Positions 1-64,000 of a stretch of 64,000 bases of DNA are shown here, piece after piece. Within the stretch, counting starts at the first letter, position 1. Each line of letters begins with the position of its first letter. This stretch comes from Crossaster papposus (Eukaryota > Echinodermata > Asteroidea > Velatida > Solasteridae), in the NCBI GenBank assembly GCA_037893245.1, contig JBAIAA010000866.1, positions 186,001-250,000 on the forward strand, read 5' to 3'. The translations under genes and the position numbers were made by a program. Under the pieces are notes generated by a model. That model made no database searches. It saw only the letters and a program-made list of their open reading frames with translations, and was not told the DNA's origin.

Positions 1-277
1 GCTCGGCCATCCTGACTAGCTCGTAAAATATGCAAAGTGTAAACAGAAAATTGCATTTTGAGGCAAAATTTCCGAAATGCAAATCACAATAAAATAAATT
101 CAGGAGTGGGATTCGAACCCACGCCTACAGAGTAGACTACGACCTGAACGTAGCGCCTTAGACCGCTCGGCCATCCTGAGTTGCTCGTAAAATGTGCGAA
201 AAAATTGTGCGAAGTGTAAACAGAAAATTGAATTTTGTGGCAAAATTTCCGAAATGCAAACAAAAATATAAATAAAA

Positions 278-360
278 TGTCAGGAGTGGGATTCGAACCC
301 ACGCATACAGAGTAGACAACGACCTTAACGTAGCGCATTAGACCGCTCGGCCATCCTGAC
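278..360 (-). tRNA. tRNA-Leu (AAG)
   Basis: Anticodon AAG (would read CUU and CUC after A34-to-inosine editing). D stem has the class-typical G23 to T. Two further changes (plus strand catacag and gacaacg) weaken the variable arm and pair 28-42, so this is probably a weak copy. Confidence 0.75.
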
Positions 361-443
361 TCGCTTGTAGAATGTGCGAAGTGTAAACAGAAAATTGAAT
401 TTTGAGGCAAAATTACCGAAATGCAAATCACAACATAAAAAAA

Positions 444-497
444 TGTCAGGAGTGGGATTTGAACCCACGCCTACAGAGTACACTACGACCTAAACGT
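444..497 (-). pseudogene. 5'-truncated tRNA-Leu, type copy of a 61-member class
   Basis: Only the 3' part is present: part of the anticodon stem, anticodon loop TTTAGGT (anticodon TAG), variable arm, T arm and 3' acceptor strand. About 28 nt of gene and 27 bp of spacer are missing, so the distance to the next unit is 111 bp, not 166. The junction (plus strand acgttaattaaat) is the same in all 61 such copies, which indicates one founding deletion spread by array turnover. There is no A box. Most members have B box GGTTCAAATCC. They keep the terminator and the octamer spacer. All members are listed under the array segments. Confidence 0.9.
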
Positions 498-1508
498 TAA
501 TTAAATTAAATTTTGAGGCAACATTTCCGAAATGCAAATCACAACATAAAAAAATGTCAGGAGTGGGATTCGAACCCACGCCTACAGAGTAGACTACGAA
601 CTGAACGTAGCGCCTTAGACCGCTCGGCCATCCTGACTCACTGGTAGAATATGCGAAGTGTGAACAGAAAATTAAATTTTGAGGCAAAATTACCCAAATG
701 CAAATCATAACATAACAAAATGTCACGAGTGGGATTCGAACCCATGCCTACAGAGTAGACTACGACCTGAACGTAGCGCCTTAGACAGCTCGGCCATCCT
801 GACTCGCTTGTAAAATGTGCGAAGTGTAAACAGAAAATTGAATTTTGAGGCAAAATTACCGAAATGCAAATCACAACATAAAAAAATGTCAGGAGTGGGA
901 TTCGAACCCACGCCTACAGAGTAGACTACGACCTGAATGTAGCGCCTTGGACCGCTCGGCCATCCTGACTCGCTTGTAGAATATGCGAAGTGTAAACAGA
1001 AAATTGAATTTTGAGGCAAAATTACCGAAATGCAAATCACAATATAAAAAAATGTCAGGAGTGGGATTTGAACCCACGCCTACAGAGTACACTACGACCT
1101 AAACGTTAATTAAATTAAATTTTGAGTCAAAATTACCGAAATGCAAATCATAACATAAAAAAATGTCAGGAGTGGGATTCGAACCCACGCCTACAGAGTA
1201 GACTACGACCTGAACTTAGCGCCTTAGACCGCTCGGCCATCCTAACTAGCTCGTAAAATATGCAAAGTGTAAACAGAAAATTGCATTTTGAGGCAAAATT
1301 TCCGAAATGCAAATCACAATAAAAAAAAAATCAGGAGTGGGATTCGAACCCACGCCTACAGAGTAGACTACGACCTGAACGTAGCGCCTTAGACCGCTCG
1401 GCCATCCTGAGTTGCTCGTAAAATGTGCGAAAAAATTGTGCGAAGTGTAAACAGAAAATTGAATTTTGTGGCAAAATTTCCGAAATGCAAATAAAAATAT
1501 AAATAAAA

Positions 1509-1591
1509 TGTCAGGAGTGGGATTCGAACCCACGCCTACAAAGTATACTACGACCTTAACGTAGCGCATTAGACCGCTCGGCCATCCTGAC
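1509..1591 (-). tRNA. tRNA-Leu (AAG)
   Basis: Anticodon AAG with intact anticodon stem. G23 to T in the D stem and two changes in the variable arm (plus strand caaagtatac). Confidence 0.78.
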
Positions 1592-1983
1592 TCGCTTGTA
1601 GAATGTGCGAAGTGTAAACATAAAATTGAATTTTGAAGCAAAATTACCGAAATGCAAATCACAACATAAAAAAATGTCAAGAGTGGGATTCGAACCCACG
1701 CCTACAGAGTAGACTACGACCTGAACGTAGCGCCTTAGACCGCTCGCCCATCCTTACTCGCTTGTAGAATGTGCGAAGTGTAAACATAAAATTGAATTTT
1801 GAGGCAAAATTACCGAAACGCAAATCACAACATAAAAAAATGTCAGGAGTGGAATTCGAACACACGCCTACAGAGTAGACTACGACCTGAACGTAGCGCC
1901 TTGGACCGCTCGGCCTTCCTGACTCGCTTGTAGAATATGCGAAGTGTAAACAGAAAATTGAATTTTGAGGCAAAATTACCGAA

Positions 1984-1991
1984 ATGCAAAT
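1984..1991. promoter_or_regulatory. octamer motif ATGCAAAT in the spacer (reference unit)
   Basis: The spacer carries ATGCAAAT (ATTTGCAT on the coding strand), a perfect POU/Oct octamer, ending 61 bp upstream of the 5' end of the next gene (1841-1923). Nearly every spacer has it at the same place, including those of truncated copies. It is changed to ATGCAAAA in the shortened spacers (for example 13500-13517 and 21575-21590). In snRNA-type polymerase III promoters an octamer is a known distal element; a role at these genes is inference. Confidence 0.5.
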
Positions 1992-1999
1992 CACAACAT

Positions 2000-2006
2000 A
2001 AAAAAA
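2000..2006 (-). terminator. RNA polymerase III T-run terminator (reference unit)
   Basis: Seven T residues on the minus strand follow A73 directly, so a transcript would end just past the mature 3' end. Most units have T6-T8. Weaker versions are T4 (spacers whose plus strand reads acaaaatg or aaaacaatg) and T3 (plus strand aaacaaatg, for example behind 15868, 17941, 28154, 29904, 33563, 40481, 42854 and 46750). Confidence 0.8.
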
Positions 2007-2089
2007 TGTCAGGAGTGGGATTCGAACCCACGCCTACAGAGTAGACTACGACCTGAACGTAGCGCCTTAGACCGCTCGGCCATCCTGAC
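2007..2089 (-). tRNA. tRNA-Leu (CAG), exact consensus reference copy
   Basis: Reference for the array: a cytosolic tRNA-Leu reading CUG. On the minus strand, the 7-bp acceptor stem (GTCAGGA with TCCTGAC) is perfect, discriminator A73 is at 2007, the anticodon stem CTACG/CGTAG encloses loop TTCAGGT, and the anticodon CAG is the complement of 2053-2055 with position 34 at 2055. A class II variable arm (CTAC, TCT, GTAG) and a perfect T stem follow. Internal promoters are intact: A box TGGCCGAGCGG at 2072-2082 and B box GGTTCGAATCC at 2018-2028. No CCA is encoded. The body closely resembles the animal tRNA-Leu-CAG I know. Whether any single copy is expressed cannot be read from sequence. Confidence 0.95.
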
Positions 2090-3292
2090 TCGCTTCTAGA
2101 ATGTGCGAAGTGTGAACAGAAAATTAAATTTTGAGGCAAAATTACCGAAATGCAAATCACAACATAAAAAAATGTCAGGAGTGGGATTCGAACCCACGCC
2201 TACAGAGTAGACTACCACCTAAACGTTAATTAAATTAAATTTTGAGGCAACATTTCCGAAATGCAAATCACAACATAAAAAAATGTCAGGAGTGGGATTC
2301 GAACCCACGCCTACAGAATAGACTACCACCTGAACGTAGCGCCTTAGACCGCTCGGCCATCCTGACTAGCTCGTAAAATATGCAAAGTGTAAACCGAAAA
2401 TTGCATTTTGAGGCAAAATTTTCGAAATGCAAATCACAATAAAAAAAAAATTCAGGAGCGGGATTCGAACCCACGCCTACAGAGTAGACTACGACCTGAA
2501 CGTAGCGCCTTGGACCGCTCGGCCATCCTGACTCGCTTGTAGAATATGCGAAGTGTAAACAGAAAATTGAATTTTGAGGCAAAATTACCGAAATGCAAAT
2601 CACAACATAACAAAATGTCAGGAGTGGGATTTGAACCCACGCCTACAGAGTAGACTATGACCTGAACGTAGCGCCTTAGACCGCTCGGCCATCCTGAGTT
2701 GCTCGTAAAATGTGCGAACAAATTGTGCGAAGTGTAAACAGAAAATTGAATTTTGTGGCAAAATTTCCGAAATGCAAATAAAAATATAAATAAAATGTCA
2801 GGAGTGGGATTCGAACCCACGCCTACAGAGTAGACTACGACCTGAACGTAGCGCCTTAGACCGCTCGCCCATCCTGACTCGCTTGTAGAATGTGCGAAGT
2901 GTAAACATAAAATTGAATTTTGAGGCAAAATTACCGAAATGCAAATCACAACATAACAAAATGTCAGGAGTGGAATTCGAACCCACGCCTACAGAGTAAA
3001 CTACGACCTGAACGTAGCGCCTTGGACCGCTCGGCCATCCTGACTGGCTTGTAGAATATGCGAAGTGTGAACAGAAAATTGAATTTTGAGGCAAAATTAC
3101 CGAAATGCAAATCACAACATAAAAAATGTCAGGAGTGGGATTCGAACCCACGCCTACAGAGTAGACTACGACCTGAACGTAGCGCCTTGGACCGCTCGGC
3201 CTTCCTGACTCGCTTGTAGAATATGCGAAGTGTAAACAGAAAATTGAATTTTGAGGCAAAATTACCGAAATGCAAATCACAACATAAAAAAA

Positions 3293-3375
3293 TGTCAGGA
3301 GTGGGATTCGAACCCACGCCTACAGAGTAGACTACGACCTGAACGTAGCGCCTTAGACCGCTCGGCCATCCTGAC
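3293..3375 (-). tRNA. tRNA-Leu (CAG), exact consensus
   Basis: Body identical to 2007-2089; T7 run. Paralogue of 5009-5091 (+1716). Confidence 0.93.
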
Positions 3376-4066
3376 TCGCTTCTAGAATGTGCGAAGTGTG
3401 AACAGAAAATTAAATTTTGAGGCACTATTACCGAAATGCAAATCACAACATAAAAAAATGTCAGGAGTGGGATTCGAACCCACGCCTACAGAGTAGACTA
3501 CCACCTAAACGTTAATTAAATTAAATTTTGAGGCAACATTTCCGAAATGCAAATCACAACATAAAAAAATGTCAGGAGTGGGATTCGAACCCACGCCTAC
3601 AGAGTAGACTACCACCTGAACGTAGCGCCTTAGACCGCTCGGCCATCCTGACTCGCTTGTAGAATGTGCGAAGTGTAAACAGAAAATTAAATTTTGAGGC
3701 AAAATTACCGAAATGCAAATCATAACATAAAAAAATGTCAGGAGTGGGATTCGAACCCACGCCTACAGAGTAGACTACGACCTGAACTTAGCGCCTTAGA
3801 CCGCTCGGCCATCCTGACTAGCTCGTAAAATATGCAAAGTGTAAACCGAAAATTGCATTTTGAGGCAAAATTTCCGAAATGCAAATCACAATAAAAAAAA
3901 ATTCAGGAGTGGGATTCGAACCCACGCCTACAGAGTAGACTACGACCTGAACGTAGCGCCTTGGACCGCTCGGCCATCCTGACTCGCTTGTAGAATATGC
4001 GAAGTGTAAACAGAAAATTGAATTTTGAGGCAAAATTACCGAAATGCAAATCACAACATAAAAAAA

Positions 4067-4149
4067 TGTCAGGAGTGGGATTTGAACCCACGCCTACAGA
4101 GTAGACTACGACCTAAACGTAGCGCCTTAGACCGCTCGGCCATCCTGAG
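4067..4149 (-). tRNA. tRNA-Leu-like (TAG)
   Basis: Full-length copy with anticodon TAG (would read CUA). Base 1 is C, so the first acceptor pair is lost; the B box reads GGTTCAAATCC. The 3' half resembles the truncated class, which also has TAG, so the copy may be a recombinant with it or the class ancestor. Confidence 0.75.
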
Positions 4150-5008
4150 TTGCTCGTAAAATGTGCGAACTAATTGTGCGAAGTGTAAACAGAAAATTGA
4201 ATTTCGTGGCAAAATTTCCGAAATGCAAATAAAAAGTCAGGAGTGGGATTCGAACCCACGCCTACAGAGTAGACTACGACCTGAACGTAGCGCCTTAGAC
4301 CGCTCGCCCATCCTGACTCGCTTGTAGAATGTGCGAAGTGTAAACATAAAATTGAATTTTGAGGCAAAATTACCGAAATGCAAATCACAACATAACAAAA
4401 TGTCAGGAGTGGAATTCCAACCCACGCCTACAGAGTAGACTACGACCTGAACGTAGCGCCTTGGACCGCTCGGCCATCCTGACTGGCTTGTAGAATATGC
4501 GAAGTGTGAACAGAAAATTGAATTTTGAGGCAAAATTACCGAAATGCAAATCACAACATAAAAAAATGTCAGGAGTGGGATTCGAACCCACGCCTACAGA
4601 GTAGACTACGACCTGAACGTAGCGCCTTAGACAGCTCGGCCATCCTGACTCGCTTGTAAAATGTGCGAAGTGTAAACAGAAAATTGAATTTTGAGGCAAA
4701 ATTACCGAAATGCAAATCGCAACATAAAAAAATGTCAGGAGTGGGATTTGAACCCACGCCTACAGAGTACACTACGACCTAAACGTTAATTAAATTAAAT
4801 TTTGAGGCAAAATTACCGAAATGCAAATCATAACATAAAAAAATGTCAGGAGTGGGATTCGAACCCACGCCTACAGAGTAGACTACGACCTGAACTTAGC
4901 GCCTTAGACCGCTCGGCCATCCTGACTAGCTCGTAAAATATGCAAAGTGTGAACAGAAAATTGAATTTTGAGGCAAAATTACCGAAATGCAAATCACAAC
5001 ATAAAAAA

Positions 5009-5091
5009 TGTCAGGAGTGGGATTCGAACCCACGCCTACAGAGTAGACTACGACCTGAACGTAGCGCCTTAGACCGCTCGGCCATCCTGAC
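5009..5091 (-). tRNA. tRNA-Leu (CAG), exact consensus
   Basis: Body identical to the reference; T6 run. Confidence 0.93.
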
Positions 5092-5782
5092 TCGCTTCTA
5101 GAATGTGCGAAGTGTGAACAGAAAATTAAATTTTGAGGCACTATTACCGAAATGCAAATCACAACATAAAAAAATGTCAGGAGTGGGATTCGAACCCACG
5201 CCTACAGAGTAGACTACCACCTAAACGTTAATTAAATTAAATTTTGAGGCAACATTTCCGAAATGCAAATCACAACATAAAAAAATGTCAGGAGTGGGAT
5301 TCGAACCCACGCCTACAGAGTAGACTACCACCTGAACGTAGCGCCTTAGACCGCTCGGCCATCCTGACTCGCTTGTAGAATGTGCGAAGTGTAAACAGAA
5401 AATTAAATTTTGAGGCAAAATTACCGAAATGCAAATCATAACATAAAAAAATGTCAGGAGTGGGATTCGAACCCACGCCTACAGAGTAGACTACGACCTG
5501 AACTTAGCGCCTTAGACCGCTCGGCCATCCTGACTAGCTCGTAAAATATGCAAAGTGTAAACCGAAAATTGCATTTTGAGGCAACATTTCCGAAATGCAA
5601 ATCACAATAAAAAAAAATTCAAGAGTGGGATTCGAACCCACGCCTACAGAGTAGACTACGACCTGAACGTAGCGCCTTGGACCGCTCGGCCATCCTGACT
5701 CGCTTGTAGAATATGCGAAGTGTAAACAGAAAATTGAATTTGGAGGCAAAATTACCGAAATGCAAATCACAACATAAAAAAA

Positions 5783-5865
5783 TGTCAGGAGTGGGATTTA
5801 AACCCACGCCTACAGAGTAGACTACGACCTAAACGTAGCGCCTTAGACCGCTCGGCCATCCTGAG
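5783..5865 (-). tRNA. tRNA-Leu-like (TAG), damaged T loop
   Basis: Duplicate of 4067-4149 at 1716 bp with a further B-box change (GGTTTAAATCC) and the same C1 acceptor defect; likely a pseudogene. Confidence 0.68.
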
Positions 5866-6282
5866 TTGCTCGTAAAATGTGCGAACAAATTGTGCGAAGT
5901 GTAAACAGAAAATTGAATTTTGTGGCAAAATTTCCGAAATGCAAATAAAAAGTCAGGAGTGGGATTCGAACCCACGCCTACAGAGTAGACTACGACCTGA
6001 ACGTAGCGCCTTAGACCGCTCGCCCATCCTGACTCGCTTGTAGAATGTGCGAAGTGTAAACATAAAATTGAATTTTGAGGCAAAATTACCGAAATGCAAA
6101 TCACAACATAAAAAAATGTCAGGAGTGGAATTCGAACCCACGCCTACAGAGTAGACTACGACCTGAACGTAGCGCCTTGGACCGCTCGGCCATCCTGACT
6201 GGCTTGTAGAATATGCGAAGTGTGAACAGAAAATTGAATTTTGAGGCAAAATTACCGAAATGCAAATCACAACATAAAAAAA

Positions 6283-6365
6283 TGTCAGGAGTGGGATTCG
6301 AACCCACGCCTACAGAGTAGACTACGACCTGAACGTAGCGCCTTAGACCGCTCGGCCATCCTGAC
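6283..6365 (-). tRNA. tRNA-Leu (CAG), exact consensus
   Basis: Body identical to the reference; its 1716-bp-offset counterpart 4567 has T18, so the duplicates have diverged or been converted. Confidence 0.93.
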
Positions 6366-6904
6366 TCGCTTCTAGAATGTGCGAAGTGTAAACAGAAAAT
6401 TGAATTTTGAGGCAAAATTACCGAAATGCAAATCGCAACATAAAAAAATGTCAGGAGTGGGATTTGAACCTACGCCTACAGAGTACACTACAACCTAAAC
6501 GTTAATTAAATTAAATTTTGAGGCAAAACTACCGAAATGCAAATCATAACATAAAAAAATGTCAGGAGTGGGATTCGAACCCACGCCTACAGAGTAGACT
6601 ACGACCTGAACTTAGCGCCTTAGACCGCTCGGCCATCCTGACTAGCTCGTAAAATATGCAAAGTGTAAACAGAAAATTGCATTTTGAGGCAAAATTTCCG
6701 AAATGCAAATCACAATAAAAAAAAAATCAGGAGTGGGATTCGAACCCACGCCTACAGAGTAGACTACGACCTGAACGTAGCGCCTTAGACCGCTCGGCCA
6801 TCCTGAGTTGCTCGTAAAATGTGCGAACAAATTGTGCGAAGTGTAAACAGAAAATTGAATTTTGTGGCAAAATTTCCGAAATGCAAATAAAAATATAAAT
6901 AAAA

Positions 6905-6987
6905 TGTCAGGAGTGGGATTCGAACCCACGCCTACAGAGTAGACTACGACCTTAACGTAGCGCATTAGACCGCTCGGCCATCCTGAC
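6905..6987 (-). tRNA. tRNA-Leu (AAG), cleanest AAG copy
   Basis: Differs from the consensus body only at C34 to A and at G23 to T in the D stem. A box, B box and T-run are intact. Confidence 0.85.
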
Positions 6988-9900
6988 TCGCTTGTAGAAT
7001 GTGCGAAGTGTAAACATAAAATTGAATTTTGAAGCAAAATTACCGAAATGCAAATCACAACATAAAAAAATGTCAGGAGTGGGATTCGAACCCACGCCTA
7101 CAGAGTAGACTACGACCTGAACGTAGCGCCTTAGACCGCTCGCCCATCCTGACTCGCTTGTAGAATGTGCGAAGTGTAAACATAAAATTTAATTTTGAGG
7201 CAAAATTACCGAAATGCAAATCACAACATAAAAAAATGTCAGGAGTGGAATTCGAACCCACGCCTACAGAGTAGACTACGACCTGAACGTAGCGCCTTGG
7301 ACCGCTCGGCCATCCTGACTGGCTTGTAGAATATGCGAAGTGTAAACAGAAAATTGAATTTTGAGGCAAAATTACCGAAATGCAAATCACAACATAAAAA
7401 AATGTCAGGAGTGGGATTCGAACCCACGCCTACAGAGTAGACTACGACCTGAACGTAGCGCCTTAGACAGCTCGGCCATCCTGACTCGTTTCTAGAATGT
7501 GCGAAGTGTGAACAGAAAATTAAATTTTGAGGCAAAATTACCGAAATGCAAATCATAACATAAAAAAATGTCAGGAGTGGGATTCGAACCCACGCCTACA
7601 GAGTAGACTACGACCTGAACGTAGCGCCTTAGACAGCTCGGCCATCCTGACTCGCTTCTAGAATGTGCGAAGTGTAAACAGAAAATTGAATTTTGAGGCA
7701 AAATTACCGAAATGCAAATCACAACATAAAAAAATTTAAGGAGTGGGATTCGAACCCACGCCTACAGAGTAGACTACGACCTGAACGTAGCGCCTTGGAC
7801 CGCTCGGCCATCCTGACTCGCTTGTAGAATATGCGAAGTGTAAACAGAAAATTGAATTTTGAGGCAAAATTACCGAAATGCAAATCACAACATAAAAAAA
7901 TGTCAGGAGTGGGATTTGAACCCACGCCTACAGAGTACACTACGACCTAAACGTTAATTAAATTAAATTTTGAGGCAACATTTCCGAAATGCAAATCACA
8001 ACATAAAAAAATGTCAGGAGTGGGATTCGAACCCACGCCTACAGAGTAGACTACCACCTGAACGTAGCGCCTTAGACCGCTCGGCCATCCTGACTCGCTT
8101 GTAGAATGTGCGAAGTGTAAACAGAAAATTAAATTTTGAGGCAAAATTACCGAAATGCAAATCATAACATAAAAAAATGTCAGGAGTGGGATTCGAACCC
8201 ACGCCTACAGAGTAGACTACGACCTGAACTTAGCGCCTTAGACCGCTCGGCCATCCTGACTAGCTCGTAAAATATGCAAAGTGTAAACAGAAAATTGCAT
8301 TTTGAGGCAAAATTTCTGAAATGCAAATCACAATAAAAAAAAATTCAGGAGTGGGATTCGAACCCACGCCTACAGAGTAGACTACGACCTGAACGTAGCG
8401 CCTTAGACCGCTCGCCCATCCTGACTCGCTTGTAGAATGTGCAAAGTGTAAACATAAAATTGAATTTTGAGGCAAAATTACCGAAATGCAAATCACAACA
8501 TAAAAAAATGTCAGGAGTGGGATTTGAACCCACGCCTACAGAGTACACTACGACCTGAACGCAGCGCCTTAGACCGCTCGCCCATCCTGACTCGCTTGTA
8601 GAATGTGCAAAGTGTAAACATAAAATTGAATTTTGAGGCAAAATTACCGAAATGCAAATCACAACATAAAAAAATGTCAGGAGTGGGATTTGAACCCACG
8701 CCTACAGAGTACACTACGACCTAAACGTTAATTAAATTAAATTTTGAGGCAACATTTCCGAAATGCAAATCACAACATAAAAAAATGTCAGGAGTGGGAT
8801 TCGAACCAACGCCTACAGAGTAGACTACCACCTGAACGTAGCGCCTTAGACCGCTCGGCCATCCTGACTCGCTTGTAGAATGTGCGAAGTGTAAACAGAA
8901 AATTAAATTTTGAGGCAAAATTACCGAAATGCAAATCATAACATAAAAAAATGTCAGGAGTGGGATTCGAACCCACGCCTACAGAGTAGACTACGACCTG
9001 AACTTAGCGCCTTAGACCGCTCGGCCATCCTGACTAGCTCGTAAAATATGCAAAATGTAAACAGAAAATTTCATTTTGAGGCAAAATTTCCGAAATGCAA
9101 ATCACAATAAAAAAAAATTCAGGAGTGGGATTCGAACCCACGCCTACAGAGTAGACTACGACCTGAACGTAGCGCCTTAGACCGCTCGCCCATCCTGACT
9201 CGCTTGTAGAATGTGCGAAGTGTAAACATAAAATTGAATTTTGAGGCAAAATTACCGAAATGCAAATCACAACATAAAAAAATTTCAGGAGTGGAATTCG
9301 AACCCACGCCTACAGAGTAGACTACGACCTGAACGTAGCGCCTTGGACCGCTCGGCCATCCTGACTGGCTTGTAGAATATGCGAAGTGTGAACAGAAAAT
9401 TGAATTTTGAGGCAAAATTACCGAAATGCAAATCACAACATAAAAAAATGTCAGGAGTGGGATTCGAACCCACGCCAACAGAGTAGACTACGACCTGAAC
9501 GTAGCGCCTTAGACCGCTCGGCCATCCTGACTCGCTTCTAGAATGTGCGAAGTGTGAACAGAAAATTAAATTTTGAGGCAAAATTACCGAAATGCAAATC
9601 ACAACATAAAAAAATGTCAGGAGTGGGATTTGAACCCACGCCTACACAGTACACTACGACCTAAACGTTAATTAAATTAAATTTTGAGGCAAAATTACCG
9701 AAATGCAAATCATAACATAAAAAAATGTCAGGAGTGGGATTCGAACCCACGCCTACAGAGTAGACTACGACCTGAACTTAGCGCCTTAGACCGCTCGGCC
9801 ATCCTGACTAGCTCGTAAAATATGCAAAGTGTAAACCGAAAATTGCATTTTGAGGCAAAATTTCCGAAATGCAAATTACAATAAAAAAAAATTCAGGAGT

Positions 9901-10070
9901 GGGATTCGAACCCACGCCTACAGAGTAGACTACGACCTGAACGTAGCGCCTTAGACCGCTCGGCCATCCTGAGTTGCTCGTAAAATGTGCGAACAAATTG
10001 TGCGAAGTGTAAACAGAAAATTGAATTTTGTGGCAAAATTTCCGAAATGCAAATAAAAATATAAATAAAA

Positions 10071-10153
10071 TGTCAGGAGTGGGATTCGAACCCACGCCTA
10101 CAGAGTAGACTACGACCTTAACGTAGCGCATTAGACCGCTCGGCCATCCTGAC
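10071..10153 (-). tRNA. tRNA-Leu (AAG)
   Basis: Same two differences from consensus as 6905-6987 (A34, T23), with A and B boxes intact. Confidence 0.85.
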
Positions 10154-10402
10154 TCGCTTGTAGAATGTGCGAAGTGTAAACATAAAATTGAATTTTGAAG
10201 CAAAATTACCGAAATGCAAATCACAACATAAAAAAATGTCAGGAGTGGAATTCGAACCCACGCCTACAGAGTAGACTACGACCTGAACGTAGCGCCTTGG
10301 ACCACTCGGCCATCCTGACTGGCTTGTAGAATATGCGAAGTGTAAACAGAAAATTGAATTTTGAGGCAAAATTACCGAAATGCAAATCACAACATAAAAA
10401 AA

Positions 10403-10485
10403 TGTCAGGAGTGGGATTCGAACCCACGCCTACAGAGTAGACTACGACCTGAACGTAGCGCCTTAGACCGCTCGGCCATCCTGAC
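10403..10485 (-). tRNA. tRNA-Leu (CAG), exact consensus
   Basis: Body identical to the reference; T7 run. The only exact copy between 6366 and 19073. Confidence 0.93.
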
Positions 10486-11356
10486 TCGCTTCTAGAATGT
10501 GCGAAGTGTGAACAGAAAATTAAATTTTGAGGCAAAATTACCGAAATGCAAATCATAACATAAAAAAATGTCAGGAGTGGGATTCGAACCCACGCCTACA
10601 GAGTAGACTACGACCTGAACGTAGCGCCTTAGACAGCTCGGCCATCCTGACTCGCTTGTAGAATATGCGAAGTGTAAACAGAAAATTGAATTTTGAGGCA
10701 AAATTACCGAAATGCAAATCACAACATAAAAAAATGTCAGGAGTGGGATTTGAACCCACGCCTACAGAGTACACTACGACCTAAACGTTAATTAAATTAA
10801 ATTTTGAGGCAACATTTCCGAAATGCAAATCACAACATAAAAAAATGTCAGGAGTGGGATTCGAACCCACGCCTACAGAGTAGACTACCACCTGAACGTA
10901 GCGCCTTAGACCGCTCGGCCATCCTGACTCGCTTGTAGAATGTGCGAAGTGTAAACAGAAAATTAAATTTTGAGGCAAAATTACCGAAATGCAAATCATA
11001 ACATAAAAAAATGTCAGGAGTGGGATTCGAACCCACGCCTACAGAGTAGACTACGACCTGAACTTAGCGCCTTAGACCGCTCGGCCATCCTGACTAGCTC
11101 GTAAAATATGCAAAGTGTAAACAGAAAATTGCATTTTGAGGCAAAATTTCCGAAATGCAAATCACAATAAAAAAAAATTCAGGAGTGGGATTCGAACCCA
11201 CGCCTACAGAGTAGACTACGACCTGAACGTACCGCCTTAGACCGCTCGGCCATCCTGAGTTGCTCGTAAAATGTGCGAAAAAATTGTGCGAAGTGTAAAC
11301 AGAAAATTGAATTTTGTGGCAAAATTTCCGAAATGCAAATAAAAATATAAATAAAA

Positions 11357-11439
11357 TGTCAGGAGTGGGATTCGAACCTACGCCTACAGAGTAGACTACG
11401 ACCTTAACGTAGCGCATTAGACCGCTCGGCCATCCTGAC
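11357..11439 (-). tRNA. tRNA-Leu (AAG)
   Basis: A34 and T23 as in its class; in addition one T-stem pair is broken (plus strand gaacctacg). Confidence 0.78.
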
Positions 11440-14400
11440 TCGCTTGTAGAATGTGCGAAGTGTAAACATAAAATTGAATTTTGAGTCAAAATTACCGAAA
11501 TGCAAATCACAACATAAAAAAATGTCAGGAGTGGGATTTGAACCCACGCCTACAGAGTACACTACGACCTAAACGTTAATTAAATTAAATTTTGAGGCAA
11601 CATTTCCGAAATGCAAATCACAACATAAAAAAATGTCAGGAGTGGGATTCGAACCCACGCCTACAGAGTAGACTACCACCTGAACGTAGCGCCTTAGACC
11701 GCTCGGCCATCCTGACTCGCTTGTAGAATGTGCGAAGTGTAAACAGAAAATTAAATTTTGAGGCAAAATTACCGAAATGCAAATCATAACATAAAAAAAT
11801 GTCAGGAGTGGGATTCGAACCCACGCCTACAGAGTAGACTACGACCTGAACTTAGCGCCTTAGACCGCTCGGCCATCCTGACTAGCTCGTAAAATATGCA
11901 AAGTGTAAACAGAAAATTGCATTTTGAGGCAAAATTTCCGAAATGCAAATCACAATAAAAAAAAATTTCAGGAGTGGGATTCGAACCCACGCCTACAGAG
12001 TAGACTACGACCTGAACGTAGCGCCTTGGACCGCTCGACCAACCTGACTCGCTTGTAGAATATGCGAAGTGTAAACAGAAAATTGAATTTTGAGGCAAAA
12101 TTACCGAAATGCAAATCACAACATAAAAAAATGTCAGGAGTGGGATTTGAACCCACGCCTACAGAGTACACTACGACCTAAACGTTAATTAAATTAAATT
12201 TTGAGGCAACATTTCCGAAATGCAAATCACAACATAAAAAAATGTCAGAAGTGGGATTCGAACCCACGCCTACAGAGTAGACTACCACCTGAACGTAGCG
12301 CCTTAGACCGCTCGGCCATCCTGACTCGCTTGTAGAATGTGCGAAGTGTAAACAGAAAATTAAATTTTGAGTCAAAATTACCGAAATGCAAATCATAACA
12401 TAAAAAAATGTCAGGAGTGGGATTCGAACCCACGCCTACAGAGTAGACTACGACCTGAACGTAGCGCCTTAGACAGCTCGGCCATCCTGACTCGCTTGTA
12501 AAATGTGCGAAGTGTAAACAGAAAATTGCATTTTGAGGCAAAATTTCCGAAATGCAAATCACAATAAAAAAAAATTCAGGAGTGGGATTCGAACCCACGC
12601 CTACAGAGTAGACTACGACCTGAACGTAGCGCCTTAGACCGCTCGCCCATCCTGACTCGCTTGTAGAATGCGCAAAGTGTAAACATAAAATTGAATTTTG
12701 AGGCAAAATTACCGAAATGCAAATCACAACATAAAAAAATGTCAGGAGTGGGATTTGAACCCACGCCTACAGAGTACACTACGACCTAAACGTTAATTAA
12801 ATTAAATTTTGAGGCAACATTTCCGAAATGCAAATCACAACATAAAAAAATGTCAGGAGTGGGATTCGAACCAACGCCTACAGAGTAGACTACCACCTGA
12901 ACGTAGCGCCTTAGACCGCTCGGCCATCCTGACTCTCTTGTAGAATGTGCGAAGTGTAAACAGAAAATTAAATTTTGAGGCAAAATTACCGAAATGCAAA
13001 TCATAACATAAAAAAATGTCAGGAGTGGGATTCGAACCCACGCCTACAGAGTAGAATACGACCTGAACGTAGCGCCTTAGACCGCTCGGCCATCCTGAGT
13101 TGCTCGTAAAATGTGCGAACAAATTGTGCGAAGTGTAAACAGAAAATTGAATTTTGTGGCAAAATTTCCGAAATGCAAATAAAAATATAAATAAAATGTC
13201 AGGAGTGGGATTCGAACCCACGCCTACAGAGTAGACTACGACCTGAACGTAGCGCCTTAGACCGCTCGCCCATCCTGACTCGCTTGTAGAATGTGCGAAG
13301 TGTAAACATAAAATTGAATTTTGAGGCAAAATTACCGAAATGCAAATCACAACATAAAAAAATGTCAGGAGTGGAATTCGAACCCACGCCTACAGAGTAG
13401 ACTACGACCTGAACGTAGCGCCTTGGACCGCTCGGCCATCCTGACTGGCTTGTAGAATATGCGAAGTGTGAACAGAAAATTGAATTTTGAGGCAAAATTA
13501 CCGAAATGCAAAACAATGTCAGGAGTGGGATTCGAACCCACGCCTACAGAGTGGACTACGACCTGAACGTAGCGCCTTGGACCGCTCGGCCATCCTGACT
13601 CGCTTGTAGAATGCGCAAAGTGTAAACATAAAATTGAATTTTGAGGCAAAATTACCGAAATGCAAATCACAACATAAAAAAATGTCAGGAGTGGGATTTG
13701 AACCCACGCCTACAGAGTACACTACGACCTAAACGTTAATTAAATTAAATTTTGAGGCAACATTTCCGAAATGCAAATCACAACATAAAAAAATGTCAGG
13801 AGTGGGATTCGAACCAACGCCTACAGAGTAGACTACCACCTGAACGTAGCGCCTTAGACCGCTCGGCCATCCTGACTCTCTTGTAGAATGTGCGAAGTGT
13901 AAACAGAAAATTAAATTTTGAGGCAAAATTACCGAAATGCAAATCATAACATAAAAAAATGTCAGGAGTGGGATTCGAACCCACGCCTACAGAGTAGAAT
14001 ACGACCTGAACGTAGCGCCTTAGACCGCTCGGCCATCCTGAGTTGCTCGTAAAATGTGCGAACAAATTGTGCGAAGTGTAAACAGAAAATTGAATTTTGT
14101 GGCAAAATTTCCGAAATGCAAATAAAAATATAAATAAAATGTCAGGAGTGGGATTCGAACCCACGCCTACAGAGTAGACTACGACCTGAACGTAGCGCCT
14201 TAGACCGCTCGCCCATCCTGACTCGCTTGTAGAATGTGCGAAGTGTAAACATAAAATTGAATTTTGAGGCAAAATTACCGAAATGCAAATCACAACATAA
14301 AAAAATGTCAGGAGTGGAATTCGAACCCACGCCTACAGAGTAGACTACGACCTGAACGTAGCGCCTTGGACCGCTCGGCCATCCTGACTGGATTGTAGAA

Positions 14401-15259
14401 TATGCGAAGTGTGAACAGAAAATTGAATTTTGAGGCAAAATTACCGAAATGCAAATCACAACATAAAAAAATGTCAGGAGTGGGATTCGAACCCACGCCA
14501 ACAGAGTAGACTACGACCTGAACGTAGCGCCTTAGACCGCTCGGCCATCCTGACTCGCTTCTAGAATGTGCGAAGTGTGAACAGAAAATTAAATTTTGAG
14601 GCAAAATTACCGAAATGCAAATCACAACATAAAAAAATGTCAGGAGTGGGATTTGAACCCACGCCTACAGAGTACACTACGACCTAAACGTTAATTAAAT
14701 TAAATTTTGAGGCAACATTTCCGAAATGCAAATCACAACATAAAAAAATGTCAGGAGTGGGATTCGAACCCACGCCTACAGAGTAGACTACCACCTGAAC
14801 GTAGCGCCTTAGACCGCTCGGCCATCCTGACTCGCTTGTAGAATGTGCGAAGTGTAAACAGAAAATTAAATTTTGAGGCAAAATTACCGAAATGCAAATC
14901 ATAACATAAAAAAATGTCAGGAGTGGGATTCGAACCCACGCCTACAGAGTAGACTACGACCTGAACTTAGCGCCTTAGACCGCTCGGCCATCCTGACTAG
15001 CTCGTAAAATATGCAAAGTGTAAACAGAAAATTTCATTTTGAGGCAAAATTTCCGAAATGCAAATCACAATAAAAAAAAATTCAGGAGTGGGATTCGAAC
15101 CCACGCCTACAGAGTAGACTACGACCTGAACGTAGCGCCTTAGACCGCTCGGCCATCCTGAGTTGCTCGTAAAATTTGCGAAAAAATTGTGCGAAGTGTT
15201 AACAGAAAATTGAATTTTGTGGCAACATTTCCGAAATGCAAATAAAAATATAAATAAAA

Positions 15260-15342
15260 TGTCAGGAGTGGGATTCGAACCTACGCCCACAGAGTAGACT
15301 ACGACCTTAACGTAGCGCATTAGACCGCTCGGCCATCCTGAC
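15260..15342 (-). tRNA. tRNA-Leu (AAG)
   Basis: A34 and T23; one T-stem mismatch shared with 11357-11439, plus a variable-arm change (plus strand cgcccacag). Confidence 0.76.
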
Positions 15343-17497
15343 TCGCTTGTAGAATGTGCGAAGTGTAAACATAAAATTGAATTTTGAGGCAAAATTACCG
15401 AAATGAAATCACAACATAAAAAAATGTCAGGAATGGGATTCGAACCCACGCCTACAGAGTAGACTACGACCTGAACGTAGCGCCTTAGACCGCTCGCCCA
15501 TCCTGACTCGCTTGTAGAATGTGCGAAGTGTAAACATAAAATTGAATTTTGAGGCAAAATTACCGAAATGCAAATCACAACATAAAAAAATGTCAGGAGT
15601 GGGATTTGAACCCACGCCTACAGAGTACACTACGACCTAAACGTTAATTAAATTAAATTTTGAGGCAACATTTCCGAAATGCAAATCACAACATAAAAAA
15701 ATGTCAGGAGTGGGATTCGAACCCACGCCTACAGAGTAGACTACCACCTGAACGTAGCGCCTTAGACCGCTCGGCCATCCTGACTCGCTTGTAGAATGTG
15801 CGAAGTGTAAACAGAAAATTAAATTTTGAGGCAAAATTACCGAAATGCAAATCATAACATAAACAAATGTCAGGAGTGGGATTCGAACCCACGCCTACAC
15901 AGTAGACTACGACCTGAACTTAGCGCCTTAGACCGCTCGGCCATCCTGACTAGCTCGTAAAATATGCAAAGTGTAAACAGAAAATTGCATTTTGAGGCAA
16001 AATTTCCGAAATTCAAATCACAATAAAAAAAAATTCAGGAGTGGGATTCGAACCCACGCCTACAGAGTAGACTACGAACTGAACGTAGCGCCTTAGACAG
16101 CTCGGCCATCCTGAGTTGCTCGTAAAATGTGCGAAAAAATTGTGCGAAGTGTAAACAGAAAATTGAATTTTGTGGCAAAATTTCCGAAATGCAAATAAAA
16201 ATATAAATAAAATGTCAGGAGTGAGATTCGAACCCACGCCTACAGAGTAGACTACGACCTGAACTTAGCGCCTTAGACCGCTCGGCCATCCTGACTCGCT
16301 TGTAGAATGTGCGAAGTGTAAACAGAAAATTAAATTTTGAGGCAAAATTACCGAAATGCAAATCATAACATAAAAAAATGTCAGGAGTGGGATTCGAACC
16401 CACGCCTACAGAGTAGACTACGACCTGAACTTAGCGCCTTAGACCGCTCGGCCATCCTGACTCGCTTCTAGAATGTGCGAAGTGTGAACAGAAAATTAAA
16501 TTTTGAGGCAAAATTACCGAAATGCAAATCATAACATAAAAAAATGTCAGGAGTGGGATTCGAACCCACGCCTACAGAGTAGACTACGACCTGAACGTAG
16601 CGCCTTAGACAGCTCGGCCATCCTGACTCGCTTGTAAAATGTGCGAAGTGTAAACAGAAAATTGAATTTTGAGGCAAAATTACCGAAATGCAAATCACAA
16701 CATAAAAAAAATTCAGGAGTGGGATTCGAACCCACGCCTACAGAGTAGACTACGACCTGAACGTAGCGCCTTGGACCGCTCGACCATCCTGACTCGCTTG
16801 TAGAATATGCGAAGTGTAAACAGAAAATTGAATTTTGAGGCAAAATTACCGAAATGCAAATCACAACATAAAAAAATGTCAGGAGTGGGATTTGAACCCA
16901 CGCCTACAGAGTACACTACGACCTAAACGTTAATTAAATTAAATTTGCGGCAACATTTCCGAAATGCAAATCACAACATAAAAAAATGTCAGGAGTGGGA
17001 TTCGAACCCACGCCTACAGAGTAGACTACCACCTGAACGTAGCGCCTTAGACCGCTCGGCCATCCTGACTCGCTTGTAGAATGTGCGAAGTGTAAACAGA
17101 AAATTAAATTTTGAGGCAAAATTACCGAAATGCAAATCATAACATAAAAAAATGTCAGGAGTGGGATTCGAACCCACGCCTACAGAGTAGACTACGACCT
17201 GAACTTAGCGCCTTAGACCGCTCGGCCATCCTGACTAGCTCGTAAAATATGCAAAGTGTAAACAGAAAATTGAATTTTGAGGCAAAATTTCCGAAATGCA
17301 AATCACAATAAAAAAAAATTCAGGAGTGGGATTCGAACCCACGCCTACAGAGTAGACTACGACCTGAACGTAGCGCCTTAGACCGCTCGGCCATCCTGAG
17401 TTGCTCGTAAAATGTGCGAAAAAATTGTGCGAAGTGTAAACAGAAAAATGAATTTTGTGGCAAAATTTCCGAAATGCAAATAAAAATATAAATAAAA

Positions 17498-17580
17498 TGT
17501 CAGGAGTAGGATTCGAACCCACGCCTACAGAGCGGACTACGACCTCACCGTAGCGCCTTGGACCGCTCGGCCATCCTGAC
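17498..17580 (-). tRNA. tRNA-Leu-like (GAG), divergent
   Basis: Anticodon GAG with position 32 changed to G (plus strand cctcaccg). The B box is intact; one T-stem pair and the variable arm are changed (plus strand agcggac). Separate from the main GAG subfamily. Confidence 0.7.
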
Positions 17581-18907
17581 TCGCTTGTAGAATATGCGAA
17601 GTGTAAACAGAAAATTGAATTTTGAGGCAAAATTACCGAAATGCAAATCACAACATAAAAAAATGTCAGGAGTGGGATTTGAACCCACGCCTACAGAGTA
17701 CACTACGACCTAAACGTTAATTAAATTAAATTTTGAGGCAACATTTCCGAAATGCAAATCACAACATAACAAAATGTCAGGAGTGGGATTCGAACCCACG
17801 CCTACAGAGTAGACTACCACCTGAACGTAGCGCCTTAGACCGCTCGGCCATCCTGACTCGCTTGTAGAATGTGCGAAGTGTAAACAGAAAATTAAATTTT
17901 GAGGCAAAATTACCGAAATGCAAATCATAACATAAACAAATGTCAGGAGTGGGATTCGAACCCACGCCTACAGAGTAGACTACGACCTGAACTTAGCGCC
18001 TTAGACCGCTCGGCCATCCTGACTAGCTCGTAAAATATGCAAAGTGTAAACAGAAAATTGCATTTTGAGGCAAAATTTCCTAAATGCAAATCACAATAAA
18101 AAAAAATTCAGGAGTGGGATTCGAACCCACGCCTACAGAGTAGACTACGACCTGAACGTAGCGCCTTAGACCGCTCGGCCATCCTGAGTTGCTCGTAAAA
18201 TGTGCGAACAAATTGTGCGAAGTGTAAACAGAAAATTGAATTTTGTGGCAAAATTTCCGAAATGCAAATAAAAATATAAATAAAATGTCAGGAGTGGGAT
18301 TTGAACCCACGCCTACAGAGTAGACTACGACCTAAACGTTAATTAAATTAAATTTTGAGGCAACATTTCCGAAATGCAAATCACAACATAACAAAATGTC
18401 AGGAGTGGGATTCGAACCCACGCCTACAGAGTAGACTACCACCTGAACGTAGCGCCTTAGACCGCTCGGCCATCCTGACTCGCTTGTAGAATGTGCGAAG
18501 TGTAAACAGAAAATTAAATTTTGAGGCAAAATTACCGAAATGCAAATCATAACATAAAAAAATGTCAGGAGTGGGATTCGAACCCACGCCTACAGAGTAG
18601 ACTACGACCTGAACTTAGCGCCTTAGACCGCTCGGCCATCCTGACTAGCTCGTAAAATATGCAAAGTGTAAACAGAAAATTGCATTTTGAGGCAAAATTT
18701 CCGAAATGCAAATCACAATAAAAAAAAATTCAGGAGTGGGATTCGAACCCACGCCTACAGAGTAGACTACGACCTGAACGTAGCGCCTTAGACCGCTCGG
18801 CCATCCTGAGTTGCTCGTAAAATGTGCGAAAAAATTGTGCGAGGTGTAAACAGAAAATTGAATTTTGTGGCAAAATTTCCGAAATGCAAATAAAAATATA
18901 AATAAAA

Positions 18908-18990
18908 TGTCAGGAGTGGGATTCGAACCCACGCCTACAGAGTAGACTACGACCTTAACGTAGCGCATTATACCGCTCGGCCATCCTGAC
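18908..18990 (-). tRNA. tRNA-Leu (AAG), second subtype
   Basis: A34 and T23 plus a D-loop C to A change (plus strand cattataccgc) that marks the younger AAG subtype found in all later copies. Paralogue of 20207-20289 (+1299). Confidence 0.82.
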
Positions 18991-19073
18991 TCGCTTGTAG
19001 AATGTGCGAAGTGTAAACATAAATTTGAATTTTGAGGCAAAATTACCGAAATGCAAATCACAACATAAAAAAA

Positions 19074-19156
19074 TGTCAGGAGTGGGATTCGAACCCACGC
19101 CTACAGAGTAGACTACGACCTGAACGTAGCGCCTTAGACCGCTCGGCCATCCTGAC
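19074..19156 (-). tRNA. tRNA-Leu (CAG), exact consensus
   Basis: Body identical to the reference; paralogue of 20373-20455 in the 1299-bp repeat. Confidence 0.93.
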
Positions 19157-20206
19157 TCGCTTGTAGAATATGCGAAGTGTAAACAGAAAATTGAATTTTG
19201 AGGCAACATTTCCGAAATGCAAATCACAACATAAAAAAATGTCAGGAGTGGGATTCAAACTCAAGCCTACATAGTAGACTACGACCTGAACTTAGCGCCT
19301 TAGACCGCTCGGCCATCCTGACTAGCTCGTAAAATATGCAAAGTGTAAACAGAAAATTGCATTTTGAGGCAAAATTTTCGAAATGCAAATCACAATAAAA
19401 ACAAATTCAGGAGTGGGATTCGAACCCACGCCTACAGAGTAGACTACGACCTGAACGTAGCGCCTTAGACCGCTCGGCCATCCTGAGTTGCTCGTAAAAT
19501 GTGCGAACAAATTGTGCGAAGTGTAAACAGAAAATTGAATTTTGTGGCAAAATTTCCGAAATGCAAATAAAAATATAAATAAAATGTCAGGAGTGGGATT
19601 TGAACCCACGCCTACAGAGTAGACTACGACCTAAACGTTAATTAAATTAAATTTTGAGGCAACATTTCCGAAATGCAAATCACAACATAACAAAATGTCA
19701 GGAGTGGGATTCGAACCCACGCCTACAGAGTAGACTACCACCTGAACGTAGCGCCTTAGACCGCTCGGCCATCCTGACTCGCTTGTAGAATGTGCGAAGT
19801 GTAAACAGAAAATTAAATTTTGAGGCAAAATTACCGAAATGCAAATCATAACATAAAAAAATGTCAGGAGTGGGATTCGAACCCACGCCTACAGAGTAGA
19901 CTACGACCTGAACTTAGCGCCTTAGACCGCTCGGCCATCCTGACTAGCTCGTAAAATATGCAAAGTGTAAACAGAAAATTGCATTTTGAGGCAAAATTTC
20001 CGAAATGCAAATCACAATAAAAAAAAATTCAGGAGTGGGATTCGAACCCACGCCTACAGAGTAGACTACGACCTGAACGTAGCGCCTTAGACCGCTCGGC
20101 CATCCTGAGTTGCTCGTAAAATGTGCGAAAAAATTGTGCGAGGTGTAAACAGAAAATTGAATTTTGTGGCAAAATTTCCGAAATGCAAATAAAAATATAA
20201 ATAAAA

Positions 20207-20289
20207 TGTCAGGAGTGGGATTCGAACCCACGCCTACAGAGTAGACTACGACCTTAACGTAGCGCATTATACCGCTCGGCCATCCTGAC
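20207..20289 (-). tRNA. tRNA-Leu (AAG), second subtype
   Basis: Carries A34, T23 and the D-loop A. Paralogue of 18908-18990 in the 1299-bp repeat. Confidence 0.82.
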
Positions 20290-20372
20290 TCGCTTGTAGA
20301 ATGTGCGAAGTGTAAACATAAAATTGAATTTTGAGGCAAAATTACCGAAATGCAAATCACAACATAAAAAAA

Positions 20373-20455
20373 TGTCAGGAGTGGGATTCGAACCCACGCC
20401 TACAGAGTAGACTACGACCTGAACGTAGCGCCTTAGACCGCTCGGCCATCCTGAC
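20373..20455 (-). tRNA. tRNA-Leu (CAG), exact consensus
   Basis: Body identical to the reference; the next copy upstream on its strand (20539) has a ruined T arm. Confidence 0.93.
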
Positions 20456-21756
20456 TCGCTTGTAGAATATGCGAAGTGTAAACAGAAAATTGAATTTTGA
20501 GGCAACATTTCCGAAATGCAAATCACAACATAAAAAAATGTCAGGAGTGGGATTCAAACTCAAGCCTACATAGTAGACTACGACCTGAACTTAGCGCCTT
20601 AGACCGCTCGGCCATCCTGACTAGCTCGTAAAATATGCAAAGTGTAAACAGAAAATTGCATTTTGAGGCAAAATTTTCGAAATGCAAATCACAATAAAAA
20701 AAATTTCAGGAGTGGGATTCGAACCCACGCCTACAGAGTAGACTACGACCTGAACGTAGCGCCTTAGACCGCTCGGCCATCCTGAGTTGCTCGTAAAATG
20801 TGCGAAAAAATTGTGCGAAGTGTAAACAGAAAATTGAATTTTGTGGCAAAATTTCCGAAATGCAAATAAAAATATAAATAAAATGTCAGGAGTGGGATTT
20901 GAACCCACGCCTACAGAGTAGACTACGACCTAAACGTTAATTAAATTAAATTTTGAGGCAACATTTCCGAAATGCAAATCACAACATAACAAAATGTCAG
21001 GAGTGGGATTCGAACCCACGCCTACAGAGTAGACTACCACCTGAACGTAGCGCCATAGACCGCTCGGCCATCCTGACTCGCTTGTAGAATGTGCGAAGTG
21101 TAAACAGAAAATTAAATTTTGAGGCAAAATTACCGAAATGCAAATCATAACATAAAAAAATGTCAGGAGTGGGATTCGAACCCACGCCTACAGAGTAGAC
21201 TACGACCTGAACGTAGCGCCTTGGACCGCTCGGCCATCCTGACTAGCTCGTAAAATATGCAAAGTGTAAACCGAAAATTGCATTTTGAGGCAAAATTACC
21301 GAAATGCAAATCACAACATAAAAAAATGTCAGGAGTGGGATTTGAACCCACGCCTACAGAGTACACTACGACCTAAACGTTAATTAAATTAAATTTTGAG
21401 GCAACATTTCCGAAATGCAAATCACAACATAAAAAAATGTCAGGAGTGGGATTCGAACCCACGCCTACAGAGTAGACTACGACCTGAACGTATCGCCTTA
21501 GACCGCTCGGCCATTCTGACTCGCTGGTAGAATGTGCGAAGTGTAAACATAAAATTTAATTTTGAGGCAAATTACCGAAATGCAAAACAATGTCAGGAGT
21601 GGGATTCGAACCCACGCCTACAGAGTAGACTACGACCTGAACGTAGCGCCTTACACCGCTCGGCCATCCTGACTAGCTTGTAGAATGTGCGAAGTGTAAA
21701 CAGAAAATTAAATTTTGAGGCAAAATTACCGAAATGCAAATCATAACATAAAAAAA

Positions 21757-21839
21757 TGTCAGGAGTGGGATTCGAACCCACGCCTACAGAGTAGACTACG
21801 ACCTGAACGTAGCGCCTTAGACCGCTCGGCCATCCTGAC
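21757..21839 (-). tRNA. tRNA-Leu (CAG), exact consensus
   Basis: Body identical to the reference; T7 run. Confidence 0.93.
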
Positions 21840-22088
21840 TCGCTTGTAGAATGTGCGAAGTGTAAACAGAAAATTGAATTTTGAGGCAAAATTACCGAAA
21901 TGCAAATCACAACATAACAAAATGTCAGGAGTGGGATTCGAATCCACGCCTACAGAGTAGACTACGACCTGAAAGTAGCGCCTTAGACCGCTCGGCCATC
22001 CTGACTCGCTTGTAGAATGTGCGAAGTGTAAACAGAAAATTAAATTTTGAGGCAAAATTACCGAAATGCAAATCATAACATAAAAAAA

Positions 22089-22171
22089 TGTCAGGAGTGG
22101 GATTCGAACCCACGCCTACAGAGTAGACTACAACCTGAATGTAGCGCCTTAGACCGCTCGGCCATCCTGAC
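22089..22171 (-). tRNA. tRNA-Leu (CAG) with compensated anticodon-stem pair
   Basis: Differs from consensus at both members of pair 31-39: G31-C39 has become A31-U39 (plus strand caacctgaatg), so the stem still pairs fully. Anticodon CAG and both promoter boxes are unchanged. The copy at 887-969 has only the A31 change and a mismatch, a possible intermediate type. Confidence 0.88.
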
Positions 22172-22254
22172 TCGCTTGTAGAATGTGCGAAGTGTAAACA
22201 GAAAATTGAATTTTGAGGCAAAATTACCGAAATGCAAATCACAACATAAAAAAA

Positions 22255-22337
22255 TGTCAGGAGTGGGATTCGAATCCACGCCTACAGAGTGGACTACGAC
22301 CTCAACGTAGCGCCTTGGACCGCTCGGCCATCCTGAC
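22255..22337 (-). tRNA. tRNA-Leu-like (GAG)
   Basis: Anticodon GAG (complementary to CUC). Main GAG subfamily: G53 to A in the B box and T stem (plus strand cgaatccacg) and C in the variable arm (plus strand agtggac), giving two mismatches. Confidence 0.72.
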
Positions 22338-22711
22338 TCGCTTGTAGAATATGCGAAGTGTAAACAGAAAATTGTATTTTGAGGCAAAATTACCGAAATG
22401 CAAATCACAACATAAAAAAATGTCAGGAGTGGGATTTGAACCCACGCCTACAGAGTACACTACGACCTAAACGTTAATTAAATTAAATTTTGAGGCAACA
22501 TTTCCGAAATGCAAATCACAACATAAAAAAATGTCAGGAGTGGGATTCGAACCCACGCCTACAGAGTAGACTACGACCTGAACGTAGCGCCTTAGACCGC
22601 TCGGCCATCCTGAGTTGCTCGTAAAATGTGCGAAAAAATTGTGCGAAGTGTAAACAGAAAATTGAATTTTGTGGCAAAATTTCCGAAATGCAAATAAAAA
22701 TATAAATAAAA

Positions 22712-22794
22712 TGTCAGGAGTGGGATTCGAACCCACGCCTACAGAGTAGACTACGACCTTAACGTAGCGCATTATACCGCTCGGCCATCCTGAC
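22712..22794 (-). tRNA. tRNA-Leu (AAG), second subtype
   Basis: A34, T23 and D-loop A. Its twin in the 955-bp duplication is 23667-23749. Confidence 0.82.
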
Positions 22795-23043
22795 TCGCTT
22801 GTAGAATGTGCGAAGTGTAAACATAAAATTGAATTTTGAGGCAAAATTACCGAAATGCAAATCACAACATAAAAAAATGTCAGGAGTGGGATTCGAACCC
22901 ACGCTTACAGAGTAGACTACGACCTGAACGTAGCGCCTTAGAGCGCTCGGCCATCCTGACTCGCTTGTAGAATGTGCGAAGTGTAAACAGAAAATAAAAT
23001 TTTGAGGCAAAATTACCGAAATGCAAATCATAACATAAAAAAA

Positions 23044-23126
23044 TGTCAGGAGTGGGATTCGAACCCACGCCTACAGAGTAGACTACGACCTGAACGTAGC
23101 GCCTTAGACCGCTCGGCCATCCTGAC
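23044..23126 (-). tRNA. tRNA-Leu (CAG), exact consensus
   Basis: Body identical to the reference. Its 955-bp-offset counterpart 22089 carries the compensated A31-U39 pair, a useful comparison. Confidence 0.93.
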
Positions 23127-23209
23127 TCGCTTGTAGAATGTGCGAAGTGTAAACAGAAAATTGAATTTTGAGGCAAAATTACCGAAATGCAAATCACAAC
23201 ATAACAAAA

Positions 23210-23292
23210 TGTCAGGAGTGGGATTCGAATCCACGCCTACAGAGTGGACTACGACCTCAACGTAGCGCCTTGGACCGCTCGGCCATCCTGAC
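23210..23292 (-). tRNA. tRNA-Leu-like (GAG)
   Basis: Duplicate of 22255-22337 at 955 bp, with the same G53 to A change. Confidence 0.72.
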
Positions 23293-23666
23293 TCGCTTGT
23301 AGAATATGCGAAGTGTAAACAGAAAATTGAATTTTGAGGCAAAATTACCGAAATGCAAATCACAACATAAAAAAATGTCAGGAGTGGGATTTGAACCCAC
23401 GCCTACAGAGTACACTACGACCTAAACGTTAATTAAATTAAATTTTGAGGCAACATTTCCGAAATGCAAATCACAACATAAAAAAATGTCAGGAGTGGGA
23501 TTCGAACCCACGCCTACAGAGTAGACTACGACCTGAACGTAGCGCCTTAGACCGCTCGGCCATCCTGAGTTGCTCGTAAAATGTGCGAAAAAATTGTGCG
23601 AAGTGTAAACAGAAAATTGAATTTTGTGGCAAAATTTCCGAAATGCAAATAAAAATATAAATAAAA

Positions 23667-23749
23667 TGTCAGGAGTGGGATTCGAACCCACGCCTACAGA
23701 GTAGACTACGACCTTAACGTAGCGCATTATACCGCTCGGCCATCCTGAC
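23667..23749 (-). tRNA. tRNA-Leu (AAG), second subtype
   Basis: A34, T23 and D-loop A. Last complete tRNA before the 3.1-kb insertion; counterpart of 32166-32248 at the uninterrupted paralogous site. Confidence 0.82.
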
Positions 23750-23998
23750 TCGCTTGTAGAATGTGCGAAGTGTAAACATAAAATTGAATTTTGAGGCAAA
23801 ATTACCGAAATGCAAATCACAACATAAAAAAATGTCAGGAGTGGGATTCGAACCCACGCCTACAGAGTAGACTACGACCTAAACGTTAATTAAATTAAAT
23901 TTTGAGGCAACATTTCCGAAATGCAAATCACAACATAAAAAAATGTCAGGAGTGGGATTCGAACCCACGCCTACAGAGTAGACTACGACCTGAACGTA

Positions 23999-24060
23999 TA
24001 GTCTTGCAGCCATCGTCCATATTATGGATTCCGTGGGAAATGCGTGAACATTTAGTTTTG
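23999..24060 (+). repeat. left terminal inverted repeat
   Basis: Begins TAGTCTTGCAGCCAT and shares GTGRGAAATKCRTGAACATTT further in with the right end read in reverse complement. It contains about 13 extra bases (near 24019-24031) absent from the right end. Confidence 0.8.
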
Positions 24061-24099
24061 AACATTGAAACTTGATCTTTGGACTCTAATGAGTTGATC

Positions 24100-24785
24100 T
24101 AGATTTGGTGCCATTTTTTCGGACACCGTTAACGCCTATTTTTATGCAAATTAGTTATGACGTCATAAAACGTCATAAAATCGACTGTTTCAGTCATTAA
24201 AAGACATATTTTACCATTATCACACAAACAAAACATACTTTAAAGGCATTTGTAACATTAATGTTGTTGTTAAGATTTTATATTTTCTTATGATAACGCA
24301 TTTTTTTGTATGCATAAATTTACTTATTTTATGCAAATTAAGGATATTACATCAAATTAAACACCTCTGACGTGAAATAACATGTGGAATTGGCATGAAA
24401 CACATTTAAAACATCGTACTTGTTTATTTTTAATCTTGCTTAACATCTGATTATTAAATTGCATAATGTCCTTGTTTAAATGCAAATTAGGAATGACGGT
24501 GTGAAGTTAAATATTCAAAACATAAAGTGACATGTTTTGCAATTGGCAAACATAGAAATGCACTTCGAAAAATGTGAACTCTATTGTTCAACGGTAATTT
24601 TGTCTGAAGCTATGAGTGTAGAGTTTAATATGCATACATTGATTTGGAGATAGTTGTTTATGCAAATTAGGAAGGATGTTAAACAAGACATAATATATGT
24701 TGACTGTTACATAATGAAACATTTTGCAATTTGCATACAATGATTGTGTTTATTGGGAAGCAGCGTAATCATACATGTTACCTAC
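24100..24785. repeat. left subterminal repeats with octamer motifs
   Basis: ATGCAAATTA occurs at 24144-24153, 24331-24340, 24480-24489 and 24660-24669, each at the head of a loosely similar 150-190-bp AT-rich unit, with 'acatgttttgcaat' or 'acattttgcaat' phrases in the last two. A palindromic TGACGTCA lies at 24158-24165. 24107-24120 is the inverted counterpart of the right-arm phrase GAAAAAATGGCACC. No gene seen here. Confidence 0.65.
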
Positions 24786-25056
24786 TTTTTTATATATTTT
24801 TTTAGAACGATTCTCGGTCACCTGGGAAGGACATTAACGTGAAGGACGTGTAATACTGGGTTTTGTGGAATTTTTATTATTTTTCTGTGAGACTATTAGG
24901 TTTTTTTAAATTCTAATGGAGTGCTTTTGCAAGAAGGTATAGCACAGAGAAACCGGTTTATGCAGGCATACTTCAAGAAATGATCAGTATATTTTTTTTA
25001 TTTTTTTTTAATCAATTCTAGAGTTAGCTGTAGTGAATCAGAACTCATTCTATATG
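24786..25056. other. AT-rich stretch, nothing recognised
   Basis: Interior of the element; T-rich runs and no reading frame, RNA gene or repeat that I can support. Confidence 0.5.
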
Positions 25057-25640
25057 GGAAGGGGAGGGTGTTTATGGGAGTTTTCACAAGTCAGAACTTT
25101 TTCTCATCGTTTTCTTTATATTTTTTGGAGATGCTGAAGCAGTTCTGCTGCGTGAAGTATCATTGGATTTGAGGTGTGTGGCTGGTCTGCAGAGATAAGT
25201 CTGTATAATTTATGATGTGCTGGTATGCCAGCAGTGTGGTTGCGTAACTATCCTGCCCATGAGCGTAAATCTTAATTTAAGTTTTTTTTTAGTGATATAC
25301 GCTTCATGGGAGGTCAGTTCAGGCCACGTTTGGGAGATTGCAGTCTGTAGGAATGGGGGGGGGGGGGGGGGGGAGTGTTTCGTGTACAAGTTTTAAAAAA
25401 AAACCTCCGTACTTTTCGTTATTTTTTTGAGACGCGGAAAAGGTTCTGCTGACAAGTATCATATGGATTGTATTTGTGACTGGTCTGCAGAAATAAATCT
25501 GTAATTGTACGTTAACTAGTGGGTATGCTAGAAAGTGGTTGTTTAACTGGTCTCTCCAGAGCGTAATTCTTAACTCTTTTTTTCCTTTTTTTGTAAGACA
25601 CGCATCTGGGGGTCAGTTCTAGCCACATTATCTCTGCTAG
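25057..25640. repeat. diverged tandem duplication, period about 300 bp
   Basis: Two copies (about 25060-25330 and 25360-25632) share in order a TTTTT-GAGA-GC block, GGTTCTGCTG or AGTTCTGCTG, AAGTATCAT-GGAT, GACTGGTCTGCAGA, ATAAATCTGTA, GGTATGC, GAGCGTAA and GGTCAGTTC. Each is non-coding as far as I can see. The 90-residue minus-strand frame over the second copy has no counterpart in the first and is treated as chance. Confidence 0.65.
25355..25373 (+). repeat. poly-G tract, 19 bases
   Basis: Uninterrupted G19; the length is likely to vary and to be hard to sequence. Confidence 0.9.
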
Positions 25641-26043
25641 ATGACAAGTCTGTGGTTGGAGTTCGTGGACGGGAAAATACATCAAACGTCTGAAGGCCAA
25701 TTTGGTTAGACATTCCCTAAAAGCAGGAGTTTCAAACCCTGTCTCTGGTTTTTGCGACACGATGATTGGTTTGTGTATTGCCACAGTGGTCCCTTTGTTT
25801 TTAGTTCACACAGTGATTGATTATTACCGGTGATAATATGCCGTCCCCTCTTTTTTTCTCTTTTTTGGAAGGGGAGCAGGGCATATTTTCTGTGCTATAT
25901 CATGCACGTCATCAGTCACCATCTTATATAGTTCATTTTCCTTTCCTTGTTTTTATTTGTGTGTCGGTTTATATGACACGTGGCGAGGACAAATACCGGC
26001 TTTTTTTTGGGGGGGGGGGGTGTCTTGATTGATTTATTTTGTT
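25641..26043. other. interior of element, no gene supported
   Basis: Contains a T8-G12 tract (G12 at 26009-26020). The plus-strand frames of 60-80 residues here read through homopolymers and look like chance. Confidence 0.5.
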
Positions 26044-26539
26044 TTAGTCTTGAGATCCATTTCTTTGTTCATTGTTTTGTTCTTCCAATAGTCCCAATAG
26101 AATTTGCAGATTCTCCTCATCAAGATTTTGTTCCTCTTGGTTGGATTGTGGAGATGCTTTAGTACTAAGTTCATCTTTTATGTTTTTGTGCCGTTTGCAT
26201 GCCAGGATGGGTTGGGTATCAAATATCCTATTTAGATATTCGTTTTCGCTAATCAAGGGCCAGTGTTTAAGGATAGCCCGTTTGAGGGCTGGGTGCGCGA
26301 TATGTGGGTAGTATGGTAGGACGAACACCAGTGGGATATTTATTATTTGTTTTGTCACGCTTAGGGTCCGCGGGAGTCTTGCCCCTCTGAGAAAGGAGGG
26401 CTAGGTCTTCGTTTGTGTATCCGCGCTTTTGAAGTTTGTCTTTGAACAAGTTAACCCTCTCCTCAAAGTCTTTTAAATGGGTACATATAAGTTTGTATCT
26501 GGTCACTTCGCCCTTGATTAATCCGCCAAATATTGACAT
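26044..26539 (-). pseudogene. reverse-transcriptase-associated fragment, probably Penelope-like, frameshifted
   Basis: Two overlapping minus-strand frames (26267-26539, then 26044-26358) together read like the region after the reverse transcriptase core in Penelope-like retroelement proteins: a helical segment ending KRGYTNEDL, a proline/lysine linker, then FVLPYYPHIAHPALKRAIL, KHWPLI and a PILACKRHKNIKDEL segment. The frames differ by one position and join near 26310-26345, so the fragment is broken. No catalytic reverse transcriptase motif is present and no GIY-YIG endonuclease follows. Family assignment is from memory of the motif order. It may be a retroelement remnant captured by, or inserted in, the DNA element. 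Confidence 0.5.
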
Positions 26540-26570
26540 AGGGTGTGCTGAATCTCTAGCTAGGTACCAG

Positions 26571-27060
26571 AAAATGGCACCATGACTGAAATTTCATCTA
26601 CGGCTATAAGCTTTGTATTCCTGCATAGACTTCAAAATGTTCATGAATTGGGTTAGTATTTTACAGTCCAGCTGTAGCGTGCAAAGAGAATACATTGAAA
26701 ACCCTATATAAAATATAGCAATTTATGACGTCATACTTAATTTGCATAAAAGTACACTTATTAGTGCTCCGAAAAAATGGCACCTTGACTCAAATTTCAT
26801 CTACGGCTATAAGCTTTGTATTCCTGCAAAGAAAACAACATGTTCACGAATAGGGTTAGTATTTTACAGTCAAGATGTAGCGTGCAAAGAGAATACATTG
26901 AAAACCCTATGTAAAATATAGCGATTTATGACGTCATACTTAATTTGCATAAAAGTACACTTTTTTTTCCCCGAAAAAATGGCACCAAGACTCAAATTGT
27001 ATCTATGGCTATAAGCTTTGTATTCCTGCAAAGAAAACAAAATGTTCATGAATTTCTCAC
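26571..27060. repeat. right subterminal tandem repeat, period about 202 bp
   Basis: Three copies, the last partial, start at the phrase ATGGCACC at 26574, 26777 and 26979. Each continues with CTATAAGCTTTGTATTCCTGC and a GTTCAYGAAT phrase; copies 1 and 2 go on to TGACGTCA (26726-26733, 26929-26936) and TAATTTGCAT (26738-26747, 26941-26950). Orientation is inverted relative to the left arm. These could be transposase-binding repeats; that is inference. Confidence 0.8.
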
Positions 27061-27084
27061 GGGATGACAATGGCTGCAAGACTA
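27035..27084 (-). repeat. right terminal inverted repeat
   Basis: Reverse complement matches the left end over the outer 15 bases exactly and then with a few differences and the 13-base gap. Confidence 0.8.
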
Positions 27085-27212
27085 GTAGCGCCTTAGACCG
27101 CTCGGCCATCCTGAGTTGCTCGTAAAATGTGCCAAAAAATTGTGCGAAGTGTAAACAGAAAATTGAATTTTGTGGCAAAATTTCCGAAATGCAAATAAAA
27201 ATATAAATAAAA

Positions 27213-27295
27213 TGTCAGGAGTGGGATTCGAACCCACGCCTACAGAGTAGACTACGACCTTAACGTAGCGCATTATACCGCTCGGCCATCCTGAC
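27213..27295 (-). tRNA. tRNA-Leu (AAG), second subtype
   Basis: A34, T23 and D-loop A. First complete tRNA after the 3.1-kb insertion; counterpart of 32622-32704. Confidence 0.82.
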
Positions 27296-27655
27296 TCGCT
27301 TGTAGAATGTGCGAAGTGTAAACATAAAATTGAATTTTGAGGCAAAATTACCGAAATGCAAATCACAACATAAAAAAATGTCAGGAGTGGGATTCGAACC
27401 CACGCCTACAGAGTAGACTACGACCTGAACGTAGCGCCTTAGACCGCTCGCCCATCCTGACTCGCTTGTAGAATGTGCGAAGTGTAAACATAAAATTTAA
27501 TTTTGAGGCAAAATTACCGAAATGCAAATCACAACATAAAAAAATGTCAGGAGTGGGATTTGAACCCACGCCTACAGAGTAGACTACGACCTAAACGTTA
27601 ATTAAATACAATTTTGAGGCAACATTTCCGAAATGCAAATCACAACATAAAAAAT

Positions 27656-27738
27656 TGTCAGGAGTGGGATTCGAACCCACGCCTACAGAGTAGACTACGA
27701 CCTGAACGTAGCGCCTTAGACCGCTCGGCCATCCTGAC
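27656..27738 (-). tRNA. tRNA-Leu (CAG), exact consensus
   Basis: Body identical to the reference; the T-run is T6 preceded by ACAA. Paralogue of 33065-33147. Confidence 0.93.
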
Positions 27739-28920
27739 TCGCTTGTAGAATGTGCGAAGTGTGAACAGAAAATTAAATTTTGAGGCAAAATTACCGAAAT
27801 GCAAATCATAACATAAAAAAATGTCAGGAGTGGGATTCGAACCCACGCCTACAGAGTAGACTACGACCTGAACGTAGCGCCTTGGACCGCTCGGCCATCC
27901 TGACTCGCTTGTAAAATGTGCGAAGTGTAAACAGAAAATTGAATTTTGAGGCAAAATTACCGAAATGCAAATCACAACATAAAACAATGTCAGGAGTGGG
28001 ATTCGAACCCACGCCTACAGAGTAGACTACGACCTGAACGTAGCGCCTTGGACCGCTCGGCCATCCTGACTCGCTTGTAGAATATGCGAAGTGTAAACAG
28101 AAAATTTAATTTTGAGGCAAAATTACCGAAATGCAAATCACAACATAAACAAATGTCAGGAGTGGGATTTGAACGCACGCCTACAGAGTACACTACGACC
28201 TAAACGTTAATTAAATTAAATTTTGAGGCAACATTTCCGAAATGCAAATCACAACATAAAAAAATGTCAGGAGTGGGATTCGAACCCACGCCTACAGAGT
28301 AGACTACGACCTGAACGTATCGCCTTAGACCGCTCGGCCATCCTGACTCGCTTGTAGAATGTGCGAAGTGTAAACAGAAAATTAAATTTTGAGGCAAAAT
28401 TACCGAAATGCAAATCATAACATAAAAAAATGTCAGGAGTGGGATTCGAACCCACGCCTACAGAGTAGACTGCGACCTGAACGTAGCGCCTTGGACCGCT
28501 CGGCCATCCTGAGTTGCTCGTAAAATGTGCGAAAATATTGTGCGAAGTGTAAACAGAAAATTAAATTTTGAGGCAAAATTACCGAAATGCAAATAAAAAT
28601 GTCAGGAGTGGGATTAGAACCCACGCCTACAGAGTAGACTACGTCCTGAACGTAGCGCCTTAGACCGCTCGGCCATTCTGACTCGCTGGTAGAATGTGCG
28701 AAGTGTAAACATAAAATTGAATTTTGAGGCAAATTACCGAAATGCAAAACAATGTCAGGAGTGGGATTCGAACCCACGCCTACATAGTAGACTACGACCT
28801 GAACGTAGCGCCTTACACCGCTCGGCCATCCTGACTAGCTTGTAGAATGTGCGAAGTGTAAACAGAAAATTAAATTTTTTGAGGCAAAATTACCGAAATG
28901 CAAATCATAACATAAAAAAA

Positions 28921-29003
28921 TGTCAGGAGTGGGATTCGAACCCACGCCTACAGAGTAGACTACGACCTGAACGTAGCGCCTTAGACCGCTCGGCCATCCT
29001 GAC
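28921..29003 (-). tRNA. tRNA-Leu (CAG), exact consensus
   Basis: Body identical to the reference; its 1750-bp-offset homologue 30671 has a B-box change (plus strand gggaatcg). Confidence 0.93.
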
Positions 29004-29252
29004 TCGCTTGTAGAATGTGCGAAGTGTAAACAGAAAATTTAATTTTGAGGCAAAATTACCGAAATGCAAATCACAACATAAAAAAATGTCAGGAGTGGGA
29101 TTCGAACGCACGCCTACAGAGTAGACTACGACCTGAACGTAGCGCCTTAGACCGCTCGGCCATCCTGACTCGCTTGTAGAATGTGCGAAGTGTAAACAGA
29201 AAATTAAATTTTGAGGCAAAATTACCGAAATGCAAATCATAACATAAAAAAA

Positions 29253-29335
29253 TGTCAGGAGTGGGATTCGAACCCACGCCTACAGAGTAGACTACGACCT
29301 GAACGTAGCGCCTTAGACCGCTCGGCCATCCTGAC
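29253..29335 (-). tRNA. tRNA-Leu (CAG), exact consensus
   Basis: Body identical to the reference; duplicate at 31003-31085. Confidence 0.93.
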
Positions 29336-29418
29336 TCGCTTGTAGAATGTGCGAAGTGTAAACAGAAAATTGAATTTTGAGGCAAAATTACCGAAATGCA
29401 AATCACAACATAAAAAAA

Positions 29419-29501
29419 TGTCAGGAGTGGGATTCGAATCCACGCCTACAGAGTGGACTACGACCTCAACGTAGCGCCTTGGACCGCTCGGCCATCCTGA
29501 C
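29419..29501 (-). tRNA. tRNA-Leu-like (GAG)
   Basis: Main GAG subfamily with the G53 to A B-box change; paralogue of 31169-31251 (+1750). Confidence 0.72.
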
Positions 29502-31002
29502 TCGCTTGTAGAATATGCGAAGTGTAAACAGAAAATTGAATTTTGAGGCAAAATTACCGAAATGCAAATCACAACATAAAAAAATGTCAGGAGTGGGATT
29601 TGAACCCACGCCTACAGAGTAGACTACGACCTGAACGTAGCGCCTTAGACCGCTCGGCCATTCTGACTCGCTGGTAGAATGTGCGAAGTGTAAACATAAA
29701 ATTGAATTTTGAGGCAAATTACCGAAATGCAAAACAATGTCAGGAGTGGGATTCGAACCCACGCCTACAGAGTAGACTACGACCTGAACGTAGCGCCTTG
29801 GACCGCTCGGCCATCCTGACTCGCTTGTAGAATATGCGAAGTGTAAACAGAAAATTTAATTTTGAGGCAAAATTACCGAAATGCAAATCACAACATAAAC
29901 AAATGTCAGGAGTGGGATTTGAACGCACGCCTACAGAGTACACTACGACCTAAACGTTAATTAAATTAAATTTTGAGGCAACATTTCCGAAATGCAAATC
30001 ACAACATAAAAAAATGTCAGGAGTGGGATTCGAACCCACGCCTACAGAGTAGACTACGACCTGAACGTATCGCCTTAGACCGCTCGGCCATCCTGACTCG
30101 CTTGTAGAATGTGCGAAGTGTAAACAGAAAATTAAATTTTGAGGCAAAATTACCGAAATGCAAATCATAACATAAAAAAATGTCAGGAGTGGGATTCGAA
30201 CCCACGCCTACAGAGTAGACTGCGACCTGAACGTAGCGCCTTGGACCGCTCGGCCATCCTGAGTTGCTCGTAAAATGTGCGAAAATATTGTGCGAAGTGT
30301 AAACAGAAAATTAAATTTTGAGGCAAAATTACCGAAATGCAAATAAAAATGTCAGGAGTGGGATTAGAACCCACGCCTACAGAGTAGACTACGACCTGAA
30401 CGTAGCGCCTTAGACCGCTCGGCCATTCTGACTCGCTGGTAGAATGTGCGAAGTGTAAACATAAAATTGAATTTTGAGGCAAATTACCGAAATGCAAAAC
30501 AATGTCAGGAGTGGGATTCGAACCCACGCCTAAATAGTAGACTACGACCTGAACGTAGCGCCTTACACCGCTCGGCCATCCTGACTAGCTTGTAGAATGT
30601 GCGAAGTGTAAACAGAAAATTAAATTTTTTGAGGCAAAATTACCGAAATGCAAATCATAACATAAAAAAATGTCAGGAGTGGGAATCGAACCCACGCCTA
30701 CAGAGTAGACTACGACCTGAACGTAGCGCCTTAGACCGCTCGGCCATCCTGACTCGCTTGTAGAATGTGCGAAGTGTAAACAGAAAATTGAATTTTGAGG
30801 CAAAATTACCGAAATGCAAATCACAACATAAAAAAATGTCAGGAGTGGGATTCGAACGCACGCCTACAGAGTAGACTACGACCTGAACGTAGCGCCTTAG
30901 ACCGCTCGGCCATCCTGACTCGCTTGTAGAATGTGCGAAGTGTAAACAGAAAATTAAATTTTGAGGCAAAATTACCGAAATGCAAATCATAACATAAAAA
31001 AA

Positions 31003-31085
31003 TGTCAGGAGTGGGATTCGAACCCACGCCTACAGAGTAGACTACGACCTGAACGTAGCGCCTTAGACCGCTCGGCCATCCTGAC
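31003..31085 (-). tRNA. tRNA-Leu (CAG), exact consensus
   Basis: Body identical to the reference; second copy of the 1750-bp block. Confidence 0.93.
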
Positions 31086-31168
31086 TCGCTTGTAGAATGT
31101 GCGAAGTGTAAACAGAAAATTGAATTTTGAGGCAAAATTACCGAAATGCAAATCACAACATAAAAAAA

Positions 31169-31251
31169 TGTCAGGAGTGGGATTCGAATCCACGCCTACA
31201 GAGTGGACTACGACCTCAACGTAGCGCCTTGGACCGCTCGGCCATCCTGAC
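31169..31251 (-). tRNA. tRNA-Leu-like (GAG)
   Basis: Main GAG subfamily; second copy of the 1750-bp block. Confidence 0.72.
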
Positions 31252-32165
31252 TCGCTTGTAGAATATGCGAAGTGTAAACAGAAAATTGAATTTTGAGGCA
31301 AAATAACCGAAATGCAAATCACAACATAAAAAAATGTCAGGAGTGGGATTTGAACCCACGCCTACAGAGTAGACTACGACCTGAACGTAGCGCCTTAGAC
31401 CGCTCGGCCATTCTGACTCGCTGGTAGAATGTGCGAAGTGTAAACATAAAATTGAATTTTGAGGCAAATTACCGAAATGCAAAACAATGTCAGGAGTGGG
31501 ATTCGAACCCACGCCTACAGAGTAGACTACGACCTGAACCTAGCGCCTTACACCGCTCGGCCATCCTGACTAGCTTGTAGAATGTGCGAAGTGTAAACAG
31601 AAAATTAAATTTTGAGGCAAAATTACCGAAATGCAAATCATAACATAAAAAAATTTCAGGAGTGGGATTCGAACCCACGCCTACAGAGTAGACTACGACC
31701 TGAACGTAGCGCCTTAGACCTCTCGGCCATCCTGACTCGCTTGTAGAATGTGCGAAATGTAAACAGAAAATTGAATTTTGAGGCAAAATTACCGAAATGC
31801 AAATCACAACATGAAAAAATGTCAGGAGTGAGATTCGAACCCACGCCTACAGAGTAGACTACGACCTGAACCTAGCGCCTTAGACCGCTCGGCCATCCTG
31901 ACTCGCTTGTAGAATGTGCGAAGTGTAAACAGAAAATTAAATTTTGAGGCAAAATTACCGAAATGCAAATCATAACATAAAAAAATGTCAGGAGTGGGAT
32001 TCGAACCCACGCCTACAGAGTAGACTACGACCTGAACGTAGCGCCTTAGACCGCTCGGCCATCCTGAGTTGCTCGTAAAATGTGCCAAAAAATTGTGCGA
32101 AGTGTAAACAGAAAATTGAATTTTGTGGCAAAATTTCCGAAATGCAAATAAAAATATAAATAAAA

Positions 32166-32248
32166 TGTCAGGAGTGGGATTCGAACCCACGCCTACAGAG
32201 TAGACTACGACCTTAACGTAGCGCATTATACCGCTCGGCCATCCTGAC
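32166..32248 (-). tRNA. tRNA-Leu (AAG), second subtype
   Basis: A34, T23 and D-loop A. It is followed at higher coordinates by a truncated copy and then a CAG copy, the same order as at the interrupted site. Confidence 0.82.
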
Positions 32249-32621
32249 TCGCTTGTAGAATGTGCGAAGTGTAAACATAAAATTGAATTTTGAGGCAAAA
32301 TTACCGAAATGCAAATCACAACATAAAAAAATGTCAGGAGTGGGATTCGAACCCACGCCTACAGAGTAGACTACGACCTAAACGTTAATTAAATTAAATT
32401 TTGAGGCAACATTTCCGAAATGCAAATCACAACATAAAAAAAGTCAGGAGTGGGATTCGAACCCACGCCTACAGAGTAGACTACGACCTGAACGTAGCGC
32501 CTTAGACCGCTCGGCCATCCTGAGTTGCTCGTAAAATGTGCCAAAAAATTGTGCGAAGTGTAAACAGAAAATTGAATTTTGTGGCAAAATTTCCGAAATG
32601 CAAATAAAAATATAAATAAAA

Positions 32622-32704
32622 TGTCAGGAGTGGGATTCGAACCCACGCCTACAGAGTAGACTACGACCTTAACGTAGCGCATTATACCGCTCGGCCATCC
32701 TGAC
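32622..32704 (-). tRNA. tRNA-Leu (AAG), second subtype
   Basis: A34, T23 and D-loop A. Lies 456 bp from the previous AAG copy. Confidence 0.82.
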
Positions 32705-33064
32705 TCGCTTGTAGAATGTGCGAAGTGTAAACATAAAATTGAATTTTGAGGCAAAATTACCGAAATGCAAATCACAACATAAAAAAATGTCAGGAGTGGG
32801 ATTCGAACCCACGCCTACAGAGTAGACTACGACCTGAACGTAGCGCCTTAGACCGCTCGCCCATCCTGACTCGCTTGTAGAATGTGCGAAGTGTAAACAT
32901 AAAATTGAATTTTGAGGCAAAATTACCGAAATGCAAATCACAACATAAAAAAATGTCAGGAGTGGGATTTGAACCCACGCCTACAGAGTAGACTACGACC
33001 TAAACGTTAATTAAATACAATTTTGAGGCAACATTTCCGAAATGCAAATCACAACATAAAAAAT

Positions 33065-33147
33065 TGTCAGGAGTGGGATTCGAACCCACGCCTACAGAGT
33101 AGACTACGACCTGAACGTAGCGCCTTAGACCGCTCGGCCATCCTGAC
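33065..33147 (-). tRNA. tRNA-Leu (CAG), exact consensus
   Basis: Body identical to the reference; same T6 terminator variant as 27656-27738. Confidence 0.93.
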
Positions 33148-34329
33148 TCGCTTGTAGAATGTGCGAAGTGTGAACAGAAAATTAAATTTTGAGGCAAAAT
33201 TACCGAAATGCAAATCATAACATAAAAAAATGTCAGGAGTGGGATTCGAACCCACGCCTACAGAGTAGACTACGACCTGAACGTAGCGCCTTGGACCGCT
33301 CGGCCATCCTGACTCGCTTGTAAAATGTGCGAAGTGTAAACAGAAAATTGAATTTTGAGGCAAAATTACCGAAATGCAAATCACAACATAAAAAAATGTC
33401 AGGAGTGGGATTCGAACCCACGCCTACAGAGTAGACTACGACCTGAACGTAGCGCCTTGGACCGCTCGGCCATCCTGACTCGCTTGTAGAATATGCGAAG
33501 TGTAAACAGAAAATTTAATTTTGAGGCAAAATTACCGAAATGCAAATCACAACATAAACAAATGTCAGGAGTGGGATTTGAACGCACGCCTACAGAGTAC
33601 ACTACGACCTAAACGTTAATTAAATTAAATTTTGAGGCAACATTTCCGAAATGCAAATCACAACATAAAAAAATGTCAGGAGTGGGATTCGAACCCACGC
33701 CTACAGAGTAGACTACGACCTGAACGTATCGCCTTAGACCGCTCGGCCATCCTGACTCGCTTGTAGAATGTGCGAAGTGTAAACAGAAAATTAAATTTTG
33801 AGGCAAAATTACCGAAATGCAAATCATAACATAAAAAAATGTCAGGAGTGGGATTCGAACCCACGCCTACAGAGTAGACTGCGACCTGAACGTAGCGCCT
33901 TGGACCGCTCGGCCATCCTGAGTTGCTCGTAAAATGTGCGAAAATATTGTGCGAAGTGTAAACAGAAAATTAAATTTTGAGGCAAAATTACCGAAATGCA
34001 AATAAAAATGTCAGGAGTGGGATTAGAACCCACGCCTACAGAGTAGACTACGACCTGAACGTAGCGCCTTAGACCGCTCGGCCATTCTGACTCGCTGGTA
34101 GAATGTGCGAAGTGTAAACATAAAATTGAATTTTGAGGCAAATTACCGAAATGCAAAACAATGTCAGGAGTGGGATTCGAACCCACGCCTACATAGTAGA
34201 CTACGACCTGAACGTAGCGCCTTACACCGCTCGGCCATCCTGACTAGCTTGTAGAATGTGCGAAGTGTAAACAGAAAATTAAATTTTTTGAGGCAAAATT
34301 ACCGAAATGCAAATCATAACATAAAAAAA

Positions 34330-34412
34330 TGTCAGGAGTGGGATTCGAACCCACGCCTACAGAGTAGACTACGACCTGAACGTAGCGCCTTAGACCGCTC
34401 GGCCATCCTGAC
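34330..34412 (-). tRNA. tRNA-Leu (CAG), exact consensus
   Basis: Body identical to the reference; paralogue of 36924-37006 (+2594). Confidence 0.93.
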
Positions 34413-34495
34413 TCGCTTGTAGAATGTGCGAAGTGTAAACAGAAAATTGAATTTTGAGGCAAAATTACCGAAATGCAAATCACAACATAAAAAAA

Positions 34496-34578
34496 TGTCA
34501 GGAGTGGGATTCGAACCCACGCCTACAGAGTAGACTACGACCTGAACGTAGCGCCTTAGACCGCTCGGCCATCCTGAC
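34496..34578 (-). tRNA. tRNA-Leu (CAG), exact consensus
   Basis: Body identical to the reference; lies directly downstream, on the minus strand, of the intact GAG copy 34662. Confidence 0.93.
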
Positions 34579-34661
34579 TCGCTTGTAGAATGTGCGAAGT
34601 GTAAACAGAAAATTAAATTTTGAGGCAAAATTACCGAAATGCAAATCATAACATAAAAAAA

Positions 34662-34744
34662 TGTCAGGAGTGGGATTCGAACCCACGCCTACAGAGTAGA
34701 CTACGACCTCAACGTAGCGCCTTAGACCGCTCGGCCATCCTGAC
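34662..34744 (-). tRNA. tRNA-Leu (GAG), otherwise exactly consensus
   Basis: The whole body equals the consensus except C34 to G. Acceptor, anticodon, variable and T stems all pair; A box, B box and a T7 run are intact. With 37256-37338 it is the best candidate for a functional GAG leucine tRNA. Probably a recombinant between a GAG copy and a consensus copy, because nearby GAG copies carry other changes. Confidence 0.88.
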
Positions 34745-35658
34745 TCGCTTGTAGAATATGCGAAGTGTAAACAGAAAATTGAATTTTGAGGCAAAATTAC
34801 CGAAATGCAAATCACAACATAAAAAAGTGTCAGGAGTGGGATTTGAACCCACGCCTACAGAGTAGACTACGACCTGAACGTAGCGCCTTAGACCGCTCGG
34901 CCATTCTGACTCGCTGGTAGAATGTGCGAAGTGTAAACATAAAATTGAATTTTGAGGCAAATTACCGAAATGCAAAACAATGTCAGGAGTGGGATTCGAA
35001 CCCACGCCTACAGAGTAGACTACGACCTGAACGTAGCGCCTTACACCGCTCGGCCATCCTGACTAGCTTGTAGAATGTGCGAAGTGTAAACAGAAAATTA
35101 AATTTTGAGGCAAAATTACCGAAATGCAAATCATAACATAAAAAAAATTCAGGAGTGGGATTCGAACCCACGCCTACAGAGTAGACTACGACCTGAACGT
35201 AGCGCCTTAGACCTCTCGGCCATCCTGACTCGCTTGTAGAATGTGCGAAATGTAAACAGAAAATTGAATTTTGAGGCAAAATTACCGAAATGCAAATCAC
35301 AACATGAAAAAATGTCAGGAGTGAGATTCGAACCCACGCCTACAGAGTAGACTACGACCTGAACCTAGCGCCTTAGACCGCTCGGCCATCCTGACTCGCT
35401 TGTAGAATGTGCGAAGTGTAAACAGAAAATTAAATTTTGAGGCAAAATTACCGAAATGCAAATCATAACATAAAAAAATGTCAGGAGTGGGATTCGAACC
35501 CACGCCTACAGAGTAGACTACGACCTGAACGTAGCGCCTTAGACCGCTCGGCCATCCTGAGTTGCTCGTAAAATGTGCCAAAAAATTGTGCGAAGTGTAA
35601 ACAGAAAATTGAATTTTGTGGCAAAATTTCCGAAATGCAAATAAAAATATAAATAAAA

Positions 35659-35741
35659 TGTCAGGAGTGGGATTCGAACCCACGCCTACAGAGTAGACTA
35701 CGACCTTAACGTAGCGCATTATACCGCTCGGCCATCCTGAC
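35659..35741 (-). tRNA. tRNA-Leu (AAG), second subtype
   Basis: A34, T23 and D-loop A. Paralogue of 38253-38335 (+2594) and, through it, of 39540-39622. Confidence 0.82.
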
Positions 35742-36267
35742 TCGCTTGTAGAATGTGCGAAGTGTAAACATAAAATTGAATTTTGAGGCAAAATTACCGA
35801 AATGCAAATCACAACATAAAAAAATGTCAGGAGTGGGATTTGAACCCACGCCTACAGAGTAGACTACGACCTGAACGTAGCGCCTTAGACCGCTCGCCCA
35901 TCCTGACTCGCTTGTAGAATGTGCGAAGTGTAAACATAAAATTGAATTTTGAGGCAAAATTACCGAAATGCAAATCACAACATAAAAAAATGTCAGGAGT
36001 GGGATTTGAACCCACGCCTACAGAGTAGACTACGACCTAAACGTTAATTAAATACAATTTTGAGGCAACATTTCCGAAATGCAAATCACAACATAAAAAA
36101 TTGTCAGGAGTGGGATTCGAACCCACGCCTACAGAGTAGACTACGACCTGAACGTAGCGCCTTAGACCGCTCGGCCATCCTCACTCGCTTGTAGAATGTG
36201 CGAAGTGTGAACAGAAAATTAAATTTTGAGGCAAAATTACCGAAATGCAAATCATAACATAAAAAAA

Positions 36268-36350
36268 TGTCAGGAGTGGGATTCGAACCCACGCCTACAG
36301 AGTAGACTACGACCTGAACGTAGCGCCTTAGACCGCTCGGCCATCCTGAC
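36268..36350 (-). tRNA. tRNA-Leu (CAG), exact consensus
   Basis: Body identical to the reference; T7 run. Confidence 0.93.
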
Positions 36351-36923
36351 TCGCTTGTAGAATGTGTGAAGTGTAAACAGAAAATTAAATTTTGAGGCAA
36401 AATTACCGAAATGCAAATCATAACATAAAAAAATGTCAGGAGTGGGATTCGAACCCACGCCTACAGAGTAGACTGCGACCTGAACGTAGCGCCTTGGACC
36501 GCTCGGCCATCCTGAGTTGCTCGTAAAATGTGCGAAAATATTGTGCGAAGTGTAAACAGAAAATTAAATTTTGAGGCAAAATTACCGAAATGCAAATAAA
36601 AATGTCAGGAGTGGGATTAGAACCCACGCCTACAGAGTAGACTACGACCTGAACGTAGCGCCTTAGACCGCTCGGCCATTCTGACTCGCTGGTAGAATGT
36701 GCGAAGTGTAAACATAAAATTGAATTTTGAGGCAAATTACCGAAATGCAAAACAATGTCAGGAGTGGGATTCGAACCCACGCCTACATAGTAGACTACGA
36801 CCTGAACGTAGCGCCTTACACCGCTCGGCCATCCTGACTAGCTTGTAGAATGTGCGAAGTGTAAACAGAAAATTAAATTTTTTGAGGCAAAATTACCGAA
36901 ATGCAAATCATAACATAAAAAAA

Positions 36924-37006
36924 TGTCAGGAGTGGGATTCGAACCCACGCCTACAGAGTAGACTACGACCTGAACGTAGCGCCTTAGACCGCTCGGCCAT
37001 CCTGAC
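36924..37006 (-). tRNA. tRNA-Leu (CAG), exact consensus
   Basis: Body identical to the reference; homologue of 34330. Confidence 0.93.
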
Positions 37007-37089
37007 TCGCTTGTAGAATGTGCGAAGTGTAAACAGAAAATTGAATTTTGAGGCAAAATTACCGAAATGCAAATCACAACATAAAAAAA

Positions 37090-37172
37090 TGTCAGGAGTG
37101 GGATTCGAACCCACGCCTACAGAGTAGACTACGACCTGAACGTAGCGCCTTAGACCGCTCGGCCATCCTGAC
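37090..37172 (-). tRNA. tRNA-Leu (CAG), exact consensus
   Basis: Body identical to the reference; homologue of 34496, next to the GAG copy 37256. Confidence 0.93.
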
Positions 37173-37255
37173 TCGCTTGTAGAATGTGCGAAGTGTAAAC
37201 AGAAAATTAAATTTTGAGGCAAAATTACCGAAATGCAAATCATAACATAAAAAAA

Positions 37256-37338
37256 TGTCAGGAGTGGGATTCGAACCCACGCCTACAGAGTAGACTACGA
37301 CCTCAACGTAGCGCCTTAGACCGCTCGGCCATCCTGAC
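37256..37338 (-). tRNA. tRNA-Leu (GAG), otherwise exactly consensus
   Basis: Duplicate of 34662-34744 at 2594 bp; only position 34 differs from consensus. Confidence 0.88.
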
Positions 37339-38252
37339 TCGCTTGTAGAATATGCGAAGTGTAAACAGAAAATTGAATTTTGAGGCAAAATTACCGAAAT
37401 GCAAATCACAACATAAAAAAGTGTCAGGAGTGGGATTTGAACCCACGCCTACAGAGTAGACTACGACCTGAACGTAGCGCCTTAGACCGCTCGGCCATTC
37501 TGACTCGCTGGTAGAATGTGCGAAGTGTAAACATAAAATTGAATTTTGAGGCAAATTACCGAAATGCAAAACAATGTCAGGAGTGGGATTCGAACCCACG
37601 CCTACAGAGTAGACTACGACCTGAACGTAGCGCCTTACACCGCTCGGCCATCCTGACTAGCTTGTAGAATGTGCGAAGTGTAAACAGAAAATTAAATTTT
37701 GAGGCAAAATTACCGAAATGCAAATCATAACATAAAAAAAATTCAGGAGTGGGATTCGAACCCACGCCTACAGAGTAGACTACGACCTGAACGTAGCGCC
37801 TTAGACCTCTCGGCCATCCTGACTCGCTTGTAGAATGTGCGAAATGTAAACAGAAAATTGAATTTTGAGGCAAAATTACCGAAATGCAAATCACAACATG
37901 AAAAAATGTCAGGAGTGAGATTCGAACCCACGCCTACAGAGTAGACTACGACCTGAACCTAGCGCCTTAGACCGCTCGGCCATCCTGACTCGCTTGTAGA
38001 ATGTGCGAAGTGTAAACAGAAAATTAAATTTTGAGGCAAAATTACCGAAATGCAAATCATAACATAAAAAAATGTCAGGAGTGGGATTCGAACCCACGCC
38101 TACAGAGTAGACTACGACCTGAACGTAGCGCCTTAGACCGCTCGGCCATCCTGAGTTGCTCGTAAAATGTGCCAAAAAATTGTGCGAAGTGTAAACAGAA
38201 AATTGAATTTTGTGGCAAAATTTCCGAAATGCAAATAAAAATATAAATAAAA

Positions 38253-38335
38253 TGTCAGGAGTGGGATTCGAACCCACGCCTACAGAGTAGACTACGACCT
38301 TAACGTAGCGCATTATACCGCTCGGCCATCCTGAC
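38253..38335 (-). tRNA. tRNA-Leu (AAG), second subtype
   Basis: A34, T23 and D-loop A. Its 1287-bp-offset twin is 39540-39622. Confidence 0.82.
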
Positions 38336-39539
38336 TCGCTTGTAGAATGTGCGAAGTGTAAACATAAAATTGAATTTTGAGGCAAAATTACCGAAATGCA
38401 AATCACAACATAAAAAAATGTCAGGAGTGGGATTTGAACCCACGCCTACAGAGTAGACTACGACCTGAACGTAGCGCCTTAGACCGCTCGCCCATCCTGA
38501 CTCGCTTGTAGAATGTGCGAAGTGTAAACATAAAATTGAATTTTGAGGCAAAATTACCGAAATGCAAATCACAACATAAAAAAATGTCAGGAGTGGGATT
38601 TGAACCCACGCCTACAGAGTAGACTACGACCTAAACGTTAATTAAATACAATTTTGAGGCAACATTTCCGAAATGCAAATCACAACATAAAAAATTGTCA
38701 GGAGTGGGATTCGAACCCACGCCTACAGAGTAGACTACGACCTGAACGTAGCGCCTTAGACCGCTCGGCCATCCTCACTCGCTTGTAGAATGTGCGAAGT
38801 GTGAACAGAAAATTAAATTTTGAGGCAAAATTACCGAAATGCAAATCATAACATAAAAAAATGTCAGGAGTGGGATTCGAACCCACGCCTACAGAGTAGA
38901 CTACGACCTGAACGTAGCGCCTTGGACCGCTCGGCCATCCTGACTCGCTTGTAAAATGTGCGAAGTGTAAACAGAAAATTGAATTTTGAGGCAAAATTAC
39001 CGAAATGCAAATCACAACATAAAAAAGTGTCAGGAGTGGGATTTGAACCCACGCCTACAGAGTAGACTACGACCTGAACGTAGCGCCTTAGACCGCTCGG
39101 CCATTCTGACTCGCTTGTAAAATGTGCGAAGTGTAAACAGAAAATTGAATTTTGAGGCAAAATTACCGAAATGCAAATCACAACATGAAAAAATGTCAGG
39201 AGTGAGATTCGAACCCACGCCTACAGAGTAGACTACGACCTGAACCTAGCGCCTTAGACCGCTCGGCCATCCTGACTCGCTTGTAGAATGTGCGAAGTGT
39301 AAACAGAAAATTAAATTTTGAGGCAAAATTACCGAAATGCAAATCATAACATAAAAAAATGTCAGGAGTGGGATTCGAACCCACGCCTACAGAGTAGACT
39401 ACGACCTGAACGTAGCGCCTTAGACCGCTCGGCCATCCTGAGTTGCTCGTAAAATGTGCCAAAAAATTGTGCGAAGTGTAAACAGAAAATTGAATTTTGT
39501 GGCAAAATTTCCGAAATGCAAATAAAAATATAAATAAAA

Positions 39540-39622
39540 TGTCAGGAGTGGGATTCGAACCCACGCCTACAGAGTAGACTACGACCTTAACGTAGCGCAT
39601 TATACCGCTCGGCCATCCTGAC
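39540..39622 (-). tRNA. tRNA-Leu (AAG), second subtype
   Basis: A34, T23 and D-loop A. Twin of 38253-38335. Confidence 0.82.
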
Positions 39623-41094
39623 TCGCTTGTAGAATGTGCGAAGTGTAAACATAAAATTGAATTTTGAGGCAAAATTACCGAAATGCAAATCACAACATAA
39701 AAAAATGTCAGGAGTGGGATTTGAACCCACGCCTACAGAGTAGACTACGACCTGAACGTAGCGCCTTAGACCGCTCGCCCATCCTGACTCGCTTGTAGAA
39801 TGTGCGAAGTGTAAACATAAAATTGAATTTTGAGGCAAAATTACCGAAATGCAAATCACAACATAAAAAAATGTCAGGAGTGGGATTTGAACCCACGCCT
39901 ACAGAGTAGACTACGACCTAAACGTTAATTAAATACAATTTTGAGGCAACATTTCCGAAATGCAAATCACAACATAAAAAATTGTCAGGAGTGGGATTCG
40001 AACCCACGCCTACAGAGTAGACTACGACCTGAACGTAGCGCCTTAGACCGCTCGGCCATCCTCACTCGCTTGTAGAATGTGCGAAGTGTGAACAGAAAAT
40101 TAAATTTTGAGGCAAAATTACCGAAATGCAAATCATAACATAAAAAAATGTCAGGAGTGGGATTCGAACCCACGCCTACAGAGAAGACTACGACCTGAAC
40201 GTAGCGCCTTGGACCGCTCGGCCATCCTGACTCGCTTGTAAAATGTGCGAAGTGTAAACAGAAAATTGAATTTTGAGGCAAAATTACCGAAATGCAAATC
40301 ACAACATAAAAAAATGTCAGGAGTGGGATTCGAACCCACGCCTACAGAGTAGACTACGACCTGAACGTAGCGCCTTGGACCGCTCGGCCATCCTGACTCG
40401 CTTGTAGAATATGCGAAGTGTAAACAGAAAATTTAATTTTGAGGCAAAATTACCGAAATGCAAATCACAACATAAACAAATGTCAGGAGTGGGATTTGAA
40501 CGCACGCCTACAGAGTACACTACGACCTAAACGTTAATTAAATTAAATTTTGAGGCAACATTTCCGAAATGCAAATCACAACATAAAAAAATGTCAGGAG
40601 TGGGATTCGAACCCACGCCTACAGAGTAGACTACGACCTGAACGTATCGCCTTAGACCGCTCGGCCATCCTGACTCGCTTGTAGAATGTGCGAAGTGTAA
40701 ACAGAAAATTAAATTTTGAGGCAAAATTACCGAAATGAAAATCATAACATAAAAAAATGTCAGGAGTGGGATTCGAACCCACGCCTACAGAGTAGACTGC
40801 GACCTGAACGTAGCGCCTTGGACCGCTCGGCCATCCTGAGTTGCTCGTAAAATGTGCGAAAATATTGTGCGAAGTGTAAACAGAAAATTAAATTTTGAGG
40901 CAAAATTACCGAAATGCAAATAAAAATGTCAGGAGTGGGATTAGAACCCACGCCTACAGAGTAGACTACGACCTGAACGTAGCGCCTTAGACCGCTCGGC
41001 CATTCTGACTAGCTTGTAGAATGTGCGAAGTGTAAACAGAAAATTAAATTTTTTGAGGCAAAATTACCGAAATGCAAATCATAACATAAAAAAA

Positions 41095-41177
41095 TGTCAG
41101 GAGTGGGATTCGAACCCACGCCTACAGAGTAGACTACGACCTGAACGTAGCGCCTTAGACCGCTCGGCCATCCTGAC
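41095..41177 (-). tRNA. tRNA-Leu (CAG), exact consensus
   Basis: Body identical to the reference; T7 run. Confidence 0.93.
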
Positions 41178-41260
41178 TCGCTTGTAGAAAGTGCGAAGTG
41201 TAAACAGAAAATTGAATTTTGAGGCAAAATTACCGAAATGCAAATCACAACATAAAAAAA

Positions 41261-41343
41261 TGTCAGGAGTGGGATTCGAACCCACGCCTACAGAGTAGAC
41301 TACGACCTGAACGTAGCGCCTTAGACCGCTCGGCCATCCTGAC
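41261..41343 (-). tRNA. tRNA-Leu (CAG), exact consensus
   Basis: Body identical to the reference; one 166-bp period from 41095. Confidence 0.93.
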
Positions 41344-41593
41344 TCGCTTGTAGAATGTGCGAAGTGTAAACAGAAAATTAAATTTTGAGGCAAAATTACC
41401 GAAATGCAAATCATAACATAAAAAAATGTCAGGAGTGGGATTCGAACCCACGCCTACAGAGTAGACTACGACCTGAACGTAGCGCCTTAGACCGCTCGGC
41501 CATTCTTAACTTGCTTGTAGAATGTGCGAAGTGTAAACAGAAAATTGAATTTTGAGGCAAAATTACCGAAATGCAAATCACAACATAAAAAAA

Positions 41594-41676
41594 TGTCAGG
41601 AGTGGGATTCGAATCCACGCCTACAGAGTGGACTACGACCTCAACGTAGCGCCTTGGACCGCTCGGCCATCCTGAC
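41594..41676 (-). tRNA. tRNA-Leu-like (GAG)
   Basis: Main GAG subfamily with G53 to A. The neighbour at higher coordinates is an ordinary CAG copy at 41760 with the T-loop variant. Confidence 0.72.
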
Positions 41677-43620
41677 TCGCTTGTAGAATATGCGAAGTGT
41701 AAACAGAAAATTGAATTTTGAGGCAAAATTACCGAAATGCAAATCACAACATAAAAAAATGTCAGGAGTGGGATTTGAACCCACGCCTACAGAGTAGACT
41801 ACGACCTGAACGTAGCGCCTTAGACCGCTCGGCCATTCTGACTCGCTGGTAGAATGTGCGAAGTGTAAACATAAAATTGAATTTTGAGGCAAATTACCGA
41901 AATGCAAAACAATGTCAGGAGTGGGATTCGAACCCACGCCTACAGAGTAGACTACGACCTGAACGTAGCGCCTTAGACCTCTCGGCCATCCTGACTCGCT
42001 TGTAGAATGTGCGAAATGTAAACAGAAAATTGAATTTTGAGGCAAAATTACCGAAATGCAAATCACAACATGAAAAGATGTCAGGAGTGAGATTCGAACC
42101 CACGCCTACAGAGTAGACTACGACCTGAACGTAGCGCCTTAGACCGCTCGCCCATCCTGACTCGCTTGTAGAATGTGCGAAGTGTAAACATAAAATTGAA
42201 TTTTGAGGCAAAATTACCGAAATGCAAATCACAACATAAAAAAATGTCAGGAGTGGGATTTGAACCCACGCCTACAGAGTAGACTACGACCTAAACGTTA
42301 ATTAAATACAATTTTGAGGCAACATTTCCGAAATGCAAATCACAACATAAAAAATTGTCAGGAGTGGGATTCGAACCCACGCCTACAGAGTAGACTACGA
42401 CCTGAACGTAGCGCCTTAGACCGCTCGGCCATCCTCACTCGCTTGTAGAATGTGCGAAGTGTGAACAGAAAATTAAATTTTGAGGCAAAATTACCGAAAT
42501 GCAAATCATAACATAAAAAAATGTCAGGAGTGGGATTCGAACCCACGCCTACAGAGTAGACTACGACCTGAACGTAGCGCCTTGGACCGCTCGGCCATCC
42601 TGACTCGCTTGTAAAATGTGCGAAGTGTAAACAGAAAATTGAATTTTGAGGCAAAATTACCGAAATGCAAATCACAACATAAAAAAATGTCAGGAGTGGG
42701 ATTCGAACCCACGCCTACAGAGTAGACTACGACCTGAACGTAGCGCCTTGGACCGCTCGGCCATCCTGACTCGCTTGTAGAATATGCGAAGTGTAAACAG
42801 AAAATTTAATTTTGAGGCAAAATTACCGAAATGCAAATCACAACATAAACAAATGTCAGGAGTGGGATTTGAACGCACGCCTACAGAGTACACTACGACC
42901 TAAACGTTAATTAAATTAAATTTTGAGGCAACATTTCCGAAATGCAAATCACAACATAAAAAAATGTCAGGAGTGGAATTCGAACCCACGCCTACAGATT
43001 AGACTACGACCTGAACGTATCGCCTTAGACCGCTCGGCCATCCTGACTCGCTTGTAGAATGTGCGAAGTGTAAACAGAAAATTAAATTTTGAGGCAAAAT
43101 TACCGAAATGCAAATCATAACATAAAAAAAGGTCAGGAGTGGGATTCGAACCCACGCCTACAGAGTAGACTGCGACCTGAACGTAGCGCCTTGGACCGCT
43201 CGGCCATCCTGAGTTGCTCGTAAAATGTGCGAAAATTTTGTGCGAAGTGTAAACAGAAAATTAAATTTTGAGGCAAAATTACCGAAATGCAAATAAAAAT
43301 GTCAGGAGTGGGATTAGAACCCACGCCTACAGAGTAGACTACGACCTGAACGTAGCGCCTTAGACCGCTCGGCCATTCTGACTCGCTGGTAGAATGTGCG
43401 AAGTGTAAACATAAAATTGAATTTTGAGGCAAATTACCGAAATGCAAAACAATGTCAGGAGTGGGATTCGAACCCACGCCTACATAGTAGACTACGACCT
43501 GAACGTAGCGCCTTACACCGCTCGGCCATCCTGACTAGCTTGTAGAATGTGCGAAGTGTAAACAGAAAATTAAATTTTTTGAGGCAAAATTACCGAAATG
43601 CAAATCATAACATAAAAAAA

Positions 43621-43703
43621 TGTCAGGAGTGGGATTCGAACCCACGCCTACAGAGTAGACTACGACCTGAACGTAGCGCCTTAGACCGCTCGGCCATCCT
43701 GAC
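43621..43703 (-). tRNA. tRNA-Leu (CAG), exact consensus
   Basis: Body identical to the reference; first of a run of three exact copies. Homologues 47517 and 50042. Confidence 0.93.
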
Positions 43704-43786
43704 TCGCTTGTAGAATGTGCGAAGTGTAAACAGAAAATTGAATTTTGAGGCAAAATTACCGAAATGCAAATCACAACATAAAAAAA

Positions 43787-43869
43787 TGTCAGGAGTGGGA
43801 TTCGAACCCACGCCTACAGAGTAGACTACGACCTGAACGTAGCGCCTTAGACCGCTCGGCCATCCTGAC
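43787..43869 (-). tRNA. tRNA-Leu (CAG), exact consensus
   Basis: Body identical to the reference; homologues 47683 and 50208. Confidence 0.93.
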
Positions 43870-43952
43870 TCGCTTGTAGAATGTGCGAAGTGTAAACAGA
43901 AAATTAAATTTTGAGGCAAAATTACCGAAATGCAAATCATAACATAAAAAAA

Positions 43953-44035
43953 TGTCAGGAGTGGGATTCGAACCCACGCCTACAGAGTAGACTACGACCT
44001 GAACGTAGCGCCTTAGACCGCTCGGCCATCCTGAC
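43953..44035 (-). tRNA. tRNA-Leu (CAG), exact consensus
   Basis: Body identical to the reference; homologues 47849 and 50374. Confidence 0.93.
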
Positions 44036-44118
44036 TCGCTTGTAGAATGTGCGAAGTGTAAACAGAAAATTGAATTTTGAGGCAAAATTACCGAAATGCA
44101 AATCACAACATAAAAAAA

Positions 44119-44201
44119 TGTCAGGAGTGGGATTCGAATCCACGCCTACAGAGTGGACTACGACCTCAACGTAGCGCCTTGGACCGCTCGGCCATCCTGA
44201 C
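44119..44201 (-). tRNA. tRNA-Leu-like (GAG)
   Basis: Main GAG subfamily; homologous positions in the higher-order repeat are 48015 and 50540. Confidence 0.72.
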
Positions 44202-44935
44202 TCGCTTGTAGAATATGCGAAGTGTAAACAGAAAATTGAATTTTGAGGCAAAATTACCGAAATGCAAATCACAACATAAAAAAATGTCAGGAGTGGGATT
44301 TGAACCCACGCCTACAGAGTAGACTACGACCTGAACGTAGCGCCTTAGACCGCTCGGCCATTCTGACTCGCTGGTAGAATGTGCGAAGTGTAAACATAAA
44401 ATTAAATTTTGAGGCAAATTACCGAAATGCAAAACAATGTCAGGAGTGGGATTCGAACCCACGCCTACAGAGTAGACTACGACCTGAACGTAGCGCCTTA
44501 CACCGCTCGGCCATCCTGACTAGCTTGTAGAATGTGCGAAGTGTAAACAGAAAATTAAATTTTGAGGCAAAATTACCGAAATGCAAATCATAACATAAAA
44601 AAATTTCAGGAGTGGGATTCGAACCCACGCCTACAGAGTAGACTACGACCTGAACGTAGCGCCTTAGACCTCTCGGCCATCCTGACTCGCTTGTAGAATG
44701 TGCGAAATGTAAACAGAAAATTGAATTTTGAGGCAAAATTACCGAAATGCAAATCACAACATGAAAAAATGTCAGGAGTGAGATTCGAACCCACGCCTAC
44801 AGAGTAGACTACGACCTGAACCTAGCGCCTTAGACCGCTCGGCCATCCTGACTCGCTTGTAGAATGTGCGAAGTGTAAACAGAAAATTAAATTTTGAGGC
44901 AAAATTACCGAAATGCAAATCATAACATAAAAAAA

Positions 44936-45018
44936 TGTCAGGAGTGGGATTCGAACCCACGCCTACAGAGTAGACTACGACCTGAACGTAGCGCCTTAGA
45001 CCGCTCGGCCATCCTGAC
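44936..45018 (-). tRNA. tRNA-Leu (CAG), exact consensus
   Basis: Body identical to the reference; homologues 48832 and 51357. Confidence 0.93.
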
Positions 45019-45101
45019 TCGCTTGTAAAATGTGCGAAGTGTAAACAGAAAATTGAATTTTGAGGCAAAATTACCGAAATGCAAATCACAACATAAAAAA
45101 A

Positions 45102-45184
45102 TGTCAGGAGTGGGATTTGAATCCACGCCTACAGAGTGGACTACGACCTCAACGTAGCGCCTTGGACCGCTCGGCCATCCTGAC
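45102..45184 (-). tRNA. tRNA-Leu-like (GAG), two B-box changes
   Basis: GAG with G53 to A and a second B-box change in the T loop (plus strand tttgaatcc), so transcription is doubtful. Same type at 48998, 51523 and 57888. Confidence 0.68.
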
Positions 45185-47516
45185 TCGCTTGTAGAATATG
45201 CGAAGTGTAAACAGAAAATTGAATTTTGAGGCAAAATTACCGAAATGCAAATCACAACATAAAAAAATGTCAGGAGTGGGATTTGAACCCACGCCTACAG
45301 AGTACACTACGACCTAAACGTTAATTAAATTAAATTTTGAGGCAACATTTCCGAAATGCAAATCACAACATAAAAAAATTTCAGGAGTGGGATTCGAACC
45401 CACGCCTACAGAGTACACTACGACCTAAACGTTAATTAAATTAAATTTTGAGGCAACATTTCCGAAATGCAAATCACAACATAAAAAAATGTCAGGAGTG
45501 GGATTCGAACCCACGCCTACAGATTAGACTACGACCTGAACGTATCGCCTTAGACCGCTCGGCCATCCTGACTCGCTTGTAGAATGTGCGAAGTGTAAAC
45601 AGAAAATTGAATTTTGAGGCAAAATTACCGAAATGAAAATCATAACATAAAAAAATGTCAGGAGTGGGATTTGAACCCACGCCTACAGAGTAGACTACGA
45701 CCTGAACGTAGCGCCTTAGACCGCTCGGCCATTCTGACTCGCTGGTAGAATGTGCGAAGTGTAAACATAAAATTGAATTTTGAGGCAAATTACCGAAATG
45801 CAAAACAATGTCAGGAGTGGGATTCGAACCCACGCCTACAGAGTAGACTACGACCTGAACGTAGCGCCTTAGACCTCTCGGCCATCCTGACTCGCTTGTA
45901 GAATGTGCGAAATGTAAACAGAAAATTGAATTTTGAGGCAAAATTACCGAAATGCAAATCACAACATGAAAAAATGTCAGGAGTGAGATTCGAACCCACG
46001 CCTACAGAGTAGACTACGACCTGAACGTAGCGCCTTAGACCGCTCGCCCATCCTGACTCGCTTGTAGAATGTGCGAAGTGTAAACATAAAATTGAATTTT
46101 GAGGCAAAATTACCGAAATGCAAATCACAACATAAAAAAATGTCAGGAGTGGGATTTGAACCCACGCCTACAGAGTAGACTACGACCTAAACGTTAATTA
46201 AATACAATTTTGAGGCAACATTTCCGAAATGCAAATCACAACATAAAAAATTGTCAGGAGTGGGATTCGAACCCACGCCTACAGAGTAGACTACGACCTG
46301 AACGTAGCGCCTTAGACCGCTCGGCCATCCTCACTCGCTTGTAGAATGTGCGAAGTGTGAACAGAAAATTAAATTTTGAGGCAAAATTACCGAAATGCAA
46401 ATCATAACATAAAAAAATGTCAGGAGTGGGATTCGAACCCACGCCTACAGAGTAGACTACGACCTGAACGTAGCGCCTTGGACCGCTCGGCCATCCTGAC
46501 TCGCTTGTAAAATGTGCGAAGTGTAAACAGAAAATTGAATTTTGAGGCAAAATTACCGAAATGCAAATCACAACATAAAAAAATGTCAGGAGTGGGATTC
46601 GAACCCACGCCTACAGAGTAGACTACGACCTGAACGTAGCGCCTTGGACCGCTCGGCCATCCTGACTCGCTTGTAGAATATGCGAAGTGTAAACAGAAAA
46701 TTTAATTTTGAGGCAAAATTACCGAAATGCAAATCACAACATAAACAAATGTCAGGAGTGGGATTTGAACGCACGCCTACAGAGTACACTACGACCTAAA
46801 CGTTAATTAAATTAAATTTTGAGGCAACATTTCCGAAATGCAAATCACAACATAAAAAAATGTCAGGAGTGGAATTCGAACCCACGCCTACAGATTAGAC
46901 TACGACCTGAACGTATCGCCTTAGACCGCTCGGCCATCCTGACTCGCTTGTAGAATGTGCGAAGTGTAAACAGAAAATTAAATTTTGAGGCAAAATTACC
47001 GAAATGCAAATCATAACATAAAAAAAGGTCAGGAGTGGGATTCGAACCCACGCCTACAGAGTAGACTGCGACCTGAACGTAGCGCCTTGGACCGCTCGGC
47101 CATCCTGAGTTGCTCGTAAAATGTGCGAAAATATTGTGCGAAGTGTAAACAGAAAATTAAATTTTGAGGCAAAATTACCGAAATGCAAATAAAAATGTCA
47201 GGAGTGGGATTAGAACCCACGCCTACAGAGTAGACTACGACCTGAACGTAGCGCCTTAGACCGCTCGGCCATTCTGACTCGCTGGTAGAATGTGCGAAGT
47301 GTAAACATAAAATTGAATTTTGAGGCAAATTACCGAAATGCAAAACAATGTCAGGAGTGGGATTCGAACCCACGCCTACATAGTAGACTACGACCTGAAC
47401 GTAGCGCCTTACACCGCTCGGCCATCCTGACTAGCTTGTAGAATGTGCGAAGTGTAAACAGAAAATTAAATTTTTTGAGGCAAAATTACCGAAATGCAAA
47501 TCATAACATAAAAAAA

Positions 47517-47599
47517 TGTCAGGAGTGGGATTCGAACCCACGCCTACAGAGTAGACTACGACCTGAACGTAGCGCCTTAGACCGCTCGGCCATCCTGAC
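47517..47599 (-). tRNA. tRNA-Leu (CAG), exact consensus
   Basis: Body identical to the reference; second higher-order copy of 43621. Confidence 0.93.
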
Positions 47600-47682
47600 T
47601 CGCTTGTAGAATGTGCGAAGTGTAAACAGAAAATTGAATTTTGAGGCAAAATTACCGAAATGCAAATCACAACATAAAAAAA

Positions 47683-47765
47683 TGTCAGGAGTGGGATTCG
47701 AACCCACGCCTACAGAGTAGACTACGACCTGAACGTAGCGCCTTAGACCGCTCGGCCATCCTGAC
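47683..47765 (-). tRNA. tRNA-Leu (CAG), exact consensus
   Basis: Body identical to the reference; second higher-order copy of 43787. Confidence 0.93.
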
Positions 47766-47848
47766 TCGCTTGTAGAATGTGCGAAGTGTAAACAGAAAAT
47801 TAAATTTTGAGGCAAAATTACCGAAATGCAAATCATAACATAAAAAAA

Positions 47849-47931
47849 TGTCAGGAGTGGGATTCGAACCCACGCCTACAGAGTAGACTACGACCTGAAC
47901 GTAGCGCCTTAGACCGCTCGGCCATCCTGAC
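47849..47931 (-). tRNA. tRNA-Leu (CAG), exact consensus
   Basis: Body identical to the reference; second higher-order copy of 43953. Confidence 0.93.
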
Positions 47932-48014
47932 TCGCTTGTAGAATGTGCGAAGTGTAAACAGAAAATTGAATTTTGAGGCAAAATTACCGAAATGCAAATC
48001 ACAACATAAAAAAA

Positions 48015-48097
48015 TGTCAGGAGTGGGATTCGAATCCACGCCTACAGAGTGGACTACGACCTCAACGTAGCGCCTTGGACCGCTCGGCCATCCTGAC
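48015..48097 (-). tRNA. tRNA-Leu-like (GAG)
   Basis: Main GAG subfamily, 3896 bp from 44119-44201. Confidence 0.72.
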
Positions 48098-48831
48098 TCG
48101 CTTGTAGAATATGCGAAGTGTAAACAGAAAATTGAATTTTGAGGCAAAATTACCGAAATGCAAATCACAACATAAAAAAATGTCAGGAGTGGGATTTGAA
48201 CCCACGCCTACAGAGTAGACTACGACCTGAACGTAGCGCCTTAGACCGCTCGGCCATTCTGACTCGCTGGTAGAATGTGCGAAGTGTAAACATAAAATTA
48301 AATTTTGAGGCAAATTACCGAAATGCAAAACAATGTCAGGAGTGGGATTCGAACCCACGCCTACAGAGTAGACTACGACCTGAACGTAGCGCCTTACACC
48401 GCTCGGCCATCCTGACTAGCTTGTAGAATGTGCGAAGTGTAAACAGAAAATTAAATTTTGAGGCAAAATTACCGAAATGCAAATCATAACATAAAAAAAT
48501 TTCAGGAGTGGGATTCGAACCCACGCCTACAGAGTAGACTACGACCTGAACGTAGCGCCTTAGACCTCTCGGCCATCCTGACTCGCTTGTAGAATGTGCG
48601 AAATGTAAACAGAAAATTGAATTTTGAGGCAAAATTACCGAAATGCAAATCACAACATGAAAAAATGTCAGGAGTGAGATTCGAACCCACGCCTACAGAG
48701 TAGACTACGACCTGAACCTAGCGCCTTAGACCGCTCGGCCATCCTGACTCGCTTGTAGAATGTGCGAAGTGTAAACAGAAAATTAAATTTTGAGGCAAAA
48801 TTACCGAAATGCAAATCATAACATAAAAAAA

Positions 48832-48914
48832 TGTCAGGAGTGGGATTCGAACCCACGCCTACAGAGTAGACTACGACCTGAACGTAGCGCCTTAGACCGC
48901 TCGGCCATCCTGAC
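48832..48914 (-). tRNA. tRNA-Leu (CAG), exact consensus
   Basis: Body identical to the reference; second higher-order copy of 44936. Confidence 0.93.
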
Positions 48915-48997
48915 TCGCTTGTAAAATGTGCGAAGTGTAAACAGAAAATTGAATTTTGAGGCAAAATTACCGAAATGCAAATCACAACATAAAAAAA

Positions 48998-49080
48998 TGT
49001 CAGGAGTGGGATTTGAATCCACGCCTACAGAGTGGACTACGACCTCAACGTAGCGCCTTGGACCGCTCGGCCATCCTGAC
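48998..49080 (-). tRNA. tRNA-Leu-like (GAG), two B-box changes
   Basis: Duplicate of 45102-45184 at 3896 bp. Confidence 0.68.
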
Positions 49081-50041
49081 TCGCTTGTAGAATATGCGAA
49101 GTGTAAACAGAAAATTGAATTTTGAGGCAAAATTACCGAAATGCAAATCACAACATAAAAAAATGTCAGGAGTGGGATTTGAACCCACGCCTACAGAGTA
49201 CACTACGACCTAAACGTTAATTAAATTAAATTTTGAGGCAACATTTCCGAAATGCAAATCACAACATAAAAAAATTTCAGGAGTGGGATTCGAACCCACG
49301 CCTACAGAGTACACTACGACCTAAACGTTAATTAAATTAAATTTTGAGGCAACATTTCCGAAATGCAAATCACAACATAAAAAAATGTCAGGAGTGGGAT
49401 TCGAACCCACGCCTACAGATTAGACTACGACCTGAACGTATCGCCTTAGACCGCTCGGCCATCCTGACTCGCTTGTAGAATGTGCGAAGTGTAAACAGAA
49501 AATTAAATTTTGAGGCAAAATTACCGAAATGCAAATCATAACATAAAAAAAGGTCAGGAGTGGGATTCGAACCCACGCCTACCGAGTAGACTGCGACCTG
49601 AACGTAGCGCCTTGGACCGCTCGGCCATCCTGAGTTGCTCGTAAAATGTGCGAAAATATTGTGCGAAGTGTAAACAGAAAATTAAATTTTGAGGCAAAAT
49701 TACCAAAATGCAAATAAAAATGTCAGGAGTGGGATTAGAACCCACGCCTACAGAGTAGACTACGACCTGAACGTAGCGCCTTAGACCGCTCGGCCATTCT
49801 GACTCGCTGGTAGAATGTGCAAAGTGTAAACATAAAATTAAATTTTGAGGCAAATTACCGAAATGCAAAACAATGTCAGGAGTGGGATTTGAACCCACGC
49901 CTACATAGTAGACTACGACCTGAACGTAGCGCCTTACACCGCTCGGCCATCCTGACTAGCTTGTAGAATGTGCGAAGTGTAAACAGAAAATTAAATTTTT
50001 TGAGGCAAAATTACCGAAATGCAAATCATAACATAAAAAAA

Positions 50042-50124
50042 TGTCAGGAGTGGGATTCGAACCCACGCCTACAGAGTAGACTACGACCTGAACGTAGCGC
50101 CTTAGACCGCTCGGCCATCCTGAC
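50042..50124 (-). tRNA. tRNA-Leu (CAG), exact consensus
   Basis: Body identical to the reference; third higher-order copy of 43621. Confidence 0.93.
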
Positions 50125-50207
50125 TCGCTTGTAGAATGTGCGAAGTGTAAACAGAAAATTGAATTTTGAGGCAAAATTACCGAAATGCAAATCACAACAT
50201 AAAAAAA

Positions 50208-50290
50208 TGTCAGGAGTGGGATTCGAACCCACGCCTACAGAGTAGACTACGACCTGAACGTAGCGCCTTAGACCGCTCGGCCATCCTGAC
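50208..50290 (-). tRNA. tRNA-Leu (CAG), exact consensus
   Basis: Body identical to the reference; third higher-order copy of 43787. Confidence 0.93.
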
Positions 50291-50373
50291 TCGCTTGTAG
50301 AATGTGCGAAGTGTAAACAGAAAATTAAATTTTGAGGCAAAATTACCGAAATGCAAATCATAACATAAAAAAA

Positions 50374-50456
50374 TGTCAGGAGTGGGATTCGAACCCACGC
50401 CTACAGAGTAGACTACGACCTGAACGTAGCGCCTTAGACCGCTCGGCCATCCTGAC
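50374..50456 (-). tRNA. tRNA-Leu (CAG), exact consensus
   Basis: Body identical to the reference; third higher-order copy of 43953. Confidence 0.93.
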
Positions 50457-50539
50457 TCGCTTGTAGAATGTGCGAAGTGTAAACAGAAAATTGAATTTTG
50501 AGGCAAAATTACCGAAATGCAAATCACAACATAAAAAAA

Positions 50540-50622
50540 TGTCATGAGTGGGATTCGAATCCACGCCTACAGACTGGACTACGACCTCAACGTAGCGCCT
50601 TGGACCGCTCGGCCATCCTGAC
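50540..50622 (-). tRNA. tRNA-Leu-like (GAG), acceptor mismatch
   Basis: Third higher-order copy of 44119. Extra changes break one acceptor pair (plus strand gtcatgag) and the variable arm (plus strand agactggac). Confidence 0.66.
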
Positions 50623-51356
50623 TCGCTTGTAGAATATGCGAAGTGTAAACAGAAAATTGAATTTTGAGGCAAAATTACCGAAATGCAAATCACAACATAA
50701 AAAAATGTCAGGAGTGGGATTTGAACCCACGCCTACAGAGTAGACTACGACCTGAACGTAGCGCCTTAGACCGCTCGGCCATTCTGACTCGCTGGTAGAA
50801 TGTGCGAAGTGTAAACATGAAATTGAATTTTGAGGCAAATTACCGAAATGCAAAACAATGTCAGGAGTGGGATTCGAACCCACGCCTACAGAGTAGACTA
50901 CGACCTGAACGTAGCGCCTTACACCGCTCGGCCATCCTGACTAGCTTGTAGAATGTGCGAAGTGTAAACAGAAAATTAAATTTTGAGGCAAAATTACCGA
51001 AACGCAAATCATAACATAAAAAAATTTCAGGAGTGGGATTCGAACCCACGCCTACAGAGTAGACTACGACCTGAACGTAGCGCCTTAGACCTCTCGGCCA
51101 TCCTGACTCGCTTGTAGAATGTGCGAAATGTAAACAGAAAATTGAATTTTGAGGCAAAATTACCGAAATGCAAATCACAACATGAAAAAATGTCAGGAGT
51201 GAGATTCGAACCCACGCCTACAGAGTAGACTACGACCTGAACCTAGCGCCTTAGACCGCTCGGCCATCCTGACTCGCTTGTAGAATGTGCGAAGTGTAAA
51301 CAGAAAATTAAATTTTGAGGCAAAATTACCGAAATGCAAATCATAACATAAAAAAA

Positions 51357-51439
51357 TGTCAGGAGTGGGATTCGAACCCACGCCTACAGAGTAGACTACG
51401 ACCTGAACGTAGCGCCTTAGACCGCTCGGCCATCCTGAC
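51357..51439 (-). tRNA. tRNA-Leu (CAG), exact consensus
   Basis: Body identical to the reference; third higher-order copy of 44936. Confidence 0.93.
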
Positions 51440-51522
51440 TCGCTTGTAAAATGTGCGAAGTGTAAACAGAAAATTGAATTTTGAGGCAAAATTACCGAAA
51501 TGCAAATCACAACATAAAAAAA

Positions 51523-51605
51523 TGTCAGGAGTGGGATTTGAATCCACGCCTACAGAGTGGACTACGACCTCAACGTAGCGCCTTGGACCGCTCGGCCATC
51601 CTGAC
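51523..51605 (-). tRNA. tRNA-Leu-like (GAG), two B-box changes
   Basis: Homologue of 48998 at 2525 bp, with the same paired B-box changes. Confidence 0.68.
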
Positions 51606-51979
51606 TCGCTTGTAGAATATGCGAAGTGTAAACAGAAAATTGAATTTTGAGGCAAAATTACCGAAATGCAAATCACAACATAAAAAAATGTCAGGAGTGG
51701 GATTTGAACCCACGCCTACAGAGTACACTACGACCTAAACGTTAATTAAATTAAATTTTGAGGCAACATTTCCGAAATGCAAATCACAACATAAAAAAAT
51801 TTCAGGAGTGGGATTCGAACCCACGCCTACAGAGTAGACTACGACCTGAACGTAGCGCCTTAGACCGCTCGGCCATCCTGAGTTGCTCGTAAAATGTGCG
51901 AAAAAATTGTGCGAAGTGTAAACAGAAAATTGAATTTTGTGGCAAAATTTCCGAAATGCAAATAAAAATATAAATAAAA

Positions 51980-52062
51980 TGTCAGGAGTGGGATTCGAAC
52001 CCACGCCTACAGAGTAGACTACGACCTTAACGTAGCGCATTATACCGCTCGGCCATCCTGAC
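51980..52062 (-). tRNA. tRNA-Leu (AAG), second subtype
   Basis: A34, T23 and D-loop A. AAG copies are absent from 39623 to 51979 and reappear here; paralogue of 58345-58427 (+6365). Confidence 0.82.
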
Positions 52063-52436
52063 TCGCTTGTAGAATGTGCGAAGTGTAAACATAAAATTGA
52101 ATTTTGAGGCAAAATTACCGAAATGCAAATCACAACATAAAAAAATGTCAGGAGTGGGATTCGAACCCACGCCTACAGAGTAGACTACGACCTAAACGTT
52201 AATTAAATTAAATTTTGAGGCAACATTTCCGAAATGCAAATCACAACATAAAAAAATGTCAGGAGTGGGATTCGAACCCACGCCTACAGAGTAGACTACG
52301 ACCTGAACGTAGCGCCTTAGACCGCTCGGCCATCCTGAGTTGCTCGTAAAATGTGCGAAAAAATTGTGCGAAGTGTAAACAGAAAATTGAATTTTGTGGC
52401 AAAATTTCCAAAATGCAAATAAAAATATAAATAAAA

Positions 52437-52519
52437 TGTCAGGAGTGGGATTCGAACCCACGCCTACAGAGTAGACTACGACCTTGACGTAGCGCATTAT
52501 ACCGCTCGGACATCCTGAC
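52437..52519 (-). tRNA. tRNA-Leu-like (AAG) with C33, probably inactive
   Basis: Anticodon AAG, but position 33, almost universally U in tRNAs, is C (plus strand ccttgacg). G10 to T also breaks the A box (plus strand ctcggacatc). Together these suggest a pseudogene. The same lesions occur at 53379 and 58802. Confidence 0.7.
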
Positions 52520-52879
52520 TCGCTTGTAGAATGTGCGAAGTGTAAACATAAAATTGAATTTTGAGGCAAAATTACCGAAATGCAAATCACAACATAAAAA
52601 AATGTCAGGAGTGGGATTCGAACCCACGACTACAGAGTAGACTACGACCTGAACGTAGCGCCTTAGACCGCTCGCCCATCCTGACTCGCTTGTAGAATGT
52701 GCGAAGTGTAAACATAAAATTGAATTTTGAGGCAAAATTACCGAAATGCAAATCACAACATAAAACAATGTCAGGAGTGGGATTTGAACCCACGCCTACA
52801 GAGTAGACTACGACCTAAACGTTAATTAAATAAAATTTTGAGGCAACATTTCCGAAATGCAAATCACAACATAAAAAAA

Positions 52880-52962
52880 TGTCAGGAGTGGGATTCGAAC
52901 CCACGCCTACAGAGTAGACTACGACCTGAACGTAGCGCCTTAGACCGCTCGGCCATCCTGAC
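52880..52962 (-). tRNA. tRNA-Leu (CAG), exact consensus
   Basis: Body identical to the reference; homologues 53822 (+942) and 59245 (+6365). Confidence 0.93.
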
Positions 52963-53378
52963 TCGCTTGTAGAATGTGCGAAGTGTGAACAGAAAATTAA
53001 ATTTTGAGGCAAAATTACCGAAATGCAAATCATAACATAAAAAAATGTCAGGAGTGGGATTCGAACCCACGCCTACAGAGTAGACTACGACCTGAACGTA
53101 GCGCCTTAGACAGCTCGGCCATCCTGACTCGCTTGTAAAATGTGCGAAGTGTAAACAGAAAATTGAATTTTGAGGCAAAATTACCGAAATGCAAATCACA
53201 ACATAAAAAAATGTCAGGAGTGGGATTCGAACCCACGCCTACAGAGTAGACTACGACCTGAACGTAGCGCCTTGGACCGCTCGGCCATCCTGACTCGCTT
53301 GTAGAATATGCGAAGTGTAAACAGAAAATTGAATTTTGTGGCAAAATTTCCAAAATGCAAATAAAAATATAAATAAAA

Positions 53379-53461
53379 TGTCAGGAGTGGGATTCGAACC
53401 CACGCCTACAGAGTAGACTACGACCTTGACGTAGCGCATTATACCGCTCGGACATCCTGAC
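53379..53461 (-). tRNA. tRNA-Leu-like (AAG) with C33, probably inactive
   Basis: Same C33 and A-box lesion as 52437-52519, of which it is a 942-bp-offset duplicate. Confidence 0.7.
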
Positions 53462-53821
53462 TCGCTTGTAGAATGTGCGAAGTGTAAACATAAAATTGAA
53501 TTTTGAGGCAAAATTACCGAAATGCAAATCACAACATAAAAAAATGTCAGGAGTGGGATTCGAACCCACGCCTACAGAGTAGACTACGACCTGAACGTAG
53601 CGCCTTAGACCGCTCGCCCATCCTGACTCGCTTGTAGAATGTGCGAAGTGTAAACATAAAATTGAATTTTGAGGCAAAATTACCGAAATGCAAATCACAA
53701 CATAAAACAATGTCAGGAGTGGGATTTGAACCCACGCCTACAGAGTAGACTACGACCTAAACGTTAATTAAATAAAATTTTGAGGCAACATTTCCGAAAT
53801 GCAAATCACAACATAAAAAAA

Positions 53822-53904
53822 TGTCAGGAGTGGGATTCGAACCCACGCCTACAGAGTAGACTACGACCTGAACGTAGCGCCTTAGACCGCTCGGCCATCC
53901 TGAC
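53822..53904 (-). tRNA. tRNA-Leu (CAG), exact consensus
   Basis: Body identical to the reference; second copy of the 942-bp block. Confidence 0.93.
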
Positions 53905-55538
53905 TCGCTTGTAGAATGTGCGAAGTGTGAACAGAAAATTAAATTTTGAGGCAAAATTACCGAAATGCAAATCATAACATAAAAAAATGTCAGGAGTGGG
54001 ATTCGAACCCACGCCTACAGAGTAGACTACGACCTGAACGTAGCGCCTTAGACAGCTCGGCCATCCTGACTCGCTTGTAAAATGTGCGAAGTGTAAACAG
54101 AAAATTGAATTTTGAGGCAAAATTACCGAAATGCAAATCACAACATAAAAAAATGTCAGGAGTGGGATTCGAACCCACGCCTACAGAGTAGACTACGACC
54201 TGAACGTAGCGCCTTGGACCGCTCGGCCATCCTGACTCGCTTGTAGAATATGCGAAGTGTAAACAGAAAATTTAATTTTGAGGCAAAATTACCGAAATGC
54301 AAATCACAACATAAAAAAATGTCAGGAGTGGGATTTGAACGCACGCCTACATAGTACACTACGACCTAAACGTTAATTAAATTAAATTTTGAGGCAACAT
54401 TTCCGAAATGCAAATCACAACATAAAAAAATGTCAGCAGTGGGATTCGAACCCACGCCTACAGAGTAGACTACGACCTGAACGTATCGCCTTAGACCGCT
54501 CGGCCATCCTGACTCGCTTGTAGAATGTGCGAAGTGTAAACAGAAAATTTAATTTTGAGGCAAAATTACCGAAATGCAAATCATAACATAAAAAAATGTC
54601 AGGAGTGGGATTCGAACCCACGCCTACAGAGTAGACTGCGACCTGAACGTAGCGCCTTAGACCGCTCGGCCATCCTCACTCGCTTGTAGAATGTGCGAAG
54701 TGTGAACAGAAAATTAAATTTTGAGGCAAAATTACCGAAATGCAAATCATAACATAAAAAAATGTCAGGAGTGGGATTCGAACCCACGCCTACAGAGTAG
54801 ACTACGACCTGAACGTAGCGCCTTAGACAGCTCGGCCATCCTGACTCGCTTGTAAAATGTGCGAAGTGTAAACAGAAAATTGAATTTTGAGGCAAAATTA
54901 CCGAAATGCAAATCACAACATAAAAAAATGTCAGGAGTGGGATTCGAACCCACGCCTACAGAGTAGACTACGACCTAAACGTTAATTAAATTAAATTTTG
55001 AGGCAACATTTCCGAAATGCAAATCACAACATAAAAAAATGTCAGGAGTGGGATTCGAACCCACGCCTACAGAGTAGACTACGACCTGAACGTATCGCCT
55101 TAGACCGCTCGGCCATCCTGACTCGCTTGTAGAATGTGCGAAGTGTAAACAGAAAATTAAATTTTGAGGCAAAATTACCGAAATGCAAATCATAACATAA
55201 AAAAATGTCAGGAGTGGGATTCGAACCCACGCCTACAGAGTAGACTACGACCTGAACGTATCGCCTTAGACCGCTCGGCCATCCTGACTCGCTTGTAGAA
55301 TGTGCGAAGTGTAAACAGAAAATGGAATTTTGAGGCAAAATAACCGAAATGCAAAACAATGTCAGGAGTGGGATTCGAACCCACGCCTACAGAGTAGACT
55401 GCGACCTGAACGTAGCGCCTTGGACCGCTCGGCCATCCTGAGTTGCTCGTAAAATGTGCGAAAATATTGTGCGAAGTGTAAACAGAAAATTAAATTTTGA
55501 GGCAAAATTACCGAAATGCAAATCATAACATAAAAAAA

Positions 55539-55621
55539 TGTCAGGAGTGGGATTCGAACCCACGCCTACAGAGTAGACTACGACCTGAACGTAGCGCCTT
55601 AGACCGCTCGGCCATCCTGAC
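55539..55621 (-). tRNA. tRNA-Leu (CAG), exact consensus
   Basis: Body identical to the reference; homologue of 62900 (+7361). Confidence 0.93.
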
Positions 55622-55870
55622 TCGCTTGTAGAATGTGCGAAGTGTAAACAGAAAATTGAATTTTGAGGCAAAATTACCGAAATGCAAATCACAACATAAA
55701 AAAATGTCAGGAGTGGGATTCGAACCCACGCCTACAGAGTAGACTACGACCTGAACGTAGCGCCTTCGACCGCTCGGCCATCCTGACTCGCTTGTAGAAT
55801 GTGCGAAGTGTAAACAGAAAATTAAATTTTGAGGCAAAATTACCGAAATGCAAATCATAACATAAAAAAA

Positions 55871-55953
55871 TGTCAGGAGTGGGATTCGAACCCACGCCTA
55901 CAGAGTAGACTACGACCTGAACGTAGCGCCTTAGACCGCTCGGCCATCCTGAC
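55871..55953 (-). tRNA. tRNA-Leu (CAG), exact consensus
   Basis: Body identical to the reference; homologue of 63232. Confidence 0.93.
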
Positions 55954-56036
55954 TCGCTTGTAGAATGTGCGAAGTGTAAACAGAAAATTGAATTTTGAGG
56001 CAAAATTACCGAAATGCAAATCACAACATAAAAAAA

Positions 56037-56119
56037 TGTCAGGAGTGGGATTCGAATCCACGCCTACAGAGTGGACTACGACCTCAACGTAGCGCCTTGG
56101 ACCGCTCGGCCATCCTGAC
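56037..56119 (-). tRNA. tRNA-Leu-like (GAG)
   Basis: Main GAG subfamily with G53 to A. Followed at higher coordinates by a truncated copy and then the TAG copy at 56314. Confidence 0.72.
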
Positions 56120-56313
56120 TCGCTTGTAGAATATGCGAAGTGTAAACAGAAAATTGAATTTTGAGGCAAAATTACCGAAATGCAAATCACAACATAAAAA
56201 AATGTCAGGAGTGGGATTTGAACCCACGCCTACAGAGTACACTACGACCTAAACGTTAATTAAATTAAATTTTGAGGCAACATTTCCGAAATGCAAATCA
56301 CAACATAAAAAAA

Positions 56314-56396
56314 TGTCAGGAGTGGGATTCGAACCCACGCCTACAGAGTAGACTACCACCTAAACGTAGCGCCTTAGACCGCTCGGCCATCCTGAC
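56314..56396 (-). tRNA. tRNA-Leu (TAG), best TAG copy
   Basis: Anticodon TAG with consensus acceptor stem, D arm, A box, B box and T7 run. The one defect is a G31-G39 mismatch at the base of the anticodon loop (plus strand ccacctaaacg). Confidence 0.8.
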
Positions 56397-56645
56397 TCGC
56401 TTGTAGAATGTGCGAAGTGTAGACAGAAAATTTAATTTTGAGGTAAAATTACCGAAATGCAAATCATAACATAAAAAAATGTCAGGAGTGGGATTCGAAC
56501 CCACGCCTACAGAGTAGACTACGACCTGAACTTAGCGCCTTAGACCGCTCGGCCATCCTGACTAGCTCGTAAAATATGCAAAGTGTAAACAGAAAATTGC
56601 ATTTTGAGGCAAAATTTCCGAAATGCAAATCACAATACAAAAAAT

Positions 56646-56971
56646 ATTCAGGAGTGGGATTCGAACCCACGCCTACAGAGTAGACTACGACCAGGGGCCA
56701 ATTTCACGGCGCTGCTAAGCACTAAAATTTGCTGAGCATGAAAATGCTTCCTTCGCAAAAACAAGGTTACAGACCAAATTTTCACGAGATCTTTACTGTT
56801 TTTGATTGATAATCAACTTGTTTTTTGCTTAGCATGAAAAACACGTATAATTTTGGCTGGTAAACTGTTTTTAATGAGCAAGACATTTTGGGCTAAGCAA
56901 TTTTTTTTGCTGAGCAGCTCCATGAAATTGGCCCCTGAACGTGGCGCCTTGGACCGCTCGGCCATCCTGAC
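56646..56971 (-). pseudogene. tRNA-Leu split inside its anticodon by a foldback element
   Basis: The 3' part is 56646-56692 and the 5' part 56936-56971; without the 243-bp insert the copy has the standard length. The break falls between anticodon positions 35 and 36 (CA/G). The 5' part also has a changed base next to the anticodon stem (plus strand gtggcgcc). Confidence 0.9.
56693..56935. mobile_element. foldback (MITE-like) element, 243 bp
   Basis: Inverted ends start AGGGGCCAATTTCA and continue with GCTGCT-AGCA on both arms; further in, the two halves keep pairing imperfectly (GGTTACAGACCAAATTTT on the left arm against ATTTTGGCTGGTAAAC on the right). The last T of the right inverted repeat (56936) is also the host tRNA base. 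No target duplication is visible. No coding capacity. Similar GGGGCCAATTTCAT foldback sequences are, as I remember, common in marine invertebrate genomes. Confidence 0.85.
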
Positions 56972-57721
56972 TCGCTTGTAGAATATGCGAAGTGTAAACA
57001 GAAAATTGCATTTTGAGGCAAAATTTCCGAAATGCAAATCACAATAAAAAAAAATTCAGGAGTGGGATTCGAACCCACGCCTACAGAGTAGACTACGAAC
57101 TGAACGTAGCGCCTTAGACCGCTCGGCCATCCTGAGTTGCTCGTAAAATGTGCGAAAAAATTGTGCGAAGTGTAAACAGAAAATTGAATTTTGAGGCAAA
57201 ATTTCCGAATTGCAAATCACAACATAACAAAATGTAAGGAGTGGGATTCGAACCCACGCCTACAGAGTGGACTACGACCTGAACGTAGCGCCTTGGACCG
57301 CTCGGCCATCCTGACTCGCTTGCAGAATATGCGAAGTGTAAACAGAAAATGGAATTTTGAGGCAAAATAACCGAAATGCAAAACAATGTCAGGAGTGGGA
57401 TTCGAACCCACGCCTACAGAGTAGACTGCGACCTGAACGTAGCGCCTTGGACCGCTCGGCCATCCTGAGTTGCTCGTAAAATGTGCGAAAATATTGTGCG
57501 AAGTGTAAACAAAAAATTAAATTTTGAGGCAAAATTACCGAAATGCAAATAAAAATGTCAGGAGTGGGATTCGAACCCACGCCTACAGAGTAGACTACGA
57601 CCTGAACCTAGCGCCTTAGACCGCTCGGCCATCCTGACTCGCTTGTAGAATGTGCGAAGTGTAAACAGAAAATTTAATTTTGAGGCAAAATTACCGAAAT
57701 GCAAATCATAACATAAAAAAA

Positions 57722-57804
57722 TGTCAGGAGTGGGATTCGAACCCACGCCTACAGAGTAGACTACGACCTGAACGTAGCGCCTTAGACCGCTCGGCCATCC
57801 TGAC
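57722..57804 (-). tRNA. tRNA-Leu (CAG), exact consensus
   Basis: Body identical to the reference; T7 run. Confidence 0.93.
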
Positions 57805-57887
57805 TCGCTTGTAAAATGTGCGAAGTGTAAACAGAAAATTGAATTTTGAGGCAAAATTACCGAAATGCAAATCACAACATAAAAAAA

Positions 57888-57970
57888 TGTCAGGAGTGGG
57901 ATTTGAATCCACGCCTACAGAGTGGACTACGACCTCAACGTAGCGCCTTGGACCGCTCGGCCATCCTGAC
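57888..57970 (-). tRNA. tRNA-Leu-like (GAG), two B-box changes
   Basis: Homologue of 51523-51605 at 6365 bp. Confidence 0.68.
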
Positions 57971-58344
57971 TCGCTTGTAGAATATGCGAAGTGTAAACAG
58001 AAAATTGAATTTTGAGGCAAAATTACCGAAATGCAAATCACAACATAAAAAAATGTCAGGAGTGGGATTTGAACCCACGCCTACAGAGTACACTACGACC
58101 TAAACGTTAATTAAATTAAATTTTGAGGCAACATTTCCGGAATGCAAATCACAACATAAAAAAATTTCAGGAGTGGGATTCGAACCCACGCCTACAGAGT
58201 AGACTACGACCTGAACGTATCGCCTTAGACCGCTCGGCCATCCTGAGTTGCTCGTAAAATGTGCGAAAAAATTGTGCGAAGTGTAAACAGAAAATTGAAT
58301 TTTGTGGCAAAATTTCCGAAATGCAAATAAAAATATAAATAAAA

Positions 58345-58427
58345 TGTCAGGAGTGGGATTCGAACCCACGCCTACAGAGTAGACTACGACCTTAACGTAG
58401 CGCATTATACCGCTCGGCCATCCTGAC
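58345..58427 (-). tRNA. tRNA-Leu (AAG), second subtype
   Basis: A34, T23 and D-loop A; U33 is normal. Paralogue of 51980-52062. Confidence 0.82.
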
Positions 58428-58801
58428 TCGCTTGTAGAATGTGCGAAGTGTAAACATAAAATTGAATTTTGAGGCAAAATTACCGAAATGCAAATCACAA
58501 CATAAAAAAATGTCAGGAGTGGGATTCGAACCCACGCCTACAGAGTAGACTACGACCTAAACGTTAATTAAATTAAATTTTGAGGCAACATTTCCGAAAT
58601 GCAAATCACAACATAAAAAAATGTCAGGAGTGGGATTCGAACCCACGCCTACAGAGTAGACTACGACCTGAACGTAGCGCCTTAGACCGCTCGGCCATCC
58701 TGAGTTGCTCGTAAAATGTGCGAAAAAATTGTGCGAAGTGTAAACAGAAAATTGAATTTTGTGGCAAAATTTCCAAAATGCAAATAAAAATATAAATAAA
58801 A

Positions 58802-58884
58802 TGTCAGGAGTGGGATTCGAACCCACGCCTACAGAGTAGACTACGACCTTGACGTAGCGCATTATACCGCTCGGACATCCTGAC
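58802..58884 (-). tRNA. tRNA-Leu-like (AAG) with C33, probably inactive
   Basis: Same C33 and A-box lesion as 52437-52519, at an offset of 6365 bp. Confidence 0.7.
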
Positions 58885-59244
58885 TCGCTTGTAGAATGTG
58901 CGAAGTGTAAACATAAAATTGAATTTTGAGGCAAAATTACCGAAATGCAAATCACAACATAAAAAAATGTCAGGAGTGGGATTCGAACCCACGCCTACAG
59001 AGTAGACTACGACCTGAACGTAGCGCCTTAGACCGCTCGCCCATCCTGACTCGCTTGTAGAATGTGCGAAGTGTAAACATAAAATTGAATTTTGAGGCAA
59101 AATTACCGAAATGCAAATCACAACATAAAACAATGTCAGGAGTGGGATTTGAACCCACGCCTACAGAGTAGACTACGACCTAAACGTTAATTAAATAAAA
59201 TTTTGAGGCAACATTTCCGAAATGCAAATCACAACATAAAAAAA

Positions 59245-59327
59245 TGTCAGGAGTGGGATTCGAACCCACGCCTACAGAGTAGACTACGACCTGAACGTAG
59301 CGCCTTAGACCGCTCGGCCATCCTGAC
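59245..59327 (-). tRNA. tRNA-Leu (CAG), exact consensus
   Basis: Body identical to the reference; distant homologue of 52880. Confidence 0.93.
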
Positions 59328-61182
59328 TCGCTTGTAGAATGTGCGAAGTGTAAACAGAAAATTGAATTTTGAGGCAAAATTACCGAAATGCAAATCACAA
59401 CATAAAAAAATGTCAGGAGTGGGATTCGAACCCACGCCTACAGAGTAGACTACGACCTGAACGTAGCGCCTTGGACCGCTCGGCCATCCTGACTCGCTTG
59501 TAGAATATGCGAAGTGTAAACAGAAAATTTAATTTTGAGGCAAAATTACCGAAATGCAAATCACAACATAAAAAAATGTCAGGAGTGGGATTTGAACGCA
59601 CGCCTACATAGTACACTACGACCTAAACGTTAATTAAATTAAATTTTGAGGCAACATTTCCGAAATGCAAATCACAACATAAAAAAATGTCAGCAGTGGA
59701 ATTCGAACCCACGCCTACAGAGTAGACTACGACCTGAACGTATCGCCTTAGACCGCTCGGCCATCCTGACTCGCTTGTAGAATGTGCGAAGTGTAAACAG
59801 AAAATTAAATTTTGAGGCAAAATTACCGAAATGCAAATCATAACATAAAAAAATGTCAGGAGTGGGATTCGAACCCACGCCTACAGAGTAGACTGCGACC
59901 TGAACGTAGCGCCTTAGACCGCTCGGCCATCCTGACTCGCTTGTAGAATGTGCGAAGTGTGAACAGAAAATTAAATTTTGAGGCAAAATTACCGAAATGC
60001 AAATCATAACATAAAAAAATGTCAGGAGTGGGATTCGAACCCACGCCTACAGAGTAGACTACGACCTGAACGTAGCGCCTTAGACAGCTCGGCCATCCTG
60101 ACTCACTTGTAAAATGTGCGAAGTGTAAACAGAAAATTGAATTTTGAGGCAAAATTACCGAAATGCAAATCACAACATAAAAAAATGTCAGGAGTGGGAT
60201 TCGAACCCACGCCTACAGAGTAGACTACGACCTAAACGTTAATTAAATTAAATTTTGAGGCAACATTTCCGAAATGCAAATCACAACATAAAAAAATGTC
60301 AGCAGTGGGATTCGAACCCACGCCTACAGAGTAGACTACGACCTGAACGTATCGCCTTAGACCGCTCGGCCATCCTGACTCGCTTGTAGAATGTGCGAAG
60401 TGTAAACAGAAAATTAAATTTTGAGGCAAAATTACCGAAATGCAAATCATAACATAAAAAAATGTCAGGAGTGGGATTCGAACCCACGCCTACAGAGTAG
60501 ACTGCGACCTGAACGTAGCGCCTTAGACCGCTCGGCCATCCTGACTCGCTTGTAGAATGTGCGAAGTGTGAACAGAAAATTAAATTTTGAGGCAAAATTA
60601 CCGAAATGCAAATCATAACATAAAAAAATGTCAGGAGTGGGATTCGAACCCACGCCTACAGAGTAGACTACGACCTGAACGTAGCGCCTTAGACAGCTCG
60701 GCCATCCTGACTCACTTGTAAAATGTGCGAAGTGTAAACAGAAAATTGAATTTTGAGGCAAAATTACCGAAATGCAAATCACAACATAAAAAAATGTCAG
60801 GAGTGGGATTCGAACCCACGCCTACAGAGTAGACTACGACCTAAACGTTAATTAAATTAAATTTTGAGGCAACATTTCCGAAATGCAAATCACAACATAA
60901 AAAAATGTCAGGAGTGGGATTCGAACCCACGCCTACAGAGTAGACTACGACCTGAACGTAGCGCCTTAGACCGCTCGCCCATCCTGACTCGCTTGTAGAA
61001 TGTGCGAAGTGTAAACATAAAATTGAATTTTGAGGCAAAATTACCGAAATGCAAATCACAACATAAAACAATGTCAGGAGTGGGATTTGAACCCACGCCT
61101 ACAGAGTAGACTACGACCTAAACGTTAATTAAATAAAATTTTGAGGCAACATTTCCGAAATGCAAATCACAACATAAAAAAA

Positions 61183-61265
61183 TGTCAGGAGTGGGATTCG
61201 AACCCACGCCTACAGAGTAGACTACGACCTGAACGTAGCGCCTTAGACCGCTCGGCCATCCTGAC
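61183..61265 (-). tRNA. tRNA-Leu (CAG), exact consensus
   Basis: Body identical to the reference; T7 run. Confidence 0.93.
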
Positions 61266-62899
61266 TCGCTTGTAGAATGTGCGAAGTGTGAACAGAAAAT
61301 TAAATTTTGAGGCAAAATTACCGAAATGCAAATCATAACATAAAAAAATGTCAGGAGTGGGATTCGAACCCACGCCTACAGAGTAGACTACGACCTGAAC
61401 GTAGCGCCTTAGACAGCTCGGCCATCCTGACTCGCTTGTAAAATGTGCGAAGTGTAAACAGAAAATTGAATTTTGAGGCAAAATTACCGAAATGCAAATC
61501 ACAACATAAAAAAATGTCAGGAGTGGGATTCGAACCCACGCCTACAGAGTAGACTACGACCTGAACGTAGCGCCTTGGACCGCTCGGCCATCCTGACTCG
61601 CTTGTAGAATATGCGAAGTGTAAACAGAAAATTTAATTTTGAGGCAAAATTACCGAAATGCAAATCACAACATAAAAAAATGTCAGGAGTGGGATTTGAA
61701 CGCACGCCTACATAGTACACTACGACCTAAACGTTAATTAAATTAAATTTTGAGGCAACATTTCCGAAATGCAAATCACAACATAAAAAAATGTCAGCAG
61801 TGGGATTCGAACCCACGCCTACAGAGTAGACTACGACCTGAACGTATCGCCTTAGACCGCTCGGCCATCCTGACTCGCTTGTAGAATGTGCGAAGTGTAA
61901 ACAGAAAATTAAATTTTGAGGCAAAATTACCGAAATGCAAATCATAACATAAAAAAATGTCAGGAGTGGGATTCGAACCCACGCCTACAGAGTAGACTGC
62001 GACCTGAACGTAGCGCCTTAGACCGCTCGGCCATCCTGACTCGCTTGTAGAATGTGCGAAGTGTGAACAGAAAATTAAATTTTGAGGCAAAATTACCGAA
62101 ATGCAAATCATAACATAAAAAAATGTCAGGAGTGGGATTCGAACCCACGCCTACAGAGTAGACTACGACCTGAACGTAGCGCCTTAGACAGCTCGGCCAT
62201 CCTGACTCACTTGTAAAATGTGCGAAGTGTAAACAGAAAATTGAATTTTGAGGCAAAATTACCGAAATGCAAATCACAACATAAAAAAATGTCAGGAGTG
62301 GGATTCGAACCCACGCCTACAGAGTAGACTACGACCTAAACGTTAATTAAATTAAATTTTGAGGCAACATTTCCGAAATGCAAATCACAACATAAAAAAA
62401 TGTCAGGAGTGGGATTCGAACCCACGCCTACAGAGTAGACTACGACCTGAACGTATCGCCTTAGACCGCTCGGCCATCCTGACTCGCTTGTAGAATGTGC
62501 GAAGTGTAAACAGAAAATTAAATTTTGAGGCAAAATTACCGAAATGCAAATCATAACATAAAAAAATGTCAGGAGTGGGATTCGAACCCACGCCTACAGA
62601 GTAGACTACGACCTGAACGTATCGCCTTAGACCGCTCGGCCATCCTGACTCGCTTGTAGAATGTGCGAAGTATAAACAGAAAATGGAATTTTGAGGCAAA
62701 ATAACCGAAATGCAAAACAATGTCAGGAGTGGGATTCGAACCCACGCCTACAGAGTAGACTGCGACCTGAACGTAGCGCCTTGGACCGCTCGGCCATCCT
62801 GAGTTGCTCGTAAAATGTGCGAAAATATTGTGCGAAGTGTAAACAGAAAATTAAATTTTGAGGCAAAATTACCGAAATGCAAATCATAACATAAAAAAA

Positions 62900-62982
62900 T
62901 GTCAGGAGTGGGATTCGAACCCACGCCTACAGAGTAGACTACGACCTGAACGTAGCGCCTTAGACCGCTCGGCCATCCTGAC
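62900..62982 (-). tRNA. tRNA-Leu (CAG), exact consensus
   Basis: Body identical to the reference; homologue of 55539. Confidence 0.93.
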
Positions 62983-63231
62983 TCGCTTGTAGAATGTGCG
63001 AAGTGTAAACAGAAAATTGAATTTTGAGGCAAAATTACCGAAATGCAAATCACAACATAAAAAAATGTCAGGAGTGGGATTCGAACCCACGCCTACAGAG
63101 TAGACTACGACCTGAACGTAGCGCCTTCGACCGCTCGGCCATCCTGACTCGCTTGTAGAATGTGCGAAGTGTAAACAAAAAATTAAATTTTGAGGCAAAA
63201 TTACCGAAATGCAAATCATAACATAAAAAAA

Positions 63232-63314
63232 TGTCAGGAGTGGGATTCGAACCCACGCCTACAGAGTAGACTACGACCTGAACGTAGCGCCTTAGACCGC
63301 TCGGCCATCCTGAC
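63232..63314 (-). tRNA. tRNA-Leu (CAG), exact consensus
   Basis: Body identical to the reference; homologue of 55871, last exact copy in the window. Confidence 0.93.
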
Positions 63315-64000
63315 TCGCTTGTAGAATGTGCGAAGTGTAAACAGAAAATTTAATTTTGAGGCAAAATTACCGAAATGCAAATCACAACATAAAAAAATGT
63401 CAGGAGTGGGATTTGAACGCACGCCTACATAGTACACTACGACCTAAACGTTAATTAAATTAAATTTGAGGCAACATTTCCGAAATGCAAATCACAACAT
63501 AAAAAAATGTCAGCAGTGGGATTCGAACCCACGCCTACAGAGTAGACTACGACCTGAACGTATCGCCTTAGACCGCTCGGCCATCCTGACTCGCTTGTAG
63601 AATGTGCGAAGTGTAAACAGAAAATTAAATTTTGAGGCAAAATTACCGAAATGCAAATCATAACATAAAAAAATGTCAGGAGTGGGATTCGAACCCACGC
63701 CTACAGAGTAGACTGCGACCTGAACGTAGCGCCTTAGACCGCTCGGCCATCCTGACTCGCTTGTAGAATGTGCGAAGTGTGAACAGAAAATTAAATTTTG
63801 AGGCAAAATTACCGAAATGCAAATCATAACATAAAAAAATGTCAGGAGTGGGATTCGAACCCACGCCTACAGAGTAGACTACGACCTGAACGTAGCGCCT
63901 TAGACAGCTCGGCCATCCTGACTCACTTGTAAAATGTGCGAAGTGTAAACAGAAAATTGAATTTTGAGGCAAAATTACCGAAATGCAAATCACAACATAA

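Follow-up and report, generated by a model that had tools for sequence, protein, structure and literature searches.

Anticodon shifts among isoacceptor tRNA genes are known from several lineages. In primates, Drosophila, nematodes, yeasts and Enterobacteriaceae they exceed random expectation and 39 of 44 fall at the first anticodon base, according to the excerpted text of PMC3923123, and recent tRNA remoldings are thought, in excerpts of that paper and of PMC4981973, to lie mostly in pseudogenes. Tandem tRNA genes are found in the Entamoeba repeats (PMC2888827, in excerpt) and in Arabidopsis clusters, an arrangement shared by the locus reported here.

The window analysed, a 64,000-base stretch of a Crossaster papposus contig, is occupied nearly throughout by a tandem tRNA-Leu array. 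ARAGORN, run on the whole window, predicted 321 tRNA-Leu genes, every one on the minus strand, and an independent blastn projection again returned 321 copies, full-length and gap-free. These copies, with a body of 83 nt, run from 97 to 63922 (97..63922, minus strand; ARAGORN and blastn projection), a longer extent than the 4067-58884 given by the first-pass annotation. Both ends of the window fall inside the array, which extends past them. The copies lie head-to-tail in a single orientation, most commonly spaced at 166 bp (171 of 320 intervals), and blocks of them are repeated, with 50 self-matches of at least 800 bp, the 25 longest measuring 1.5-4.7 kb in a search limited to at least 97% identity. 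Left out of the count of 321 are 63 partial 3' copies, comprising 61 5'-truncated half-genes and 2 halves detached by insertions. A tRNA-derived SINE was considered and rejected, as the window held no dispersed retroposed copies and all of its copies are head-to-tail on one strand.

The larger insertion, at 23999..27084, splits one tRNA copy and resembles a DNA transposon; it has 19-nt terminal inverted repeats that are 95% complementary, and a repeated GTA is read from the sequence at both flanks. Three of the four ORFs of at least 80 aa that overlap it had no Pfam match at E 0.1. The other, at 56693..56936 with its ends placed by eye, is a short inverted-repeat, MITE-like insertion that splits a tRNA copy at the anticodon; neither carries a strand assignment. 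Insertions of this kind presumably resemble those of marine invertebrates, and the tRNA body is, we assume, similar to human tRNA-Leu-CAG, as would suit an animal host. An exact pattern search of viral contigs and prokaryote genome contigs found no relatives of the array, and a literature search returned no paper on it among the matches listed (titles and abstract starts).

Both ARAGORN and the blastn projection reproduced the anticodon counts reported earlier, namely CAG in 281 copies, AAG in 21, GAG in 16 and TAG in 3, and the projection bore out that positions 35 and 36 are A and G in all 321. Together the four anticodons formally read every CUN codon, as had been claimed, and the locus is a case of isoacceptor anticodon shift, in which copies of a shared body differ at base 34 (alignment column 35) and the amino-acid family stays the same. 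The single tRNA body that had been described proved to be 100 distinct 83-nt haplotypes among the full-length copies, and the anticodon variants co-occur with linked body changes. The warning in the first-pass annotation that independent events might be few was justified, with about one origin for AAG, one for GAG and two for full-length TAG; the sequence part of its own refuting check, one origin per anticodon with 35-36 no better conserved than the D-loop, comes out largely against its selective reading. Because the array multiplied the variants, their copy numbers overstate mutation events.

A cloverleaf with a long variable arm and a leucine anticodon marks these genes as nuclear CUN-family tRNA-Leu, and RF00005 scored above cut-off in 39 of 42 copies at 50500-59000 and in 26 of 26 at 33900-38400. 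Paired and conserved positions are not all intact in every copy. With defect-free copies defined as those lacking a fault in any of 20 stem pairs or 13 conserved positions, 85 of 321 qualify (82 of 281 CAG, 3 of 16 GAG, none of 21 AAG and none of 3 TAG). The presumed A- and B-box motifs are both intact in 215 of 321 copies (CAG 193/281, AAG 18/21, GAG 3/16, TAG 1/3), and a run of at least four T lies within 40 nt downstream of all 321. Counted by copy, CAG (82/281) exceeds non-CAG (3/40) in freedom from defects with a Fisher P of 0.003, a result that we set aside given the non-independence of copies; counted by haplotype, at 14 of 85 vs 2 of 15, there is no clear difference. Judging from sequence, the intact CAG copies probably make leucine tRNA, and we infer that the variant anticodons contribute little or nothing to decoding.

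The alignment assigns AAG a single origin because G24T, a D-stem mismatch, is present in all 21 AAG copies and in no other copy. The first of them lies at 278..360 (minus strand; ARAGORN and alignment) and the other 20 from 1509 to 58802. The last, at 58802..58884 (minus strand; alignment and Rfam), carries G24T and is among three copies that have added G10T, lost U33 and are absent from the Rfam tRNA matches. One type of 3' flank accompanies all 21, and it is also found in 4 CAG copies and 1 GAG copy. GAG likewise looks like one origin, with T47C in 14 of 16 copies and G63A, which breaks pair 53-61, in 13 of 16. Its first copy, at 17498..17580 (minus strand; alignment), is defect-free and probably recombinant, since its 3' flank is AAG-type. 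The remaining defect-free GAG copies, at 34662..34744 and 37256..37338 (both minus strand; alignment and Rfam), each depart from the consensus at base 34 only; the block holding the second repeats that of the first, 2594 bp apart, and the copy at 34662 scores 57.8 bits with Rfam, joint top of the 26 copies in 33900-38400.

Full-length TAG appears to have arisen about twice. The copies at 4067..4149 (minus strand; ARAGORN and alignment) and 5783..5865 (minus strand; alignment and self-match) are block copies 1716 bp apart, with 416-bp surroundings that are 98.8% identical. The third, at 56314..56396 (minus strand; ARAGORN and alignment), is taken as a separate event because the closest places elsewhere, 99.0% identical, hold CAG. 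TAG belongs chiefly to half-genes (61, vs 3 full-length copies), and all 61 of the 5'-truncated half-genes share one junction and this anticodon; the example at 3459..3512 (minus strand; alignment) keeps bases 30-83 only and has lost the A box. T34 in the full-length genes may have come by gene conversion from half-genes or by fresh mutation. Conversion was dropped as a proven source because G67A and C40G, which accompany full-length TAG, are shared with CAG copies in the blocks concerned; the half-gene adjoining 56314 is without C40G, and the CAG copies of that block type have it.

We consider it likely that this locus is a redundant Pol III tRNA-Leu(CAG) array of repeated blocks in near-neutral drift, in which a few mutations at base 34 were copied and some CAG genes stay intact. 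The repeated blocks are observed, and the array would have grown by unequal exchange and block amplification; its copies would drift nearly neutrally while amplification spreads again whatever mutations a block contains. C34A and C34G would each have occurred a single time, the former on a body that has a D-stem mismatch; C34T would have occurred about two times among full-length genes and one further time in the founder of the 5'-truncated pseudogene class. Base 34 would vary because C is the most changeable base of the gene, A35 and G36 being of less changeable kinds.

Alignment and trees used 320 units, 176 of them unique; the copy at 63840 was left out since the window ends within its 5' flank. 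By parsimony, base 34 changed 4 times on the whole-unit tree, 7 times on a tree without the loop and 15 times on a flank-only tree, the last count being one that we read as inflated by recombination, with independent hits possible. The C columns have a mean of 3.05 changes and column 35 has 4, and four bases at this column are not special because 7 of 83 columns show likewise, 6 of these among the 22 C columns. A second CAG triplet, in the acceptor stem at columns 3-5, provides an internal control without a decoding role: its C column shows all four bases and its A and G never change, as in the anticodon. Invariant columns make up 28 of 83 in the tRNA vs 26 of 84 in the spacer, adjacent pairs that are both unchanged number 8 of 82 and 10 of 83, and the whole-unit tree has 1.78 changes per tRNA column vs 1.96 per spacer column. 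Four of nine D-loop columns also show zero changes, and 35-36 are no more conserved than the D-loop positions. The selection previously suggested from unchanged 35-36 thus gains no support from the D-loop, spacer or acceptor-stem comparisons. Pairing is lost in 33 of 45 stem substitutions and kept in 12, where the spacer spectrum expects 11.0 kept (P 0.38); pair-keeping changes are slightly in excess under a uniform or tRNA-internal spectrum (P 0.049 and 0.035). Other results count against near-neutral drift. The flank-only tree gives 3.01 changes per tRNA column vs 1.86 per spacer column, which we again read as recombination, with independent hits possible; the tRNA is less diverse (0.041) than the spacer (0.083) despite an equal frequency of invariant columns; A-box columns have 1.17 changes each vs 1.82 elsewhere; the anticodon loop changes least of five regions; two GAG copies are otherwise perfect and 18 of 21 AAG copies retain both promoter boxes; and, were the nine anticodon substitutions equally likely, all changes would fall at 34 about 1 time in 80 by hand arithmetic.

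Purifying selection against identity-breaking anticodons, which would remove changes at 35 and 36 and tolerate those at 34 within CUN, is a tentative alternative that we think somewhat improbable. Eukaryotic LeuRS probably relies little on the anticodon, and substitutions at these two positions would then mostly place leucine at wrong codons. Such selection fits the constancy of both positions in 321 of 321 copies and the preference of isoacceptor shifts elsewhere for the first anticodon base (39/44 in the excerpted PMC3923123). The chance that both stay unchanged is roughly 0.04-0.12 over all estimates, with one set at 0.048 to 0.086 and the within-loop estimates at 0.048 and 0.056, and among five regions compared, mean change per column is smallest in the anticodon loop (1.29); weak constraint on 35-36 is possible. 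Against it stand the like pattern of the acceptor-stem CAG, a spacer with invariant columns as often, the lack of clear selection on stem pairing, and half-genes without an A box that keep 35-36 as well, although only 6 of their 54 columns vary.

It is rather doubtful that mutation context set the pattern, through transcription-linked damage to cytosines of the coding strand that makes TpC, base 34 included, a hotspot. C>G occurs at 8 of 9 TpC vs 5 of 13 other C columns (P 0.031) and at 13 of 22 tRNA C columns vs 2 of 15 in the spacer (P 0.007), both post hoc and uncorrected, with few events and the consensus assumed ancestral. G>C is seen at 3 of 26 tRNA G columns, and spacer C>G shows no TpC effect (1/6 vs 1/9). 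However, the difference in alternative bases per column is weak (P 0.054), and columns of GpA, which is TpC on the opposite strand, also change more (3.75 vs 1.36 per column, from just 4 columns), an argument against a one-strand bias. More speculatively, and with low probability, the array could record germline mutation in Pol III-transcribed DNA, with TpC cytosines (C34 too) preferentially mutated, C>G included; mutation bias would then be the first source of wobble diversity, and a few copies that are intact (for example GAG at 34662 and 37256) could become new expressed isoacceptors.

That four wobble bases were kept so that one locus serves every CUN codon is very unlikely, even with all four anticodons present, 3 defect-free GAG copies and both promoter boxes in 18 of 21 AAG copies. 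Eukaryotic ADAT converts A34 of tRNA-Leu(AAG) to inosine, and tRNA-Leu(GAG) is a rare exception among eukaryotes, both according to the excerpted PMC8007984. An adaptive set was rejected as the principal interpretation because every AAG and TAG copy has some defect, though a tRNA may survive a single mismatch, and because TAG sits chiefly in half-genes. Such arrays are hard to assemble, but an assembly or sequencing artefact is extremely unlikely, as the variants recur on several haplotypes and in different blocks and two insertions act as landmarks.

On the preferred reading of near-neutral drift in a redundant array, the locus illustrates how a few mutations, through tandem amplification, can mimic a designed anticodon set. 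It also offers a test bed for mutation bias vs selection, with hundreds of near-identical Pol III genes for which the spacers, and half-genes without a promoter, serve as internal controls. As in tRNA remolding (PMC3923123 and PMC4981973, in excerpt), base 34 changes within one amino-acid family among redundant tRNA genes; unlike there, the array multiplies the variants. High copy numbers and clustering are shared with the tRNA clusters and pseudogenes of zebrafish and stickleback, and zebrafish pairs are nearly all parallel; in zebrafish and Nematostella, however, neighbouring pairs are mostly heterogeneous (PMC2888827, in excerpt), whereas this array has one isoacceptor body, short units, repeated blocks and a half-gene class. 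The human 1q23.3 repeat, in the excerpted PMC4041453, likewise consists of tandem tRNA genes, with units 98% identical, but its unit is 7.3 kb long and holds several tRNA genes, with 9-43 units per allele.

The whole 64-kb window is composed of tRNA-Leu genes arranged head to tail on the minus strand, and the array extends past the window at either end. Gene calling placed 321 full-length copies between positions 97 and 63922 (minus strand), and in a second, independent projection all 321 were 83 nt long and gap-free. Copies are most frequently spaced 166 bp apart (171 of 320 intervals), followed by 277 bp (50 of 320), the longer spacing containing one additional 111-bp unit with a half-gene, a 5'-truncated copy spanning bases 30 to 83. 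The 63 partial 3' copies comprise 61 half-genes and two halves separated by insertions. The half-genes begin in common at base 30 with identical upstream bases, lack the A box, and carry the anticodon TAG in 61 of 61 cases. Insertions interrupt two tRNA copies. One is a 3.1-kb DNA-transposon-like element (23999-27084) bounded by 19-nt terminal inverted repeats and flanked on both sides by GTA; it has 203-bp tandem repeats close to one end (26571-27053), and none of the three ORFs tested matched Pfam. The other, a 0.24-kb inverted-repeat, MITE-like element (56693-56936), interrupts a different copy in its anticodon region. Exact pattern matching against viral contigs and prokaryote genome contigs found no related array.

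Base 34 is C in 281 full-length copies, A in 21, G in 16 and T in three, while A35 and G36 are present in all 321, just as the first-pass annotation had counted. The copies fall into 100 haplotypes (85 CAG, 7 AAG, 5 GAG, 3 TAG). Every AAG copy, and no other, carries G24T; all 21 share a single 3' flank type, also found in four CAG copies and one GAG copy. Among the 16 GAG copies, T47C occurs in 14 (and in two CAG copies) and G63A in 13 (and in one CAG copy); two GAG copies without any further change belong to blocks that recur 2594 bp apart. The GAG copy starting at 17498 is suggestive of recombination, as it has the AAG-type 3' flank together with changes linked to GAG. The TAG copies at 4067 and 5783 sit in two repeats of a single block (98.8% identity across 416 bp of surrounding sequence), and the surroundings of the third, at 56314, are 99.0% identical to places bearing CAG; full-length TAG therefore arose in about two events. 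Conversion from half-genes could have supplied the T. The half-gene adjoining 56314 has C46G and G67A and lacks C40G, C40G is present in CAG copies of the places matching 56314, and G67A also occurs in a CAG copy at 2616, of the block type of 4067, so the linked changes do not demonstrate conversion. By parsimony on 176 unique units, base 34 changed four times on the whole-unit tree (gene plus spacer), seven times on a tree without the anticodon loop, and 15 times on a flank-only tree, the last count being inflated if flanks and genes recombine, as the tree model has no recombination.

It had been argued from the fixed bases 35 and 36 that variation in the array is not neutral, with the caution that duplication leaves few independent events. 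The probability that both remain unchanged is 0.048 with loop events placed evenly, 0.056 with events weighted by base, 0.086 from the other tRNA A and G columns, and 0.036 from spacer A and G columns (8/20 x 1/11, hand arithmetic). However, the spacer is as often invariant: zero-change columns number 28 of 83 in the tRNA and 26 of 84 in the spacer, and both members of an adjacent pair are unchanged in 8 of 82 cases in the tRNA and 10 of 83 in the spacer. The gene's sole other CAG triplet, in the acceptor stem and likewise flanked by T on its 5' side and G on its 3' side, behaves alike, with all four bases at C3 (312 C, 6 G, 2 A, 1 T) and invariant A4 and G5, although it is an imperfect control as its bases are paired. 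In the proposed comparison with the D-loop, zero-change columns are 4 of 9 there and 2 of 7 in the anticodon loop (T-loop 4/7, variable arm 4/14, stems 11/40); mean change per column is lowest in the anticodon loop (1.29; other regions 1.64 to 2.33). The fixed bases offer at most a hint of constraint.

Columns with C change most (mean 3.05, against G 1.73, A 1.07 and T 1.00), and six of the seven four-base columns among the 83 of the tRNA are among its 22 C columns. Base 34 is a TpC cytosine, followed by A and G, and this difference in changeability is enough to account for the pattern. Unequal exchange and block amplification would spread any mutation located in a block; at an identity threshold of 97%, the window shows 50 self-matches at least 800 bp long, the longest reaching 4.7 kb. 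In a post hoc comparison, C>G was seen in 8 of 9 TpC columns versus 5 of 13 other C columns. C>G affects 13 of 22 C columns in the tRNA versus 2 of 15 in the spacer, an excess possibly due to transcription-linked cytosine damage. A one-strand mutation bias is doubtful, because the four GpA columns also change more (3.75 versus 1.36 in other G columns).

Some constraint on the gene body is possible. Changes per column are 1.78 in tRNA versus 1.96 in spacer on the whole-unit tree and 1.84 versus 1.99 on the loop-free tree, but 3.01 versus 1.86 when the tree is built from flanks only. The tRNA is less diverse (0.041) than the spacer (0.083). Mean changes are 1.17 in A-box columns, 1.82 in the rest and higher, 2.27, in B-box columns. 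The pair is preserved by 12 of the 45 distinct substitutions seen in stems; the spacer spectrum predicts 11.0 (P 0.38), a uniform spectrum 8.7 (P 0.049) and the spectrum of tRNA positions outside the stems 8.4 (P 0.035). Individual pair-breaking changes are present in as many as 41 copies each. Base 1 is C in 41 of 321 copies and base 72 is A in 30, both together in 14, so that 58 copies (4067-4149, for example) have a broken first acceptor pair.

To judge from sequence, the array tolerates broken copies, since 85 of 321 are defect-free and 215 of 321 retain both promoter motifs. In the stretches scanned with Rfam, CAG copies of exact consensus scored 56.8 bits, two GAG copies 57.8 bits and five AAG copies 47.7 bits each. 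In one of these stretches (50500-59000) there were 39 matches for 42 copies; the three missed are minus-strand AAG copies (52437-52519, 53379-53461 and 58802-58884) with T10 in place of G and C33 in place of U33. All 321 copies are followed within 40 nt by four or more consecutive T. Structure, promoter motifs and T-runs lead us to infer that the intact CAG copies are working genes for leucine tRNA.

Abundant clustered tRNA genes have been described from animal genomes (PMC2888827), and a tandem repeat of tRNA genes in human (PMC4041453). Isoacceptor shifts are likewise known, chiefly at the first anticodon base according to one account (PMC3923123), and another states that the majority of recent tRNA remoldings are thought to occur in pseudogenes (PMC4981973). 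In Saccharomyces and Candida glabrata, tRNA-Leu(GAG) is called an exception (PMC8007984).
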